64,000 bases of DNA from a virus: positions 19,125 to 83,124 of IMG/VR virus record IMGVR_UViG_3300044633_001393; one strand, given 5' to 3'. The position numbers were made by a program, and so were the translations under genes. The notes beneath the pieces are model-generated. The model was not told where the DNA came from. It saw nothing but the letters and a program-made list of their open reading frames with translations, and searched no databases. Shown piece after piece: positions 1 to 64,000 of this stretch; position 1 is the stretch's first letter; each line of letters opens with the position of its first letter.

Positions 1-2
1 AA

Positions 3-1283
3 AACTTCTACAGTTGTATGGATTTGTTTTTGTTCACTAGCAGAGGTCACGCAACTGATAAAGAGACAGCACCTATTGTAATTAAAGAGGCTATATCTTA
101 TAATATACCATCTCTATTGTACAATTTGCCTGTTTACCTTGATAGATACAAGGTATTTGAAAATATCAAGTATCTAGACGAAACCAATTTTAATCGTAAT
201 GTTAAACTCATAAAGAATCAATTGGGGATGATTTCAGATTCTGAAATAGAGATTGTTAATATAAAGAAAACTGCAAATAAAAACACGGTGGTTATCATAT
301 CAACACATCCCAATTTTAAAGCTGTAGAAGACACAACTTTGGAATCAATTAATCAAGCTAAAAAAGCTGGTTATAAAGTGTTGTTGTCATCTCATTATCC
401 TGCTAGTGTTGATTTGCAAAAAGCGGCTGATCATTATGTATATGACTCAAACAATCCAATTTTAAAACATAATTTCTATAATAGATGGACATACAACACA
501 GATAATACCAAGATCAATTTATTTTTTCCACCTTCCGATTGTGATAATTATCACGGTCTTGCTGTATTATTAAACTATTACAATGGCATATCATTGGCAA
601 ATAAAATCGGATACAAAAATGCAATTTGCTTCAATTATGATATGGTCATTTCAGAATCAGATTTTTCAAAGTTATACGATGTAGATGAAATTCTAATTAA
701 TAAGAAAGCATTTTTCTTTTATGATAAGGCCTTAGAAGGTGACACATTCAAAACAGTATTTCACGGAATTAATACTCAATTTTTCTTGGATAATTTTGAT
801 TACTATACGCCAGAAGAATATATGGAATTTGTTACCAAGAAAAATATATCAAATGGATTGGAACAATTCTATTATAATAAACTAATATCTAATAAGAGCG
901 ATCTTCATATAGATTATACAAACAACGAAGAATCTTATTTAAGCAATAGTAAAAATAATTTATTCTCAATGGTAGAATATCTATCGGTTCTGAGGATGAA
1001 GAATATAAATAAGTTTGGAGTATTAACATACATCAATAATAAATTAGATGGTCGTATAAATGAGATAATAATAAAAAAGAACGGAGAGGTAGTTAACAAT
1101 TATTCTTACACGGTATCAGAAAAGGTTTGTTTTTATTTAGCAAACGAGTTTGAAAACAATAATTTCTATGAAATTGAAAATAATCTATATGATCAAAATA
1201 AAATTTTATTGAGAAGTTATAAAAAGTCATTTAGAAGATTGGAAGACATAGATATTAACGGTTCTATTGATATTACACAATGA
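3..1283 (+). CDS. glycosyltransferase, 5' end outside the window
   Basis: The reading frame is open from base 3, so the ATG at 18 is probably internal. Residues just before and after it (NFYSCMDLFLFTSRG, then APIVIKEAISYNIPSLL) read like the C-terminal nucleotide-sugar site of a GT4 glycosyltransferase, in which a conserved Glu precedes 'A-x-x-x-x-I-P'. After this comes a second domain of about 330 residues beginning NTVVIISTHPNF. It looks like an alternating beta/alpha glycosyltransferase-type fold with an acidic stretch (CFNYDMVISESD), but I cannot assign a family. The stop overlaps the start of the next glycosyltransferase (ATGA at 1280), so the two are translationally coupled and probably act in one pathway. 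The donor sugar and acceptor are unknown. Confidence 0.6.
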   Translation, partial: NFYSCMDLFLFTSRGHATDKETAPIVIKEAISYNIPSLLYNLPVYLDRYKVFENIKYLDETNFNRNVKLIKNQLGMISDSEIEIVNIKKTANKNTVVIISTHPNFKAVEDTTLESINQAKKAGYKVLLSSHYPASVDLQKAADHYVYDSNNPILKHNFYNRWTYNTDNTKINLFFPPSDCDNYHGLAVLLNYYNGISLANKIGYKNAICFNYDMVISESDFSKLYDVDEILINKKAFFFYDKALEGDTFKTVFHGINTQFFLDNFDYYTPEEYMEFVTKKNISNGLEQFYYNKLISNKSDLHIDYTNNEESYLSNSKNNLFSMVEYLSVLRMKNINKFGVLTYINNKLDGRINEIIIKKNGEVVNNYSYTVSEKVCFYLANEFENNNFYEIENNLYDQNKILLRSYKKSFRRLEDIDINGSIDITQ

Positions 1284-3424
1284 AAATTATACAAGTTAAT
1301 TTAGGGTTATTGCCTATTCCGCCTAATGGATGGGGTGCAGTTGAAAAAATCATTTGGGATTATCATCAACTGTTAAACAAAAAGGGATTAGAATGTCAGA
1401 TAAAGTATTTGAATGAAATTAAATATTCAGACGATATAATCGTACATATACACGTAGCAAATCTGGCAAATGAATGTCATAAAAGAGGCATACCTTATAT
1501 CTTTAGTTTACACGATCATCACGCTTATTTGTATGGCAAAGATTCATCTGTATATAAAGAGAATTTACAAGCAATTGAAAATAGTGTAATATCCACTTGT
1601 CCTGCCAAATATTTGGTTGATTATTTCGGAAGTAAAAAATTACGTTATTTTTCCCACGCGGTAAATACCGATGTGTTTAAACATAAAAATAACAAAATTC
1701 CAGTAAATAAACTGTTGTGTGTTGCAAATAATGGTTATGCCAATAATCAATCATATGATAGAAAAGGATTCACATATGCGATTAAAGTGGCTAAAGAATT
1801 AGGATATCCAATTACTATTGCTGGACCATCTAATAATAAAAAGTTCTTTGATATATTAGATGAAGAATTAAATCAGTATGATAAATTGACAAAAGTATTT
1901 GATTTAAATGAAGAATCGTTGATCGATTTATATAATGACCATTCTATATTCATACACCCATCTGAATTGGAAGCAGGACATCCAAATCTAACGCTTTTAG
2001 AAGCAATGAGTTGTGGTTTACCTGTGGTAGGTACGTTTGAGGAAAAATCATATAAAGGTATGGTTGTTGTTGAACGAAATGTAGAACAAATAAAATCCGC
2101 AATACAACAAATCACATCTGATTATAGTCGATATCAAACCAAAGCTTTGGAGTGTGCTAAGGAAAATTCCTATTCCAACCGAGTAGACCAGTTAATCGAT
2201 TTATATGATCAATATACTGAACGATTGTTTGCTATTAAACACATCGATGTTTATGAAAATCTTAAAAAGAATGAAAAGAGTATTAAAACAAATGCGGTAT
2301 TTAAATATTCATTCAATGATAATGCCAAGATTGAAGTGGATAACCCAGTAGACGTAGATCAAAGTTTCCACATAACATTCTATAATGGTGACGATAATAG
2401 TATTAAATATGAAACTGATTTAAAACATAATTGGTGGGGAAGTTGTAATTTTACATATTACATTCCCTATGAAATTCACATTAAAGATAATAAGACTAAT
2501 GAATTGGTCGAAACATATAAGTTAAATTTAAAGAATAAGAAAGTAGTAATTGAATATGAAAGTTACTCTTTAGGCGATCAATTGGCTTGGATGCCTATAA
2601 TTGAACAGTTTAGAAAAAAACACGAATGTGATCTTTATGTCAAGTTACCTTTGAAAAATATTTTTGAAAACAAATACCCTTCAATTAAGTTTGTTCACAA
2701 TAACAAACCTATTTCAGATGCATTTGCAACTTATAAACTGGGATATTATGTAGACGAAAATGGATCTAACAATGATAGATGCAAAACAGATCCCAGAAAA
2801 CAACCTCTACAAAAAATAGCAAGTGACTATTTAGGGTTACCATATGAACCAGAATTACCATTGCTTGACTTTGAAATCAAAGAAAGACCTCTAAAAAAGA
2901 GATACGTCACAATTGCAACACAAAGTACGTGTCAAGCCAAATATTGGAACAATAAAGGCGGATGGGAACGTGTTGTTGAATATATAAAATCAAAGGGATT
3001 TGAAGTAATATGCATAGATAAACACAAAACATTCGGAAATGGATCGGATTATATGAATAGTATGCCATCCAATGCTTTAGATTTTACAGGAGATAAACCA
3101 CTGGTTGATCGTATGAATCAAATATATCACAGTGAGTTTTTTATAGGTTTACCATCAGGATTGTCTTGGTTAGCTTGGGCAGTTAAAAAACCAGTAGTAT
3201 TAATTAGCGGGTTCTCATATCCATATACTGAATTTGATACTCCTTATAGAGTACAAAACCACTCGGTGTGTACAGGATGTTGGAATGATTCGCTATTTGA
3301 CAAGGGAAATTGGAAGTGGTGTCCAAAATCTGATAAGAGAGAAGAGTTTGAATGTACCAAACAAATAACTCCAAAAATGGTTATGGATACCATAGATCAA
3401 CTATTAATAGAACAAAAAATTTAA
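1280..3424 (+). CDS. GT4 / TibC-like O-heptosyltransferase fusion
   Basis: A 714-residue protein with two glycosyltransferase parts. Residues about 1-320 are a GT4 domain (N-terminal PPNGWGAVEKIIWDY; donor-site EAGHPNLTLLEAMSCGLPVV). Residues about 340-714 match the autotransporter strand-loop-strand O-heptosyltransferase family (BAHT; TibC, Aah). The matching features are a beta-rich start, GDQLAWMPIIEQF, QAKYWNNKGGWERVV, DFTGD, FFIGLPSGLSWLAWA and a four-cysteine set at C664, C667, C681 and C692. TibC uses four cysteines in this arrangement to bind iron. Known family members attach heptose to Ser of autotransporter adhesins. No autotransporter is visible here, so the acceptor may be a virion protein (the sheath at 3504 or the Ser/Thr-Gly fibre at 32239) or a host surface protein. 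Family assignment is strong; substrate is inference. Confidence 0.85.
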   Translation: MKIIQVNLGLLPIPPNGWGAVEKIIWDYHQLLNKKGLECQIKYLNEIKYSDDIIVHIHVANLANECHKRGIPYIFSLHDHHAYLYGKDSSVYKENLQAIENSVISTCPAKYLVDYFGSKKLRYFSHAVNTDVFKHKNNKIPVNKLLCVANNGYANNQSYDRKGFTYAIKVAKELGYPITIAGPSNNKKFFDILDEELNQYDKLTKVFDLNEESLIDLYNDHSIFIHPSELEAGHPNLTLLEAMSCGLPVVGTFEEKSYKGMVVVERNVEQIKSAIQQITSDYSRYQTKALECAKENSYSNRVDQLIDLYDQYTERLFAIKHIDVYENLKKNEKSIKTNAVFKYSFNDNAKIEVDNPVDVDQSFHITFYNGDDNSIKYETDLKHNWWGSCNFTYYIPYEIHIKDNKTNELVETYKLNLKNKKVVIEYESYSLGDQLAWMPIIEQFRKKHECDLYVKLPLKNIFENKYPSIKFVHNNKPISDAFATYKLGYYVDENGSNNDRCKTDPRKQPLQKIASDYLGLPYEPELPLLDFEIKERPLKKRYVTIATQSTCQAKYWNNKGGWERVVEYIKSKGFEVICIDKHKTFGNGSDYMNSMPSNALDFTGDKPLVDRMNQIYHSEFFIGLPSGLSWLAWAVKKPVVLISGFSYPYTEFDTPYRVQNHSVCTGCWNDSLFDKGNWKWCPKSDKREEFECTKQITPKMVMDTIDQLLIEQKI

Positions 3425-3460
3425 AGTTATAATAAATAGTTAGTTCTTCGATTTTTCGGT

Positions 3461-3470
3461 TATATTTATA
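3461..3470 (+). promoter_or_regulatory. TATATTTATA element upstream of sheath gene
   Basis: First example of the TATATTTATA element that recurs before many genes here, oriented with the gene on either strand. It resembles the T4 late promoter core TATAAATA read on the opposite strand, or a -10 box. Here it sits 33 bases before the ATG, leaving room for a leader with an AAAGGA ribosome site (about 3488-3493). This differs from the short-gap class described at other genes. Confidence 0.45.
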
Positions 3471-3503
3471 TTTTAAATATAACTTCGAAAGGATATTAAT
3501 ATT

Positions 3504-6500
3504 ATGCCAATACAAGAAGGCGGTAGATTCGCCCCAACACAAAATATAGTAAGCCCAGGTGTATTCACACGTGAAAACGACCTCTCCGGTCTGGCTCAAG
3601 GAGTAGCAAACATTGGAGGAGCAATAGTAGCTCCATTCGCTGATGGACCAGCGTTTTTTCCAAATACAATAACCGACGTAGCCGACTTGGAAACAAGATT
3701 TGGTGTCGCTGACGGTGTGTATTATGGACCATACACCGCCAAAGAATATCTACTACAACAAGGCATCGTTACCGTAGTTCGTGTAGGTGGTCTTACTGGT
3801 TACTGGCAGAAGAATCCATTGATTGTATATGCTCAACCAGGTATCTGGAACAGAAATGCTGATAAAGGTGCTATCACAACAGCTTCATTTATGTACATTG
3901 ATACTACTAACTATGTATCAAACGTTAAGTATCAACAAAGCAGTTCCGCAATCAACATTACAGGATCAGCTGAAATCAAGGGTTCAACTGGAAGTACAAT
4001 AACCGGTTCAGCTACATTTTCTAGAGTAACTACATCAGAAATTGCTTCTTTCTTAGCAAGTTTGGGTAGTTTGACAGGTGTAAATGCACTATCTGCTTCT
4101 TTGTCAACTTCATCCAGTTTGGGTAAAGTATTCAAAGTAACTTCTACTAGACACTATGAACTATTTAGTAGCTCAGTTGTAGCTAGAAACGGTAAAGTTG
4201 CAAAAGCAGGATCTTCAGTAGATCACGCTTTAGCCGCATTTGATTTTGAAAAATCACGTATAAGCGGTAGCGTTACTGTCGGTGGCGGTGGTTCAAGTAA
4301 GTACAAACTAACATTTGATAGTTCAAATAATAGTTACTTAACCGCCTCATTTACCGCACCAAATACATTTGGTTTGGTTTTTGCCAATTATGACGCAAAT
4401 TCATCCTTCTCATTTGCAACTGCAAGTTTGAGTGGTGCTGGATTAAGTTCTTCGATTCAATTGGTACAACGCATTGATATCTCCAGAATGATTATTAGTG
4501 GATCATTAAACGTTAAGTTTGGATCTGCTGCAGCAACTAGTACTGTTACCGCAACAGACGTTGATGGAGTTGGATCATTGAGTGGTAGCATCTTGTATGC
4601 TGGTAAAGTAGTAGACATTGGTACAGTTTCATCAGGAATATTAGTACGTAAGTTTACAACCAGTACATTGGCAAACGGCAATGCAAAACCAGTTGGAACT
4701 TCATTCTTCTTGTTAACATCAAGTTTACAAGGTACAAATATTGATAATGAAACCGCTGTAGCTACCGCATTCGACGAAAGTACAACAACCGTTGATCTAG
4801 TAAGTTCATCTTATTTCAATAGTACTATCGCTTATAACCTAACCAACTTCAATGTTCAAGCAGGCACACCATTGACACTTGAAAGTGGTAGTTTCCATTC
4901 ACTACGTGGTGTTGGAACTTGTGTAGCTGGTCTACAAGTAAGAGGTGTGGTAAGTGGTTCCTTTGGTAAATATAATGGCGGATTCACAAATCAAGATAAT
5001 CCAAGCGCAGATCAATGTAATCCAGTATTAACAGGTCGTCAAAAGATGATCTTGTCAGTATTGGCAAACACCCAAAATGCTTCATCACAATTCACCAGTG
5101 ATTATCAAGTATTTGGTTTCAATACCTCAACATTGACTCAACTAACAAGTAGCACATTCCCATACAAGGGTGTAATTAATCCTAATGAAAATGTTTACAA
5201 CTTGGCATTGAAGTATAGTTACACAAATCCAGCCGGTGGTACAAGTGCTGGTACATACGGTTACTACGACTTCAGTTTGAATGAAAACGACAATAATTAC
5301 ATCAAAGATGTATTTGGCGTAGACCCAACTGTTGGTAATCCTAACAAACAAATTGCTGGTCAAAAAGTTGAAGCTGCTTACAACTACGTACTATTCGAAG
5401 ATAGCATCAAGAAGTTCGTAGCTGAAAAGACCAGCGCTTATGGTTGGAGACTACAAGTTGGTACAAGTAACCTATCAGGAAGTTCAATTGTTGGCGAACC
5501 TCTAAAGTTTGTTGATCAATATAGCACTGATTTGAATAACGGTGATAGTCAATTCAGTATCACCAATGCTTCTACTCCTTGGATCTACAGTCAAAAGATT
5601 GCTCCATTTAAAGGTAGCGCCGATGTAGCTGCTTTTCCAACCAAGTTCCAGTTGTTCAAGGTTCACACTTTGAGTGACGGTACATTGAGCAACACTAAGT
5701 TCAAGATTGAAATTAGTAATGTTAAGTTGGCAGGAACAGTTCCAGGTAGTGAATGGGGTAGTTTCACACTAGCAGTACGTGCTTATAGCGATACTGATAA
5801 GAAGCCAAAGTATTTGGAAATCTTCCAAAACTTGAATTTGGATCCAGAATCCGCAAATTATGTTGCTCGTAGAATTGGTAACAGATACGCATATATCACT
5901 TATGCTGGTAAGTTAATTCAATTTGGCGATTTCAATAATTTGAGTAAGTATATCAGAATCGAAGCCAGTGACGTTTCTTACCCAGTAAGTTGCGTACCAT
6001 ACGGATTTGAATCATATAGTACTCCAATTGATAGTACCGCAAGCAACTATGTACCTGCTGTACAATACAGTAAAGCAAGTATCTATGGTCTCGGACCTGG
6101 TAAGTATCCATCTGGTACAGTATTCGGTAGTGTTCCAGGAACTGATACTGAAATCCAAGCACTATATCCAACATCTTCATTTGGTGTTGGTGTAGAAAAT
6201 AACACTAAACAATACTTCAAGCCACTACCATATTATGGTGCTTCAGATAGCAATGGTACAAACATTGACTTCGATCTAGAAGATAAAGTTTGGGGTACTA
6301 CAAACAGTAAATTCTATGCTCAAGGTACATATGTAAGTACTGGTTCACTACTATCACCAACATTGAGTGGTAGTATCCCAAGTACATATGATGCTGTAAA
6401 TGAATCTACATACGTTAAACTACGTAAGTTTATCGTAGGTTTCCAAGGTGGATTTGAAGGTCAATGGCCAGCAATTCCAATCAATGTAGGCAGTGACATT

Positions 6501-7418
6501 ACCGCTGGTAATACACAAGGTCTAGATTGTACAAATATCAATAGTCCAGGTAGTATCGCTTATAAGCAAGCAATTGCTGCAATCGGTAATCCAGATGAAT
6601 TTGATATCAACTTGATCGTAACTCCAGGTATCTTCCGTGAACAACACAGTTACGTAACTGAACTAGTAATCGATATGTGCGAAACTCGTCAAGACTGTTT
6701 CTACATTATGGATAACGTAGTGTTCCCAGCAAGTAACCAAACTGTAGGATTGATTGATGCCGCAATTAACACTGTAGCTACAATTGATAGTAACTATGTA
6801 GGTACTTATTATCCTTGGGTTAAGATCCTAGATACTAATACCAACAAGATTATTAGTGTTCCACCTTCAGTAGTGTTACCAGCAGTTTATGCTGCTAACG
6901 ATAATGCTGCTGCTGAATGGTATGCTCCAGCCGGTCTAAACCGTGGTGGTATTCCAACCGCTGTACAAGTACTCGACAGAGTAACTCACAGTGAACGTGA
7001 TGAACTATATGAAGGTCGTGTAAATCCAATCGCAGCATTCCCAGGCCAAGGCATTTGTGTATGGGGTCAAAAGACTCTACAAATTGCTCCAAGCGCTTTG
7101 GATCGCATCAATGTTCGCCGCTTGTTGATCAACTTGAAGAAGTTTATCGCAAGTTCAAGCAACTACTTGGTGTTTGAACAAAATGTTGCTTCTACACGTA
7201 ACCGATTCTTGAGTATCGTAACACCATACTTGGAATCAGTACAACAACGTAACGGTATCTACGCATTCCAAGTCAAGATGGATGCTGAAAACAATACTCC
7301 TGACTTGATTGATCGTAACATCCTCTACGGACAAATCTATATCCAACCAACTAGAACCGCTGAGTTTATTATACTCGATTTTAATATACTCCCAACGGGC
7401 GCTCAATTTTCTGCCTAA
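3504..7418 (+). CDS. gp18: tail sheath protein (T4 gp18-like), double length
   Basis: Contractile sheath subunit. The N-terminus (NIVSPGVFTRENDLS) and the last 250 residues (AAFPGQGICVWGQKTL, DRINVRRLLINLKKFI, FQVKMDAENNTPDLIDRN, GQIYIQPTRTAEFIILDF) are typical of T4-like sheaths. At 1304 residues it is about twice T4 gp18 (659). The extra length is a central block, roughly residues 140-950, rich in Ser, Thr and Gly, with predicted beta structure, presumably an insertion exposed on the tail surface. The start follows an AAAGGA ribosome site, and a strong terminator follows directly, so it is probably a single-gene, highly expressed late unit. It lies just downstream of two glycosyltransferases, so the insertion is a possible glycan acceptor (inference). 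Confidence 0.92.
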   Translation: MPIQEGGRFAPTQNIVSPGVFTRENDLSGLAQGVANIGGAIVAPFADGPAFFPNTITDVADLETRFGVADGVYYGPYTAKEYLLQQGIVTVVRVGGLTGYWQKNPLIVYAQPGIWNRNADKGAITTASFMYIDTTNYVSNVKYQQSSSAINITGSAEIKGSTGSTITGSATFSRVTTSEIASFLASLGSLTGVNALSASLSTSSSLGKVFKVTSTRHYELFSSSVVARNGKVAKAGSSVDHALAAFDFEKSRISGSVTVGGGGSSKYKLTFDSSNNSYLTASFTAPNTFGLVFANYDANSSFSFATASLSGAGLSSSIQLVQRIDISRMIISGSLNVKFGSAAATSTVTATDVDGVGSLSGSILYAGKVVDIGTVSSGILVRKFTTSTLANGNAKPVGTSFFLLTSSLQGTNIDNETAVATAFDESTTTVDLVSSSYFNSTIAYNLTNFNVQAGTPLTLESGSFHSLRGVGTCVAGLQVRGVVSGSFGKYNGGFTNQDNPSADQCNPVLTGRQKMILSVLANTQNASSQFTSDYQVFGFNTSTLTQLTSSTFPYKGVINPNENVYNLALKYSYTNPAGGTSAGTYGYYDFSLNENDNNYIKDVFGVDPTVGNPNKQIAGQKVEAAYNYVLFEDSIKKFVAEKTSAYGWRLQVGTSNLSGSSIVGEPLKFVDQYSTDLNNGDSQFSITNASTPWIYSQKIAPFKGSADVAAFPTKFQLFKVHTLSDGTLSNTKFKIEISNVKLAGTVPGSEWGSFTLAVRAYSDTDKKPKYLEIFQNLNLDPESANYVARRIGNRYAYITYAGKLIQFGDFNNLSKYIRIEASDVSYPVSCVPYGFESYSTPIDSTASNYVPAVQYSKASIYGLGPGKYPSGTVFGSVPGTDTEIQALYPTSSFGVGVENNTKQYFKPLPYYGASDSNGTNIDFDLEDKVWGTTNSKFYAQGTYVSTGSLLSPTLSGSIPSTYDAVNESTYVKLRKFIVGFQGGFEGQWPAIPINVGSDITAGNTQGLDCTNINSPGSIAYKQAIAAIGNPDEFDINLIVTPGIFREQHSYVTELVIDMCETRQDCFYIMDNVVFPASNQTVGLIDAAINTVATIDSNYVGTYYPWVKILDTNTNKIISVPPSVVLPAVYAANDNAAAEWYAPAGLNRGGIPTAVQVLDRVTHSERDELYEGRVNPIAAFPGQGICVWGQKTLQIAPSALDRINVRRLLINLKKFIASSSNYLVFEQNVASTRNRFLSIVTPYLESVQQRNGIYAFQVKMDAENNTPDLIDRNILYGQIYIQPTRTAEFIILDFNILPTGAQFSA

Positions 7419-7442
7419 TCTAGGATAAAGAAAATTAAACAG

Positions 7443-7474
7443 AACCCCGCTTAGAAATAAGCGGGGTTTTTTGT
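7443..7474 (+). terminator. rho-independent terminator after sheath
   Basis: A 10-bp stem (AACCCCGCTT / AAGCGGGGTT) with a 6-base loop is followed by a run of T. It ends the sheath transcript. Confidence 0.93.
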
Positions 7475-7482
7475 TTGATCTG

Positions 7483-7492
7483 TATATTTATA
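7483..7492 (+). promoter_or_regulatory. TATATTTATA element, 3 bases before start
   Basis: The element ends 3 bases before the ATG at 7496 and follows the sheath terminator, so it probably starts the next operon. A start site 6-7 bases downstream of the first six bases (TATATT) would give a leaderless mRNA. Confidence 0.5.
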
Positions 7493-7495
7493 TTT

Positions 7496-7786
7496 ATGAT
7501 ACTATTAACACGAATCGTTGAGGATTTAACTAACCCACAAGTTAAAAACGCCGTAGATCCATCTCTTTTAAAGTTAATTGACAAGGTAATCGATGACACA
7601 AATGTTTTGGTAGTTAATAACTTAAAAATGGTAAAGGATATTTTATCAAAAGAACCAATTGATAAGGCTAGATTAGACGTTGCACTAAGCAATTATAAAC
7701 GTTATTTTAATAGAGACAATGGCGGCACACCTGAAGTCATTCGTGGTATGACAATGCAAAATAAACTAGACGAGTTAGCAAAATGA
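7496..7786 (+). CDS. small protein with capsid-targeting-like N-terminus
   Basis: 96 residues, function not recognised. The start at 7496 (MILLTRIVED) is preferred over an upstream ATG at 7475, which falls between the terminator and the TATATTTATA element. The N-terminus is a short hydrophobic peptide ending in I-V-E, matching the [I/L]-x-E cleavage site of the T4 prohead protease. The rest is helical and charged. It overlaps the next gene by ATGA. Confidence 0.7.
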   Translation: MILLTRIVEDLTNPQVKNAVDPSLLKLIDKVIDDTNVLVVNNLKMVKDILSKEPIDKARLDVALSNYKRYFNRDNGGTPEVIRGMTMQNKLDELAK

Positions 7787-8304
7787 TTAGTTTAACTGAC
7801 ATTTTAAATGAAGTTTTATCTGAGTCTGATCCAAAAGTTGGAACTGGTAAAAAGCCAAAAGGATCTGATAGACGATTATATACCGATGAAAATCCGAAGG
7901 ATACGGTTAGAGTAAAATTTAAAACATCCCAAGACATTAAAGATACACTAGCTAGTAGTGGTTTTAAATCAAAAAGTCACAAAAGACAATCTCAAATTAT
8001 AAATCTTATACATCAGAGAGTTAGAGCAGCTTATCAAAATGCTAAAGATCCAAATGTTAAAAGCAGATTGAAAAGTGCTTTAGACTATGCTATACAACGT
8101 AAAGAGGCCTCAAAAGCAAAAACAATAAAATTAAATAAAGAAACATCCAATCCAGAATCTGGTAAATCATCTCCATATGGTTCTGGATATGGAGTGGTTG
8201 AAAATAATATAGAAGAGAAATGTTGGAAGGGATATACGCAAAAAGGTATGAAAACATTGTTTGGTAAAAAATATCCCAACTGCGTTAAAAAAACAAACAA
8301 ATAA
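7783..8304 (+). CDS. basic protein with CWKGY C-terminal motif
   Basis: 173 residues, strongly Lys-rich. The N-terminus MISLTDILNEVLSE contains two candidate gp21 sites (LNE, LSE). The C-terminus KCWKGYTQKGMKTLFGKKYP is a short domain I recognise from hypothetical proteins of T4-like phages, often at C-termini; its function is unknown to me. The middle (residues about 25-110) is basic and helical (HKRQSQIINLIHQRVRAAYQ), suggesting nucleic-acid contact. It is translationally coupled to the preceding gene. Probably a packaged internal protein, by analogy with T4 IPI-IPIII. Confidence 0.75.
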   Translation: MISLTDILNEVLSESDPKVGTGKKPKGSDRRLYTDENPKDTVRVKFKTSQDIKDTLASSGFKSKSHKRQSQIINLIHQRVRAAYQNAKDPNVKSRLKSALDYAIQRKEASKAKTIKLNKETSNPESGKSSPYGSGYGVVENNIEEKCWKGYTQKGMKTLFGKKYPNCVKKTNK

Positions 8305-8323
8305 TTTTATACCAATTATCAAA

Positions 8324-9097
8324 ATGATTAGTTTAAACGATTTATTATTAGAAGCCAAACTTCCTCAAAGCGAGCAAGATATGGATCTTTATGCTCGTAA
8401 ATACAAGAAGACTATAGATTATTTACGTACCAAGAACAAAGTACTATTGTTAACTACCAGTAATAGATGGAGTGGTCACAAAGACGATATTGCTAAGAGT
8501 ACACAATTAGCAATTAAAATGCAAGAATTATTAGGTAAAGAAAAAGTATCATTGATAGATACTACCAAATTAAATATAGTTCCGTGTGAGGGCAATGTAT
8601 CGTCAAAATGGGGAAATCATTGTGGTACAAAAGATTCATCTTTAAAAGATAAAGAAAAAAACCCAACAGGAGAACATCGTTGTTGGGCTAGTATTAATAA
8701 TAAGAACGATGAATTATGGAAAGTAAGTAAAGAGCTATTTGAAAGTGATACCGTTTTATTTTTTGCTAGTGTGAGATGGGGTCAAGCCAATGGTTTTTAT
8801 CAAAAATTGATCGAAAGATTGACTTGGATTGAAAACAGACATTCTACGTTGGGAGAAAGTAATATTGTTAAAAATATTGATTCAGGATTCATTGCAACTG
8901 GACAAAATTGGAATGGCAAAGATGTTACACAAACACAAAAAGAAGTACTTCAGTTTTTTGGATTCAAAACACCAGACCAATTATTTTGGAATTGGCAATT
9001 TACTAATAATAGTTTAGACGAAACTAAGAGTTCTTACAAAAAAGCAATTACTGTATTTGATAAAACATTTTTAAAACCATATGATAAGACTAAATAA
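8324..9097 (+). CDS. flavodoxin-fold NAD(P)H oxidoreductase-like protein
   Basis: 257 residues from the ATG at 8324, chosen because the protein then begins MISLNDLLLEAK, like its neighbours; an upstream ATG at 8261 lies inside the previous gene. After the N-terminal peptide (LLE site) comes a flavodoxin-like domain. NKVLLLTTSNRWSGHKDD is beta-1 and the phosphate-binding loop, and ESDTVLFFASVRWGQANGFY with KLIERLTWIENRH resembles the FMN-reductase family segment that contacts flavin and forms the dimer. A Cys/His-rich insertion lies between them (residues about 85-125). The likely role is flavin-dependent reduction of a small molecule or quinone; the substrate is unknown. The last 17 bases overlap the next gene. 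Confidence 0.7.
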   Translation: MISLNDLLLEAKLPQSEQDMDLYARKYKKTIDYLRTKNKVLLLTTSNRWSGHKDDIAKSTQLAIKMQELLGKEKVSLIDTTKLNIVPCEGNVSSKWGNHCGTKDSSLKDKEKNPTGEHRCWASINNKNDELWKVSKELFESDTVLFFASVRWGQANGFYQKLIERLTWIENRHSTLGESNIVKNIDSGFIATGQNWNGKDVTQTQKEVLQFFGFKTPDQLFWNWQFTNNSLDETKSSYKKAITVFDKTFLKPYDKTK

Positions 9098-10115
9098 CAT
9101 TTTAAGTGAGGTAATACAAGAAGGCGGCGCAGGTGGACATATGGCACATCCATTTGATTTTGTAAATACTGGCGCTAAATTGGTAGGTGTATTTGCGAAA
9201 GCAGTAAAGTCTCTGAAGCAAGGCGCCGGTAGTGTAAAGATTGACGGTGTTAATGCAAGTATCCGTATGATAAACAGCCAATTTGTAATGGATCGTGGAT
9301 CAGCAAAACCACTTGATATTAAGGGCATGAGACCCGAAGATTTGCCAAATAGATTTGAACCAGGTCATGGATTTATTAATATTGGAACTAAAGTAATCAA
9401 TATTTTCGATGAAGCGATTCCAAGTACCAAATCCGAATTAAAAAAGTTGGGCTTGTTGAACAATCCAAATATATTGTTTAATATTGAATATGTAGAAGGT
9501 ACAACAAACGTAGTTGGTTATGGTGATATTGGAAACTTTTTAGCAATTCATGGCTTAAAAGAGATCAAACCAAAGACATTTGGTAAGGATGGTAGTGTAA
9601 AATCCCGTGTTGCTGTTGAAATACCGTATGATAAAGCGGCAATGCAGTCCTACATCAATAAATTAAATAAGGTTGCAATGAAGTATGGATTCAAAGTACT
9701 AGGCAGCGTTGGTACATCATTTAAATCGGATCCAAATTTGGCCAAAGTATTGAGAGAACCAGTAACATTATATCCTACAGAAGTTGCTGAAACCAAGTCA
9801 TTAAAAGACTGGTTAAAAAATGTAAAAATCGATCTTCCACTTATCACCCGTGAACAATTTATTAATGCTTCAAACAGCAAAAATATTACGCAAGATTTTG
9901 CCGGTCAAGACGTTCAAAAGATTATAAATGATACCATTGTTTATTTAACCACTATCAAATTAGGAGATGAAGTATTAAAGAATGCTACTAGTGAGATTGG
10001 TGACTTAGATAAACATGAAGGAATCGTGGTTAGAGATCCAAATATTTATAACAATCCTTTCAAAATTACAGGAAGTTTTATTATAAAAGGTTTGGAAAGT
10101 AAGTTTAAGAAATAA
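9081..10115 (+). CDS. nucleic-acid ligase-like nucleotidyltransferase
   Basis: 344 residues with the signature of covalent nucleotidyltransferases (DNA/RNA ligases, capping enzymes): motif I K53-I-D-G followed by N-A-S-I-R, a motif III-like FNIEYVEG, and motif IV E313-G-I-V-V, with a Lys-containing motif V candidate (SFIIKG). K53 would carry AMP. The enzyme could seal DNA or RNA; family members with this architecture are often RNA ligases, but I cannot choose. The N-terminus MIRLNNILSEVIQEGGAGG has two [I/L]-x-E sites, then GGHMAHPFDF, which I associate with T4-like phage proteins of this type. A cleavable N-terminus on an enzyme suggests packaging in the capsid and delivery with the DNA (inference). 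Confidence 0.75.
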   Translation: MIRLNNILSEVIQEGGAGGHMAHPFDFVNTGAKLVGVFAKAVKSLKQGAGSVKIDGVNASIRMINSQFVMDRGSAKPLDIKGMRPEDLPNRFEPGHGFINIGTKVINIFDEAIPSTKSELKKLGLLNNPNILFNIEYVEGTTNVVGYGDIGNFLAIHGLKEIKPKTFGKDGSVKSRVAVEIPYDKAAMQSYINKLNKVAMKYGFKVLGSVGTSFKSDPNLAKVLREPVTLYPTEVAETKSLKDWLKNVKIDLPLITREQFINASNSKNITQDFAGQDVQKIINDTIVYLTTIKLGDEVLKNATSEIGDLDKHEGIVVRDPNIYNNPFKITGSFIIKGLESKFKK

Positions 10116-10133
10116 AATAAATACATATTTGTT

Positions 10134-10781
10134 ATGAAAAGAGCATTAGGTAAAAGCAATCTTGATATTGTTAAAGATTATGTTGATGGCGTTCGTCCAT
10201 TCGTCCAAGTAGGATATGATTCTAATTTGGAAAATTCAACCCGTAAAGAAGGTGAAGAGTGGGAGGATGGTCAAGGACGTAAATGGGTTTGGAAAAATGG
10301 TAGTAAACGTAGAGTTCAAAAACGCGCTACGATTATCAATGAACAACGTTGTAAATGTTGTAAGATGGATGTTCGTTGGGGCAATTATTTAGATGATCGT
10401 GTTTGGCCCAAAACAGGATATTGCTACGATTGTTTTATTGATTTCCAAACAAATCTTAAATTAATCGGAATGTTCGACGTATATAACGAACTTCAGGATT
10501 TAAAAAATGAACGTAGTATTTTGGAAGATTATAAGAAAAAGTTTGAAGAAAGTAAAAAGTTCTGCGAAGAAAATCAAGGAAAACCAGTTGAATTCTTAGA
10601 AGAAGATGGTTCATTTGAAAGATGGGAAGGCATTCAAGATTATAATAAAATACTAGAGGATCTAAATAAAGATTTAGAACTACTCTATAAACGTTTAGAA
10701 GAACTAAACGCTAAGATAAAAGATTACGAAGAAAAGTATGAGTCAGCCAAATCTAAGAGAAATAATAAAGCAAGAGTATAA
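10134..10781 (+). CDS. zinc-finger/coiled-coil protein before terminase (gp16 candidate)
   Basis: 215 residues. A likely zinc site (CKCCKMDVRWGNY then GYCYDC) is followed by a long charged helix (residues about 120-210, rich in Glu and Lys) that should form a coiled coil. It directly precedes the large terminase and overlaps it by 44 bases, the position of the small terminase gene 16 in T4. Small terminases are oligomeric coiled-coil proteins, so this is a reasonable candidate, but the zinc site is not typical of T4 gp16. Position-based call only. Confidence 0.55.
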   Translation: MKRALGKSNLDIVKDYVDGVRPFVQVGYDSNLENSTRKEGEEWEDGQGRKWVWKNGSKRRVQKRATIINEQRCKCCKMDVRWGNYLDDRVWPKTGYCYDCFIDFQTNLKLIGMFDVYNELQDLKNERSILEDYKKKFEESKKFCEENQGKPVEFLEEDGSFERWEGIQDYNKILEDLNKDLELLYKRLEELNAKIKDYEEKYESAKSKRNNKARV

Positions 10782-12327
10782 GAAGTGTATTGAGGATCCA
10801 ATATACTTTATGAAAAAGTATGTTAAGATCCAACATCCTATTCGTGGTACTTGTAACTTTGAATTGTTTCCTTTTCAAGAGACAACTCTATCAGACTTCG
10901 TAGATAATAGTCTTAATATTGTATTAAAAAGTCGTCAGATGGGTATTAGTACTCTTACAGCAGCTTATAGTTTGTGGTTAATGACATTCCATAACGATAA
11001 GAATATTCTTTGTATTAGTATTACTCAAGAAACCGCAAAAGAAATCGTTACCAAAGTTAGATTTGCTAATGATAACTTGCCGTCTTGGTTAAAAGTTCCC
11101 TGTGTAGAAGACAATCGTCTTTCATTACGTCTAAAAAATGGATCGCAAATCAAAGCAGTATCATCTGCTGGTACCGCTGGTCGATCATCCGCACTATCTT
11201 TACTAATCATTGACGAAGCTGCATTTATTGACGGTATTGAAGAAATTTGGTTGTCATCACAATATACACTGTCTACTGGTGGTAGAGCTATTATATTAAG
11301 TACGCCAAATGGTGTTGGTAATTTCTTTCATAAAACGTGGGTAGAAGCTGAAGAAGGTAAGAACAACTTTAAAACAATACGATTACCATGGCATCTACAT
11401 CCAGAAAGAGATCAAGCTTGGAGAGATAAACAAACAGAATTGTCAGGTGTAAAAGGTGCAGCGCAAGAATGTGATTGTGATTTTAGTACATCTGGTAATC
11501 AAGTTGTGAGTATTGATATTTTAGAGTTTTATAAACAAACTTATATTAAAGATCCAATTGAAAAACGTGGTAATAATCAAGATTTTTGGATATGGGATTA
11601 TCCAAATTATAGTAAAAATTACATATTAACGGCCGACTGTGCGAGAGGAGATGGAGCAGATTATAGCGCATTTCATATCTTTGACATAGAAACATTGGAA
11701 CAAGTTGCGGAATATAAAGGACAATTAACTACCAAGGATTATGGAAACTTGTTGGTAAGTGTTGCAACTGAATATAATAATGCGTTATTAGTCGTGGAAA
11801 ACAATAACGTGGGTTGGGCTACACTTCAACAAATTATAGATAGAGATTATCAAAATACATTTTATAGTGCAGCTGATTTAACTGTTATAGATGTGGAAAA
11901 AACATATACTAATAAATTAAATTCGGCGGACAAAAAATTAGTGGCCGGATTTACAACCACTAGTAAAAATAGACCATTAATCATTAGTAAACTAGAAAAC
12001 TTTTTTAGAGAAAAAGGTGTTATAATCAAGTCTAAAAGACTTTATGAGGAATTGAATGTGTTTATATGGAATGGAGCTAAAGCTGAGGCTATGAAGGGAT
12101 ATAATGATGATTTAGTTATGTCACTAGGCATTGGATTGTGGATTCGTGAAACAGCTTTAAAACTTAGAAACGAACAAATAGCTTATAATAAAGCAATGGT
12201 TTCTAAAATATCAAAAGTAACAAGTCAAATAACAGTGCCAAAACAAGTAAGCACTGTACCTGATCATCAAAAGACGATGGAATTTACTGTAAATGACAAA
12301 AAAGAAAGTTTAACTTGGTTGTTGTAA
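10738..12327 (+). CDS. gp17: terminase large subunit (T4 gp17-like)
   Basis: 529-residue packaging motor: N-terminal ATPase and C-terminal nuclease. Visible are an adenine-binding stretch near FPFQETTL, a Walker A of terminase type (SRQMGIST), a Walker B with catalytic Glu (LLIIDEAAF), and motif III (IILSTPNG). The RNase H-like nuclease begins DCARGDGADYSAFHIFD and has later acidic residues (VVENNNVG, YNDDLVMSLGIG). Length fits the family. The start overlaps the upstream gene by 44 bases, suggesting coupled translation. Confidence 0.95.
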   Translation: MSQPNLREIIKQEYKKCIEDPIYFMKKYVKIQHPIRGTCNFELFPFQETTLSDFVDNSLNIVLKSRQMGISTLTAAYSLWLMTFHNDKNILCISITQETAKEIVTKVRFANDNLPSWLKVPCVEDNRLSLRLKNGSQIKAVSSAGTAGRSSALSLLIIDEAAFIDGIEEIWLSSQYTLSTGGRAIILSTPNGVGNFFHKTWVEAEEGKNNFKTIRLPWHLHPERDQAWRDKQTELSGVKGAAQECDCDFSTSGNQVVSIDILEFYKQTYIKDPIEKRGNNQDFWIWDYPNYSKNYILTADCARGDGADYSAFHIFDIETLEQVAEYKGQLTTKDYGNLLVSVATEYNNALLVVENNNVGWATLQQIIDRDYQNTFYSAADLTVIDVEKTYTNKLNSADKKLVAGFTTTSKNRPLIISKLENFFREKGVIIKSKRLYEELNVFIWNGAKAEAMKGYNDDLVMSLGIGLWIRETALKLRNEQIAYNKAMVSKISKVTSQITVPKQVSTVPDHQKTMEFTVNDKKESLTWLL

Positions 12328-12336
12328 ATACTTATA
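12327..12336 (+). promoter_or_regulatory. weak TATATTTATA-type element before portal gene
   Basis: AATACTTATA, two or three mismatches to the recurring element, ends 12 bases before the portal ATG in a 21-base gap. Confidence 0.25.
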
Positions 12337-12348
12337 TACTAGAATAAT

Positions 12349-14250
12349 ATGGCAGATAAATCTTTTCAAGAATTACGCAATCGTTCATTATTTGCACGTT
12401 TGAAACGTTTGTTTTCAAATGATGTAATTGTTCGTAATATCGGTGGTAAAAAATTAAAAGTAATTGATACTGACGAAATTCAGTATGCTACAGATCGTAA
12501 TAGTTTAAGAGATCGTTTTAATAGATTACGCACCACTTCATATAATCAATACACAAGAGATTTCAATTTATCATATCAAAGTAGTCGTGTAGAACTATTT
12601 CGTGATTATGATACAATGGATATGGATCCAATTCTAGCATCTGCATTGGATATCTATGCAGATGAATGTACAACTAGAAATGAAATGGGTGAAGTAATTC
12701 ATATCAAATCATCCAACGATGAAATCAAGCAAATTCTACACAATTTGTTTTATGACATTTTAAACATCGAATTCAATCTTTGGAGTTGGACTCGTTGTAT
12801 GGTCAAATACGGAGATTTTTATTTACGTTTACATATTAGCCCTGAATATGGTGTTTATTTGGTAGAACCATTGAGCACTTATTATGTAACCCGTGTAGAA
12901 AACGCACATTTATCAAATAAGAATTTTGTTAAGTTCCAAGTCAACCTTCCATATGGTAATAAACTAGAAGATCTGGAAAATTATCAAATTGCACATTTTC
13001 GTTTGTTGAGTGATAGTAACTTTTTGCCATACGGAAAAAGTTCTTTAGAAGGTGCTCGTCGCGTATGGAAACAATTGAGTTTGATGGAAGACGCAATGTT
13101 AATTCATCGTATTATGCGTGCTCCTGAAAAACGTATTTTCAAGGTTGACATCGGTAATATTCCTCCAAATGAAGTTGATAACCATATGCAACGCATTATG
13201 GATCAAATGAAAAAAGTACCATATTTGGATCAACAAACAGGCGACTACAATTTAAGATTCAATTTGCAGAACATGGTAGAAGACTTTTTCTTGCCAGTTC
13301 GTGGTAGTGATAGTGGTACAAGTATCGAAAACTTGTCTGGTCTAGAATGGACAGGTACTGATGATATTGAATATCTGCGTAACAAAATGATGGCAGCGCT
13401 TAAGATTCCCAAAGCATTTTTAGGTTATGATGAAAGTCTAAGCGGTAAAGCTACATTGGCAGCTGAAGATATACGTTTTGCTAGAACTGTTCAACGTATT
13501 CAACGTATTATTGTAAGTGAGTTAAATAAGATTGCGGTTATTCATTTATATTCACAAGGATATAGAGATGAATCGTTGGTCGATTTTACATTGGAATTGA
13601 CCAATCCATCTACTATCTTTGAAAAAGAAAAGATCGACGTATATAAAAGCAAAGTCGAACTCTCCAAAGATATGCAAGAACAAAAAGTATTTTCTAAGAA
13701 GTGGATCTATGAAAATATTTTTGGTTTATCAGATCAAGATATGATTGAGTTGCAAAAACAACTTATCGATGATGCTAAAGGTACATATAGATTTAAACAA
13801 ATCGAAGAAGAAGGCAATGATCCAGCATTATCATTCTTAAACAAGGACGATAAAGAAGGAGCCGGTGGATCCGGTGGTGGGCCAGGTGGTGAACCAGGCG
13901 GCGCCGAGCCAGCTGGCGGTGAGCCAGGCGGAGAACCGCCAGGTGGAGGCGAACCAAAAGGTGGTGAAACTGGTGGGGAAAAATCAACACCCCCAAAATT
14001 AGCAGAACGTGATCAAACTGGTAGAAAAGATGCACGTGATTATCGATTTGGCGAAGATCCATTGGGTACATTAGAAAACAATAGACGTAGTGATTTGTCT
14101 GTGACGCACAAGTATAAAAACAAGTCTCCGCTATCACTAGAATCTATTAAAGGATTGACCGATGTACTAAAAACTTTAGACCAAGAAAAAGAAATATTAC
14201 GAGAGGGAAGTAAAAAATCTTTTATGGATGAACAAAATATAAAAGAATAG
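12349..14250 (+). CDS. gp20: portal protein (T4 gp20-like)
   Basis: 633 residues; forms the dodecameric ring at the packaging vertex. T4-family landmarks include MDMDPILASALDIYADECTT, LFYDILNIEFNLWSWTRCMV, RAPEKRIFKVDIGNIPPNEV, and LRNKMMAALKIPKAFLGYDE followed by LSGKATLAAEDIRFARTVQR. The C-terminal part carries an unusual Gly/Pro/Glu-rich linker (about residues 505-545) before a charged tail, probably flexible and facing the capsid interior. The N-terminal half matches T4 gp20 in length; the linker is the main departure. Confidence 0.94.
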   Translation: MADKSFQELRNRSLFARLKRLFSNDVIVRNIGGKKLKVIDTDEIQYATDRNSLRDRFNRLRTTSYNQYTRDFNLSYQSSRVELFRDYDTMDMDPILASALDIYADECTTRNEMGEVIHIKSSNDEIKQILHNLFYDILNIEFNLWSWTRCMVKYGDFYLRLHISPEYGVYLVEPLSTYYVTRVENAHLSNKNFVKFQVNLPYGNKLEDLENYQIAHFRLLSDSNFLPYGKSSLEGARRVWKQLSLMEDAMLIHRIMRAPEKRIFKVDIGNIPPNEVDNHMQRIMDQMKKVPYLDQQTGDYNLRFNLQNMVEDFFLPVRGSDSGTSIENLSGLEWTGTDDIEYLRNKMMAALKIPKAFLGYDESLSGKATLAAEDIRFARTVQRIQRIIVSELNKIAVIHLYSQGYRDESLVDFTLELTNPSTIFEKEKIDVYKSKVELSKDMQEQKVFSKKWIYENIFGLSDQDMIELQKQLIDDAKGTYRFKQIEEEGNDPALSFLNKDDKEGAGGSGGGPGGEPGGAEPAGGEPGGEPPGGGEPKGGETGGEKSTPPKLAERDQTGRKDARDYRFGEDPLGTLENNRRSDLSVTHKYKNKSPLSLESIKGLTDVLKTLDQEKEILREGSKKSFMDEQNIKE

Positions 14251-14280
14251 TATAATTCCTACATATTTAACCACATTGAT

Positions 14281-14290
14281 TATATTTATA
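14281..14290 (+). promoter_or_regulatory. TATATTTATA element before prohead gene
   Basis: Perfect copy ending 16 bases before the ATG at 14307, in an AT-only leader without a ribosome site. Confidence 0.45.
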
Positions 14291-14306
14291 AATAATAATA
14301 AATAAT

Positions 14307-15185
14307 ATGCACAAGAAAGCAAAACATTCGAAATTCAAGAATGCTGGAATATTGTTTGAACTACTCACTAGACAAATAACAGCCGACATTCTAGCGGGGA
14401 GAGATGAATCATTTACCAAAAATCTGATGTTCAAGTATTTTCACGAAAGCAAAGAACTAGGAAAAGAAGTGCAACTTTACAATTTCATCCTACAACAAAA
14501 AAGCAAAGATGCTTCTTCCGCTGAACGTCTTTTGAATGTTGTTTTGCAAACACGTTCCAAACTAGATGAACGCGAATTGAACAAGCAAAAGTACAACATA
14601 ATTAAAGAAATAAAAGAGAAGTATAATATAGACGAATTTTTGAAAAATAAAATTCCAAATTATAAGTTATACGCCTCTATATACAAATTATTTGAAGATC
14701 AAGATAAAAGTGAAGTCAAGTTTGATGTATCTGAATTGTTAGAATCAAGAGAATATATTGTTGAGAGCTTAACAAAAGAAAAGAAGTCAGAACAAGAAAT
14801 GATGGATGTTTATGGAAATCAAAGTGCTGAAGTTAGATTGTTGGCCTATAAATTCTTGATTGAAAACTTCAATACCAAATACAACAATCTTTTGCCAGAT
14901 CAAAAGAAACTTCTAAAAGAATATATTACTAATGTTTCCAACTCCAGTAAATTTACAAAATACGTCAACGAAGAGTACAAGAGAATAAGTGGAGTATTAA
15001 AAGATCAAGTGAAGAATGTTACCTCTGAAGTGGTTAAAATTAAAATAAATGAAGTTATTAGTCAGTTTTCAACAAAATCTTGTGTTGGCGTAATTAAAGA
15101 AAATCAATTGACTTCATTGTTAAATGTATACGAATTGATAGAAGAAATTAAAAAGATTGATGTCAAAAATGAAGCAAAATCTTAA
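14307..15185 (+). CDS. conserved head-cluster protein, function unknown
   Basis: 292 residues, almost entirely helical and charged (begins MHKKAKHSKFKNAGILFELL). No enzyme motif. It lies between portal and prohead protease, where T4 has its small prohead core genes 67 and 68, so a role in the scaffold core or portal vertex is likely. It contains internal [I/L]-x-E sites (e.g. SELLESREYIVES) that gp21 could cut. The 3' end overlaps the next gene. Confidence 0.7.
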   Translation: MHKKAKHSKFKNAGILFELLTRQITADILAGRDESFTKNLMFKYFHESKELGKEVQLYNFILQQKSKDASSAERLLNVVLQTRSKLDERELNKQKYNIIKEIKEKYNIDEFLKNKIPNYKLYASIYKLFEDQDKSEVKFDVSELLESREYIVESLTKEKKSEQEMMDVYGNQSAEVRLLAYKFLIENFNTKYNNLLPDQKKLLKEYITNVSNSSKFTKYVNEEYKRISGVLKDQVKNVTSEVVKIKINEVISQFSTKSCVGVIKENQLTSLLNVYELIEEIKKIDVKNEAKS

Positions 15186-16161
15186 ACAAAAGATTAAAAA
15201 GATTTTAACCAACCTAAAGGTTAAAAATGAAGCTAGTACAACAGGTACCGCACCTGTTGCTTCTGGTCCAGTTGCTGTTGGTGGTGACGCTGCAAGAACT
15301 CCATTTGCTTTTTCCAAAAGAGGAGCAAGACCAGATACATACACACAATTGGGATATAAATTAGCTAAGCCAATTAAAAGAAGTCCTAATTATAAGTTGG
15401 AAAATCAAATGTATAGTGAACCAGCATATAGTACTCCTGCTCAATCAATTGAATTGGGAGATACATATACAGATAAAAATGGATTGGTTCAACATAATGA
15501 TCCAAATTTAGATCCAAATTTGATTGGTTATAAACAAGGAAGTTTACCATTTACTGAAGGTTTTAATGGTTTAAAATATGAACAAGAAGGTCAGAAAGCT
15601 TCTGTTCCACAACCGTCACCTGCTCAACCTCCAACTCAACAACCAAAGCAAGCCGAACCTTCACCATCTGTAGATTTAAAAACATATGATGTATTGCCTG
15701 ATTTTACAGCATTTGATACCAAGTTAAAAGGTTCAACCGAGGCATTAAAGAACAATCTACAAAAAACAATCCAAGACAAAATTTTAGGTAAGAAAATCGT
15801 AGTTAGAGCCAGTAAAGGATATAAACAACCTGAGACAGATTATACTATAAATGTAACTGGTGTTGCTATTGATTATTACTACGACAGATACGTTATTATA
15901 ATAATTGGTCGTGAAGAAAATAAACAAAAAGTAGCTAAATTTTTCATCAAGCCAGGATTTAAACTTAAAATTTTAGGTAATGCTGATAATTTGAAACCAA
16001 AAGATCAATATCAAGTTGCTAAATCAAAAGCATTGGTTGACCCTCAAAGTCAACAAAATGTTGTTCCACAAAACACAATAACCGCAGATAAGCAAGACGC
16101 AACTGTTGCAAATCAACCAGATCAATCAAAACAACCAGGAACAACACAACCTAAAGCTTAA
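15160..16161 (+). CDS. Pro/Gln-rich head-cluster protein, function unknown
   Basis: 333 residues if started at the ATG at 15160; the ATG at 15169 (MKQNLKQKIKKIL) is an equally good choice, and both overlap the preceding gene. A basic amphipathic N-terminal helix precedes a Gly/Ala/Pro stretch (TGTAPVASGPVAVGGDAA) and RTPFAFSKRGARPDTYTQLG. Next come a Pro/Gln linker (residues about 145-175), a compact domain (about 180-285) with YYYDRYVIIIIGREENK, and a disordered Gln-rich tail. Probably a virion or prohead component from its position; function not recognised. Confidence 0.65.
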   Translation: MSKMKQNLKQKIKKILTNLKVKNEASTTGTAPVASGPVAVGGDAARTPFAFSKRGARPDTYTQLGYKLAKPIKRSPNYKLENQMYSEPAYSTPAQSIELGDTYTDKNGLVQHNDPNLDPNLIGYKQGSLPFTEGFNGLKYEQEGQKASVPQPSPAQPPTQQPKQAEPSPSVDLKTYDVLPDFTAFDTKLKGSTEALKNNLQKTIQDKILGKKIVVRASKGYKQPETDYTINVTGVAIDYYYDRYVIIIIGREENKQKVAKFFIKPGFKLKILGNADNLKPKDQYQVAKSKALVDPQSQQNVVPQNTITADKQDATVANQPDQSKQPGTTQPKA

Positions 16162-16168
16162 CACATAT

Positions 16169-16771
16169 ATGAAACAAGTATTGATAGACATATTACCATT
16201 TGAATTTAAAAAGACATCTTTAAATGAATCTCTTAAAGATGGAAAACTATACGTAACCGGCGTATTACAACGTGCGGATGCAAAGAATCAAAATGGAAGA
16301 GTGTACCCAGAAGATGTACTAAAGCGTGAAGCTGAAAAGTATATGCAAAACTTCGTAAAACAACGTCGTGCTATGGGTGAGTTGGATCATCCAGAAAGCA
16401 GCGTGGTTAACTTAAAGAACGTTAGTCACAACATTGTTGATATGGGTTGGGAAGACAAAGATTTGGTTGGAACAGTTGAAATACTGCCCACACCAAGTGG
16501 TAATATTCTTAGAGATTTATTGCAATCTGGAATTTTATTAGGTATTAGCAGCAGAGGATTAGGCAGTGTTAAAAAAGATATGAGAGAAGGTGCCGACATT
16601 GTACAAGACGATTTTGATTTGATCGCATTTGACTTTGTAAGCAATCCTAGTACACAAGGTGCCTTTATGTATCCTCAAGGCAAAATCAATGAAAGTGTAG
16701 AACAAAGAACAATTGTCAACCCATACGGTAATGTAGAAAGAATTATTCACAACATTCTATCAGAATTATAA
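16169..16771 (+). CDS. gp21: prohead core protease (T4 gp21-like)
   Basis: 200 residues from the ATG at 16169; an upstream in-frame ATG at 16106 lies inside the previous gene. Family S80 serine protease with the herpesvirus-assemblin fold. The catalytic His lies in AMGELDHPES and the Ser in LLGISSRGLGS. YVTGVLQRADAKNQNGRVYP is the typical N-terminal segment. It matures the prohead by cutting scaffold and capsid precursors after [I/L]-x-E. Its own sequence has such sites near both ends (SLNE-S, and ILSE-L at the C-terminus), consistent with self-processing. Confidence 0.94.
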   Translation: MKQVLIDILPFEFKKTSLNESLKDGKLYVTGVLQRADAKNQNGRVYPEDVLKREAEKYMQNFVKQRRAMGELDHPESSVVNLKNVSHNIVDMGWEDKDLVGTVEILPTPSGNILRDLLQSGILLGISSRGLGSVKKDMREGADIVQDDFDLIAFDFVSNPSTQGAFMYPQGKINESVEQRTIVNPYGNVERIIHNILSEL

Positions 16772-16779
16772 TATTTATA
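16770..16779 (+). promoter_or_regulatory. AATATTTATA element, 4 bases before start
   Basis: Overlaps the end of the protease gene (stop at 16769-16771) and ends 4 bases before the ATG at 16784. Confidence 0.45.
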
Positions 16780-16783
16780 AAGT

Positions 16784-17215
16784 ATGAAATTAAAACATTT
16801 ACTAGAAAATTCCACTGAAGTAGCTTATAGCCCACTTACCAAAGAAGAAAAGTCAAAAATGGTTGGTGCTATTAGATCCTATAATGAATATCGCAAGGGA
16901 TTAAAAGCCGATTGTGTATATGAAACTGCACAAAAAATTATGGAGGCTGTTAATCTAGCAGAACGCTACGCAATTAAAGAATGTGGCGACTGGATGCAAG
17001 CCAAAATGGTTGAACGTGATATGAAAGAAATCAAAAGAGACGCTGCCAAAATGTATGAAGAAGCCAACAAAATGAAAGAAATTGAAAAACAACTTGAAAT
17101 GTTGTATGAACAAGTTGGTATGAGATTGGAACGTTATTTTGAAATTGCCGACCAAGTACACACTGATCCAAAACCACAAGAAGGCACTATTAACTCATCG
17201 GTATCGAATCAATAA
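16784..17215 (+). CDS. helical head protein with capsid-targeting-like N-terminus
   Basis: 143 residues. The N-terminus MKLKHLLENST ends in an L-L-E site for the prohead protease. The remainder is a long charged helix (AAKMYEEANKMKEIEKQLEM), probably coiled coil. Between protease and scaffold genes, it is a candidate prohead core or internal protein. Its last 26 bases overlap the converging minus-strand gene. Confidence 0.7.
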   Translation: MKLKHLLENSTEVAYSPLTKEEKSKMVGAIRSYNEYRKGLKADCVYETAQKIMEAVNLAERYAIKECGDWMQAKMVERDMKEIKRDAAKMYEEANKMKEIEKQLEMLYEQVGMRLERYFEIADQVHTDPKPQEGTINSSVSNQ

Positions 17216-17648
17216 ATTCCAACATTTTATCGAACGATTCAAAAACGTATCTTCTATTTGCTTCTATCACATAACCTTCGTCTGTTTTATAGACGAAGGT
17301 TTTTCTTTTCTCGTTGACCATATCTAAAGATGGAACTTCTATTTCAGAAAACATTCTGTATTCATCATCTATACGAAAATTCATTTCACCCAATATATCA
17401 ATTTCCGTAAAATCCCATCCGTTTGGATTATCTATATCTTCTAACTTAAACATTTTTTCTTCTTCAAAATTATCATTGTTTATAAAGTTAATTAATTTTG
17501 GAGACTTATAATTGTTGTAGCTATTATTCATAGAACGCACATCTGGGTTGGAATATGGAGTTTCGTCCCCAGTTCTTTTTATAAACTTATAATTGTCTTT
17601 TGTGGAATTCATATGTTTAGCTAGATTTGGATTGAAATTATAGGCCAT
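17190..17648 (-). CDS. hypothetical protein, minus strand inside head operon
   Basis: 152 residues, acidic and polar, no family recognised. The end (EGYVIEANRRYVFESFDKML) looks like a small alpha/beta domain. It converges with and slightly overlaps the plus-strand gene at 16784, and its start overlaps the end of the next minus-strand gene by 11 bases, which supports a real two-gene minus-strand unit. Opposite orientation to the head genes suggests a later insertion. Confidence 0.65.
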   Translation of the reverse strand: MAYNFNPNLAKHMNSTKDNYKFIKRTGDETPYSNPDVRSMNNSYNNYKSPKLINFINNDNFEEEKMFKLEDIDNPNGWDFTEIDILGEMNFRIDDEYRMFSEIEVPSLDMVNEKRKTFVYKTDEGYVIEANRRYVFESFDKMLEFIDSIPMS

Positions 17649-18231
17649 AAGAGTTAATTCTATCTATAAAGTCAGATAGGGTTTTTGTTTGTTCAGAATC
17701 TTTATTCTTATCCAAAGCAGTACTTAACATACTGAATATTTCTTTGTCTGGTTTATCAGGATAAGATCTTTGAATAAAACAAGCATATACAATTAAATTT
17801 TCATTTTTTTGATCTATGAGCTTTTTAAACACATATTTCTTGGTACTACCATTACTAAATATTTCAGTTTCTATTTTTGTATTTTCTGGTGGGTTAGGAA
17901 TAAAATTTGTTTTTCCAAATCCACTAAATCCCGCTTGTTTACTTTGAAAAGTTAACATTTCTTTTTTAGTAAACGCAATACCTTCATTTTCTTTTAGCAC
18001 TTGGTTAAATGATTTGCCTTTAATGATATCAAAATCACTTAATGAATATTCTGCTTCATTAAGACTTTTCAATATTTCTTTCAATTTAACAAAGTGTTTT
18101 ACACTACTTGGTTTGATGGTACGTGCCATCTTACGAACTTGTGGTGAAACTTCTTTTGATTTGATTCCACCTTTTTGTAGTGCTCTTACCAATCTAAATA
18201 GTCTGGCTTGTTTTTCGCTTTTTGCAGGCAT
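17638..18231 (-). CDS. DUF3008-like N-terminal domain protein
   Basis: 197 residues. The first about 50 residues (MPAKSEKQARLFRLVRALQ, then SPQVRKMARTIKPSSVKHF) match the DUF3008 pattern 'MPAKS..Q.R' plus a short helix with K-x-A, common as small phage and bacterial proteins of unknown role. The C-terminal part (FIPNPPENTKIETEIFSNG, VYACFIQRSYP) is not recognised. Transcribed away from the scaffold gene, from a TATATTTATT element 5 bases before its ATG. Confidence 0.7.
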   Translation of the reverse strand: MPAKSEKQARLFRLVRALQKGGIKSKEVSPQVRKMARTIKPSSVKHFVKLKEILKSLNEAEYSLSDFDIIKGKSFNQVLKENEGIAFTKKEMLTFQSKQAGFSGFGKTNFIPNPPENTKIETEIFSNGSTKKYVFKKLIDQKNENLIVYACFIQRSYPDKPDKEIFSMLSTALDKNKDSEQTKTLSDFIDRINSYGL

Positions 18232-18236
18232 ATATC

Positions 18237-18246
18237 AATAAATATA
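18237..18246 (-). promoter_or_regulatory. TATATTTATT element (minus strand), 5 bases before start
   Basis: Reads toward the minus-strand gene starting at 18231, showing that the element follows gene orientation. Confidence 0.5.
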
Positions 18247-18275
18247 AAATATTTTCATTTGTTTCAATTTTAAAT

Positions 18276-18285
18276 TATATTTATT
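18276..18285 (+). promoter_or_regulatory. TATATTTATT element upstream of scaffold gene
   Basis: Lies 101 bases before the scaffold ATG and 29 bases from the divergent minus-strand copy, forming a divergent promoter pair. The long leader ends in an AAAGG ribosome site at about 18369-18373. Confidence 0.4.
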
Positions 18286-18386
18286 ATTCAAATACATCAT
18301 TCTTTGATGTCACATACATTTATCTTCTTTGGAGTTCTTCAATAGCTTCACCAACAAATAACAATAAGAAAGGCAGAAATATAATT

Positions 18387-19463
18387 ATGAGCGATCTATT
18401 AAAAGAAAGCATTGCGGATGCAAAGGCTGTACGTGAAACAGCATTGGCAAATGCAAAGACCTTCCTTGAAGAAAGTTTTGCAAACAGTATGAAAGAAATG
18501 TTTGCAGATAAACTCAAGGAAGAAATGGCAGAAGAAACCGAAGCACCAGAAGGTGAAGAAGGCAAGATTGAAGAAAAACTTGCATCTTCTAATATTGGTA
18601 AGGATGACAGCAATGTTGCTACAAAACAACACCCAACCAAACCATCACCAGCTTCAAATAAAAACACAACTCCAGCAGGTAAGCAAGAATTCGACGTAAA
18701 GCTTGAAGAAGAAGCTGCCGTTGAAGAAGGTGCTGAAGTAACTAGTGAAGAACTAGACGAAATTCTAGCAGAACTAGAAGGTGAAGTAGTATCCGAAGGA
18801 GATTCCGACGATGCCGGTGAATCTGATGATTCAATGGAAGAAGAAATTAATCTAGACGAACTTCTAGCAGAACTAGAAGGCGAAGATCCAGCAGCTGCAC
18901 CAGCACCTGCTCCAGCTCCAGAAGCTCCTGTTGCTCCAGCCGCTCCAGCTGCTGAAGTACCAGCTCCAGCCCCAGCTCAAGTTCCATCTCCTTCAGAAGG
19001 TGAATACTCAGAAGAAGTATCCGCTGAAGAAATGGCAGAAGCTCTAGTAGCTATCAACGAAGAAAACGAACAACTAAAGTCTCAATTGAGCGAACACATC
19101 AAGACTGTAAAGTATTTGAAGAGTGTTCTATCTGAAACAAATCTATTGAATGCTAAGTTGCTCTACACCAACAAATTGTTCAAAGGTAAAGCTCTTACCG
19201 AAGATCAAAAGTTGAAGATCATCAACACTTTCGACTTGACCAAGAATATTCGTGAAGTCAAGTTGGCATATACAGTTTTAGCCGAATCACTTAATTCCGG
19301 TGCATCAGTTGTCAAGAAAAAGACCAATACAACTGCTCAAACTATCACCGAAGGTTTGGCAAGCAAACCAGTATCCAGTACAAAGCCTGATTCTACCATT
19401 GTAGAACCTCAAGCTGAAGTAATGGCTTCAAGATTCCAAAAACTCGCAGGAATCAAGAAGTAA
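18387..19463 (+). CDS. gp22: prohead scaffold protein (T4 gp22-like)
   Basis: 358 residues from the ATG at 18387, chosen because it follows GAAAGG and gives the family-like start MSDLLKESIADAK; an upstream ATG at 18222 would add an unlike segment crossing the intergenic promoter region. Highly acidic, with an Ala/Pro-rich central linker (about residues 165-210) and coiled-coil C-terminal half (EEMAEALVAINEENEQLKSQ). Ends ASRFQKLAGIKK, typical for gp22. It forms the prohead core and is digested by gp21 (LLKE, LLAE and similar sites are plentiful). Immediately precedes the capsid gene, as in T4. Confidence 0.9.
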   Translation: MSDLLKESIADAKAVRETALANAKTFLEESFANSMKEMFADKLKEEMAEETEAPEGEEGKIEEKLASSNIGKDDSNVATKQHPTKPSPASNKNTTPAGKQEFDVKLEEEAAVEEGAEVTSEELDEILAELEGEVVSEGDSDDAGESDDSMEEEINLDELLAELEGEDPAAAPAPAPAPEAPVAPAAPAAEVPAPAPAQVPSPSEGEYSEEVSAEEMAEALVAINEENEQLKSQLSEHIKTVKYLKSVLSETNLLNAKLLYTNKLFKGKALTEDQKLKIINTFDLTKNIREVKLAYTVLAESLNSGASVVKKKTNTTAQTITEGLASKPVSSTKPDSTIVEPQAEVMASRFQKLAGIKK

Positions 19464-19515
19464 TTAGTTTGCGAGTAAAAACCTAACAGTAATTAATATA
19501 GAAAGAAACAAAAAT

Positions 19516-21342
19516 ATGAGTATGGATGTAAAAAGTCTATTGACAGGAAATATGAATCCACAAGCCAAATTGATGGCTGAAACACGTGGACTACAATCCA
19601 AGTGGGAAAAGACAGGCCTCCTAGAAGGTTGCCAAGGTGTTGAAAAAGCACATATGTCAATCCTATTGGAAAACCAAGCAAAACAATTGCTTGACGAAGC
19701 AACCACCACCGGTACCTCTACCAGTTCAGAACAATGGGCTGGTGTAGCTCTACCATTGGTACGTCGTGTATTCGCTGAAATCGCCGCTAAGGAATTCGTC
19801 AGCGTACAACCAATGAATCTACCATCTGGTCTAATTTTCTATCTAGACTTCAAGTATGGTACAACCGCTCCTGGTAGTGATTTGCGTAACTTGAACAACG
19901 GTAGTTCCGTAACTACCCGTGCAGGTAAGCAATTGAACGACAGTTTGTTTGGTGGTACAGGTAAGAAGTTGGGTTCAACTGATGACGCAGTACGTGGTCT
20001 ATACGGTCAAGGTGCTTTTGCTTATTCAGTTCGTCCAGTAAGTAGCTCTGCTATTACCCTAGCTAAGAGTGCAACTGCAACCGCAACTGGTAACACCATC
20101 CAAACCGCTTCTTGGAACGACGTTCAATTTGCTGCTGAATTAAGCGCATCTGTCGTAGCTAAGAAGTTGTTCAAGGTTATCTTGAACCACGACGACAACA
20201 CCACTGGTGTTGCTGGTCAAGGATATATGTACAACGTTGACTTGAACGCAGTACGTTCATTCAACTTGATTTCAGGTTCAGTTGCACCAACTTCTCTAAG
20301 AAGCAATGGTTTGGTATTGAACACCTATTCAAAAGCAATTAACACTGGTAGTTTGAGCAATCCATTCTATCAATCCGTATATATCGTATCCGCTTCTAAT
20401 AGCGCATTCGGTGGTGCAGCAAGCAACGTTAAGTTGATCTATAGTCTACAACCTACCGATAACCTACGTGGTGACTTCGAAGCTGGTAAGACCCCAGGTG
20501 AAGGTTCCGGTACCGCTGGTAACGTTCCTACACAAAGCATCGATACTGATATCAGTATCCCAGAAGTAAACTTGGTACTAAACAGCGAACCAATCGTTGC
20601 TAAGACCCGTAAGTTGAAAGCAGTCTGGACCCCAGAATTGGCTCAAGACTTGAACGCATATCACTCCATCGACGCAGAAGCAGAACTTACTGCTCTATTG
20701 AGTGAATATGTATCTATGGAAATCGATCTTGAAATCCTAGACATGTTGAACGAAGCCGTTCAAGGCATAACAACCGAAGCTTGGTCCGCCCAAATCGGTG
20801 TTGAATTCAGCAAGGGATTGAATGCAACTACTGGTGAAGCAATCTTCACACGTAATGCAAACAGTTCACCAAACCGTACTGCTTACGTAAAGAGCACTTG
20901 GTTCCAAACTCTTGGAAACAAGATCCAAAAGGTATCTAACACAATCCAAAAATTGACCCTACGTGGTGGTGCAAACTTCTTGGTCGTAAGTCCAGACGTT
21001 GCAACTATCCTAGAATCAATCCCAGGATATGTAGTAAACACTGATGGTGATCAAGCTAAGTTCGCAATGGGCGTAAGCCGCGTTGGTAGCTTTGCTTCTC
21101 GCTTCCAAGTTTACAAGAACCCATACATGACCGATAACGTAGTATTGGTTGGTTTCCGTGGAAACAACTTCCTAGAAACCGGTGCTGTATATGCTCCATA
21201 TATCCCACTAATCCAAACTCCATTGGTCTATGATCCAGTGAACTTCACTCCACGTAGAGGCGTAATGACCCGCTACGCTAAGAAGGTAGTGCGCCCAGAG
21301 TTCTATGGAAAAGTTATTATCGGCGATCTCGATACCGTATAA
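19516..21342 (+). CDS. gp23: major capsid protein (T4 gp23-like)
   Basis: 608-residue precursor. The N-terminus MSMDVKSLLTGNMNP and the segment GVALPLVRRVFAEIAAKEFV followed by QPMNLPSGLIFYLDFKYG are hallmarks of gp23. The prohead protease should cut after E61 (LLDE-A62), close to T4 position 65. The C-terminal half (ILDMLNEA, GGANFLVVSPDVATILES, YAPYIPLIQTPLVYDP, MTRYAKKVVRPEFYG) follows the HK97-fold family. Followed by its own terminator. No separate vertex protein gene (gp24) is visible. Confidence 0.96.
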   Translation: MSMDVKSLLTGNMNPQAKLMAETRGLQSKWEKTGLLEGCQGVEKAHMSILLENQAKQLLDEATTTGTSTSSEQWAGVALPLVRRVFAEIAAKEFVSVQPMNLPSGLIFYLDFKYGTTAPGSDLRNLNNGSSVTTRAGKQLNDSLFGGTGKKLGSTDDAVRGLYGQGAFAYSVRPVSSSAITLAKSATATATGNTIQTASWNDVQFAAELSASVVAKKLFKVILNHDDNTTGVAGQGYMYNVDLNAVRSFNLISGSVAPTSLRSNGLVLNTYSKAINTGSLSNPFYQSVYIVSASNSAFGGAASNVKLIYSLQPTDNLRGDFEAGKTPGEGSGTAGNVPTQSIDTDISIPEVNLVLNSEPIVAKTRKLKAVWTPELAQDLNAYHSIDAEAELTALLSEYVSMEIDLEILDMLNEAVQGITTEAWSAQIGVEFSKGLNATTGEAIFTRNANSSPNRTAYVKSTWFQTLGNKIQKVSNTIQKLTLRGGANFLVVSPDVATILESIPGYVVNTDGDQAKFAMGVSRVGSFASRFQVYKNPYMTDNVVLVGFRGNNFLETGAVYAPYIPLIQTPLVYDPVNFTPRRGVMTRYAKKVVRPEFYGKVIIGDLDTV

Positions 21343-21366
21343 TACTTAGTAGAAATAAAATAACTC

Positions 21367-21396
21367 AAAAACCCCAACGAAAGTTGGGGTTTTTTC
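21367..21396 (+). terminator. terminator after major capsid gene
   Basis: A 12-bp stem (AAAAACCCCAAC / GTTGGGGTTTTT) with a GAAA tetraloop and continuing T run, 25 bases after the capsid stop codon. Confidence 0.95.
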
Positions 21397-21415
21397 TTGC
21401 ACTAATAAAAAATAA

Positions 21416-21444
21416 TTGACATTACCATAAAACTTGTATATACT
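21416..21444 (+). promoter_or_regulatory. sigma-70 promoter of GIY-YIG gene
   Basis: TTGACA, 17-base spacer, TATACT: near-perfect consensus. The predicted start (about 21451) is at most a couple of bases before the ATG at 21453, so the mRNA would be essentially leaderless. Confidence 0.8.
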
Positions 21445-21452
21445 TATATTAT

Positions 21453-22196
21453 ATGAAAAGTGGTATATACAAAATTACAAATGTTAAGAATGGCAAGTTT
21501 TATATTGGTTCTGCTAAAGATATTGATCGTCGTTGGTGGGAACATAAAAATGATTTAAAAAAGAATAAACATAAGAATCCTAAATTACAACACGCTTGGG
21601 ATTTTTACGGGGAAAACAGTTTTGAATTTATTATATTAGAAAATGTAATAGAATGTGAATTGTTTAAACGAGAACAATTTTATTTAGATATGTTTAAACC
21701 CTATATGCGTGATATAGGTTATAATATTACCCCAACCGCAAGTGGAGGCGATAATTTTACACATAATCCTGATAAAGAAGAAACTCGTCAGTTACTATCT
21801 GATATTAATCTAGGAGCTAAAAATCCTATGCACGGTAAAAAGCATAGTGATGAGGCTAAAGAAAGGCAACGTGATCGTGCTGTAGGACGTTATACTTTGG
21901 AGTGGTTTGTTGACAAGTATGGTATTGACAGTGGTACACTTAAGTACAAGGAGAGAAATGACAAATTGGCTAATCGTAATATTAATTACAGTTATGATAA
22001 TGGATTAAAAGGCAAAAAGCGTGGTGCTATGAGTGATGAAATGAAACGTAAGATTAGTGAACAAAAGAGAAATTTTGCGCTTAGAAAGAATGAATTTGTT
22101 GATGATTTAAAGAGTGGTAGTTTTACTAACAATGCATTAAGTGAGAAGTATGGAGTATCATTAACCACGATCAAATTACATAAAAGAAAATATTAG
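21453..22196 (+). CDS. GIY-YIG homing endonuclease with NUMOD3 and HTH
   Basis: 247 residues. N-terminal GIY-YIG nuclease (MKSGIYKITNVKNGKFYIGS; R in DIDRRWWEH; catalytic Glu in FKREQFYLD; N in YNITP), then a NUMOD3 DNA-binding motif (NPMHGKKHSDEAKER), linker repeats and a C-terminal helix-turn-helix (ALSEKYGVSLTTIKLHK). This is the layout of free-standing T4 Seg-type homing endonucleases. It sits between the capsid terminator and the accessory cassette with its own host-type promoter, and the adjacent capsid gene is not interrupted. It may have helped mobilise the flanking island. Confidence 0.9.
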   Translation: MKSGIYKITNVKNGKFYIGSAKDIDRRWWEHKNDLKKNKHKNPKLQHAWDFYGENSFEFIILENVIECELFKREQFYLDMFKPYMRDIGYNITPTASGGDNFTHNPDKEETRQLLSDINLGAKNPMHGKKHSDEAKERQRDRAVGRYTLEWFVDKYGIDSGTLKYKERNDKLANRNINYSYDNGLKGKKRGAMSDEMKRKISEQKRNFALRKNEFVDDLKSGSFTNNALSEKYGVSLTTIKLHKRKY

Positions 22197-22198
22197 TT

Positions 22199-22447
22199 TT
22201 ATTTTATTTCCCAAGGAAAATGTCCACTTAAAATACAAACAATCCAAAATTTACATCTACATATAAAACTTACAAAGTATAATCTTATAAGTCCAATTAT
22301 TACTTTGATCCACATATATTCCCAATGTCTAAATTGTTTATTTTGCGTAAATAAATTAATAATAAACAGTTTCGGGTTTGTTTTTACGAATAATAAATCT
22401 TCTTTGTATCTGGATTTTACATCCTTTAATGTAATATAGTCTTTCAT
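22199..22447 (-). CDS. small putative membrane protein
   Basis: 82 residues, with a hydrophobic segment (VIIGLIRLYFVSFICRCKFW) likely to be a transmembrane helix and a basic N-terminal half. The ATG lies 4 bases after the stop of the Mom-like gene, consistent with being the last gene of the minus-strand cassette. No family recognised; could be spurious, but spacing favours a gene. Confidence 0.5.
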   Translation of the reverse strand: MKDYITLKDVKSRYKEDLLFVKTNPKLFIINLFTQNKQFRHWEYMWIKVIIGLIRLYFVSFICRCKFWIVCILSGHFPWEIK

Positions 22448-22451
22448 ATTT

Positions 22452-23225
22452 TTATTCGAAAAATTCGTTGGTAGATGTTACAACGATTTCTTGTACTTCT
22501 TCTTTGAACGAAGTATCTTTGGGGTAAGGTAGAACTTTATGTTTAAGAGATTTAGTCAACTTTTTATTTTCTATTTTGTTACTGATAAACTTGATATAAC
22601 GATGTTTACCACTTTCTCGTTTGCGCCAGAATGTTCTACCAATACGTTCTTTTAGTTTATCTACGCTGTGTGTTTTCCATCTTGAATATACACTTCTGCT
22701 GTGTATCCAATCATAGTTAGGAGGACCAACTAAACTAACACTATAGTTAGGCATTATAGCGATATCTACATAGTTATCGCCTTGATATAGAAAGCCAGTT
22801 GCTTGATAGATTGTGCCTGCGTGTCCAGCTTCACTATCCGCATAACTGAGAATACATTTGATGTGGGGATATTCAGTATTTAATAATCTAAAGCTTTCAG
22901 CTATACAATAACTTTCTATATTTTTACCATAACCATCTGCAATCCACAGTCGTGTTAATTCTAACACATTGTTATTAGTAAGTAGTGAAGAGATACTGGT
23001 ACTAGCATTTCTACCCACGGCGTTTCCATATACTAATACACCTATTAATCGTTCGTTAAAACCACCAAAGAATGTACTCTCTACATATTCTTTATAGTAT
23101 ACTCCATAAGCTACAGTACAAAGAGACCACTTGTGTGTATAATGATTCTTTTCAATAAGAGTTTTTGCAACATTCTTATTGATGCTTTTGATGTAAATTA
23201 ATGTGGGGTCAAAATACTCCGACAT
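22452..23225 (-). CDS. Mom-like GNAT-fold DNA modification protein
   Basis: 257 residues. The pattern IEKNHYTHKWSLCTVAYGVY, VLELTRLWIADGYGKN and LSYADSEAGHAGTIYQATGF matches the phage Mom-like family, whose founder in phage Mu converts adenine in DNA to a glycinamide (acetamido) derivative that blocks restriction. The fold is GNAT-like; the conserved His, Glu-Leu-x-Arg-Leu and Asp-x-x-x-Gly-His residues are present. A basic C-terminus (RIGRTFWRKRESGKHRYIKF) could bind DNA. No com-like regulator is visible nearby. It lies downstream of the ankyrin-cyclase in the same direction. Family assignment is from motif memory; modification of this phage's DNA is inference. Confidence 0.75.
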   Translation of the reverse strand: MSEYFDPTLIYIKSINKNVAKTLIEKNHYTHKWSLCTVAYGVYYKEYVESTFFGGFNERLIGVLVYGNAVGRNASTSISSLLTNNNVLELTRLWIADGYGKNIESYCIAESFRLLNTEYPHIKCILSYADSEAGHAGTIYQATGFLYQGDNYVDIAIMPNYSVSLVGPPNYDWIHSRSVYSRWKTHSVDKLKERIGRTFWRKRESGKHRYIKFISNKIENKKLTKSLKHKVLPYPKDTSFKEEVQEIVVTSTNEFFE

Positions 23226-23262
23226 TATTTCAGTATAACCATATAACTCTAACTGTCAAGAT

Positions 23263-23475
23263 TTATATTATATAAAAAAGACCTTTGGAATTATATACTA
23301 CAGTTCTAATTTTGGTAGCATTAATCTTATTGATACCAAGTCTATCTATTACTTGAAATGGATCAGGGTGATTATTTATAGGAGCTGCCATAACTCTATC
23401 CTTTATTTTGTATACATCCAAGTCTGTATTAACAATACTTGGATGATATTGTCTTACTAAAGGCATTGTTCTCAT
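23263..23475 (-). CDS. small hypothetical protein coupled to the cyclase
   Basis: 70 residues starting MRTMPLVRQYHPSIVN; no family recognised. The start codon overlaps the cyclase stop (ATGA), so it is translationally coupled and probably real. No signal peptide or membrane segment. Confidence 0.6.
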   Translation of the reverse strand: MRTMPLVRQYHPSIVNTDLDVYKIKDRVMAAPINNHPDPFQVIDRLGINKINATKIRTVVYNSKGLFYII

Positions 23476-25247
23476 ACTGGTTTATTTGTTGTTGGTTCTG
23501 CTTTCTTTACTCTACTAGATGGAAATGATTTGTTACCAAAATCACTACCGTGTAAACTATACAAATGCATAACTACACCGTGTTTTACAACCACATCCCC
23601 CAAGTCATTTACTAATACATATGGTGGTCTATCATATTTTAACATTACTGCTGAACTAACCAACAAATGATTGCTTTCACCTGCATCCATTACTCTTTGA
23701 GCATAGTTGATACCATCACCACTGATATTGAGATTGCCATTAATATCTTCCATTGGTATTACAGGTCCACAATGTACACCCATTCTCATTTGTAAATCCG
23801 GTCTATCCTTTACTGCTTTAGCTATAGTAACTGCACAATTCATTGCATCTTCCAAATAAGTAAAGAATCCCAATACCATACCGTCACCAGTAGGTAATAT
23901 AATTAACTTTTCAAGCGCATTAGCTGTTTTGTATTGCATTGTAGACTTAACCAATGCACCCAAATCTTTACAAGCCTTCTTTTGTTCATCTGTTGTTTTC
24001 TTACTATAAGCAACAATATCCATAAAGAATATATAACCTTCTTGTTCTACGTCCAATTGCAATCTACCAGATTTGACTTCTACATCAACTTGTTCAACTT
24101 TCTTGACAACTTGTTTGACGGGTTTAACAACTTCTACCTTCTTTTCTTCTTTCTTTTCTACCACTGGAATATCTTTAAGTTTCAAGAAATCTTTCCAGTT
24201 AATTTTCTTAGCTGGTGCATCTTTTTTCTTTGGTTCTTTTGATGCTTGTTCTTCTTCGTGTTTCTTTATTGCAGCTTCTTCACGATTACGTTTTTCAACA
24301 AACAATGCAATTTGCTTTTTAACTTCATCTGTGATGTATATGTTTACATCTTTTCCACCACCACCAATATCGTGTTTCTTTTTTCTTTGAGCACCTTTGG
24401 ATTGCAGATATGTTTGCATTTCTACATTACCCGTCTTAAATGCCAAATCCAACGGAGCAATTTCACCTTTGAAATCTGCACCGTTAACATTCGCACCCAA
24501 ATGTACCAAAAATTCCACCATATCAACATCGTTAGCGTTAACGGCATAATGTAGTGGCATCCATCCATTCTTTTCATCTCTGCCATTGATTTTACCATCT
24601 TTATCAAAGAACGATTGTACACCTTCAAAATCTCCTGTTTCTGCGCAGAAATGAATACTAACACCTCCTGCGGATTTAGCACCGTACTTATTCAATAACT
24701 TAACAATGTCACCTCTATTGGTATTGGATAGTACGTCAATAGGATTATTTTTACCCAAGAAATCTTTCTTGTTAACATCAGCTCCTCTTACAATTAGATA
24801 TTCAACCAAGTGTTTTTGTCCGTAATTTACTGCATAATGTAGTGCGGTCCAACCTTTGCCAGCGTCAACTTCATTGATATCAAATCCCTTGTCTAACATT
24901 TCTTCAATAGAAACGATATCACCATTTTTTGCGGCTAAATGGAAACTACTACCGCTACTGTATTTTGCACCTCTTTGTTGTAGTATTTCTGCGATATTTT
25001 TAAAACCTTTTTGTTCAGCTACATCCAGTGCTGTATTTTTACTGGTCCAATCTTTACAGTTGGGATCTGCACCGTGATTTAACAGTAGTTTTACGATTTC
25101 CACTTGATTTTCTTCTACAGCAACAACCAATGGTGGATTGCCTGTATCATCGTCTCTTTGATTGACATCTACTTTTTCTTTTTCGATACAGTTGTAGACG
25201 TTATCGTATAACCCACGTTTGATGTGGGTAAAAATGTTAATAGCCAT
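23472..25247 (-). CDS. ankyrin-repeat / class III nucleotidyl cyclase fusion
   Basis: 591 residues. Residues about 1-290 are ankyrin repeats (NPPLVVAVEENQVEIVKLLL, WTALHYAVNYGQKHLVEYLI, WMPLHYAVNANDVDMVEFLV, each followed by G-A-D/N-V/P-N). A Lys/Glu-rich linker follows (about 290-400). Residues about 405-570 are a class III cyclase: metal-binding D410 in GYIFFMDIVAYSKK, second metal Asp D455 in PTGDGMVLGFF, MGVHCGPVIP, and the transition-state pair N-x-x-x-R in GDGINYAQRVMDAG. Both metal sites and the Asn/Arg pair are intact, so activity is expected as a homodimer. Base specificity cannot be read from the sequence. Ankyrin repeats would sense or recruit a protein partner. Such a fusion is unusual for a phage. 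Upstream genes in the same direction encode two membrane proteins. Confidence 0.9.
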   Translation of the reverse strand: MAINIFTHIKRGLYDNVYNCIEKEKVDVNQRDDDTGNPPLVVAVEENQVEIVKLLLNHGADPNCKDWTSKNTALDVAEQKGFKNIAEILQQRGAKYSSGSSFHLAAKNGDIVSIEEMLDKGFDINEVDAGKGWTALHYAVNYGQKHLVEYLIVRGADVNKKDFLGKNNPIDVLSNTNRGDIVKLLNKYGAKSAGGVSIHFCAETGDFEGVQSFFDKDGKINGRDEKNGWMPLHYAVNANDVDMVEFLVHLGANVNGADFKGEIAPLDLAFKTGNVEMQTYLQSKGAQRKKKHDIGGGGKDVNIYITDEVKKQIALFVEKRNREEAAIKKHEEEQASKEPKKKDAPAKKINWKDFLKLKDIPVVEKKEEKKVEVVKPVKQVVKKVEQVDVEVKSGRLQLDVEQEGYIFFMDIVAYSKKTTDEQKKACKDLGALVKSTMQYKTANALEKLIILPTGDGMVLGFFTYLEDAMNCAVTIAKAVKDRPDLQMRMGVHCGPVIPMEDINGNLNISGDGINYAQRVMDAGESNHLLVSSAVMLKYDRPPYVLVNDLGDVVVKHGVVMHLYSLHGSDFGNKSFPSSRVKKAEPTTNKPV

Positions 25248-25262
25248 AGTTTAATTAGTAAA

Positions 25263-25670
25263 TTAGTCTTTTTTGAAACGGCTTAAATCCAATTGAGGTA
25301 GTGGTTTTTCTATGTTTAGACCAGCTAGTCTTTCATTTTGGATAACTAATTTACTTCCGCCTACAACCTTACCATCTACTACGTCATATATGAAAAATAC
25401 AGTTTTTGTAAGTCCCACACGAACAATTCTGCCGGGTTTGCCATCAATATATACAACATCATCTTCTTTGTAATCGGACCCAATAAACATAAACAGTGCC
25501 GCGGCAAGTTTTTCAATGCTTGATTTAAACATTAGAATTACTAATCCCGCTACGAACATCCAGACATATTTGCCTGTCATATCTTGTGCGGTTGATTCTA
25601 GTACCTGTTGAGATATTACGTGTGCTGTATTTGTATCCATAATCGTCTTTAGTTTATTAACACATAACAT
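25263..25670 (-). CDS. membrane protein with MscS-like beta domain
   Basis: 135 residues from the ATG at 25670 or 125 from the ATG at 25640 (MDTNTAHVI). One or two hydrophobic helices (YVWMFVAGLVILMFK; KLAAALFMFIG) are followed by DYKEDDVVYIDGKPGRIVRV and later KLVIQNERLAGLN. The latter resembles the small beta domain after the pore helix of MscS channels ('F-x-x-G-D-x-V-x-I... G-x-V-x-x-I-G... I-P-N-x-x-L'). Much shorter than MscS, so it may be a minimal channel or membrane scaffold. It lies 15 bases before the ankyrin-cyclase gene, suggesting they act together. Confidence 0.65.
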   Translation of the reverse strand: MLCVNKLKTIMDTNTAHVISQQVLESTAQDMTGKYVWMFVAGLVILMFKSSIEKLAAALFMFIGSDYKEDDVVYIDGKPGRIVRVGLTKTVFFIYDVVDGKVVGGSKLVIQNERLAGLNIEKPLPQLDLSRFKKD

Positions 25671-25696
25671 TTGTTAACAATCCAAAACAATTATAT

Positions 25697-25706
25697 AATA
25701 AATATA
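25697..25706 (-). promoter_or_regulatory. TATATTTATT element (minus strand) before MscS-like gene
   Basis: Lies in the 45-base gap between the lipoprotein and the MscS-like gene, 26 bases before the ATG at 25670; could start a second transcript of the cassette. Confidence 0.35.
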
Positions 25707-25715
25707 AATATTAAT

Positions 25716-26681
25716 TTATTTAATCCACTTTTGTTCTTTTAGAATATCATCAATCAATTCTTTTTCGGAACTATCCATTTCTTTATCAAATCTTTTCAAT
25801 ACTTCAGTCAATGGATATACTCTATCAGGAGATTCTTTTTGTTTTTCTTTTAGTTCTTGAATTACATCAACTATTTTAACAAGTGGAGACTTGAATTCAT
25901 CAACTTTGTCTTTTGAAGCGAAGTTAGCCAATTCAAATGCATGTGGAGTTAATGCTTTTACCAAACTTAGTAATCCAGAACCAATCATATTAAATATACT
26001 AAATGCTGCACCAGCTGCTGGATGTACTGTTGCTAATATTCTTAATATAACAAATACCACAACAAATATGATAATTGCGGTCATTGCACTAACAAAGAAC
26101 TTTTTTAAACCCCAAAATACAGCATTAAGACCAAACATACCACTCATAGCATCCAAAGTAGCCTTGCTTTGATCAGCTTCTTTTGCAATTTCTTTTGCTT
26201 TATCAGTCATTTGCCATAATTCATCGTCATACTTTTCTTTCAAAGCAGACTTTTCTTTTTGCAATTTGTTTATGATTTCGTCACGTTGTGATAGTAATTG
26301 ATCACCCTTTTTTCTTTCCTCAGCAACTTGACTGTTTAATAAATCAACGGTAGCTTTTATACGTTTAATTTCATCTATGTGTGGTGATCCAACTATAGAA
26401 ATTACACGTTCATTGAGTGATTTAGCAGTATCTACTTGTACTGACGGGTTTGTTACTTGACTTAAAGAGTGTTGAATACCTATAGACAAAGACGATGCTT
26501 GTACACGTTTGCCTTTTTCTACTTTTTCCAACTCTACCATCGTATTATCTACTTTGGCTTCTTGTTTAGCAACAGCGTCTTGTGCAGTTGTAACTTGCTT
26601 CGCCGGTCTAACTTCAGACGAAATACAACCGGTTAGTATTAAAATTACGATGGTGTAAAACAGTTGTTTTTTAAAGTTCAT
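25716..26681 (-). CDS. lipoprotein with coiled coil and transmembrane segments
   Basis: 321 residues. The N-terminus MNFKKQLFYTIVILILTGC is a lipoprotein signal with lipobox L-T-G-C, so the mature protein would begin at Cys19 and be lipid-anchored. A long coiled coil follows (about residues 30-180, e.g. AEERKKGDQLLSQRDEIINK), then a strong transmembrane helix (TAIIIFVVVFVILRILATV), a second hydrophobic stretch (AFSIFNMIGSGLLSLVKAL) and a charged tail. This is not a spanin in size or layout. It is the first gene of the cassette, directly divergent from the gene at 26727. The role could be superinfection exclusion or a sensor in the envelope; this is inference. Confidence 0.75.
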   Translation of the reverse strand: MNFKKQLFYTIVILILTGCISSEVRPAKQVTTAQDAVAKQEAKVDNTMVELEKVEKGKRVQASSLSIGIQHSLSQVTNPSVQVDTAKSLNERVISIVGSPHIDEIKRIKATVDLLNSQVAEERKKGDQLLSQRDEIINKLQKEKSALKEKYDDELWQMTDKAKEIAKEADQSKATLDAMSGMFGLNAVFWGLKKFFVSAMTAIIIFVVVFVILRILATVHPAAGAAFSIFNMIGSGLLSLVKALTPHAFELANFASKDKVDEFKSPLVKIVDVIQELKEKQKESPDRVYPLTEVLKRFDKEMDSSEKELIDDILKEQKWIK

Positions 26682-26685
26682 ATAA

Positions 26686-26695
26686 TATAAATATT
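26686..26695 (-). promoter_or_regulatory. AATATTTATA element (minus strand), 4 bases before start
   Basis: Leads into the lipoprotein gene and is the likely promoter of the whole minus-strand cassette. It is back to back with the plus-strand element at 26714. Confidence 0.5.
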
Positions 26696-26713
26696 ATTTT
26701 TTATAATAAAACT

Positions 26714-26723
26714 AATATTTATC
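26714..26723 (+). promoter_or_regulatory. AATATTTATC element, 3 bases before start
   Basis: One mismatch to the recurring element; drives the gene at 26727 away from the cassette. Confidence 0.45.
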
Positions 26724-26726
26724 AAT

Positions 26727-27335
26727 ATGATCAAACTTAATGACTTAATAGAGAACGATTCGTTGTGTCCGATGGCACATCCTAAGAACATAGAACCAGT
26801 GATGAGTTCTTATTTACGTTATCATATTGACAATAAAATTCCACTTAGCGAAAACATTTTTAGAACCTATAGTGAGTCTTATTTTGATTTAATCGAAGAA
26901 GTTCGTACTTTGTATTTTCAAAATTTAATAGAATTGTGTGACGCTGACGCTGAATTGGTTGAAAGTGATTTGGGTAAAAAGGCTATATTTGAAGGTAGAG
27001 AAGTGTATTTGGATGCGCCTATCGAAGACGAAGAAGATTTATTGATGGAACTTAAGCATAGAGGACGCACTGTTAATTTAAGTAGACCATTTAGAACACC
27101 CGGCGGTCCTAAAAAATATGCTGTATATGTTAAATCTAAGAATGGCAAAGTTAAAAAAGTAACATTTGGAGATCCAAATATGAGAAGCAGAGCTAGTAGC
27201 AAGGCTCGTCGTAAGAGTTTTGCAGCTAGACACAGATGTAGTCAAAAGAAAGATAGAACAACGGCTGGATATTGGAGTTGCAGAAGTCATAGAATGAAAT
27301 CGTTGGGTAATAAAGGTAAAGGTAAATACTGGTAA
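26727..27335 (+). CDS. DUF5872-like protein with capsid-targeting-like N-terminus
   Basis: 202 residues. The N-terminus MIKLNDLIENDS carries an L-I-E site. The C-terminal 90 residues (LSRPFRTPGGPKKYAVYVK, VKKVTFGDPNMRSRASSKAR, SFAARHRCSQKKDR, TTAGYWSCRSHR) match the DUF5872 pattern found in T4-like phages: a basic domain with paired Cys and Trp-Ser-Cys, possibly nucleic-acid binding. The stop overlaps the next start (TAATG). A candidate packaged protein. Confidence 0.78.
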   Translation: MIKLNDLIENDSLCPMAHPKNIEPVMSSYLRYHIDNKIPLSENIFRTYSESYFDLIEEVRTLYFQNLIELCDADAELVESDLGKKAIFEGREVYLDAPIEDEEDLLMELKHRGRTVNLSRPFRTPGGPKKYAVYVKSKNGKVKKVTFGDPNMRSRASSKARRKSFAARHRCSQKKDRTTAGYWSCRSHRMKSLGNKGKGKYW

Positions 27336-27601
27336 TGAGTCTACCGTTTATAGAAAACCCACTGGGTAACAGTCAGTATATAAGAGAATTTAGTTCCGAT
27401 GTAGCTACTCACGAACTGGAATGGCATATAGATCGTGAAGACAGAACCGTTGAAGTTATAGAAAATAACAATTGGCACTTTCAATTAGATAATAATTTAC
27501 CACAATTACTTAAAGAAACAATATTTATACCTAAAGAAACATACCACCGTGTAATAAAAGGCACAGGTAATCTAAAAGTAAGAATAACAAAACACATATG
27601 A
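27335..27601 (+). CDS. small conserved phage protein, cupin-like
   Basis: 88 residues. The pattern HELEWHIDREDRTVEVIENN, WHFQLDNNLPQLL and IFIPKETYHRVIKGTG resembles a short conserved protein of T4-like phages. The order of His residues and a beta-rich outline suggest a minimal cupin or double-stranded beta-helix, with possible metal binding by WH and YH. Function unknown. Overlaps both neighbours by a few bases. Confidence 0.65.
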   Translation: MSLPFIENPLGNSQYIREFSSDVATHELEWHIDREDRTVEVIENNNWHFQLDNNLPQLLKETIFIPKETYHRVIKGTGNLKVRITKHI

Positions 27602-28917
27602 AATTTATTGATTTATTAACAGAAGTTAAAATGTACGAAACACTTGGGTTACCTGATGACAGTATTATCCCACTAGATACGTTTGTATGTGAATGTAAAA
27701 ATTGCGTAAATCAATCTCTATATGAAGCTATAAATGATACCGATAACAATTTAAAGATATGTTTGACTGAAGCGAACAAAAAGGAGCCTATTAGTTTTGA
27801 GTTGGCCGAATTAATGAAGAATATTGCCCGAGACACTCAAGGAAGATTAAAACTGTTGAGTGTATTAAACGATCCAAAAACACTGAAGTCTTTCTTAGAT
27901 GACAAAGGATATTTGACTGCAATTTTATATTTGGCTCCCTCTGATTCATCAGGTCACGAAGTGTGTCCAAAGAAAAGTCCGGAATGTAACGCTGGTTGTT
28001 TGAATTTTGCTGGTAACCCTGCATATCTAAAAGCAAAATTAGCAGCAAGAGCTAGAAAAACTCGTTGGTTGTTTGGTGACAAATTGACATCTGATGAGAT
28101 GAAAAATATTCCTACAGATCCAAAAATTATAGATAGATTTTATGGCAAAGGTAGACCCGGACCCGAAGGTAAACGTGGTAGAATATTGAATCCAATGCGT
28201 CCTGAAGACTTCATTGAAAGATTGCAAATTGAAATGGAGTTTTTGAAAAAAGTGGCTGCTAAATACAATTTAAAGTTATCGGTTAGATTAAACGGTACGA
28301 GCGATCTTGATTTTCATAAAAAATTGGAAAGTTGGAAATCTGCAAATCCAGATGTTAAATTTTATGACTATACAGCCGTGTTTAAATGGGCAATGCAAAG
28401 TCTTGAAGATCCTTCAAAACCACATATGACTTTTTCAAGAAAAGAAACTTTACAAAACAATATAGAATGTGAAAAATATTTGAAGGCTGGTGGTAATATT
28501 TCCGCAATATTTGATGAATTACCAGAATATTATCGTGGTTATAAAGTAATTGATGCAGATAGAACCGATTTGAGATTTTTAGACGATAGTGATCGACCAA
28601 TTGATCCTGATACAGGTAAACCCGTGGGTGTAATCGCCGGATTAAAGATGAAGGGATTTAGATTAAAAGACGCATTTGCCTTGGGTATAATACAAAATAA
28701 GGGACCAGAAGATACATTCGTAATAAGAACCAAGGAATTGAGGAAAAGATTTGGAGATAAGTATTTTACACAAAAAATTCATTGGGGTGATCGCGCACCA
28801 ACAGAGCCAAACAATATTACTGCTAAACAGATCTATAAAGATAAAATCAAGAATTATTTAAATAAAATATCAAGTAAATTGAAAGGTACAGCTGATAAAA
28901 CGGATGAAAAAATATGA
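27598..28917 (+). CDS. Gp88-like protein with capsid-targeting-like N-terminus
   Basis: 439 residues. The N-terminus MKFIDLLTEVKMYETL contains an L-T-E site. Residues about 90-330 match the phage Gp88-like family: LTAILYLAPSDSSGHEVCPK, SPECNAGCLNFAGNPAYL, AARARKTRWLFGD, LKLSVRLNGTSDLDFHKKL and FAYDYTAVFKW-type segments. The family has a conserved set of cysteines near the N-terminus and no settled function; a metal or Fe-S site is plausible. The C-terminus is basic. The N-terminal extension with four further Cys (FVCECKNCVNQ) is unusual. Confidence 0.75.
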   Translation: MKFIDLLTEVKMYETLGLPDDSIIPLDTFVCECKNCVNQSLYEAINDTDNNLKICLTEANKKEPISFELAELMKNIARDTQGRLKLLSVLNDPKTLKSFLDDKGYLTAILYLAPSDSSGHEVCPKKSPECNAGCLNFAGNPAYLKAKLAARARKTRWLFGDKLTSDEMKNIPTDPKIIDRFYGKGRPGPEGKRGRILNPMRPEDFIERLQIEMEFLKKVAAKYNLKLSVRLNGTSDLDFHKKLESWKSANPDVKFYDYTAVFKWAMQSLEDPSKPHMTFSRKETLQNNIECEKYLKAGGNISAIFDELPEYYRGYKVIDADRTDLRFLDDSDRPIDPDTGKPVGVIAGLKMKGFRLKDAFALGIIQNKGPEDTFVIRTKELRKRFGDKYFTQKIHWGDRAPTEPNNITAKQIYKDKIKNYLNKISSKLKGTADKTDEKI

Positions 28918-28960
28918 TATGTGAATTAACAAATTATAAACTGTATATTTTTGTTGTTTA

Positions 28961-28970
28961 GATATTTATA
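28961..28970 (+). promoter_or_regulatory. GATATTTATA element, 4 bases before start
   Basis: Followed by ATTA and the ATG at 28975, the same arrangement as at 49107. Likely start of the neck operon. Confidence 0.5.
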
Positions 28971-28974
28971 ATTA

Positions 28975-30204
28975 ATGAGTGCTAATTTAGATCAAGATAG
29001 GGTAAGATGGCCTGGGAGTGGTAGTAGTGTTACTCAAAACACTGTGCCATTTGGTTATTACTTAAGCGAAAGTTGTAACACAGGATCTGGCGAAACTACT
29101 TTTGAAAATGATTGTAGTAGTAGTGCTATGTGGGCAGCAAAACGTTTGGGTTATCCTATTGTCGATATTGAAATGATCGATGTTAATTTTTATGCCTGTT
29201 TTGAAGAATCTGTATTGGAATATAACCGTGTAGTTAACGAATTCAACATCGTTAATAATATGGTAAATTTACAAGGATTACCACAAAACCAATACAAAAA
29301 TTTAACAGGTCTAGGAGTAAAAAGTACAGGATTGCCTTTTATAATTCAATTGAGCAAACAATATGGTGCAGAAGCACTTGTTGGTGGCGAATATGAAGTT
29401 AAACGCAATTATATTACTGTCAGTGGCAGTGTTAATCCAAGCAGCACACAACAAGTTTATGACTTAAATCAATTGATTGGTAAAGATATTGAACACTTGA
29501 CAGGCTCTCGTATCGAAGTTAAACGTGTATTTCACCAAAGACCGCCAGCAATTGCTCGTATTTATGATCCGTTTAGTATGACTGGTATGAGTTATAGTAA
29601 CGTACTAACAGAAATGGGATTTAGCGCATACAGTCCTGCTACACAATTCTTAATGACTCCGATCTTTGAAGACTTGGAACGTGTACAAGCTATTGAGTTT
29701 AATGATATGGTTCGTAAAAGCGCATATAGTTTTGAAATTCTAGGTAATAATAAGTTGAGAATATTTCCAATTCCAACCGACAATTTCAAAGTTTATATAG
29801 ATTATATAGTTGAAAGTGAACGTGATATTACCAACTTTTATAGTGGATCTCGTTATGAATACATTAGCGATCCAAGTGATATACCATACGAATACTGTAC
29901 ATATTGTAAGATAAATCAACCAGGCAAACAGTGGATCAAGAAATATTTCTTGGCTTTGTGCAAAGAAACATTGGGACGTATATTACAAAAATATAGTACA
30001 GTACCAATTCCAGGTGGCGAAGTAACTCTTGACGGTGCGGAGTTACGTTCTGAAGCCAAGGAGGAAAAAGACACATTGCTTGATAAATTGAGAGATATGT
30101 TGGAAAAAACCTTGCGAGTCAATCAATTGGAAAATAAAGGTAAGGAAAGCGAAGAAATGAATAAGATGCTTTCCAGAGTACCACTACACATTTATATAGG
30201 ATAA
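28975..30204 (+). CDS. gp13: neck protein (T4 gp13 candidate)
   Basis: 409 residues, structural in character (AMWAAKRLGYPIVDIEMIDV, FEESVLEYNRVVNEFNIVNN, FEILGNNKLRIFPIPTDNFK, WIKKYFLALCKETLGRIL, PIPGGEVTLDGAELRSEAKE). The last feature, a helical tail after 'G-G-E-V-x-L-D-G', fits phage neck and head-completion proteins. Assigned as gp13 mainly because the next genes look like gp14 and gp15 in the T4 order. Longer than T4 gp13 (309). Confidence 0.6.
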   Translation: MSANLDQDRVRWPGSGSSVTQNTVPFGYYLSESCNTGSGETTFENDCSSSAMWAAKRLGYPIVDIEMIDVNFYACFEESVLEYNRVVNEFNIVNNMVNLQGLPQNQYKNLTGLGVKSTGLPFIIQLSKQYGAEALVGGEYEVKRNYITVSGSVNPSSTQQVYDLNQLIGKDIEHLTGSRIEVKRVFHQRPPAIARIYDPFSMTGMSYSNVLTEMGFSAYSPATQFLMTPIFEDLERVQAIEFNDMVRKSAYSFEILGNNKLRIFPIPTDNFKVYIDYIVESERDITNFYSGSRYEYISDPSDIPYEYCTYCKINQPGKQWIKKYFLALCKETLGRILQKYSTVPIPGGEVTLDGAELRSEAKEEKDTLLDKLRDMLEKTLRVNQLENKGKESEEMNKMLSRVPLHIYIG

Positions 30205-30207
30205 TTT

Positions 30208-30777
30208 ATGGCAGCACCTGTATCACCACAATACCCTAAACAAAATCCAGCTTTTAAGCAATACTGGACATCTACACGTAAAGATGTGGGTATTTATAAC
30301 AATAATTATTCTCCCGGTAGATACTTTTCTCCAAGAGATATAAATTTTTTGGGAAGTGTTAATTCTGAATTAATCGGTGATATAATCGAATGCGTTGTAC
30401 AAGTATTTAAAATTGCAGCTTATGAAACCAATACCAATATCTACGGTGAAAGCAGTAGTGACAAGGGTAAGGTTTTTTACTCTGGTATAGACTTGAGTTG
30501 TTTGGTGCAACGTGAAGACATTAACACAGAAAATCAAGGATATGGACCTGATAGAAAACAAGATATTGTTTACAGATTTAGAGAACGTGATTGTATTACC
30601 ACGAACTATTTCCCAGAAATTGGCGATTTGGTGCTTTACAATGAACGTTATTATGAAATTGATAACGTAGTTCAAGAACAATTCTTGGGTGGTCATCCTG
30701 ATAAGTCTTGGAGTTTGATTGTTAATACTCATTACACAAGACTAAGCAAAATTAACCTAGTAGAAAGACAAACATAA
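30208..30777 (+). CDS. gp14: neck protein (T4 gp14-like)
   Basis: 189 residues. VFYSGIDLSCLVQREDINTE, YRFRERDCITTNYFPEIGD and LVLYNERYYEIDNVVQEQFL match the outline of the head-tail connector gp14 (an entry reading 'ydGidi...', an outlined description of a surface feature, then 'N-E-x-Y-Y-E-I'). Begins 3 bases after gp13 and ends 3 bases before gp15, so tightly coupled. Confidence 0.65.
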   Translation: MAAPVSPQYPKQNPAFKQYWTSTRKDVGIYNNNYSPGRYFSPRDINFLGSVNSELIGDIIECVVQVFKIAAYETNTNIYGESSSDKGKVFYSGIDLSCLVQREDINTENQGYGPDRKQDIVYRFRERDCITTNYFPEIGDLVLYNERYYEIDNVVQEQFLGGHPDKSWSLIVNTHYTRLSKINLVERQT

Positions 30778-30780
30778 TTT

Positions 30781-32169
30781 ATGTCTTGGGGTCCAAATAC
30801 TAATACAAATCCGCCACCAAATCCTATTGAAAACGCATCTGCGCAATCAGATGTTAAAAAGTTCTATAATAGAGCCAACGCAACTCGTCGTGATACAGAT
30901 AAACAAAAGAATTTTACTGTAACGTTATTGGACGTTGATACAGCTATTATCAACACATTAGATAGTACTTTAAGACTACAAGTAAACGATAATGGTGAAG
31001 TTGTCAAGGTGCCAATTATATATGGCAATCCAGAAAGATGGTTTGCTATGAAAAAGTTTGGTCATATCAGAGACAATCAAGGCAAAATATTGTTGCCAGC
31101 TGTTATGATTCGTAGAAAAAGTGTAGAAAATAACAAAGATCTTGCAACATTTAATCGTTATTTGAGTTATGAAACCATAATGAATTATAGCGAGAAAAAC
31201 AAATATGACAGATTTGATTTGATGAACAAAGGTGCGTTTGCAAGCAAGCCAACCAAACAAATTTACAGTGTAAGTTTACCAGTTCAAGTAAATATTACAT
31301 ACGAATGTATCATTTGGACTGATTATGTAGATCAAAACAATAAGCTGTTGGAACAAATCAATTATGCAGCTAAAGATTACTGGGGAGACGCAGAAAGATT
31401 TAAGTTCAGAGCCAGAATAGACAGTTATAGCATCGAACAAGAAATCAATGAAGGTGAAGATCGTAATATCAAAACATCATTTGATATAAATGTCAATGCA
31501 TATTTGTTAAATGAAAATTACATAACAAATTTAGACGGGGTAAAAAATACCACTCAAAAGCTATTTACAGTAAGAAAAGTAATGTTGCAAGAAAATGCAA
31601 TTGCTAGTGCAGGTGAAATGGAAAACATTTCAAACAATATTATTAAGAATAGCAACAATTTAAAAGATAGTCCATTGGATTACACAGATGTAACAGGTCA
31701 AGGTACAATGGCACTAAACGTAAATAAAGTAACAAATTTAGACGGATATAATAAAATACAACCCAGTTTTGAAGGTGTTACCAAAACACCATTTCATCCA
31801 GCTCCAAAATCTATCACCGATTATGGAGAAAATGGTTGGTTAGCATATGATTCTAAATATATCTATGTTTATCAATATCCAGCGGGGTGGTTAAAAAGAG
31901 AAATTGCTACATTTGATTATGACTATAATAGTCAAACCTATATCAGTGGATACGATTGCAATGGCAATCCTATTTACACAACTGCAAATAAAAGACCAAT
32001 AAATACCGCTTTTAGAGTATTTCAAAGATTTCCTGACAAATTCTATCATCAAGTACCATATCAATCATCAGATTATGGTGAAGATGGTTGGGTAAGCTAC
32101 GACGGTAATTATTTTTATATATACAGCGCAGGACAGTGGAGAAGAATACCAATTTCTCTATTTAATTAA
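30781..32169 (+). CDS. gp15: tail sheath terminator/stabiliser (T4 gp15-like) with C-terminal repeats
   Basis: 462 residues; T4 gp15 is 272. Residues about 55-250 follow gp15: VPIIYGNPERWFAMKKFGHI, ILLPAVMIRRKSVE, QIYSVSLPVQVNITYECIIW, DYVDQNNKLLEQINYAAKDY and IKTSFDINVNAYLLNENYIT. The C-terminal about 130 residues are an addition containing two copies of a Trp/Tyr-rich unit (SITDYGENGWLAYDSKYIYV and QSSDYGEDGWVSYDGNYFYI, each followed by G-x-W-x-R). These may be small beta domains exposed at the tail tip near the neck. Confidence 0.85.
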   Translation: MSWGPNTNTNPPPNPIENASAQSDVKKFYNRANATRRDTDKQKNFTVTLLDVDTAIINTLDSTLRLQVNDNGEVVKVPIIYGNPERWFAMKKFGHIRDNQGKILLPAVMIRRKSVENNKDLATFNRYLSYETIMNYSEKNKYDRFDLMNKGAFASKPTKQIYSVSLPVQVNITYECIIWTDYVDQNNKLLEQINYAAKDYWGDAERFKFRARIDSYSIEQEINEGEDRNIKTSFDINVNAYLLNENYITNLDGVKNTTQKLFTVRKVMLQENAIASAGEMENISNNIIKNSNNLKDSPLDYTDVTGQGTMALNVNKVTNLDGYNKIQPSFEGVTKTPFHPAPKSITDYGENGWLAYDSKYIYVYQYPAGWLKREIATFDYDYNSQTYISGYDCNGNPIYTTANKRPINTAFRVFQRFPDKFYHQVPYQSSDYGEDGWVSYDGNYFYIYSAGQWRRIPISLFN

Positions 32170-32224
32170 ATATAATTAATATTTATGTTTTTAACACTTA
32201 CACGGTGTTACTTAACCGTATCGT

Positions 32225-32234
32225 TATATTTATA
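32225..32234 (+). promoter_or_regulatory. TATATTTATA element, 4 bases before start
   Basis: Perfect copy followed by AGAA and the ATG of the Ser/Thr-Gly fibre. Another copy (AATATTTATG, 32178-32187) lies 38 bases upstream. Confidence 0.5.
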
Positions 32235-32238
32235 AGAA

Positions 32239-35200
32239 ATGTCAACATTAAAGAAAGATCCATGCGAGGTTTCTCCAATAAAATTGGATAATGCTCTGTA
32301 TGATTATAAAAAATTAACAGCGACTTTTAAAGATCCTACCACAGAGCTGTTTCTTAAAATAATCGACGAATTACGTAAAATTATTTATTGTCGAACCAGT
32401 TCTCAGTTTTTCAACAATGTTGCTACTAAACAAATACCATGCGATCAAAAATCAAAAACTTGGGTATTTGATCATAATTTAAACTCAGATCTAGTATTAA
32501 TTCAAACATACGACGAGAATTTCAATCAATTAATACCAGAAACAATAGTACTCAATAATGATAATACCGCAACCATAACTTTTTCGTTTGATGCATGCGG
32601 ATACATCATAGGTGTAAGCGGTAATATCAGCACCAGTGGTACTTCAGGCACAGGCACCAGTGGTAGTAGTGGTAGTAGCGGAGAAAAAGGATCAGCTGGA
32701 TCAAGCGGAACAAGCAATACAAGCGGCACAAGCGGTACAAGCACATCTTCAGGTACCAGTGGTAGTCAAGGCACAAGCGGTACAAATGGTGAGGGTGGTA
32801 GTAGCGGTCAAAGTGGCGATATAGGAACCAGTGGAACTAGTGGAGAAAATGGAAGCAGTGGTACAAGCGGTAGTAGTGGTTTATTAGATGGATCAAGCGG
32901 ATCAAGTGGTACAAGTACTACAAGCGGTACAACCGGCACAAGTGGCACAAGAGGATCAAGCGGTAGATCAGGCACCAGTGGAAGCAGCGGAACAAGTGGT
33001 AGTAGCGGAACAAGTGGTACTAGTGGTACAAGTGGTACCAGTGGTACAAGTGGCACAAACGGTACTAGTGGTAGCAGTGGCACCAGTGGTACAAGCGGAT
33101 CTAGTGGCACAAGTGGTACAAATGGATCAAGTGGTACAAGTGGTAGCAGCGGATCAAGTGGTACAAGTGGATCAAGTGGTACAAGTGGTACAAGCGGATC
33201 TAGTGGCACCAGTGGTACTAGTGGTACGAGTGGTACCAGTGGGTCAAGTGGATCGAGCGGATCTAGTGGCACAAGTGGCACATCTGGTATAAGTGGAAGC
33301 AGTGGTTCAAACGGCACAAGCGGCACAAATGGCACCAGTGGCACAAGTGGTACTAGTGGAACAAGTGGTACAAGTGGTACAAGCGGTACAAGTGGATCAT
33401 CTGGTAATAGTGGATCATCCGGTAGTAATGGGACAAATGGCACCAGTGGTACAAGCGGCACAAGTGGTACAAGCGGTACTAGTGGTACAAGCGGAACAAG
33501 TGGTACAAGTGGTACAAGCGGTACAAGCGGTACTAGTGGATCAAGTGGATCAAGTGGGTCAAGTGGATCAAATGGTACAAACGGCACTAATGGTACAAAT
33601 GGCACTAGTGGTACAAGCGGCACTAGCGGTACAAGTGGTACCAGTGGTACAAGTGGATCAAGTGGGTCAAGTGGGTCAAGTGGGTCAAGTGGATCAAGTG
33701 GATCTAATGGAACAAATGGTACCAGTGGTACAAATGGTACCAGTGGTACTAGCGGAACAAGTGGTACAAGCGGTACTAGCGGATCAAGTGGTTCAAGTGG
33801 TTCAAGTGGGTTAAGTGGTTCAAGTGGTTCATCTGGTACTAGCGGATCGTCTGGCAGTAGCGGAACAAGTGGATCTAATGGCACAAACGGCACAAGTGGT
33901 ACTAGCGGCACAAGTGGTACTAGCGGCACAAGTGGTACTAGCGGCACAAGTGGATCAAGTGGATCAAGTGGTACTAGTGGATCAAATGGTACAAGCGGAT
34001 CTAACGGCACAAATGGCACAAGTGGATCAAATGGTACAAGTGGAACGAGTGGTACAAGCGGTACAAGTGGTAGTAGTGGAACAAGTGGTACAAGTGGTAG
34101 TAGTGGAACAAGTGGATCAAATGGCACAAGTGGTACTAGCGGATCAAACGGCACAAGTGGATCTAATGGCACAAGTGGTACTAGTGGTACAAGCGGTACT
34201 AGTGGTACAAGCGGTACTAGTGGATCGAGTGGATCAAGTGGATCAAGTGGATTAAGCGGTTCAAGTGGATCATCTGGTACTAGCGGATCAAGTGGATCAT
34301 CTGGTACCAGCGGATCCAATGGAACGAATGGAACAAGTGGATCGTCCGGTACTAGCGGATCAAGTGGATCGTCTGGTACTAGCGGATCAAGTGGATCATC
34401 CGGTACAAGTGGATCTAATGGAACAAGTGGTACTAGCGGATCTAACGGTACCAGTGGTAGCAGTGGCACAAGTGGTACAAGCGGATCAAGTGGTACTAGC
34501 GGTACAAGTGGATCAAGTGGATCAAGTGGTTCAAGTGGTTCAAGCGGATCAAGTGGCAGTAGTGGTACTAGTGGATCAAACGGTACTAGTGGTACAAGCG
34601 GTACAAACGGTACTAGTGGTTCAAGTGGTTCAAGTGGATTAAGTGGATCAAGTGGATCATCTGGTACAAGCGGATCAAGCGGTAGTAGTGGATCATCTGG
34701 TACAAGCGGATCTAATGGTACAAGCGGTAGTAGTGGATCAAATGGTACCAGTGGCACAAGTGGCACAAGTGGTACAAGTGGATCTAATGGTACAAGCGGT
34801 AGTAGTGGCACAAGCGGTAGTAGTGGATCATCTGGAACAAGTGGATCTAATGGCACAAGCGGTACAAGTGGTAGCAGTGGATCTTCTGGTATAAGTGGTA
34901 GTAGTGGAACGAGTGGCACAAGCGGTAGTAGTGGAACAAGTGGTAGTAGTGGATCAAATGGCACAAGCGGATCAAATGGTACTAATGGTACTAACGGTAC
35001 TAACGGTACAAGTGGTACATCTGGTAGTAGTGGAACAAGTGGTACTAGTGGAACAAGTGGATCATCTGGAACAAGCGGATCTAATGGTACAAGTGGAACA
35101 AGTGGGTCAAACGGTACAAGCGGTAGTAGTGGAACAAGCGGTACTAGTGGTACTAGTGGCACAAGTGGTACTAGTGGCACAAGTGGTACTAGTGGATCAT

Positions 35201-38200
35201 CTGGTATAAGTGGAACAAGCGGATCAAACGGCACAAGTGGTACAAGCGGATCAAACGGCACAAGTGGTACAAGCGGTACTAGTGGCACAAGTGGTACAAG
35301 CGGTACTAGTGGCACAAGCGGTACAAGTGGTAGTAGTGGATCAAGTGGTACTAGTGGATCAAATGGCACAAGCGGCACAAGCGGCACTAGTGGTACTAGT
35401 GGTACGAGCGGATCTAATGGCACAAGCGGTACTAGTGGAACAAGTGGATCTAATGGCACAAGTGGTACAAGCGGCACAAGTGGTACAAGTGGGTCAAGTG
35501 GATCAAATGGTACAAGTGGGTCAAGTGGATCAAGCGGTACAAGTGGGTCAAATGGATCAAGCGGTACAAGTGGATCTAATGGCACAAGTGGCACAAGTGG
35601 TAGTAGTGGATCTTCTGGTATAAGTGGCAGCAGTGGTACAAATGGAACAAGCGGCACCAGTGGCGTAAGTGAATCAAGTGGATCAAGTGGAAGCAGTGGT
35701 ACTAGTGGCACAAGTGGATCCAACGGTACAAGTGGCAGTAGTGGTACAAGTGGTACAAGTGGTAGTAGTGGTACAAGTGGATCAAATGGAAGCAGTGGCA
35801 CAAGTGGAAGCAGTGGTACTAGTGGCACAAGTGGATCTAACGGTACAAGTGGTACTAGTGGTACTAGTGGTACTAGTGGTACAAGCGGTACTAGTGGTAG
35901 TAGCGGATCGTCTGGTATAAGTGGGTCAAGTGGATCAAGTGGCACAAGTGGTACAAGCGGATCGAACGGCACCAGTGGGTCAAGTGGATCAAGTGGATCA
36001 AGTGGCACAAGCGGATCAAGTGGATCAAGTGGTACAAGCGGATCTAACGGTACAAGCGGATCTAACGGTACAAGTGGCACAAGTGGATCCAACGGTACAA
36101 GTGGTAGTAGCGGATCGTCTGGTATAAGTGGTAGCAGTGGAACAAACGGCACCAGTGGTACAAGTGGCACAAGTGGTATAAGCGGATCAAACGGTACAAG
36201 TGGTAGTAGCGGATCGTCTGGTACTAGCGGATCAAGTGGATCTAACGGTACAAGTGGTACAAATGGTACTAGTGGCACAAGCGGTACAAGTGGATCTAAT
36301 GGTACCAGTGGTAGCAGTGGCACAAGTGGTACAAGCGGATCAAGTGGTACTAGTGGCACAAGCGGAACAAGTGGAACAAGCGGCAGTAATGGATCAAGTG
36401 GCACAAGTGGTATAAGTGGGTCAAATGGTACTAGTGGCACAAGCGGTACTAGTGGTAGTAGCGGATCGTCTGGTGTAAGTGGATCAAGTGGATCAAGTGG
36501 GTCAAGTGGGTCAAGTGGATCAAGTGGGTCAAGTGGATCAAGTGGTACAAGTGGATCAAGTGGGTCAAATGGTACTAGTGGCACAAGCGGAACAAGTGGA
36601 TCAAGTGGGAGCAGTGGTACCAGTGGCACTAGTGGTACGAGTGGATCAAATGGTACCAGTGGAACGAGTGGAACAAGTGGTATAAGTGGGTCAAATGGTA
36701 CAAATGGTACTAGTGGCACAAGTGGAACAAGTGGATCAAGTGGTAGCAGTGGTACTAATGGTACTAGTGGTACAAGTGGTATAAGCGGATCAAATGGCAC
36801 CAGTGGAACAAGCGGAACAAGTGGTACCAGTGGTACTAGTGGTAGCAGTGGTACAAGCGGATTTAGTCGTGATAGTGGTAGCAGTGGTAATAGTGCCACA
36901 AGTGGTAGTAGTGGTACAAGTGGTAGTAGCGGTACAAGTGGAACAAGTGGTAGCAGTGGTCAAAACGGAACAAGCGGAACAAATGGAACGAGTGGCACTA
37001 GCGGAACAAGTGGAACTAGTGGTAGCAGTGGTAGCAGTGGTATTAGTGGTAGCAGTGGTAGAAATGGAACCAGTGGTACAAGTGGCACAAGCGGAACAAG
37101 CGGAACAAGTGGTACTAGTGGTAGCAGTGGTACAAGCGGATTTAGTCGTGATAGTGGTAGCAGCGGTAATAGTGCCACAAGTGGTAGTAGTGGTACAAGT
37201 GGTAGTAGCGGTACAAGTGGAACAAGTGGTAGCAGCGGTCAAAACGGAACAAGCGGTACTAGTGGCACAAGCGGAACCAGTGGTAGTAGTGGTAGTAGTG
37301 GTAGCAGTGGTACAAGTGGTACAAGTGGTACGAGTGGTCGAAATGGAACCAGTGGTACAAGTGGTACAAGCGGAACCAGTGGTACAAGTGGAAGTAGTGG
37401 TACAAGCGGATTTAGTCGTGATAGTGGTAGCAGCGGTAATAGTGCCACAAGTGGTAGTAGTGGTACAAGTGGTAGTAGTGGAACGAGCGGCACAAGTGGT
37501 AGTAGCGGTCAAAACGGAACAAGTGGAACAAACGGAACAAGTGGCACAAGTGGAACGAGCGGAACAAGTGGTAGCAGTGGCACAAGTGGTCGAAATGGAA
37601 CCAGTGGAACAAGTGGTAGCAGTGGTACGAGTGGCACAAGCGGAACGAGTGGTAGTAGTGGTACTGTTGGTACAAGTGGAACAAGTGGTGTAAGTGCTGG
37701 TGGAGGTGCTAGTGCTAGTAGTGGAAGTAGTGGTATAAGTGGAACTAGTGGTAGCAGTGGTACGAGTGGCACTAGTGGTATTAGTGCTCCTAGTGGTACC
37801 AGTGGAATTAGTGGTGGTAGTTTTACTGATCAGCCTAATTATTTGGTAAAAACTACTGGTCTTACTACGTTACAGAGTGTTAATTTTTTAAGTGTGGATG
37901 GTACTACATTAACAGTTGTTGGAACTGTTAGTGCTACTACATTGATAGAAACGTCTAGTGAAAATACTAAAACGGATATTATGCCTTTATTGCCGCCGCA
38001 ATTGGACAAGATTGTGTTATTGAATCCGGTGACATTTAGGTATAAGAACAACAATGAATTTAGTATTGGTTTGATAGCTGAAGAGGTTGTGAAGATATAT
38101 CCTGAATTTGTTAGTTATGATGAGTTGGGTAATATATCTGGTATAAATTATAGTAAATTGACAGCTGTATTGATACAGGGTGTTAAAGAATTGAAGCAGA

Positions 38201-38247
38201 TAGTTGATGAACAACAAATAACAATAAATCGATTGATAAATAAATAA
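32239..38247 (+). CDS. giant Gly-[Ser/Thr]-x repeat fibre with S74 chaperone domain
   Basis: 2002 residues in three parts. Residues 1-130 are a non-repetitive head (KTWVFDHNLNSDLVLIQTYD, DACGYIIGVSGN) resembling an attachment domain of phage fibres. Residues about 131-1860 are a nearly pure collagen-like triplet repeat, Gly-[Thr/Ser]-[Ser/Asn], with almost no Pro. The C-terminal part ends in an intramolecular chaperone of the Peptidase S74 type: S1906 with K1911 (SSENTKTDI) should form the Ser-Lys dyad, followed by KIVLLNPVTFRYK, EFSIGLIAEEVVKIYPEFV and a terminal coiled coil. S74 domains trimerise phage fibres and then cut themselves off before the Ser. So this is a trimeric tail or neck fibre or whisker. 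The Ser/Thr density makes it a good O-glycosylation acceptor (inference). Confidence 0.85.
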   Translation: MSTLKKDPCEVSPIKLDNALYDYKKLTATFKDPTTELFLKIIDELRKIIYCRTSSQFFNNVATKQIPCDQKSKTWVFDHNLNSDLVLIQTYDENFNQLIPETIVLNNDNTATITFSFDACGYIIGVSGNISTSGTSGTGTSGSSGSSGEKGSAGSSGTSNTSGTSGTSTSSGTSGSQGTSGTNGEGGSSGQSGDIGTSGTSGENGSSGTSGSSGLLDGSSGSSGTSTTSGTTGTSGTRGSSGRSGTSGSSGTSGSSGTSGTSGTSGTSGTSGTNGTSGSSGTSGTSGSSGTSGTNGSSGTSGSSGSSGTSGSSGTSGTSGSSGTSGTSGTSGTSGSSGSSGSSGTSGTSGISGSSGSNGTSGTNGTSGTSGTSGTSGTSGTSGTSGSSGNSGSSGSNGTNGTSGTSGTSGTSGTSGTSGTSGTSGTSGTSGTSGSSGSSGSSGSNGTNGTNGTNGTSGTSGTSGTSGTSGTSGSSGSSGSSGSSGSSGSNGTNGTSGTNGTSGTSGTSGTSGTSGSSGSSGSSGLSGSSGSSGTSGSSGSSGTSGSNGTNGTSGTSGTSGTSGTSGTSGTSGSSGSSGTSGSNGTSGSNGTNGTSGSNGTSGTSGTSGTSGSSGTSGTSGSSGTSGSNGTSGTSGSNGTSGSNGTSGTSGTSGTSGTSGTSGSSGSSGSSGLSGSSGSSGTSGSSGSSGTSGSNGTNGTSGSSGTSGSSGSSGTSGSSGSSGTSGSNGTSGTSGSNGTSGSSGTSGTSGSSGTSGTSGSSGSSGSSGSSGSSGSSGTSGSNGTSGTSGTNGTSGSSGSSGLSGSSGSSGTSGSSGSSGSSGTSGSNGTSGSSGSNGTSGTSGTSGTSGSNGTSGSSGTSGSSGSSGTSGSNGTSGTSGSSGSSGISGSSGTSGTSGSSGTSGSSGSNGTSGSNGTNGTNGTNGTSGTSGSSGTSGTSGTSGSSGTSGSNGTSGTSGSNGTSGSSGTSGTSGTSGTSGTSGTSGTSGSSGISGTSGSNGTSGTSGSNGTSGTSGTSGTSGTSGTSGTSGTSGSSGSSGTSGSNGTSGTSGTSGTSGTSGSNGTSGTSGTSGSNGTSGTSGTSGTSGSSGSNGTSGSSGSSGTSGSNGSSGTSGSNGTSGTSGSSGSSGISGSSGTNGTSGTSGVSESSGSSGSSGTSGTSGSNGTSGSSGTSGTSGSSGTSGSNGSSGTSGSSGTSGTSGSNGTSGTSGTSGTSGTSGTSGSSGSSGISGSSGSSGTSGTSGSNGTSGSSGSSGSSGTSGSSGSSGTSGSNGTSGSNGTSGTSGSNGTSGSSGSSGISGSSGTNGTSGTSGTSGISGSNGTSGSSGSSGTSGSSGSNGTSGTNGTSGTSGTSGSNGTSGSSGTSGTSGSSGTSGTSGTSGTSGSNGSSGTSGISGSNGTSGTSGTSGSSGSSGVSGSSGSSGSSGSSGSSGSSGSSGTSGSSGSNGTSGTSGTSGSSGSSGTSGTSGTSGSNGTSGTSGTSGISGSNGTNGTSGTSGTSGSSGSSGTNGTSGTSGISGSNGTSGTSGTSGTSGTSGSSGTSGFSRDSGSSGNSATSGSSGTSGSSGTSGTSGSSGQNGTSGTNGTSGTSGTSGTSGSSGSSGISGSSGRNGTSGTSGTSGTSGTSGTSGSSGTSGFSRDSGSSGNSATSGSSGTSGSSGTSGTSGSSGQNGTSGTSGTSGTSGSSGSSGSSGTSGTSGTSGRNGTSGTSGTSGTSGTSGSSGTSGFSRDSGSSGNSATSGSSGTSGSSGTSGTSGSSGQNGTSGTNGTSGTSGTSGTSGSSGTSGRNGTSGTSGSSGTSGTSGTSGSSGTVGTSGTSGVSAGGGASASSGSSGISGTSGSSGTSGTSGISAPSGTSGISGGSFTDQPNYLVKTTGLTTLQSVNFLSVDGTTLTVVGTVSATTLIETSSENTKTDIMPLLPPQLDKIVLLNPVTFRYKNNNEFSIGLIAEEVVKIYPEFVSYDELGNISGINYSKLTAVLIQGVKELKQIVDEQQITINRLINK
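32632..37820 (+). repeat. 5.2-kb tandem Gly-Ser/Thr codon repeat
   Basis: About 575 nine-base units coding Gly-[Thr/Ser]-[Ser/Asn]. Synonymous codons are shuffled (GGT/GGA/GGC, AGT/AGC/TCA, ACA/ACT/ACC), so the protein pattern is kept better than the DNA pattern. Because the units lack stop triplets in most frames, long artificial frames exist on both strands. Confidence 0.97.
36861..37680 (+). repeat. three higher-order units of 270-279 bases in fibre repeat
   Basis: A rare landmark coding FSRDSGSSGNSAT recurs at 36861, 37140 and 37410, followed by the same order of triplets including SSGQNGTSG and, later, GRNGTSG. Spacings are 279 and 270 bases, both whole numbers of nine-base units. This is a recent in-frame tandem amplification. 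Confidence 0.9.
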
Positions 38248-38256
38248 TTATATTAT

Positions 38257-41200
38257 ATGGCAATATTACAAGGTGCTCGAATTACAGGATCAATTATAGC
38301 TACAACTTTTATTAAAGCTAGTGGTTTCAGTGGCAGTTTAACTGCTTCTAGATTGTATGTACAAGGATCGGTTGGTATAGGCACAACAAGTCCTGTTTAT
38401 AAATTGGATGTAGTTGGTTCTGTGTATAGTTCTAATTATTTTTCAGTATTAACCGCAGCAACATATGGTCCAAGTGATAATAGTGCGGCAATGCAAGTGT
38501 TTGGATCAACTGGTTCAGGTGGATTAACAAATACTATAAAGTTTGTTACAGTTGGTAGTGAAAGAGTTCGTATTGACAACAATGGTAATGTTGGTATAGG
38601 TACAACAAGTCCTACGGGAACTTATGGAAAGTTAAGTGTAGCAGGCGGTATTCGTATATTAGATGATAATAATGCAAAATTAGAAATTGGTAGATATTCA
38701 AGTGGTGCATCCAATTCTTATATTAAACTGGGTTCAAATTCTAATAGTTTAAGAATTACTAATAATACTGATGCGGCTGATATCTTTACTATAGAAAATG
38801 GTGGTAATGTTGGTATAGGTACAACAAGTCCTAATTATTTAACGGATATACAATCAACAACAAGTCCACAAACTTTAAATTTAAAATTAAATAAAACATC
38901 TACAACAAATGACTACGCAGAAATTGCATTTCAATTATGGAGTGGCGCCGGTTCAGGAGCAAATACATTTGGCGGATCAGGAACTTCTAGACCAAGCGTG
39001 GTTTTAAGAGCATTAAATGAAAATGGAGGTACCGCTGCAGGTGCTTTTATAGTGGGAACATTTACAGGCGGATCAGATAATTCAACACTGACAGAAAAAT
39101 TTAGAATTACATCAGTCGGTAACGTAGGTATAGGTACAACAAGTCCAAGTCAATTATTAGAAGTAGCTGGGTCTAGCCCAATAATTAGAGTATTGGCCAC
39201 ATCAGGTAATTCTACATTAAGATTAACTGATAATGGTGTAAGAAATTGGGATCTAAAAGTTGTAGATACTTCAGATTATTTTGAAGTAGGTGGTACATCC
39301 GCAACTTCATTGGTTGTAACAGGAGCAGGTAATGTTGGTATAGGTACAACAAGTCCTGTATTTTCATTGGATGTGACAGGTGGTGTTGGATTAAATACAT
39401 CTGGAACTGGAGTATCCGTAACAATTGGTGCAAATAATACATCTGATAGATATTTACGCATTAGAAATTCAAATGGTAATTTTGAAATTGGAAGTGCTGG
39501 AAATCAACATTATTTATATGGTGTTGGTGCTAGTAATTTCTTTACTATCTACACAAATTCATCCGAACGATTCAGAATTGCAGCCGATGGTAATGTTGGT
39601 ATAGGTACAACAAGTCCATCACAAAAATTAACTATAAATAATGGTTCTTCAACAGGAGCCGGTGCAGTATATCCAATTAGATTATCTGGAGGAACAATGA
39701 CTAGTGTTGGTGACTCTACTGGTTTATTGTTTATACAAAGAGATGCAAATGATGATTACGGTGCTTATATAAGACTATATACTACTCAAGCCAATCCTCA
39801 ATATTTAAATCCAAGACTTGAATTTGGTGTACAAACTACAGATACAAATGTACTTGGTAGTGTTGTTACTAGAATGGTAATAACAGGAGATGGCGATGTG
39901 GGTATTGGTACAACATCACCAACTGCACAATCAAACTATAGATTTTTACAAGTTAACGGCACCAATTCGGCGGTTATTGAAACGATGGTTGGTGGTTCAA
40001 GAATTGGTGGATTTGATTCAAGTGCATCAGCTTTGTATGTAGGTTCAATTGGTAGTTATCCTGTTGTATTCAGAACGGCAGTTGATGAAAAAATGCGTAT
40101 AGCTACAGATGGTAATGTGGGTATAGGCACAAGTACTCCTGCTTATAAATTGGATGTGGTTGGTTCTATAAATACAAGCAACTTCATGTTTGTTTCATAT
40201 CCATATGGCAACGCATTTCCATTACAATTAACCGCCAATAACTTTCTAAAAGCTGATAACTATTATTATGGAATGTCAATTAATACAGGAGATGTAAATT
40301 ATATTTCTGGTAAGTTCCTAATTAATGGTGGTACATATAAGAGAGTAGAACTATATGGATACGAAAATAGTGTTGGATATATACCAACCATAATTCCAGG
40401 TGGATGTGTTGGTATTGGTACGATAATTACAAATTCAGGTTTACAAATACAAACAGAAGGAACAAATACTACGTCTGGTTCATTCTTGTTTGTAAGATCT
40501 ACAAATTCAAGTTTTGGTGGTGGGGCAATTGGTGTTGGATATGATTATGCAGCTGCAGTTGGAGCTAATTTCTATCCATTTAGAATTAGAGCTGGTAGTA
40601 CCAACACTATATTATTGATAAATAGTGCGGGTGTAGTTTATGCGGGTGATACTACAGGAGCAGTTGCTTATGGTAATCATGACCCATATTATGCTTTTAA
40701 TCAAGATACCAATACTGGTATGGATTGGGCAGCCGCTGATACACTAACATTTAAAACAGGTGGTAGTGAAAGAATGCGTATTGCTTCTAATGGCAGTGTT
40801 GGCATAGGTACAACAAGTCCTAATTATACACTTCAAGTTAACGGAACTTTTTACGTAAACAGCACAACATATATGAATGGATCTTTGACAGTTGAAGATT
40901 CATTCATAATAGATGGTAGGTTGGCAGGTAGTTTTGGTACGGGTTCTATACTAATGAAGAGTGGAAATTCTTCTGGTACTTGGAATCAATTTAATATATT
41001 TTACTATAAAAACTCAAGTATCGATAGACTCGGTTTTGTTGATGGTGGTTCTGTAGAAATATTAACTCTAAAAAATGGTGGTAATGTTGGTATAGGCACA
41101 ACGAGTCCTGTTAATAAATTGCATATAAGTGGATCTTCTACAAATTTACCACTTAAATTGGAAGGATTGACAAGTAACGCAACTGGATATTTTCTAACAG

Positions 41201-41745
41201 TTGATAATACAACCGGCGTTGTATACAAATCTACCGGTGGTGCTAATGGAACAAGTGGCACCAGTGGCGCAAATGGCAGTCCAGGTGGTGCGGGTAGCAG
41301 TGGTACCAATGGAACGAGTGGCACCAGTGGCGCAAATGGTAATCCAGGTACCAGTGGCACTAGTGGCGCAAATGGTAATGCTGGGTCTAGTGGTATTACT
41401 GGTACCAGTGGTACTAGCGGTGTCACAAATATAAAAGCATGGATTCACTTTAATGGAACAGGCACACCATCATCTAACGCGTCTAATAACGTATCATCCA
41501 TAACTGATAATGGTACCGGCGATTATACAATTAACTTTACCACTGCATTTTCTAATGCAAATTATGTGGTAGCTGGTACAGCAACTTATCAATATGAAAA
41601 TCCCGGTCAATCTATAAATAATATGTTTATTGCAGTACCAAGAAGACCTACAGCACAATTAGCTGGTAGTTGTAGAATTTCTACGCCTGGTTCTGATAAC
41701 GTATTATACGATTGCGATTATGTTAGAGTATTATTTTCAAATTAA
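38257..41745 (+). CDS. tail fibre with VGIGTTSP repeats and collagen-like neck
   Basis: 1162 residues. Eleven units carry G-[N/S/D]-VGIGT-[T/S]-x-P or a variant, usually preceded by 'E-R-x-R-I-x-x-x-G'; each unit is probably a beta-structured fibre segment between conserved turns. Near the C-terminus a short collagen-like stretch (GTSGANGSPGGAGSSG and similar, containing Pro, about residues 995-1055) leads to a terminal domain (TNIKAWIHFNGTG, ITDNGTGDYTINFTTAFSNA, NYVVAGTATYQ) of a type found at the tips of phage fibres, the likely receptor-binding part. Begins 9 bases after the S74 fibre gene. Confidence 0.85.
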   Translation: MAILQGARITGSIIATTFIKASGFSGSLTASRLYVQGSVGIGTTSPVYKLDVVGSVYSSNYFSVLTAATYGPSDNSAAMQVFGSTGSGGLTNTIKFVTVGSERVRIDNNGNVGIGTTSPTGTYGKLSVAGGIRILDDNNAKLEIGRYSSGASNSYIKLGSNSNSLRITNNTDAADIFTIENGGNVGIGTTSPNYLTDIQSTTSPQTLNLKLNKTSTTNDYAEIAFQLWSGAGSGANTFGGSGTSRPSVVLRALNENGGTAAGAFIVGTFTGGSDNSTLTEKFRITSVGNVGIGTTSPSQLLEVAGSSPIIRVLATSGNSTLRLTDNGVRNWDLKVVDTSDYFEVGGTSATSLVVTGAGNVGIGTTSPVFSLDVTGGVGLNTSGTGVSVTIGANNTSDRYLRIRNSNGNFEIGSAGNQHYLYGVGASNFFTIYTNSSERFRIAADGNVGIGTTSPSQKLTINNGSSTGAGAVYPIRLSGGTMTSVGDSTGLLFIQRDANDDYGAYIRLYTTQANPQYLNPRLEFGVQTTDTNVLGSVVTRMVITGDGDVGIGTTSPTAQSNYRFLQVNGTNSAVIETMVGGSRIGGFDSSASALYVGSIGSYPVVFRTAVDEKMRIATDGNVGIGTSTPAYKLDVVGSINTSNFMFVSYPYGNAFPLQLTANNFLKADNYYYGMSINTGDVNYISGKFLINGGTYKRVELYGYENSVGYIPTIIPGGCVGIGTIITNSGLQIQTEGTNTTSGSFLFVRSTNSSFGGGAIGVGYDYAAAVGANFYPFRIRAGSTNTILLINSAGVVYAGDTTGAVAYGNHDPYYAFNQDTNTGMDWAAADTLTFKTGGSERMRIASNGSVGIGTTSPNYTLQVNGTFYVNSTTYMNGSLTVEDSFIIDGRLAGSFGTGSILMKSGNSSGTWNQFNIFYYKNSSIDRLGFVDGGSVEILTLKNGGNVGIGTTSPVNKLHISGSSTNLPLKLEGLTSNATGYFLTVDNTTGVVYKSTGGANGTSGTSGANGSPGGAGSSGTNGTSGTSGANGNPGTSGTSGANGNAGSSGITGTSGTSGVTNIKAWIHFNGTGTPSSNASNNVSSITDNGTGDYTINFTTAFSNANYVVAGTATYQYENPGQSINNMFIAVPRRPTAQLAGSCRISTPGSDNVLYDCDYVRVLFSN
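38371..41110 (+). repeat. dispersed 24-base near-identical repeat in fibre gene
   Basis: The DNA GTTGGTATAGGTACAACA plus AGTCCT occurs with zero to a few differences at about 38371, 38590, 38809, 39124, 39334, 39594, 40799 and 41087, with three more divergent copies at about 39898, 40117 and 40410. The sequence between copies is unrelated in length and composition. Confidence 0.9.
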
Positions 41746-41759
41746 ATTTAATATAACAC

Positions 41760-41788
41760 TTGACTTTTGCTTTTATATAAAGTATAAG
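41760..41788 (+). promoter_or_regulatory. sigma-70-like promoter before HAD/nucleotidyltransferase gene
   Basis: TTGACT, 17-base spacer, TATAAG. Predicted start about 41795, directly before the inverted repeat at 41798, so the mRNA would begin with a structured leader of about 105 bases. Confidence 0.65.
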
Positions 41789-41797
41789 CTAAAGCTA

Positions 41798-41876
41798 GCG
41801 CTTAGTTAACTAAATGGTTAAGTTAATTATTAAATAATAATACTAAAATATTGATAGTTAAATTAACTGTAAGCGC
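41798..41876 (+). promoter_or_regulatory. long inverted repeat in leader, possible RNA structure or origin
   Basis: GCGCTTAGTTAA (41798-41809) pairs with TTAACTGTAAGCGC (41863-41876), leaving only a two-base bulge. Inside are smaller AT-rich palindromes (TTAAC/GTTAA; ATTATTA-AA-TAATAAT at 41826-41841). The 157-base gap has no gene. Confidence 0.6.
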
Positions 41877-41887
41877 ATAATATGCTA

Positions 41888-41897
41888 CTATTTATTA
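41888..41897 (+). promoter_or_regulatory. CTATTTATTA element, 3 bases before start
   Basis: Variant of the recurring element; a second, late promoter for the gene at 41901 downstream of the sigma-70-like one. Confidence 0.35.
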
Positions 41898-41900
41898 TAA

Positions 41901-43064
41901 ATGATTACTAATAAACATAAAATATATTTGGATATGGATGGTGTGATAAGTGATTGGGAATTGCAATTCAAGCGATATAGTGGTGGTGTACCTGTTGAAA
42001 CTTATGATGCTGAACACGGTAAAAAGAATAGATTTAAGTTTGTAGATAAGAATTGTCCTGAATACTATTCTAGTATGCCTTGGATGAAAGATGGCAGATT
42101 GCTTTATAATTTTGTATCAAATTTGCCTGTAGAGATATTGAGTCATGCGCCTACCAATTTGGCATATGTTGGTAAAAAGCAGTGGTTAGCCAATAACAAT
42201 ATTGATATTAAAGCTAATTTGGTACCGCATAGAAATTTAAAAGCAAAGTTTGCAACTCCTGATAGTATTTTGATAGATGACCGTGAAGATAATGTAAATG
42301 ATTTTATCAAAGCTGGTGGTAAAGCAATATTGCATAAAAGCGCAATAGATACAATTAATAAACTAAAAGAAATGTTGGGTATCAAAGAATCTCATAGAAT
42401 TTATAATAGCATTTTAAATCCTGAGATATGGGCTACTGAAAATGCTATTAAACCTGATGTATTAAACAAGTTATTAACTATTGCAAATACTTTTTACAAA
42501 GATACTGATTTGAATGTACCTCTTGAAAATATATACTTTCTTGGTAGTACTGCCGGATATAATTGGACACCAACAAGTGATATTGACTTACATTTGGTTG
42601 TAGATTTTTCCAAAATTGATCCAAATGAAGAACTGGTTAAGAATTATGTGGATGGCTTAAAAAGCAAATGGAATGAAAACCACAACATTAGAATTGGCAA
42701 TCATCCAGTGGAAGTTTACATTCAAGATATTAAAGAGGTCAATAGAAGTCAAGCTGTATATAGTTTGATGAAAAATGAATGGGTAAAAAAGCCAAAAATA
42801 GAAGACATTCAGATTGATAAAGATGCTATTACAAAGAAATACAAACAATATGTTTCGTTTATTTCCACAGCTATAAAAGAACAAAATTTAGATAAATTAA
42901 AGCGTTTAGTTAAACGTTTGTATGAAATGAGAGAAGCTGGATTAAGTAAGAGCGGCGAGTATAGTACAGAAAATTTGGTGTTTAAACTTTTAAGATCCAC
43001 AGGTTACGTCAATCAACTAAAAAATGCTATCACAAATATTACAGATAAAAATTTGAGTAAATGA
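41901..43064 (+). CDS. HAD phosphatase / nucleotidyltransferase fusion
   Basis: 387 residues with two enzyme domains. Residues about 5-165 are a HAD phosphatase of the 5'(3')-deoxyribonucleotidase type: nucleophile D11-x-D13 in IYLDMDGVISDW and the final motif SILIDDREDNVNDF. Residues about 180-340 contain a Pol-beta-type nucleotidyltransferase: G215-S216 in LGSTAGYNWTPTSDIDLHLV with metal Asp D227 and D229, then a third acidic position candidate (HPVEVYIQD). The C-terminus is helical. The HAD part could remove nucleotide phosphates or repair RNA ends; the transferase part could add a nucleotide to RNA, protein or a small molecule. Both active sites look intact. The fused architecture is unusual to me. 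Confidence 0.82.
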   Translation: MITNKHKIYLDMDGVISDWELQFKRYSGGVPVETYDAEHGKKNRFKFVDKNCPEYYSSMPWMKDGRLLYNFVSNLPVEILSHAPTNLAYVGKKQWLANNNIDIKANLVPHRNLKAKFATPDSILIDDREDNVNDFIKAGGKAILHKSAIDTINKLKEMLGIKESHRIYNSILNPEIWATENAIKPDVLNKLLTIANTFYKDTDLNVPLENIYFLGSTAGYNWTPTSDIDLHLVVDFSKIDPNEELVKNYVDGLKSKWNENHNIRIGNHPVEVYIQDIKEVNRSQAVYSLMKNEWVKKPKIEDIQIDKDAITKKYKQYVSFISTAIKEQNLDKLKRLVKRLYEMREAGLSKSGEYSTENLVFKLLRSTGYVNQLKNAITNITDKNLSK

Positions 43065-43094
43065 TAAAAAACTTTATATAAAACTAAATCGTTT

Positions 43095-43104
43095 AATATT
43101 TATA
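43095..43104 (+). promoter_or_regulatory. AATATTTATA element upstream of tail tube gene
   Basis: Lies 23 bases before the ATG, with AATAAGG as ribosome site in between: the longer-leader class. Confidence 0.45.
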
Positions 43105-43127
43105 TTCAAGAACAATAAGGTAAAAAT

Positions 43128-43619
43128 ATGGCAGAACTACTAAATCCAAGTGAAATATTCGCTACGGCATTCGAACCAAAAGTAAAGAATCGTTTTATTC
43201 TTTATGTTGATGGTATTCCATCATTCATCATCAAAAAGGTCAATCGTCCTAAACTAACACAAGCCAAGAAGGAACTTGACCATATTAACGTAAAAACCTA
43301 CTACAAGGGTAAAAGTGTATGGGATGAAATCAGTATGGAACTTTATGATCCAATTGTACCATCCGGTGCTCAAGCAGTAATGGAATGGGTACGTTTGCAC
43401 CACGAATCAGTTACTGGTCGTGATGGTTACCAAGACTTCTATAAGAAGGATCTAACAATTAACGTCTTGGGTCCAGTAGGTGACAAAGTAGAAGAATGGA
43501 AGTTGGTAGGTTCATTTATCGTAAGCGCTGATTTCCAAGAAATGGATTGGAGCGATGACGGTGCTGCTCAGATGATCAGTTTATCTGTAGCATACGATTA
43601 CGCAATTCTCCAATATTAA
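43128..43619 (+). CDS. gp19: tail tube protein (T4 gp19-like)
   Basis: 163 residues, the same length as T4 gp19. VKNRFILYVDGIPSFIIKKV, KTYYKGKSVWDEISMELYDP, MEWVRLHHESVTGRDGYQDF and SFIVSADFQEMDWSDDGA are typical of the tube fold shared with type VI secretion Hcp. Stacked hexamers form the inner tube. Followed by a terminator. Separated from the sheath by about 36 kb, unlike T4, where 18 and 19 are adjacent. Confidence 0.95.
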   Translation: MAELLNPSEIFATAFEPKVKNRFILYVDGIPSFIIKKVNRPKLTQAKKELDHINVKTYYKGKSVWDEISMELYDPIVPSGAQAVMEWVRLHHESVTGRDGYQDFYKKDLTINVLGPVGDKVEEWKLVGSFIVSADFQEMDWSDDGAAQMISLSVAYDYAILQY

Positions 43620-43638
43620 TATTTATTGTATCAAAAAG

Positions 43639-43664
43639 AACCCCACATTTATTTGTGGGGTTTT
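43639..43664 (+). terminator. terminator after tail tube gene
   Basis: AACCCCACA / TGTGGGGTT stem with a 6-base loop and T run. Confidence 0.92.
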
Positions 43665-43674
43665 CTATTTATTA
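43665..43674 (+). promoter_or_regulatory. CTATTTATTA element, 4 bases before start
   Basis: Begins immediately after the terminator T run; the arrangement terminator-then-element matches 7443-7496. Confidence 0.4.
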
Positions 43675-43678
43675 CTAT

Positions 43679-44587
43679 ATGCAAATGGGCAAGAAAATAT
43701 TCGTAATTTATCCTGGTAGATTTCATCCCTTTCACAAAGGTCACAAAAGTGTATACAACTACCTAACCACTAAATTTGGTGGTAATGATGTATACATAAC
43801 AACCACAGGTGTTACAAAATTGCCAAAATCACCATTTACTTTCAATGAAAAAATGCAAATGATGATTACCACAGGTATACCGGCAAACAAAATACTAAAC
43901 GTCAAAAACAACTACAACTTGAAAAGTGTAGCTAATCAAATACCAATCAATATAGAACGTGATATTATTATTTTTGCAGTTAGTGAAAAGGATATGATTG
44001 AAGATCCAAGATTCAAAAACTTTGTAAAAAAAGATGGATCTCCTTCTTATTTACAGCCATTGCCAAAAAATCAATCCAAATTAGACCCAGCCATAAAACA
44101 CGGATACTTGATAACAGTACCAACTGTAGATTTTACAGTACTAGGGTTACCGGCTAGAAGTGCAAGTCAATTAAGATCTCAATATGCTACATTAACCCCA
44201 GAACAACAAAAGGCTTTTATTATCGATTTGTTTGGTAATTACAATACAAATGTTCATAATATATTAAACAATAAATTGGGTAAAATTACTGGTAAATTAA
44301 CCGAAAAACAAAAGAAGTTATTAAAGAAATTGATTGTGGGTATAATGAAAGAAGACGAAGCTAAAATAAATTCTGCAAGAAAAAAGTATAATCAAGCTGG
44401 ATTGGTTCTTCGTACCGTTGAACTTGATGCGGCACAACAAGAACTTACAAAAGCAAATGACGATTTAAAAGCTGCAACTACCCCCGAAGAAAAAGCTGCG
44501 GCTGAACTACGTGTAAAAAACAAAAAAGATGCAGTAGACAGTAAAACAGCCGCTCGTGATGCTGCTCAACATCAATTAAATACCTAA
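43679..44587 (+). CDS. cytidylyltransferase-like (NMN adenylyltransferase-type) enzyme
   Basis: 302 residues from the ATG at 43679 (or 43685); an upstream GTG at 43655 lies inside the terminator. The nucleotidyltransferase signature is PGRFHPFHKGH (H-x-G-H), with FTFNEKMQMMITTGIP and a later SASQLRSQY segment corresponding to the 'S-x-x-x-I/L-R' ATP-binding motif. Most like NadM/RibL-type adenylyltransferases that build NAD or FAD. The C-terminal 90 residues are a charged helical tail (ELDAAQQELTKANDDLKAAT), perhaps for oligomerisation. Likely role: NAD synthesis or salvage during infection. Confidence 0.78.
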   Translation: MQMGKKIFVIYPGRFHPFHKGHKSVYNYLTTKFGGNDVYITTTGVTKLPKSPFTFNEKMQMMITTGIPANKILNVKNNYNLKSVANQIPINIERDIIIFAVSEKDMIEDPRFKNFVKKDGSPSYLQPLPKNQSKLDPAIKHGYLITVPTVDFTVLGLPARSASQLRSQYATLTPEQQKAFIIDLFGNYNTNVHNILNNKLGKITGKLTEKQKKLLKKLIVGIMKEDEAKINSARKKYNQAGLVLRTVELDAAQQELTKANDDLKAATTPEEKAAAELRVKNKKDAVDSKTAARDAAQHQLNT

Positions 44588-44636
44588 ATATAATAACATA
44601 AAAGTTATATAAAGTTCTATATATTGTTATAAAGTT

Positions 44637-45461
44637 ATGAGTGACGAAATTATAATTCAAAAATTAAAGCAACAACATTCAACTGCATCAACAACAGCTG
44701 CACCTACAAGTTATCCTGCGGAAACAATAGAATTGCCATCTAAAGGATATTTCTATGATGAGTCTAGTCCACTAAGCAAAGGTAGTGTGGAATTAAAGAT
44801 GATGACTGCTAGAGAAGAAGACATTTTAACCAATGAAAACTTCATCAAAAACGGTACTGTATTGGATAAATTGCTTGAATCTTTAATTGTTACGCCCGGC
44901 GTAAGAACACAAGATTTGTTGATGGTAGACAAAAATGCACTGTTTGTTGCTGCTAGACGTTTGGCATATGGTGACAAATACGGGCCTGTAAAAATTGAGT
45001 GCAAAAAATGTAATACCGAAAACAAAACATATATTGATTTAAGTACATTAAATGAAAAAGAAGTGGACTTCAATAAGTTTCAGAAGGGTAGTAATGAATT
45101 TGAATTTGAGTTTCCATATTGTAAACGTAGAATAACATTTAAACTTGTTACATCTGGTGATCAAGAAAGCATTGATCGTGATATTAAAGCGATGACCAAG
45201 ATCAAAAAACAAGCCAGTACAGAAGTAACTACCAGACTTAAAAAGCTGATTGTAAGTATAGATGGAAAACCAGATATTGCATCTATCAATAAATTTGTTG
45301 ACAATGAGTTGTTGTCAAAAGACAGTATGGCACTAAGAGCTTATATTAAAACAATTGCGCCTGAATTGGATATGGGTTTTGACTTTGTATGTGAACACTG
45401 TGGTGAGGTGGAAAGGATGGATGTACCGATGACGGTACAGTTTTTTTGGCCTGAGTCCTGA
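44637..45461 (+). CDS. gp26: baseplate hub assembly protein (T4 gp26-like), tail-chaperone position
   Basis: 274 residues. IELPSKGYFYDESSPLSKGS, VELKMMTAREEDILTNENFI and KNGTVLDKLLESLI are typical of proteins labelled gp26 in T4-like phages. Cys pairs (ECKKCNTE; VCEHCGEVE) probably bind zinc. It sits just before the tape-measure gene, where tail-assembly chaperones lie in other phages. The last codons cross a run of seven T (45441-45447), after which a conserved-looking frame continues in +1 (see 45433). Confidence 0.65.
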   Translation: MSDEIIIQKLKQQHSTASTTAAPTSYPAETIELPSKGYFYDESSPLSKGSVELKMMTAREEDILTNENFIKNGTVLDKLLESLIVTPGVRTQDLLMVDKNALFVAARRLAYGDKYGPVKIECKKCNTENKTYIDLSTLNEKEVDFNKFQKGSNEFEFEFPYCKRRITFKLVTSGDQESIDRDIKAMTKIKKQASTEVTTRLKKLIVSIDGKPDIASINKFVDNELLSKDSMALRAYIKTIAPELDMGFDFVCEHCGEVERMDVPMTVQFFWPES

Positions 45462-45660
45462 ATATAAGTTACAAGTTCACGGTCAAATATTTGAATTGAG
45501 TTATTTCTCGCAAGGAGCGGTAAATGTACAAATTGCGTATAATTTACCTGTATTTTTACGTAATTTTTACTATGCTCAATTAGCAAATATAAAGAATAAA
45601 GAAAGTGATAGTTACAAAGAACCTGCTAAAAAGTCAGGTAAAGTAGATAAGCCTTTTTAG
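45433..45660 (+). CDS. short +1-frame ORF, probably expressed by frameshift
   Basis: This frame is open from 45433 to the TAG at 45658-45660 but has no ATG, GTG or TTG before its conserved part. From 45442 it reads FFGLSPEYKLQVHGQIFELS, followed by YFSQGAVNVQIAYNLPVFLR and a Lys-rich tail. FFGLSPEYK with '...YNLPVFLRNFYY' recalls a small protein beside gp26 in T4-like phages. A +1 (or -2) shift on the T7 run would fuse it to the gp26-like protein, giving about 340 residues. Alternatives are initiation at a non-standard codon (CTG at 45451) or a homopolymer sequencing error. Confidence 0.7.
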   Translation, partial: RYSFFGLSPEYKLQVHGQIFELSYFSQGAVNVQIAYNLPVFLRNFYYAQLANIKNKESDSYKEPAKKSGKVDKPF

Positions 45661-45679
45661 TGTAAAATAATATAGTTGT

Positions 45680-45689
45680 CATATTTATA
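45680..45689 (+). promoter_or_regulatory. CATATTTATA element, 6 bases before start
   Basis: Precedes the tape-measure gene in a 35-base gap. Confidence 0.45.
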
Positions 45690-45695
45690 TATTAT

Positions 45696-48600
45696 ATGGC
45701 AGCACAACCATTTGATAAAGCAACAGCGGATAAACTAGTAGAGGCGTTTAATAATTTAAACGCTGAAATCAAAGATACTCTGTCTAATCTAGACAAGATA
45801 GTTGATACCGAGAAAAGAATGGTTGATATAGCCAAACAGTTAGGACAGGCATATAAAACACAAAAAGATAAGCTTGATGAACAGTTAAAAGGAAAAAGTT
45901 TACAAGAAAAATTATCATCAAAATTTGTAAATTCTGAAAAAAAGTTAAATGAATTTGCACAGGCACGTATCAACAGTTACATAAAAATAGAGAGTTTACA
46001 AAATGAATTATTGACAAACGCAGCTGAACTTCTAGTAGAGCAAAGTAAAGATCCTACCAGCGATACTGTTATAGCTTTACAAGATTTAATTAATAAAAAA
46101 TCAACCGAGTTGAATTTGGAAGAACATTTATTGAAAAACAGTGCTTCCAAGTTAGAATCGTTAAAACTACATAATTTTTTACTAAAAGCAGCAAACGAGT
46201 TAATAGATTTATATAACAAAGCATTGGAGATGGGTGTAAAGTTGTTAAACAAGATGGGTGATTTGGCTTCGGGTTTAGCAACTAAACTAAATATACCCAC
46301 CACATTAGCTGGTACTTTTGAAAGAATATTAGACGTTTTTAATCAAATTGACACCGCTGCTACAAATGTTAGACAAAAATTTGGACTATTACCAAGTCAG
46401 GGTGCAATTTTTGAAAAAAACATACGAGAAGCTTCTATTGAGTTAGCTGAGTTTGGTATAAACGCTGAACAACTTGGCGGAACAATGAAACAAATAGGTT
46501 CAACTTTTACAAGTTTGCAATCTATGGAAAAAGGATTGGTTAAAGATGTTTCAATAATGTCTGCTCAATTTGGAGTAGCTTCTGAAACAAGTGTTAAGTT
46601 TCTACAAACGTTAGGTGGCGTATCTGGAAAAAGTGCAATAGCCAAACAAAATATGTTGGGATTGGCAAAATTTGCTGCAAATGCTTATGGAGTTGGGTTG
46701 GACGATGTAATGAACGATGTCGCAAATGCATCTGAAGAAGCTAGAATGTTTGCTGGTAAAAATGCAGATGAAATGGTTAGAGCTGCAGCTCAAGCTAGAC
46801 AAATGGGTACTACTCTTGACAATATGGCAAAAACTGCAAAGGGTTTGCTTGACTTTGAAAGTAGTATTCAATCAGAATTAAAAGCTAGTGCATTGATTGG
46901 TAAAAATATTAATTTTAATGAAGCTCGCAGATTGGCATTTCAAGGCGATATTATTGGGGCAAATAAATTAATATTGGATCAAGCTAAGAAAATTAAGTTC
47001 AATCAGTTAAATCCAATTGCACAAGACGCGTTTGCAAAAGCTGCTGGTAAGACTGTAAAAGAATTGCAAGAAATGTTAAATGCTGAAGAAAATCTGAAAG
47101 AAGCATTAAAATCAAAAGATCCATTGGTAAGAGCCGAAGCAGAGAAGAAAAAGCAAATGGCGGAAATGATGAAGAACGATCCTATTGCTGCTAAAAAAGC
47201 TGCTCAAGCCGAATATGAAAAAGGGTTGATTCAAGAAAAAAATCAAACCAGAATGAAACAGTTGCAAAATGAAATTAATGCAATTTTTATGGAATTTATT
47301 GGGCCTATATTGGAAGAAATTGGACCAATATTTACACAGTTATTAAAATATATAAAAGATAACCGAGAAGAAATCAAAAAATTTGCACAAGAAGTGGGTA
47401 AACTATATATGATGTTTAAAAGTTTATCTATAGTATCAAATATATTGGGTGGGATAGGAAAAATGACAAGTGGATTTGGAAAATTAATTACTTATTCTTC
47501 ACAATTTTTATCATCGGCGCTAAAAATATCAAGTATTTTTATTGGGTGGTCAACGAGTACATCGGGTATCATAAACACGATAGTAAATATTTCGTTAAAA
47601 ATAGAAAAGATCGCAAGTGGACTAAAATCAGCATCAGATACATTAAAAGGATTTGGTACGGGATTTCAATCCATATCTAATTTTATCGGAAAAGGATCTA
47701 CACAATTAACAAAACTTTCAAATAGCGTTTTTAATATCGGAATGAATATTGAAAAAGTATTTACAAAATTTCCAGCAATTTCAAAAATTGGAAATATTAT
47801 CTCAAACGTATTTAGTGGACTAGGTAGTTCGGTAAAAGGAATTGGAAGTTTTGTGGGTGGAATATTTGGCAAACTTGGTACTGGCATTGGGTTTTTTTCA
47901 AAACTCGCTCCGATTTTTGGAGCAGTAGCTAAATTTTTAGGACCAATAGGACTAGTTGTATCTGTGATTCAAGGTGGCATAGCGTTTTTTAAAGCATTTA
48001 ATGAAACGACAGGTACCGTGAGTCAAAAAGCAGTAGCTGGATTAAAAGCTGTAGTTAATGCTTTGGTTGTAGAACCATTAAAAATGGTTTGGGATTTTCT
48101 TAAAAAGATACCGTCGTTTTTAGCCGATATAGATTTTGCGGGAATATTTAAAGACGTAACCAACTTTTTATTAGACGCACTAACGAGTTTGCCTGATAAA
48201 ATAGAAGAGTTATTTAGTGGTGGCGGTGGGGGAATTGAATGGGGTAAAATTTTTGCAAATATTGGAAGATTAGCAATTGAAATTATTGTATTTCACTTTG
48301 TTAAATTGCCTATAGCTATAGCTAAAACAGTGGGAAAATTAGGATTGTTAATTTTGAAAGCTTTTGGACTGAACGCAATCGCTGACGGTATTGCATCTGT
48401 AGCAGACACTTTATATACTATACTTAAATGGCCATTTGAATTGGTATATAATTGGGTAATGGATAAATTGGGTGGTAAATCTCCATCCGAAATCGGTTTA
48501 GCGATTGTTGATGGTATTAAATCTGTAGTAGATATGTTATTTGATGTACTTACATATCCATTTAAAAAAGCCGCTCAAATTATACCAGAGATTATAAATA

Positions 48601-49103
48601 TTTTAAAAACAACATTTGTTGATGCTTTCAAATCCGTAATGGATGTGATGTTTGATTTGATTACATATCCATTTAAAAAAGGATTTGAACTAATAAAGTC
48701 TGCTGTATCTGAAGTTGGTACTTTTCTCAAAGACACATTCAGTGGAGCTTTTACTTTTATTATTGGTGCTCTTGAAAAAGTATGGGAAAAAATGAAAGGT
48801 ATTGGTTCATTTATATCTGATACAATAGGAAAAACTTTTAGTTTTGTTGGTAGAATAGTCGGAACATCAGAAGAAACTCCATCAAAAACTGCGACTGAAT
48901 CAAAAACAAGTGTAAAAACTGATGATTTATTGATCAATACAATTGTAAATTCCAATAGAGTTTTAGCAGAAAAACTTGATAAATTGACTTCTATGATGGC
49001 ATCTGGTCAAATTGCTGTGTATATTGATGGTCAACGTGCAAATCAATTATTAGCAACAAGTAACTCAAAATTTGGTTCATTTGGTCAAGCAACAACCAAT
49101 TAA
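45696..49103 (+). CDS. tail tape measure protein
   Basis: 1135 residues. The N-terminal 250 residues are helical coiled coil. A conserved middle follows (about 240-480: SASVKFLQTLGGVSGK-like segments, GKNADEMVRAAAQARQMG). Next is a long hydrophobic Gly-rich region with several potential membrane helices (IFGAVAKFLGPIGLVVSVIQ; IGRLAIEIIVFHFVKLPIAI). The motif LGGKSPSEIGLAI is frequent in tape measures. It sets tail length and may form the DNA channel in the host membrane. Corresponds in role to T4 gp29 but is about twice as long, implying a longer tail than T4. Confidence 0.85.
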   Translation: MAAQPFDKATADKLVEAFNNLNAEIKDTLSNLDKIVDTEKRMVDIAKQLGQAYKTQKDKLDEQLKGKSLQEKLSSKFVNSEKKLNEFAQARINSYIKIESLQNELLTNAAELLVEQSKDPTSDTVIALQDLINKKSTELNLEEHLLKNSASKLESLKLHNFLLKAANELIDLYNKALEMGVKLLNKMGDLASGLATKLNIPTTLAGTFERILDVFNQIDTAATNVRQKFGLLPSQGAIFEKNIREASIELAEFGINAEQLGGTMKQIGSTFTSLQSMEKGLVKDVSIMSAQFGVASETSVKFLQTLGGVSGKSAIAKQNMLGLAKFAANAYGVGLDDVMNDVANASEEARMFAGKNADEMVRAAAQARQMGTTLDNMAKTAKGLLDFESSIQSELKASALIGKNINFNEARRLAFQGDIIGANKLILDQAKKIKFNQLNPIAQDAFAKAAGKTVKELQEMLNAEENLKEALKSKDPLVRAEAEKKKQMAEMMKNDPIAAKKAAQAEYEKGLIQEKNQTRMKQLQNEINAIFMEFIGPILEEIGPIFTQLLKYIKDNREEIKKFAQEVGKLYMMFKSLSIVSNILGGIGKMTSGFGKLITYSSQFLSSALKISSIFIGWSTSTSGIINTIVNISLKIEKIASGLKSASDTLKGFGTGFQSISNFIGKGSTQLTKLSNSVFNIGMNIEKVFTKFPAISKIGNIISNVFSGLGSSVKGIGSFVGGIFGKLGTGIGFFSKLAPIFGAVAKFLGPIGLVVSVIQGGIAFFKAFNETTGTVSQKAVAGLKAVVNALVVEPLKMVWDFLKKIPSFLADIDFAGIFKDVTNFLLDALTSLPDKIEELFSGGGGGIEWGKIFANIGRLAIEIIVFHFVKLPIAIAKTVGKLGLLILKAFGLNAIADGIASVADTLYTILKWPFELVYNWVMDKLGGKSPSEIGLAIVDGIKSVVDMLFDVLTYPFKKAAQIIPEIINILKTTFVDAFKSVMDVMFDLITYPFKKGFELIKSAVSEVGTFLKDTFSGAFTFIIGALEKVWEKMKGIGSFISDTIGKTFSFVGRIVGTSEETPSKTATESKTSVKTDDLLINTIVNSNRVLAEKLDKLTSMMASGQIAVYIDGQRANQLLATSNSKFGSFGQATTN

Positions 49104-49106
49104 TCT

Positions 49107-49116
49107 GATATTTATA
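49107..49116 (+). promoter_or_regulatory. GATATTTATA element, 4 bases before start
   Basis: Followed by ATTA and ATG, identical in layout to 28961. Confidence 0.5.
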
Positions 49117-49120
49117 ATTA

Positions 49121-51733
49121 ATGGCAAATAGTAATACATATTCTAGCGCAATAGGTAATGATGGTGCGCAAGTTACCACACTTTCTAATATACAAGGTGC
49201 GGGTTTATCTTTGCCGCCAAATGCCGAACAATATATAAATCTAAGAGCGCCTGGTAAATTAGAAACATTATTCAATACTAATAATAACAACGAAGTATTA
49301 TATAGCAAGAATAAACCAACTGATTTATACGCAAGAGGATTAATTAGCAGCGAATTAGCACCTCCATTTTACGCAAATCCAAATCAAGGTCAACGTCAGA
49401 AGATAAATGTTAGCAGATCGTTTCCTATACAATCCGCATTGAGAGACGGTACCAGAATCAGAAGATTTCTAGGATCTGGTAAAGGTGGTACTTTTTTAAC
49501 AAAACAAATACTATTACAAGGATTTGCTCCATTTGACGAAACCAAGATTTATAATCCAGCAAGCCCTCTTTTGGCTGCGGTTAGATTATCAACATTTGGT
49601 GCTATAGAAAGACCCACCAGATTTATAGATAGTAGCAATATCGTCGGTGGTTTAATGGGTGCTGCCGGTATAGGTGGTATTACAAAAGCTATTGGTGGAT
49701 TGTTTGGTGCAACTGAAGGCAATCCATCTCCGCCACGTAGTAGTGTGGCTAGTGCAGCTAGTGAGCCAAAGAGTGGATTGGGTGGATTTTTCAATTTTAC
49801 AGGATTACTTGGTGGTGGCGATAAAGCAGATCAAGTAATGCCTATTACAGGTCGAGATGGTGTTAAAGGATTACTAAGAGGTAATACAGCTACTGCTGGT
49901 TACAACAACAAACGATATAAGAGTTTGATGAGTAATTCTACAGGCAAAGGCGGATTCTTTAGTAATCTACTAAAATCAGCTGGGTCATTTTTAAAGAATA
50001 ATACGATTCTAGGTGGATTGTTGCCACCTACTCAACCAATAGCAGGATTAAATTACAGAGCTGACGAAGATACATATGATCTGATGTTGAATACCAATAG
50101 ATGGAGTAATTCTATTACACACGACAGAACAAGTGGTAAGAAGAGTGCTAATCTAAATGTTAATTTAAATCAGGGTAACAATTTGTTATATACAGGCACA
50201 CAACCAAAATCAAAAGGTGGTTTTATTGGTGGGTTGTTAAAAGCAGTTGGATTACAACAAATAACAGGAGGCAACAGCAGTGGTACAAGTGGAATGAGAT
50301 TTTTTGCCACTCCTCTGACAAACATAGTTTCTAAACGATTGAGACTATATGTTCAAAGCAATAAAAATTTAAGAAACAACAGCTTTTTATCTGTTACATA
50401 TTCAACTACACCTGGCGTTGGTAAATTAACAGATTCGTATACAATTAGTAATGTTGAAATTAGTTCTGTAGACGGCGCTAATACAAATAGATACGGTGAT
50501 TTAGTTAAAATAGATGGTGATGTAGAATATAGTGATCAATTGTTAAATTATAAACAATATACCGATCCTAAATTATCTGTAAACTATCAACGTACACTTT
50601 CAGATAAAACAGATAAAACTGTAGAATATATTCAAGATTTAAGCAGAATTTTAAAAACCAAAATTGCTGGAAACGACAATTTAAAGTATGGTGTAGATCC
50701 TATATTTGGAAAAACACAACAGTATGCCACAGATGATGTTGGTTTTAATTATTTAGCGAAAGTAAAATCAGACAGAACCAATACTGACGGATCTGATAGT
50801 GCAAATCAATACACCTATACTGGTCGAATCAGATATGAAAGAAAAGAAAAGTTTCCAACTCTATTGGGTAAAAAAGAAGGTAGAGACAGATTTATAAGAC
50901 CCACCAACAATGTTGACTATGTTAACAGCTTGGGTGTATTAAATGCTGATGAATTTGCTGAAAAATATAATGATCAATTTAACGGATTGGGTCCTGACTT
51001 GGTTAAGTTTTACTTCTATGATATAGTTAACAACAGATTTATACCGTTTAATGCTACTGTAAAAGGGTTACAAGAAAACAATACATCTACTTGGGAACCA
51101 ATTGAATACTTGGGTAGACCTGACAAGTTATACTATTACAAAGGATTTACCAGAGACGTTAGTTTCAATTTTAAAGTGGTTGCACATTCTGTTAAAGAAT
51201 TATTACCTATGTGGCAACGTGTAAACTATTTGGTGGGTTTAACCAGACCTTCTAATTATACTTCCACTGTAAATGGTGGATTTATGATACCACCGATGGT
51301 GCAATTTACACTTGGAGATTTTTACAAAAATCACTTTGTGGTTTTAAATTCGTGCAATGTTAGCATACCTGAAGATGCATCTTGGGAATTAATTAACGAG
51401 AGTACTGTACAACAACAAGACTGGAGTTATAATTTAGGAAATATATTTACATTTGACAAAACCAGTATGAAAGGTAAAGTTGCGCAATTTCCAAGAGAAG
51501 CGGAAATTACTATCAATATGTCATTGATGGAAAAAGACAGACCAAAAACAGGAAGAGCTTTGTGGGGAAATGCTCCTGTTGCAACTATGACTCAGGCGGA
51601 TGCTGGAGAAACTGCTACTGTATCTACATTTGGTACAACCGATCTTTATGGCGATAAAGATTATAATGATGTAGCTAATAATGATTTCTCTATGAATATG
51701 CGATATGATGTTGACAGACAAGGAAATAAATGA
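49121..51733 (+). CDS. baseplate/tail-tube-cap protein (gp48/gp54-type candidate)
   Basis: 870 residues. Gly-rich central region with hydrophobic stretches (GGLMGAAGIGGITKAIGGLF). The last about 200 residues (YKGFTRDVSFNFKVVAHSVK, ELLPMWQRVNYLVGLTRP, GFMIPPMVQFTLGDFY, ASWELINESTVQQQDWSYNL) resemble the tube-like domain of baseplate proteins that cap or start the tail tube in T4 (gp48, gp54). It lies between tape measure and gp53-like gene. Moderately secure as a baseplate component, less as a specific T4 counterpart. Confidence 0.6.
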   Translation: MANSNTYSSAIGNDGAQVTTLSNIQGAGLSLPPNAEQYINLRAPGKLETLFNTNNNNEVLYSKNKPTDLYARGLISSELAPPFYANPNQGQRQKINVSRSFPIQSALRDGTRIRRFLGSGKGGTFLTKQILLQGFAPFDETKIYNPASPLLAAVRLSTFGAIERPTRFIDSSNIVGGLMGAAGIGGITKAIGGLFGATEGNPSPPRSSVASAASEPKSGLGGFFNFTGLLGGGDKADQVMPITGRDGVKGLLRGNTATAGYNNKRYKSLMSNSTGKGGFFSNLLKSAGSFLKNNTILGGLLPPTQPIAGLNYRADEDTYDLMLNTNRWSNSITHDRTSGKKSANLNVNLNQGNNLLYTGTQPKSKGGFIGGLLKAVGLQQITGGNSSGTSGMRFFATPLTNIVSKRLRLYVQSNKNLRNNSFLSVTYSTTPGVGKLTDSYTISNVEISSVDGANTNRYGDLVKIDGDVEYSDQLLNYKQYTDPKLSVNYQRTLSDKTDKTVEYIQDLSRILKTKIAGNDNLKYGVDPIFGKTQQYATDDVGFNYLAKVKSDRTNTDGSDSANQYTYTGRIRYERKEKFPTLLGKKEGRDRFIRPTNNVDYVNSLGVLNADEFAEKYNDQFNGLGPDLVKFYFYDIVNNRFIPFNATVKGLQENNTSTWEPIEYLGRPDKLYYYKGFTRDVSFNFKVVAHSVKELLPMWQRVNYLVGLTRPSNYTSTVNGGFMIPPMVQFTLGDFYKNHFVVLNSCNVSIPEDASWELINESTVQQQDWSYNLGNIFTFDKTSMKGKVAQFPREAEITINMSLMEKDRPKTGRALWGNAPVATMTQADAGETATVSTFGTTDLYGDKDYNDVANNDFSMNMRYDVDRQGNK

Positions 51734-52023
51734 GATATCAATTTACGCCAACTGAAAAAAGATATGATGGGAAATTGGTATTTAAGACCACGTATTATCC
51801 CAATATACCGGAAACCGAGGACGATATATACATTACCGCATCCAATGAAGATTATTTGGATGCTTTAGCCAAAAAGTATTATGGTGATGAAATGTACTGG
51901 TGGATAATTGCTTTGGCTAACAACATATCTGATGGCAAATTGTCCGTTAATGCAAATAAACAATTAAGAATTCCAGGCAATTTACCAAATATATTACAGA
52001 ATCTCAAACAGATTAATAGTTAA
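51730..52023 (+). CDS. gp53: LysM-like baseplate wedge protein (T4 gp53-type)
   Basis: 97 residues. DYLDALAKKYYGDEMYWWII with 'ALANNI' is the LysM-like tail-protein pattern (gpX, gp53: 'A-x-x-x-Y-G-x-x-x-Y-W-x-I'). Shorter than T4 gp53 (196), reduced to the core. Start overlaps the previous stop (ATGA). Confidence 0.75.
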   Translation: MRYQFTPTEKRYDGKLVFKTTYYPNIPETEDDIYITASNEDYLDALAKKYYGDEMYWWIIALANNISDGKLSVNANKQLRIPGNLPNILQNLKQINS

Positions 52024-52028
52024 GTTAT

Positions 52029-54893
52029 ATGGCATACGAGGATGAAATTGCAGAAGAACCTAGATGGTGGGAAGTACAAAACATTCCTGTTGCATTAATT
52101 CGTGAATTAAGACGCAGAAAAAACTCAAATAACGTTGGTTTTAACTATCCAACCCCAGGTGACCCAAGTGGTGTTGTATATGATTTCTACAATAAACATG
52201 GTCAGTACAAAGGACCAATGACTCCGTGGGTACGAGTTTTTTCAAATGGCACTGGTATAGCTGGAAATGGATTGGTACCTCGTAGTACGATACTAAATAA
52301 AAACGGAGAAGAAAAGAGTTATGATGGATTCTTGTTTATGCCTGGCAGTGGATTTTATGAAATGTATGGTTTTAAACAAGATGGCAATGTATTAAAACAA
52401 GACAAGTCTGTTATTGGATATGAAGCTAATGGAAATCCACATTATATAGATTCTAGATATAGAAATCAATTTTCTTACAAGTGGCCAAGTACATTTAACA
52501 AAAACGGCAAGATTATAGAAAGCGTACAGAAATCTGAAGTGTCTTCTGTGTTACCACCACCTAATTTAGATAGCATAGAAATAAAAACTAGCAAAGATAT
52601 GTTGTCGTTTGCTACCATAAAATTCAAATGTTATGGATTGGCTCAGTTGGAATATCTAGCACCATTCTTTTTGACACCCAGAATAAATGTGTTTGTTGAA
52701 ATAGGATGGAATTTGTTTAATATCAATTCACTGATTGATTTATCCAGCAAAAATGAATGTTGGTCAATAATACAATCTCCACAAAAAATAATGGATAAAT
52801 GGTACCAATCGTATGGTAATTATGGTGGTATTACTGGAATTGTAACCAAGTATAATTTTTCAACACAAGACGGTACTATATATGATTGCAATGTGGAACT
52901 AACTTCTCGACAAGCATTATTTGCTGGTATGCCTGCGGAAAACAATGTAAGTACCACAACAAATTCAAAGACCGATTCCAATGGCAAAAAAATACCAACA
53001 GAAACAAAAGAATATACAGGATTAAAAACGTTTTTGAAAACCGCTTTACCCAAGTTAAAGCAAGTTGTTATTGATCGTAAAAATTTTATGGAATATATTG
53101 CTACAAACGGTATATCCAATTCGGAAGATTATGACAATTCTAAAACACAAGAGTTTTTAAAACAACAAACTTTTTATGATGGAAAAATTGAAAACAGAAT
53201 TTTTATAGGAAGAACAGATGCGCCTAATGTATATAAAAAACCAGCTGTACCAGTTGGAGAAGAAAATATATCATATAAATCAACTAATATTGGTGGAGTA
53301 AATTACAAAGCTGTATCATATAAAGATGATCGTTGTGATTTTGATACCAAAGGCGACGATGAAGTGTGGATGCAATTGGATTTTCTTTTTGAAGTTGCTA
53401 ACAAATTCTGTTCCGTCGTATCAAATAAAACATTTACTATTAATGTAGATAAGATAATAAATGCACATCCAAATTTAATAAGTTGTGACCCACACGTATT
53501 AATACCAAATGGAATTGCTCCTAAATTTAATATTGGCAAAAAACTTCCAGATGAAAGTTACTTAAATACTATAAAAAATAATAAATTGGATCCAACTGCA
53601 CAAAGTCGAGTTGAAAATGAAATCAAGTCTGGTGGATATTTGAAAAATGGTGATCCAAATCAAAATGCGTTTTTAAAATCAAAATATGATGTCGAGGTAA
53701 CTAATGTAAACGACGAACTTTATAGAGCTGCTAAAAAAGTCGAAACTGTATTTAAAACAGCGGGTGCTTATAGAGATAATTTAGATACTGTTATCAATAG
53801 ATTGTACTATGATATTGGTGGTATAAGTGAAAATAGTCCAAGTGACAATATATCATTTCCGTTTATTTATGACAAAGAAGTTGTATTGACAGGTGAAGAA
53901 CTTGTATTATCCGATCCTCAAAAAACAAGATCGCAGTCAATTAAAAGAACATACAAGAAGTTTAGATATGGTAATTTAAAAAACATATACATAAGCAAAA
54001 CCAAAGTCTTGGAAATTGTAGAAAATAAAGAAGTCCAAACTTGGCAACAGTTTGCAAACGCAATATTGAATGTTATTAATGAAGCTTCTAATGGATTTTG
54101 GAAATTCCAAATATCACAAGATGATTTGGGCGGATTATCTATATTGGATAACAATTATATTGATTTAGGTGACAAATCGCCTAGTCTAAAAAAAGTATAT
54201 GTCTTTGATGCTGGTGGCACTGATTCCTGTATAAAAAACATTAGTTTAGATACTTCTTTGACGAGCGAACAAGCTACGTTGACATTATTTCAAGCGGGCA
54301 TCAACAAACCAGATTCTTCTGACACATCGATGAGTGCTAAGAATTCAAGTGTGCCTGCTACCAGTTTTATAGATAGATTGGATGTTTTCAATGAAGAAGA
54401 AACAGGCACTGGTGAAAGTAATACAGTGCCTTCGCAAGAAGAAATTACAGTAGACCAAAACCCATTAATATCTGCAATACAAACGCACGGAACAATAGAC
54501 AAGGTATTAACATTAACAAGTGCTTATATTGTAGATGGTGAAAACCCAAATGATGCCGCTAAGAATTACAAGCAGTTGAATTTATCTACCGATTTAAAAG
54601 ACAAGTTGGGACAAATAATAGACGATCAAGATATAGAAAACAATTTATCTTTATATAGTGGAATCTCTCCTAACTTTTCGTTGACAGTAACATTTGATGG
54701 TATATTTGGATTTAGAATGTTTCAACACTTTGGCATTTCAAATTTTCCAAAACCTTATATTCCTGAGAACGTGATATTTATGATAACAGATGTTACACAT
54801 TATGTTACAGCTGGCAATGGCAAATGGGAAACTGTTGTTGGATGTTTGGCAAGATGTGTAGCAGATCAAAACATTGAACTAATACCTGTATGA
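52029..54893 (+). CDS. baseplate hub protein (gp27/gpD-type)
   Basis: 954 residues. Residues about 180-300 show the hub fold: SIEIKTSKDMLSFATIKFKC, APFFLTPRINVFVEIGWNLF, GITGIVTKYNFSTQDGTIYD and CNVELTSRQALFAG. The C-terminal part (LSLYSGISPNFSLTVTFDGI, FGFRMFQHFGISNFPKPYIP, VIFMITDVTHYVTAGNGKWE) matches the domain often found at the end of large phage hub proteins ('...F-x-V-x-x-V-x-H-x-V... W-x-T'). No lysozyme domain is visible. It probably carries the central spike. Confidence 0.7.
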   Translation: MAYEDEIAEEPRWWEVQNIPVALIRELRRRKNSNNVGFNYPTPGDPSGVVYDFYNKHGQYKGPMTPWVRVFSNGTGIAGNGLVPRSTILNKNGEEKSYDGFLFMPGSGFYEMYGFKQDGNVLKQDKSVIGYEANGNPHYIDSRYRNQFSYKWPSTFNKNGKIIESVQKSEVSSVLPPPNLDSIEIKTSKDMLSFATIKFKCYGLAQLEYLAPFFLTPRINVFVEIGWNLFNINSLIDLSSKNECWSIIQSPQKIMDKWYQSYGNYGGITGIVTKYNFSTQDGTIYDCNVELTSRQALFAGMPAENNVSTTTNSKTDSNGKKIPTETKEYTGLKTFLKTALPKLKQVVIDRKNFMEYIATNGISNSEDYDNSKTQEFLKQQTFYDGKIENRIFIGRTDAPNVYKKPAVPVGEENISYKSTNIGGVNYKAVSYKDDRCDFDTKGDDEVWMQLDFLFEVANKFCSVVSNKTFTINVDKIINAHPNLISCDPHVLIPNGIAPKFNIGKKLPDESYLNTIKNNKLDPTAQSRVENEIKSGGYLKNGDPNQNAFLKSKYDVEVTNVNDELYRAAKKVETVFKTAGAYRDNLDTVINRLYYDIGGISENSPSDNISFPFIYDKEVVLTGEELVLSDPQKTRSQSIKRTYKKFRYGNLKNIYISKTKVLEIVENKEVQTWQQFANAILNVINEASNGFWKFQISQDDLGGLSILDNNYIDLGDKSPSLKKVYVFDAGGTDSCIKNISLDTSLTSEQATLTLFQAGINKPDSSDTSMSAKNSSVPATSFIDRLDVFNEEETGTGESNTVPSQEEITVDQNPLISAIQTHGTIDKVLTLTSAYIVDGENPNDAAKNYKQLNLSTDLKDKLGQIIDDQDIENNLSLYSGISPNFSLTVTFDGIFGFRMFQHFGISNFPKPYIPENVIFMITDVTHYVTAGNGKWETVVGCLARCVADQNIELIPV

Positions 54894-55273
54894 TTATAAA
54901 AGATGTTGATGTTGCAACCAAAACAAAATTAAATCTGGGTAATTTTAACATTAATTTACCAAATACGTTTTTGCCAAAACCACAAGAAAAAGATTACAAG
55001 GTGGGTTATATAGAAAGATATCTAGTTTCCAAGATCAACTACTCGGAAATAACAGAAGTATCAGGCGACGTTTACAACAAAATAGACTCAAACTTTTTCA
55101 GAAAAGCCAAATTGAAATGGAAAATAACAGGTCCGTTAAACAGTAAGTATGATGGTAAGATGCTACTGGAACAAGGAGTAATTGAGTACAACAAGAAGCA
55201 AGTGGAACAAATAAATACAGTGATTAACGGAACCAACGAAGTTCTAACCAATCTTACTCAGTTCTACAAATAA
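54890..55273 (+). CDS. small baseplate-cluster protein, function unknown
   Basis: 127 residues (MIIKDVDVATKTKLNLGNFN; FFRKAKLKWKITGPLNSKYD; a C-terminal helix). Translationally coupled to the hub gene (ATGA), so probably a hub partner. No family recognised. Confidence 0.65.
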   Translation: MIIKDVDVATKTKLNLGNFNINLPNTFLPKPQEKDYKVGYIERYLVSKINYSEITEVSGDVYNKIDSNFFRKAKLKWKITGPLNSKYDGKMLLEQGVIEYNKKQVEQINTVINGTNEVLTNLTQFYK

Positions 55274-55278
55274 ATCAA

Positions 55279-55306
55279 TTGACATTTGGTGTAAACAGTA
55301 TACACT
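55279..55306 (+). promoter_or_regulatory. sigma-70 promoter of polymerase-like gene
   Basis: TTGACA, 16-base spacer, TACACT (or TATACA at 55299 with a 14-base spacer). Predicted start 55311-55313, on the GTG start codon itself. Confidence 0.7.
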
Positions 55307-55312
55307 AAAGAT

Positions 55313-56611
55313 GTGGAGTATTCGTCTAAAATCTATCTAAAATTAGTAACAAAGCACAATAATTATCATAATGCTTGTAATGATATTATTGCAGCTTTTA
55401 TTTATGATTTTAAAGATGGTAAGAAACATTACTTAAATTTTTCCCACGGTGATTTGCCTGTGGATTGTTCGTTTGATCAATTTAAACTAGATATCGAATC
55501 AAAAGATATTACGGTATACGTTAACAATAAAAAGACATATAAGTATTGGTTAAACTGTAAATTAATTGATGTTAATCTATTTGGGTTTATAGACAACAAT
55601 GAAACATTGGATGAAGTGGAAAACCTTAGCAGAAATTTTCTACAGCATAGTTACTACAATATCAATAACTTTAATTTGATATTACCATATGTTATACATC
55701 AACAGATCTTTGATAAAGAGGTAGAACAAATCAAACACTTGGATTCAAAGGAAACTGAGAGTTATTGTTTTAAATTTTTTAACAATGTTATATCTGATAC
55801 ATTGTTTGAAGTAGAAAAGAACGGAATCAAAGTAGACGTTGATGTTTTTTCAAAATATTTCAAGAGCAAAACTTATAATAAATTTGTATATACCAACTAC
55901 AACATATACAATCCAACGGGAAGACCAAGTAATTCATATGATACCATCAATTATGTAGCTCTTAAAAAAGATGATGGGTCGAGAGCTAGTTTTGTTTCAC
56001 GATATGGACAAGACGGTCATTTGATGATGATTGATTTTACAGGATTCCATCCTTACATTGTAGCAAATCTTGTGGAGTACAAAGTACCCGAAGAAGAAAC
56101 AATATATGAACATTTAGCTAAATATTACTTTAACATTGTCAATGTAACAGCTGATGATATTGGCAAATCAAAGAAATTAACGATGGTAAATCTATATGGT
56201 CAGATTTCCAATCAATATTGTGATATTCCTTATTTTCACAAAGTTGAACAGTTAAAGGATAAATATTGGAAAAAGTTTGAGAAGAATGGGTATATAACAA
56301 CTCCGATATATAAACGAAAGATAACAAATAAACATATAGTTGATGCCAACAAAAACAAGTTGTTTGCTTATATTATTCAAGCTGCTGAAACTGAATATGG
56401 AATTGACAGCTTAAGTAAGTGTATTAAGTTTGTTAGTAACAAAAAGATCGTACCTATTCTGTATGTATATGATTCGATAGTGTTTGATATTCACAATGAT
56501 GTGGATAGACAAGATATTACTGATTTGATTGAGATCTTTAAAAACAAGCGATTTAAGGTAAAGACTTACACGGGAAATAATTATAATGATTTGAAATTAG
56601 TCCAATTGTAA
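55313..56611 (+). CDS. divergent family A DNA polymerase, polymerase domain only
   Basis: 432 residues with a GTG start; a stop codon lies in frame at 55292, and no ATG gives a better start. Polymerase motifs: NPTGRPSNSYDTINY corresponds to the 'T-G-R-L-S-S' segment. Motif A is D241 in MIDFTGFHPYIVANL ('D-Y-S-x-x-E-x-R' in Pol I). The O helix is KSKKLTMVNLYGQ, keeping the Lys and Tyr-Gly spacing but not the usual Arg and Phe. Motif C is D387 in VYDSIVFD ('V-H-D-E' in Pol I). No 3'-5' exonuclease motifs are evident in the first 150 residues. It could be the replicative polymerase with the exonuclease on another gene, or a repair enzyme. Confidence 0.75.
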   Translation: MEYSSKIYLKLVTKHNNYHNACNDIIAAFIYDFKDGKKHYLNFSHGDLPVDCSFDQFKLDIESKDITVYVNNKKTYKYWLNCKLIDVNLFGFIDNNETLDEVENLSRNFLQHSYYNINNFNLILPYVIHQQIFDKEVEQIKHLDSKETESYCFKFFNNVISDTLFEVEKNGIKVDVDVFSKYFKSKTYNKFVYTNYNIYNPTGRPSNSYDTINYVALKKDDGSRASFVSRYGQDGHLMMIDFTGFHPYIVANLVEYKVPEEETIYEHLAKYYFNIVNVTADDIGKSKKLTMVNLYGQISNQYCDIPYFHKVEQLKDKYWKKFEKNGYITTPIYKRKITNKHIVDANKNKLFAYIIQAAETEYGIDSLSKCIKFVSNKKIVPILYVYDSIVFDIHNDVDRQDITDLIEIFKNKRFKVKTYTGNNYNDLKLVQL

Positions 56612-56624
56612 ATATATTTATATC

Positions 56625-56634
56625 TATATTTATA
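56625..56634 (+). promoter_or_regulatory. TATATTTATA element, 4 bases before start
   Basis: Perfect copy followed by ATAG and the ATG at 56639; another AATATATTTATA stretch lies just upstream (56611-56622). Confidence 0.5.
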
Positions 56635-56638
56635 ATAG

Positions 56639-58960
56639 ATGAACTTTAAATCATTAGTAAACGAAATTTGTTGTGACAATCGTATTAAGAACGGTGTATT
56701 GGATCTTAAGAACGAAGATCACGTTTTTATATTGCAGGAATATCTAGAGAAAGCTGGATATAATATCGATGAGATAGTAGAAAAGACCGCTAGGTTATTT
56801 GAAGCGGGTAGATTTCCAGATCGACAAGCATATAATAAAGATGGTATACTTGTAACATTTCCTAATAAACAATACAGAGATAGAGCTGTTAATAAAGGCA
56901 CTCACTTCGCTGAAAATCCCAAAAAGGCTCAAGCTAATATTTTTAAAGCTGATGGTGAACAAGGAGTCGATACACAAACAGATTCAGAACCATCTAAGAA
57001 ACAACCTGCCACGTTAGATCAAACATTAGATAAAGATATCGAAGGTGATAGTGGTGTAGACAAAAGAACACCAGCTGAGAAAAAGCAAGATGCTTGGGGA
57101 GTGGAAGCTATATTAACAGGTCAAACGCCACTTGTTAATTATAGTGTAGATGAAGCTAAAAGTTATGGATTTTACAACAAAGGATTCAAATGGTTTGATA
57201 CTAATGGAGATTTAATAGGTGAACAGATATACGATGAAACTATTTCTAAAAACGTAATTGTAGCTGATGCAATTGCGCCTGCTAAATATATTGATAAATC
57301 AAAAAAAATAAAAGACATTATAAACAAAGAACTTTTGGTTAAGTTGGAGTTCTTAAAAAATGCAGATAATAATACACGGACTAAATTATTTGAAACTATA
57401 CCTATTTTGTTTGCTTACGGAATTACTGATTTTAAAAATGCTAAAACCGGACAAGATTACAACGATTTTGCGATTGGATTTTTATCTGCTTGGGGCAATT
57501 TAAGAGAAAAATTAGAGAATATACCAAACGAAACCAGTCGTATAGAAAATCTTAAATTATACGATTTAGTCGATAAAGATTTAAAACAAATTGGTGGATT
57601 TGACGGAGTTTCTTTAGCGGAATTAGGAACGCCTACTGATTTTATTCATAAATCAATAGATAGTTTTTATAAAGCAGCCGATGATTATAACAGAAAATTT
57701 TTAAAAGGTGAACAAGAAACAAAATCAAATACCGCAGACATTGTTTTGATTTATGGTGGCACAAAGGCAGATGTATTAAACGCTTTAAAAGATGGCAATA
57801 TTGATGAACAAGATGTCGATTCGATGGCTAAAATAAAAGATAAAAATATTAAATTTGCTTTAATTAGTTTAAAAGCAGGTGGTGGAAAATTGGGAAGAGT
57901 TTTAACTCAATTGGCACAATACGTTGGTCAATCTTTGGCACCTACTCCATCGGATGAACCAGTGCCACTTAGTGAAGGAATAATTGATAAAATATCAAGT
58001 AGCATAAAATATGCTATAGATAAAATTAAAAGTATACCAGATATTGCTAAAAATTATTTTCAATCATTCATAAAAGCAATAAATCCATTTACTACAAAAA
58101 TAAATAACTTTTTTTTCAAAAAATTAAATACGGATGTAAAAATTTTACAATCTTCGGAATTAAAAAATCTAGAAAATTTAGAGCGTCAACTTGAAAGAGA
58201 AATAGGTACTATTTCAGAAAAATCTAGTAAGAAATGTGATAATAAACATACAGAATATACGGAGACCATTAATAAAAATTTGAATTTATTTAAAAACATT
58301 TTGAAATCAAGTACAGAGGACATAACTCTTATTAACAAAATTTCCGAATTATCAAACAATAAATTTCTAATTGAATTTTTTCCAATTGAAATAAAAACGG
58401 TACAATTGCAACAAATTGAAAATTTGAAAAAAAATCTAATATATGTAATAAATCAAATTGACGGAGATTTTAAAATTGGAGATTGTTTAGAACGATATAC
58501 ACTCAGACCCATTTTTAAATACAGAGCTAATGTTTTGTCACTTAAGTATATAGATTTAATCTTAAACAATGTATTAAAAGATGTAAATACATCAGATCCT
58601 AATTTAATACGTGAAGAATTTATAAAATTATCTAGTCTTCTTTCAACCGAAGCTGTATTTGGCAAAAACGTTAGTTTACCTCTAATCAAATACACTGGTA
58701 AAAAGATTGAAAGGTTGAGATATAAAGGTAATTTTAAATTAGAAATTCCAAAAGAGTTCGAAGATGTAAAATTGGGTAAGATCCGAATCAATATGGTGGT
58801 TGACGAAGGATATTTAACGGTAACTCTTTATTTATTCGCTGGAATTGTTATGAAAGATGATATTGCTACACCAACATATTCTGTTTTTAGTTTAGATAGT
58901 AGTAGTGGTAGTTCGTTTACGTTTAGTGTAGAAGGAAAAGAAGTCGTTGATAAAATATGA
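56639..58960 (+). CDS. large hypothetical protein with capsid-targeting-like N-terminus
   Basis: 773 residues, no overall family recognised. It begins MNFKSLVNEICCDN, similar to the other short N-terminal peptides; a clear L-F-E site follows in KTARLFEAGR. Residues about 60-100 (PDRQAYNKDGILVTFPNKQY, RDRAVNKGTHFAENP) resemble a short domain seen near the N-terminus of other T4-like phage proteins. A central helical region (about 270-460), a Lys-rich coiled coil (about 490-560) and a beta-rich C-terminus follow. Expressed from its own element between polymerase and gp32. May be a large internal head protein, comparable in idea to T4 Alt, but no ADP-ribosyltransferase motif is visible. Confidence 0.65.
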   Translation: MNFKSLVNEICCDNRIKNGVLDLKNEDHVFILQEYLEKAGYNIDEIVEKTARLFEAGRFPDRQAYNKDGILVTFPNKQYRDRAVNKGTHFAENPKKAQANIFKADGEQGVDTQTDSEPSKKQPATLDQTLDKDIEGDSGVDKRTPAEKKQDAWGVEAILTGQTPLVNYSVDEAKSYGFYNKGFKWFDTNGDLIGEQIYDETISKNVIVADAIAPAKYIDKSKKIKDIINKELLVKLEFLKNADNNTRTKLFETIPILFAYGITDFKNAKTGQDYNDFAIGFLSAWGNLREKLENIPNETSRIENLKLYDLVDKDLKQIGGFDGVSLAELGTPTDFIHKSIDSFYKAADDYNRKFLKGEQETKSNTADIVLIYGGTKADVLNALKDGNIDEQDVDSMAKIKDKNIKFALISLKAGGGKLGRVLTQLAQYVGQSLAPTPSDEPVPLSEGIIDKISSSIKYAIDKIKSIPDIAKNYFQSFIKAINPFTTKINNFFFKKLNTDVKILQSSELKNLENLERQLEREIGTISEKSSKKCDNKHTEYTETINKNLNLFKNILKSSTEDITLINKISELSNNKFLIEFFPIEIKTVQLQQIENLKKNLIYVINQIDGDFKIGDCLERYTLRPIFKYRANVLSLKYIDLILNNVLKDVNTSDPNLIREEFIKLSSLLSTEAVFGKNVSLPLIKYTGKKIERLRYKGNFKLEIPKEFEDVKLGKIRINMVVDEGYLTVTLYLFAGIVMKDDIATPTYSVFSLDSSSGSSFTFSVEGKEVVDKI

Positions 58961-59352
58961 TAACCCAAAAACAACTACTTTGCACATTTGCAAATAGTAT
59001 AAATTATACTGAAACGATTAAAGAGATAACTCAACAATATACATTGATCGATAATAAGATTTTTATATTTGCAAATGAGAATAATCTTCGGGAATTGTAC
59101 TTAACGTTTAATGTGGAAAAAACCGAACGTAATAATCGTTACAAAGGCACTATAAGTATTCATCGTAAGAAACAAACAAATACACTATATACACTCAACG
59201 CAATGAATAAGTTGATTGCTGACGAAAACAATGGTGTATTTGATAAGAACTTCCAATTAAATTGGGAACTATATAAAAACAGTATTATACTAACCAACGA
59301 AATTGGTGTAAAAATAGTTCCATTAAAATTGTTTTCTATCCAAGAAATTTGA
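58957..59352 (+). CDS. conserved hypothetical protein upstream of gp32
   Basis: 131 residues (QQYTLIDNKIFIFANENNLR, TNTLYTLNAMNKLI, GVFDKNFQLNWELYKNSIIL). I recall similar small proteins in T4-like phages but not a function. Beta-strand-rich with an alpha segment, no catalytic motif. Coupled to the preceding gene by ATGA. Confidence 0.65.
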   Translation: MITQKQLLCTFANSINYTETIKEITQQYTLIDNKIFIFANENNLRELYLTFNVEKTERNNRYKGTISIHRKKQTNTLYTLNAMNKLIADENNGVFDKNFQLNWELYKNSIILTNEIGVKIVPLKLFSIQEI

Positions 59353-59366
59353 TATATATTTTAGAC

Positions 59367-59395
59367 TTGATTTCAATCTATACATAGTGTAGACT
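59367..59395 (+). promoter_or_regulatory. sigma-70-like promoter of gp32 gene
   Basis: TTGATT, 17-base spacer, TAGACT. Predicted start about 59402 gives a leader of about 72 bases, the longest among the sigma-70-like promoters of the replication genes. Confidence 0.6.
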
Positions 59396-59415
59396 GATTT
59401 TAGGTTGGTTATATG

Positions 59416-59433
59416 ACGGGTCGAGTGATCCGT
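59416..59433 (+). promoter_or_regulatory. hairpin in gp32 leader
   Basis: ACGGGTC / GATCCGT with a GAGT loop: seven pairs including one G-U, extendable by two wobbles. The 40 bases from here to the ATG are almost pure A/T and unstructured. T4 gene 32 mRNA is autoregulated by gp32 binding an unstructured leader nucleated at a 5' pseudoknot; the layout is analogous, though I found no clear second pseudoknot stem. Confidence 0.6.
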
Positions 59434-59473
59434 TGAAGTAATTAACTAATTAACAATTAAACATTAAATAATT

Positions 59474-60310
59474 ATGGCATTAGATCTAAGTAAACTAAAG
59501 AGTCGTTTGAACTCCCTTTCAAACACAAATCAAAAATCCAACTTGATTTGGAAACCAAAGCCAGGTAAACAAGTAGTTCGTATCGTACCATATAAGTACG
59601 TACCTGAGAATCCGTTTATCGAACTAAAGTTTCATTACAATATCAATAACAAGACTTATCTATCTCCTGATAGTTTTGGTCGGCCAGATCCAATCGTTGA
59701 ATTTGCTAACCGTCTGAAGAAGACTGGTTCAAAGGAAGATTGGCAGATGGGTCGTAAGATGGAACCAAAGATGCGTACTTTCGTACCAGTCATTGTTCGT
59801 GGTGAAGAAGGAGAAGGTGTCAAGTTCTGGGGATTTGGAAAGCAAGTTTATCAAGAACTTCTTTCAATCATCAGTGATCCTGATTTCGGTGATATTACCG
59901 ATCTAACCAATGGTCGTGATATCGTTGTAGAATTCAAGACAGCTGAAGGCGGAGCTAGTTTCCCAGAAACCAGCATTCGTGTTAAACCAAACGTAAGTGT
60001 CGCCGTAGATCCAAAGAATACCCAACTCTTGGATGCTCTAAAGGCACAAGTAAACATCTTGGATTTGTTTGAAGAACTATCCTATGATGACTTGAAGGAA
60101 GTTATGGATAAGTGGTTGAATCCAGAATCAGCCGCAACCGAAGTTGCAGCTGAACCTACTCCTAGTGGAGATGATGATGAAGCTCCGTTTTCAACATCAC
60201 CAGCAGTAACCGCAACTGCTACAGCTAAGGCACCAGCTTCACCAACTGCTGCCAAAGCAAAGGGTAAAGACAGTGTAGAACAAGCATTTGATGACTTGTT
60301 TAACTCCTAA
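59474..60310 (+). CDS. gp32: single-stranded DNA-binding protein (T4 gp32-like), no zinc site
   Basis: 278 residues. The N-terminal LAST-like basic segment (LDLSKLKSRLNSLSNTNQKS), then the OB-fold core (KPGKQVVRIVPYKYVPENPF, ELKFHYNINNKTYLSPDSFG, EGVKFWGFGKQVYQELLSII, DITDLTNGRDIVVEF), an Ala/Pro/Thr linker and an acidic C-terminal tip (SVEQAFDDLFNS) for partner proteins. T4 gp32 holds zinc with one His and three Cys in its core; this protein contains no Cys at all, so that zinc site is gone. It coats single-stranded DNA and organises UvsX and gp41, which follow. Confidence 0.94.
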   Translation: MALDLSKLKSRLNSLSNTNQKSNLIWKPKPGKQVVRIVPYKYVPENPFIELKFHYNINNKTYLSPDSFGRPDPIVEFANRLKKTGSKEDWQMGRKMEPKMRTFVPVIVRGEEGEGVKFWGFGKQVYQELLSIISDPDFGDITDLTNGRDIVVEFKTAEGGASFPETSIRVKPNVSVAVDPKNTQLLDALKAQVNILDLFEELSYDDLKEVMDKWLNPESAATEVAAEPTPSGDDDEAPFSTSPAVTATATAKAPASPTAAKAKGKDSVEQAFDDLFNS

Positions 60311-60321
60311 AAAATAAAAAT

Positions 60322-60356
60322 AAGCCGGTGGAGTTTTTATACCCCACCGGCTTTCT
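60322..60356 (+). terminator. terminator between gp32 and uvsX
   Basis: AAGCCGGTGG / CCACCGGCTT, a 10-bp stem with a 12-base loop and short T run. The weak T tract suggests partial readthrough into uvsX, which has no clear promoter of its own. Confidence 0.85.
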
Positions 60357-60369
60357 AGTTATATACGTT

Positions 60370-61515
60370 ATGGCAAAGAAAAGTGTTACAAAAGATACAT
60401 CGGGTCAACGTGACGAATTAATCGAAATGTTGGCGAATGAGCTTAACAAAGCAAATAAAGATGGTGGTAAAATTGCACATTTCCTAGATGAACAAGATAA
60501 TCCTTCAGAAATTACTGATTGGATTAGTACTGGCTCTTCTATTTTGGATCTTGCAATTAGTAATCGTCCACACGGCGGTCTACCAGTTGGTAAGATGGTT
60601 GAATTCAACGGACTTGAAGGTACTGGTAAGAGTCTATTGTCGGCACACGTTGTCGCAGATACACAGAAGAAGGGTGGAGTCGCTGTAGTAATTGATACTG
60701 AAAACGCAGCTGCGCCTGAGTTCTGGAAGAGTCTTGGTGTAGATTTGTCTAAGCTACTATATGTTCAATGTGAAACCGTTGAAGATATTTTTGCTCAGAT
60801 GGAGAAGATGATCGCGATTGTTCGTAAGAGCAACAAAGATCGTATTCTTACAATCATTGTAGATTCTGTAGCAGCAGCATCTACTAAAGTTGAATTGGAA
60901 AGTGATCACGGTAAGGATGGATTTGCAACGGGTAAATCTATTATTATCAGTAAGGCAATGCGTAAGATTACTACTATGATTGGTAAACAGAAAGTATTGA
61001 CTGTATTTACTAATCAACTACGTCAGAATTTAAATGCTATGGCATTTGGTGATAAGTACGTAGTAAGTGGTGGTAAGGCTTTAGCATATCATTGTAGTGT
61101 ACGTGTTCGTTTGAATAATGCCGGTAAACTCAAGAAGGGTGAAGAAGTCATCGGAAACGAGTGTAAGGCAGTTGTTATCAAGAATCGTATGGGACCACCT
61201 CAACGTCAGGCCAATTTTGATATCTATTTTGATAGTGGAATTGCTGACTATGGCAGTTGGATTAAAGTTCTAAAAGAACAAAATCTAATTAAACAGGGTG
61301 GTGCTTATTATACTTATAAAAAGAACGATGGAAACGAATGGAAGTTCCAATCCAAAGACTTTGTAAGTGTAATGCAGAGTGACAAACAATTGGGTGAAGA
61401 AATTTACCTGAAGATTTGTGACGCTGTAATTATGAAATACAAAGATCCCAATAGTCAAATTATTGAGGATGCTGTTGTGGATACACACGAAGAAACTGCA
61501 GGCAACGAAGAATAA
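60370..61515 (+). CDS. uvsX: UvsX/RecA-family recombinase
   Basis: 381 residues from the ATG at 60370 (MAKKSVTKD); an upstream ATG at 60328 lies inside the terminator. Walker A GLEGTGKSLL, Walker B ILTIIVDSVAAAS, L1/L2 region (VFTNQLRQNLNAMAFGDKYV, SGGKALAYHCSVRVRL). Length fits UvsX (391 in T4). Catalyses strand exchange for recombination-dependent replication and repair. Confidence 0.95.
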   Translation: MAKKSVTKDTSGQRDELIEMLANELNKANKDGGKIAHFLDEQDNPSEITDWISTGSSILDLAISNRPHGGLPVGKMVEFNGLEGTGKSLLSAHVVADTQKKGGVAVVIDTENAAAPEFWKSLGVDLSKLLYVQCETVEDIFAQMEKMIAIVRKSNKDRILTIIVDSVAAASTKVELESDHGKDGFATGKSIIISKAMRKITTMIGKQKVLTVFTNQLRQNLNAMAFGDKYVVSGGKALAYHCSVRVRLNNAGKLKKGEEVIGNECKAVVIKNRMGPPQRQANFDIYFDSGIADYGSWIKVLKEQNLIKQGGAYYTYKKNDGNEWKFQSKDFVSVMQSDKQLGEEIYLKICDAVIMKYKDPNSQIIEDAVVDTHEETAGNEE

Positions 61516-61517
61516 AA

Positions 61518-62585
61518 ATGAGTGGATTCAGTTCATCTGAAAAGAAGAAACTGTTCTCCTTGTTTGAAAATATCAAGGGGGGTGTTGGAAACGATGGTCT
61601 ACAAAAGAACATTAATTCTGACATCCTCCTTGTGGATGGCCTTAACACTTACATTCGTAGTTTTATGGCCATTCCTTCACTCAATGAAGACGGATTACAT
61701 ACCGGGGGTATTGCTGGTTTCTTGAAGAGCATTGGATATGCAATTAAATTGATTTCTCCTACCCGAGTTATTATTGTATTTGATGGTAAAGGTGGTAGTC
61801 AGAAACGCAGAAAGATATATCCAGGTTACAAAAACGGCAGAAAGACTGATATTCGTCTCAACCGTAATTACGAAGAATTATCTTCATCACAGATTGAATC
61901 TGTTAACTTCAAAAAAGAATTGATTCGTACTGTAAATTATTTGGACACGTTGCCTGTAACAGTTATGGCAATTGATCAAATAGAAGCGGACGACACAATT
62001 GCTTATTTAGCTAAAGAAACTTTTAAGGACAGTAATGTAACAATTATGTCTACTGATAAAGATTTTCTTCAACTAGCAAGTGACAAGATTAAAATCTGGA
62101 GTCCTGTAAAAAAGAAAATTTTTGGTTGTAAAGAAATAGTGGATGAATATGGAATTACTTGCAATAACTTTGTTTTATACAGAGTTATGGAAGGTGACGT
62201 TAGCGACAACATACCTGGACTAGATGGTGTGGGTTTAAAACGTGTAGTAAAAGCATTTCCATTTTTATCAGACGGTCAACAATATGGATTACAAGAAATT
62301 TATAATTACTCTGAAAACAACAGAGGTAAATATAAAATATACGATACTGTATTGGATAATAAGTTGTTACTAGAAAGAAATCACTCTCTGATGCAATTGA
62401 GTGATACGCAGGTTCAGTCATTTACACAATTACGTATAGAAGAAATAATAAAGACTCCTATTCGTAAAATAGATAAAATGACTTTTACGAAGTTGATTAC
62501 AGAAGACAAAATGTGGAATAATATCCCAAATTATCACATTTGGTTGAATGAGTGTTTTGGCAAACTAAACAGTTTCATCGAATAA
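61518..62585 (+). CDS. rnh: RNase H / 5'-3' flap exonuclease (T4 Rnh-like)
   Basis: 355 residues; T4 Rnh is 305. FEN-family acidic sites: ILLVDGLNTYIRSF, VFDGKGGSQKRRKIYPGYK, QIEADDTIAYLA, MSTDKDFLQL and GDVSDNIPGLDGVG (helix-hairpin-helix region). Removes RNA primers and flaps on the lagging strand. Starts 2 bases after the uvsX stop. Confidence 0.93.
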   Translation: MSGFSSSEKKKLFSLFENIKGGVGNDGLQKNINSDILLVDGLNTYIRSFMAIPSLNEDGLHTGGIAGFLKSIGYAIKLISPTRVIIVFDGKGGSQKRRKIYPGYKNGRKTDIRLNRNYEELSSSQIESVNFKKELIRTVNYLDTLPVTVMAIDQIEADDTIAYLAKETFKDSNVTIMSTDKDFLQLASDKIKIWSPVKKKIFGCKEIVDEYGITCNNFVLYRVMEGDVSDNIPGLDGVGLKRVVKAFPFLSDGQQYGLQEIYNYSENNRGKYKIYDTVLDNKLLLERNHSLMQLSDTQVQSFTQLRIEEIIKTPIRKIDKMTFTKLITEDKMWNNIPNYHIWLNECFGKLNSFIE

Positions 62586-62590
62586 AAAAT

Positions 62591-62608
62591 AAACGTTATT
62601 TAAACGTT
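62591..62608 (+). promoter_or_regulatory. AAACGTT direct repeat, possible operator
   Basis: AAACGTT at 62591-62597 and 62602-62608, spaced one helical turn (11 bases) apart; the second copy overlaps the -35 box of the helicase promoter. Each contains the palindrome AACGTT. Confidence 0.35.
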
Positions 62609-62635
62609 GTGGTTGGTAAAAAACAGTGGTATAGT
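62607..62635 (+). promoter_or_regulatory. sigma-70-like promoter of helicase gene
   Basis: TTGTGG, 17-base spacer, TATAGT. Predicted start about 62642, five bases before the ATG at 62647. Confidence 0.6.
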
Positions 62636-62646
62636 AGAGTTATCTT

Positions 62647-64000
62647 ATGGAAAACAAAAAAGCAATTGATTCATTAACAAAATATGGCCGTGACTTCCAA
62701 ATCAAGTGTATTTCGTGCTTGATATCTGATCGTTCATTTATTGAACGAATTCACGATATTATTGAAGTAGACTTCTTTGAAAGTGATGCAAATAAGTGGG
62801 TAGTAAAAGAAAGTATTAAATATTTCAATGAGTATAAAGATCTTCCAACATTAACAGTATTCAAAATTAAATTGGATGAGATCAATGATGAACTTCTAAA
62901 ACGAAGCATAGTAGACAATCTCAAATTGGTATATCAAAAGGTTAGTGATAGTGATTTGAAATTTGTCAAAGAACAGTTTTTGGAATTCTGTAAGAATCAA
63001 AAGCTAAAGAACGCTATTATTGAAAGTGCTGATCTATTGGCACTTGGTCAATACGAAAAGATTAAAAACGTAGTTGACCACGCAATGAAAGCTGGTATGG
63101 AACGTAATATCGGTCACGATTACTCTGAAGACGTTGAAAAACGTATGAGTGTAATGAGTCGCAATTGTGTCAAGACCAATTGGACTGAAATTGATACCAT
63201 TATGGATGGTGGATTGGCGGCCGGCGAACTTGGTATTATTACAGCTTGTGCTGGTAGTGGTAAGAGTTGGGTACTATCCAAGTTGGGTGCCGAAGCAATG
63301 AAGCAGGGTAAGAATGTAGTTCATTTTACTCTAGAGTTGAATGAAAACTATGTGGGTCTTCGTTATGATGCTTGTTTTACTGGAATTGATTTCCAAAACA
63401 TTCGTAACAACGTTGATATCGTAAAACAGAAGATTGCTGATGTACCAGGCAAGTTGAAGATCAAATACTTCCCAATCAAGACAGTTAGTGCTTATAGTTT
63501 AAAAGCACATTGTGAACGATTGGCTGTACTTGGTACAAAGGTAGATATGATTATCGTTGACTACGCTGATATTCTACGTCCTTCTCAGAGTGAACGTAAT
63601 AGTAACAGTTATAGTGAAGCTGGTGGTATTTATGAAGAACTACGTGGTGTAGCTGGTGAACTACAAGTTCCTATTTGGAGTGCTTCACAGAGCAATCGTG
63701 CTGCTATGGATGAAGATATCATTCAGGCTAATAACATTGCTGATAGTTATCGTAAGATTATGACTGCTGACTTCGTTATGTCACTCAGTCGTAAAGTTAA
63801 CGATAAACAGGCAAATACAGCACGATTCCACGTAATTAAGAATCGTTTCGGACCAGATGGTTTGACATTCCCAAGTAAGATGAACGCTGGTTGTGGTCAC
63901 ATTGAAATTTATGGAGAAAATAGCCGTGAGGGTATGAGTATTCTAAATGAAATGATGGATGGAGAAAATCAAGTTAAAAAAGCACTAAAGTCCAAGTGGA
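62647..64000 (+). CDS. gp41: replicative DNA helicase (T4 gp41-like), 3' end outside the window
   Basis: 451 codons to the window edge; T4 gp41 is 475, so most of the gene is present. N-terminal helical domain (MENKKAIDSLTKYGRDFQIK), then the RecA-like motor of the DnaB family: Walker A ITACAGSGKSWVLSKLG, motif 1a HFTLELNENYVGLRYD, Walker B DMIIVDYADILRPS, motif H3 with Gln (PIWSASQSNRAAMDEDI) and the R-finger region (FHVIKNRFGPDGLTFP). Hexameric 5'-3' helicase that partners the primase. Confidence 0.94.
   Translation, partial: MENKKAIDSLTKYGRDFQIKCISCLISDRSFIERIHDIIEVDFFESDANKWVVKESIKYFNEYKDLPTLTVFKIKLDEINDELLKRSIVDNLKLVYQKVSDSDLKFVKEQFLEFCKNQKLKNAIIESADLLALGQYEKIKNVVDHAMKAGMERNIGHDYSEDVEKRMSVMSRNCVKTNWTEIDTIMDGGLAAGELGIITACAGSGKSWVLSKLGAEAMKQGKNVVHFTLELNENYVGLRYDACFTGIDFQNIRNNVDIVKQKIADVPGKLKIKYFPIKTVSAYSLKAHCERLAVLGTKVDMIIVDYADILRPSQSERNSNSYSEAGGIYEELRGVAGELQVPIWSASQSNRAAMDEDIIQANNIADSYRKIMTADFVMSLSRKVNDKQANTARFHVIKNRFGPDGLTFPSKMNAGCGHIEIYGENSREGMSILNEMMDGENQVKKALKSKW

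Follow-up and report, generated by a model that had tools for sequence, protein, structure and literature searches.

In phage T4, the basic internal proteins IPI-IPIII and Alt carry a capsid-targeting sequence (CTS) of about ten N-terminal residues, which is cut by gp21 after [L/I]-x-E. According to the portion of the source available, positions 4 and 7 of the CTS serve targeting and positions 8 and 10 processing, a register reported for IPIII, and the propeptide of the T4 capsid protein comprises 65 residues (PMC9026906). For phage P1, the accessible part of another study describes an N-terminal signal that sends the large protein DarB into the head, with the first 30 residues being enough for a reporter (PMC9024508). 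In SPN3US and phiKZ, as excerpts of a further paper describe, inner-head proteins possess N-terminal propeptides that are cut by the prohead protease, and the SPN3US paralogues gp53 and gp54 have their first 15 residues in common (PMC5694885).

The window analysed here is the whole stretch of 64,000 nucleotides from an IMG/VR virus record of 83,124 bases. The first-pass annotation had noticed that eight of its proteins share an N-terminal peptide ending in [I/L]-x-E, and this was confirmed: all eight N-termini are real, translate as given, each from an ATG codon, and are mostly kept in relatives. The proteins, named in the following by the first position of their gene, are:

7496..7786, + strand: 96 aa, leader MILLTRIVE (7496-7522); probable cargo, no match for the body
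7783..8304, + strand: 173 aa, basic (pI 10.0 after the predicted cut), leader MISLTDILNE (7783-7812); probable cargo
8324..9097, + strand: 257 aa, leader MISLNDLLLE (8324-8353); probable cargo
9081..10115, + strand: 344 aa, leader MIRLNNILSE (9081-9110); probable cargo
16784..17215, + strand: 143 aa, acidic, leader MKLKHLLE (16784-16807); probable prohead core protein
26727..27335, + strand: 202 aa, leader MIKLNDLIE (26727-26753); extra [IL]xE sites and a basic C-terminal domain (phrog_7595)
27598..28917, + strand: 439 aa, leader MKFIDLLTE (27598-27624); GP88 domain (PF17338, E 8.8e-24), probable cargo
56639..58960, + strand: 773 aa, MNFKSLVNE (56639-56665); doubtful member

The exact T4 register (hydrophobic residues at positions 4, 7 and 8 plus Glu10) is present in 7783, 8324 and 9081, and shorter variants of it occur in the other five. 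The bodies show no detectable relation to each other: blastp with 12 residues removed gave a best E-value of 0.28 among the pairs listed. When retention was scored by a looser regular expression and distinct proteins were counted, the leader was kept in 47/47 relatives of 9081, 29/29 of 16784, 51/55 of 8324, 20/22 of 7496, 7/9 of 7783 (one with a 7496-type leader), 5/6 of 27598 and 4/5 of 26727; relatives of 56639 read MNFKSLVNE in 16/18 and MNFKSLIND in 2/18 cases. Counts for single positions come from relatives picked by family and length alone and replace earlier start-filtered counts. In 9081 relatives, Leu4 is found in 46/47 and Ile7, Leu8 and Glu10 each in 47/47 sequences, and among 48 relatives of 8324, Leu4, Leu8 and a Leu or Ile at position 7 are present in all and Glu10 in 46. 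Leu4 of the latter family is written with five different codons, positions 3, 5 and 9 are variable, and leaders shifted by an indel still retain an LxE.

The same window encodes the head genes to which such leaders would be related:

16169..16771, + strand: gp21-like prohead protease, Peptidase_S77 (PF03420, E 4.8e-31; phrog_207, 2.8e-53)
18387..19463, + strand: scaffold-like core protein at the gp22 position, 358 aa, dense in [IL]xE
19431..19460, + strand: C-terminal tail of the scaffold, RFQKLAGIKK, with an IVE site ahead (Glu codon 19404-19406)
19516..21342, + strand: gp23-like major capsid protein (PF07068, 3.3e-72)

The proposed gp21-like protease was borne out by its matches to PF03420, with a score of 103.3 bits against a curated cut-off of 27, and phrog_207. 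The LLDE of the capsid protein ends at residue 61, as had been claimed (Glu codon 19696-19698), and aligns with the T4 cut after Glu65, so that we predict a cleavage site here. The scaffold-like protein gave no match in Pfam or PHROG; its tentative assignment as a gp22-type scaffold is based on its position between protease and gp23 and on its density of [IL]xE sites (4.75 per 100 aa vs a median of 1.15). A general C-terminal self-cleavage of the protease at NILSE was rejected, as an [ILV]xE among the eight C-terminal residues is seen in only 19/124 relatives.

Judging from these sequences, the N-terminal peptides are very probably capsid-targeting propeptides of a T4-like head, which would be cut by the S77 protease and whose cargo would be kept with the DNA. 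We infer docking, cutting, packaging and delivery as follows. During formation of the prohead core, the leader M-[IK]-x-L-x-x-[IL]-[IL]-x-E might dock its protein either on this core or on the inner surface of the capsid, and the S77 protease would then cleave after the Glu of [IL]-x-E. The same enzyme probably also cleaves the capsid protein behind its LLDE and makes many cuts in the core, and the mature, mostly basic proteins would remain in the head and probably exit with the DNA at infection. The earlier interpretation stands in part. Its centre, a common targeting and cleavage signal as in T4, is well supported by register, conservation, protease, capsid site and recurrence on many families with no detectable relation; but 16784 is better seen as part of the core, 56639 is a weak member, and delivery into the host along with the DNA is a prediction.

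Besides these class A leaders, there is a second leader class (class B) in related phages, in which [KR]MQxLAGI lies between [IL]xE sites. In 80 IMG/VR loci, it was found on 52 body families that blastp did not connect with one another, and an [ILVF]xE site follows LAGI in 51/52 families vs 0.13 for a 10-residue stretch. The class B motif is also the C-terminal end of all 93 scaffold relatives in a pool chosen by homology, behind the same type of site, and only three other proteins of 2,036 have this motif. The scaffold tail in the window, RFQKLAGIKK, shares it with the class B leaders of related phages. Among scaffold-bearing stretches, 7/8 have the full tail motif; the remaining locus (L590) reads RWQVLAGP, with the scaffold frame continuing into the capsid frame. 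Inspection by eye gave no sign that the leader is coupled to the R[MWF]Q residue of the scaffold. As far as the sequences tell, class B cargo seems to gain access to the head through mimicry of the scaffold tail ([IL]xE...R[MWF]QxLAGI), and class B would play the same role as class A. The S77 protease was found in only 13/27 leader-bearing class B records examined, namely in 6/6 of at least 79 kb and 7/21 below 79 kb, and the gaps in the shorter ones may reflect incomplete fragments. It was also found in nine of 14 other records with the class B DNA pattern. In loci selected by their protease, class B was seen in 0/252 families, which counts against the reading. Among isolates, the LAG leader (27 aa) matched only four Flavobacterium phage immuto records, and the LAG motif was absent from the open papers searched.

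It is also possible, albeit rather unlikely, that the leaders are core-assembly elements and that the proteins are core or morphogenesis factors, which are cut up or expelled before packaging and not delivered. This would fit 16784 and 26727, both rich in [IL]xE, and a protease-adjacent family in which the leader on homologous bodies is of class A, of class B or of another type, depending on the phage. Given its place between protease and scaffold and its acidic (pI 5.4), [IL]xE-dense body, 16784 is indeed likelier to belong to the core and to be cut up than to be delivered. However, internal sites are sparse in 7496, 7783, 9081 and 27598 (0.60-1.19 per 100 aa; 1.63 in 8324) and these five have basic bodies, some of them enzyme-like; among leader-bearing bodies elsewhere, one has a DnaJ domain and one a lysozyme-like domain. 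The predicted pI after the cut is 8.2-10.0 for the six candidate cargo proteins, and as a set they are more basic than the remaining 54 proteins (P 0.005; all eight, P 0.03). Membership of 56639 (pI 6.0) is weak, because it is acidic, distant from the head genes and has Asp for Glu in 2/18 relatives. Six of the eight proteins look like cargo by sequence.

Pfam at E 0.001 gave no match for any of the eight except 27598, Pfam and PHROG tied no leader-bearing protein to a named T4 internal protein, and phmmer against the PDB had no useful match for 9081 and 8324. For 9081, modelling suggests a nucleotidyltransferase/ligase-like body with KIDG at 53-56: all 50 structural neighbours listed are ligases (best T4 RNA ligase 1, Z 8.7), K53, D55 and G56 are almost invariant in the family and E136 and K328 invariant, and there are weak ligase matches by Foldseek (E 0.022) and Pfam RNA_ligase (best E 0.043, 9/29 members). 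In tblastn against a phage collection, its sole match was Microcystis phage Mel-JY01, and 8324 had none. A flavodoxin-like FMN/NAD(P)H reductase fold is suggested for 8324 by a low-confidence model (pLDDT 58.3; Foldseek RosB E 2.9e-4, SsuE E 1.0e-3). The protein 7783 has a CWKGY...NCV motif at its C-terminus.

The start M-[IK]-x-L-x-x-[IL]-[IL] would form an amphipathic helix, and the leaders could address another target such as the membrane or the replisome, the match to the gp21 site being incidental. We regard this as improbable, since the Glu is retained in nearly all relatives, class B has its site behind LAGI and matches the scaffold tail, and three of the four ORFs that the register picks from 265 called ORFs of T4 (IPII, IPIII, gp24 and 61.1) are head proteins.

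The motif search that had been proposed for the rest of the genome and for relatives gave enrichment in both. Among the 60 called proteins (at least 60 aa) of the record, the regular expression M-x(4,6)-[IL]-[ILV]-x-E matches five, where the rate at internal positions predicts 0.42 (P 7e-5), a count of five being reached by 0/200 shuffles of N-terminal residues; it misses the shorter forms in 7496, 16784 and 26727. The T4 register occurs in 3/60 vs 0.13 expected (P 3.5e-4). No clear class A member was added to the eight; 10738 and 12349 were set aside by eye, their [ILV]xE starts being weak. Among relatives, the register is present in 14/459 pooled families vs 1.05 expected (P 7.5e-12) and in 13-18/252 families of the protease-selected loci vs 0.39 expected. 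The enrichment rests on these two sets, since tallies from the largest pool are biased by loci retrieved through leader patterns; the pattern was originally derived from the window itself, three locus searches were queried with leader-bearing proteins, and some one-member families may be false ORFs that dilute the counts. As a control, 143 proteins were taken from parts of four phages lacking an S77 protease, of which 0/143 have the register and 1/143 match the regular expression. Some results count against the reading: the expression is not enriched in the isolate immuto (3/199 vs 1.6 expected, P 0.22; register 3/199, P 0.012), Stenotrophomonas phage CM1 has the protease together with a leaderless GP88 homologue and the register in 0/57 proteins examined, only 3/18 class A records have the protease (one of them under the cut-off), and it was not found in a 54-kb record with lysozyme-like cargo. 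That eight short peptides chosen by eye in one genome look alike by chance, from AT-rich codons and initiation bias, is hardly credible and rejected at the level of pooled families (459-family and protease-selected sets), given 0/400 N-terminal shuffles at the pooled counts and the empty register control.

On the reading as capsid-targeting propeptides, a signal known mainly from T4 becomes a readable code, and the leaders mark dozens of uncharacterised phage proteins as likely virion cargo from sequence alone, which makes them candidates for counter-defence or host take-over. The copy of the scaffold tail gives a concrete idea of the docking partner, for which the available literature names an affinity for the core, and the leaders suggest new tags to load proteins into phage heads. 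We lean towards a more general view, in which T4-like phages of natural waters use an open packaging code, in which one of a few interchangeable N-terminal tags would suffice to send any protein into the head; [IL]xE-x-[KR]MQxLAGI[IL]xE would copy scaffold tail and protease site, so that the cargo is freed by the same protease, and the proteins injected ahead of gene expression would form a large and rapidly changing set in each genome.

Compared with the described systems, the class B leader is new here. In SPN3US and phiKZ, several propeptides exceed 100 residues, a gp22 counterpart is given as unconfirmed in giant phages in the text available, and the common start is on two paralogues (PMC5694885), whereas the window leaders are on unrelated bodies. 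P1 differs in that, by the accessible text, the N-termini of its Dar proteins have no consensus and a separate scaffold was not identified (PMC9024508). Like T4, the window phage combines leaders of about ten residues ending in [IL]xE with an S77 protease and gp23 in one genome; however, its bodies are ligase-like, flavodoxin-like, GP88 or unmatched, and it is an uncultured phage of another lineage. While T4 gp24 is a capsid vertex protein and the window leaders are on predicted internal cargo, its propeptide MAKINELLRE has a register of I4, L7, L8 and E10 identical to that of the window leaders.

The window spans positions 19,125-83,124 of an IMG/VR phage record 83,124 bases long. In addition to a gp23 capsid protein (PF07068, E 3.3e-72), a portal and a tail sheath, the genome encodes the gp21-like protease suggested by the first-pass annotation, which belongs to the Peptidase_S77 family of prohead proteases (PF03420, E 4.8e-31). 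Judged by the capsid protein, the closest named relatives are Mel-JY01, a Microcystis phage (49.9%), and immuto, a Flavobacterium phage (48.5%). All eight similar N-termini, belonging to the proteins starting at 7496, 7783, 8324, 9081, 16784, 26727, 27598 and 56639, are present in the translation exactly as first described, and we detected no relation between the leader-bearing bodies, as had been claimed. Three other genes are mentioned here:
21453-22196, plus strand: GIY-YIG homing endonuclease with NUMOD3 motif, immediately after the capsid gene, a position like that of segD in T4
23472-25247, minus strand: ankyrin-repeat protein whose C-terminal part matches the adenylate/guanylate cyclase domain (PF00211, E 5.7e-5), seemingly unusual for a phage
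43679-44587, plus strand: cytidylyltransferase-like domain, standing alone

The proposed motif search in the rest of the genome and in relatives gave more matches than expected, both in the record and in pooled protein families. The original pattern, M-x(4,6)-[IL]-[ILV]-x-E, matches five of the 60 called proteins (0.42 expected). In T4 IPIII, residues 4 and 7 are reported to be important for targeting and residues 8 and 10 for processing (PMC9026906). The corresponding register (hydrophobic at 4, 7 and 8, Glu at 10), derived from T4 rather than from the window, matches three of the 60 proteins (0.13 expected) and, in a pool that combines the window record with immuto, part of Mel-JY01 and related loci of IMG/VR, 14 of 459 families (1.05 expected, P 7.5e-12). 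Since three quarters of the searches behind the near-relative loci used leader-bearing proteins as queries, loci picked by the protease alone are the fairer set; there, the register occurs in 13-18 of 252 families (20 random draws; 0.39 expected). Among 143 proteins covering part of each genome of phages without S77 protease (crAss001 45, phi17:2 40, Tunturi_5 34, HTVC120P 24), the register matches none and the original pattern one. The register is also absent from 57 proteins of phage CM1, where the protease is present, and immuto by itself is weak, with 3 of 199 proteins by each test (P 0.22 for the original pattern, 0.012 for the register). As a benchmark, the register picks four of 265 called T4 ORFs, namely gp24, 61.1, IPII and IPIII, the recovery of the last two following from their use in its definition. 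The product of gene 61.1 (18966-19130 of the T4 record) is annotated as hypothetical; its N-terminus, MKTFKEFIKE, is very like the IPIII leader and therefore 61.1 may be a T4 internal protein.

Of these class A leaders, those of 9081 and 8324 are conserved among relatives that were selected by family and length only. The 47 relatives of 9081 all have Ile7, Leu8 and Glu10, and 46 share Leu4, the remaining one having Phe. In those of 8324, Leu4 (five codons), Leu/Ile7 and Leu8 are found in 48 of 48 and Glu10 in 46. Positions 3, 5 and 9 vary.

The bodies behind the leaders are diverse. In protein 9081 a KIDG motif is accompanied by conserved Glu and Lys residues, and the 50 structural matches listed for its AlphaFold model (pLDDT 78.6) are all RNA/DNA ligases, the best among them being T4 RNA ligase 1 (Z 8.7; Foldseek weak, E 0.022). 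The low-confidence model of 8324 (pLDDT 58.3) matches flavodoxin-like FMN reductases (E 2.9e-4). Protein 27598 carries a GP88 domain; by eye, GP88 homologues in HTVC120P and CM1 start near the domain and have no such leader. In Tunturiibacter phage Tunturi_5 (L352:14428-15765) an InPase domain precedes GP88, and the fused product is annotated as a minor head protein. Class A leaders also occur on a DnaJ-domain protein (PF00226, E 2.1e-9; locus L036) and on a lysozyme-like protein truncated by the locus end (PF00959, E 7.5e-4, slightly under the cut-off; L538). Scanning for MIxLN[ND]ILxE in 80 of 119 loci gave 80 ORFs of at least 40 aa in 17 body families, some being chance matches within longer frames. 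In Mel-JY01 (L267:11243-13162), a cytidylyltransferase-like domain, a 9081-like region and the class A leader MGKLINILLSE are united in a single protein. At L496:2635-3486, the ligase leader and the first 20 residues are fused to a different protein (ROS_MUCR match just under the cut-off, C-terminal part HNH-like by eye), as though an endonuclease gene had inserted itself after the leader.

A second leader, class B, resembles the scaffold tail. Two immuto proteins begin with MKKQILSEQF[RK]RMQ[KF]LAGIITE. Every one of the 93 scaffold relatives (280 aa or longer) in a homology-chosen pool has the motif [KR][MWFIL][QKRE]xL[AS]G[ILVM] within 25 residues of its C-terminal end (RFQKLAGIKK in the window's scaffold-like protein, 18387). 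Of all 2,036 pooled proteins only three others contain it, two of which are the immuto leaders. In all 93 scaffolds an [ILV]xE site lies at most 16 residues ahead of it, against a background of 0.64, such sites being common in scaffolds. VISEVSDAVRRMQKLAGII is an example of a scaffold tail and ILSEEFKRMQKLAGI of a class B leader. An IMG/VR pattern scan (80 of 120 loci examined) revealed 61 in-frame N-terminal class B leaders on 52 body families, separated at blastp E 1e-4. [ILVF]xE follows LAGI within 10 residues in 51 of the 52 (background 0.13 per 10 residues), with Glu exactly four residues after LAG in 43 families, and such a site precedes the motif in 44.

The 41 records with the class B DNA pattern comprise 27 leader-bearing and 14 other ones. 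S77 protease is present in 13 of the 27, including six of six with at least 79 kb, and in nine of the 14. For class A, two leader-bearing records above 130 kb possess the protease (one match under the curated cut-off); overall it is present in three of 18 records, chance matches included, and in neither of the two chance-match records above 80 kb. Several leaders of both classes coexist in fetched genomes. The gene between protease and scaffold (16784 in the window) carries class A in the window and class B in L586 and L589, and one family of 18, some members of which adjoin the protease, shows class A in eight, class B in two and other starts in eight. Class B was found in none of the 252 families of the protease-selected loci, and is therefore not seen in the protease-flanking stretches of the window's near relatives. 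A third type, FNLKKFLxENKLT, occurs in nine of 1,249 families of a pool partly selected by leader patterns and in 5-6 of the 252.

Most likely, the leaders would dock at the binding place of the core proteins, and the cargo would then be caught inside the prohead and released by the protease. The class B receptor would be whatever holds the scaffold tail, as the likeness in sequence points to; in other viruses the C-terminus of the scaffold binds the capsid protein. By analogy with T4, the cargo might be delivered to the host.

Capsid targeting sequences and their cutting by gp21 are already known in T4 (PMC9026906), and targeting or protease cutting is discussed for P1 (PMC9024508) and SPN3US (PMC5694885). 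Among the open papers listed for capsid targeting, prohead proteases and internal proteins, no title or opening abstract describes such leaders in environmental phages, and RMQKLAG, RMQQLAG and MQKLAGI are absent from the open literature searched. In the window and L002, 12 of 60 genes have TATTTATA in the 40 nt preceding them (0.4 expected), and nine of its 13 copies end 3-6 nt ahead of the ATG. It is the reverse complement of the T4 late box TATAAATA and perhaps a late promoter yielding nearly leaderless messages.

The six likely cargo proteins (all but 16784 and 56639) exceed the remaining 54 in basicity (P 0.005; P 0.03 with all eight included), and T4 internal proteins are described as basic (PMC9026906). 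T4 gp21 cleaves after L/I-x-E, and a 65-residue propeptide is lost from gp23 (PMC9026906). Glu65 of gp23 aligns with the LLDE site at residue 61 of the window's capsid protein, located as first described, and with LISE in Mel-JY01 and IVSE in immuto. Beyond residue 12, [IL]xE sites per 100 residues amount to 5.00 in 14307, 4.62 in the scaffold and 3.05 in 16784, to 3.68 in 26727, 1.84 in 56639 and 1.63 in 8324, and to a lower 0.60-1.19 in 7496, 7783, 9081 and 27598. This pattern resembles T4, where core proteins are cleaved to pieces and virion proteins shed N-terminal propeptides (PMC9026906).
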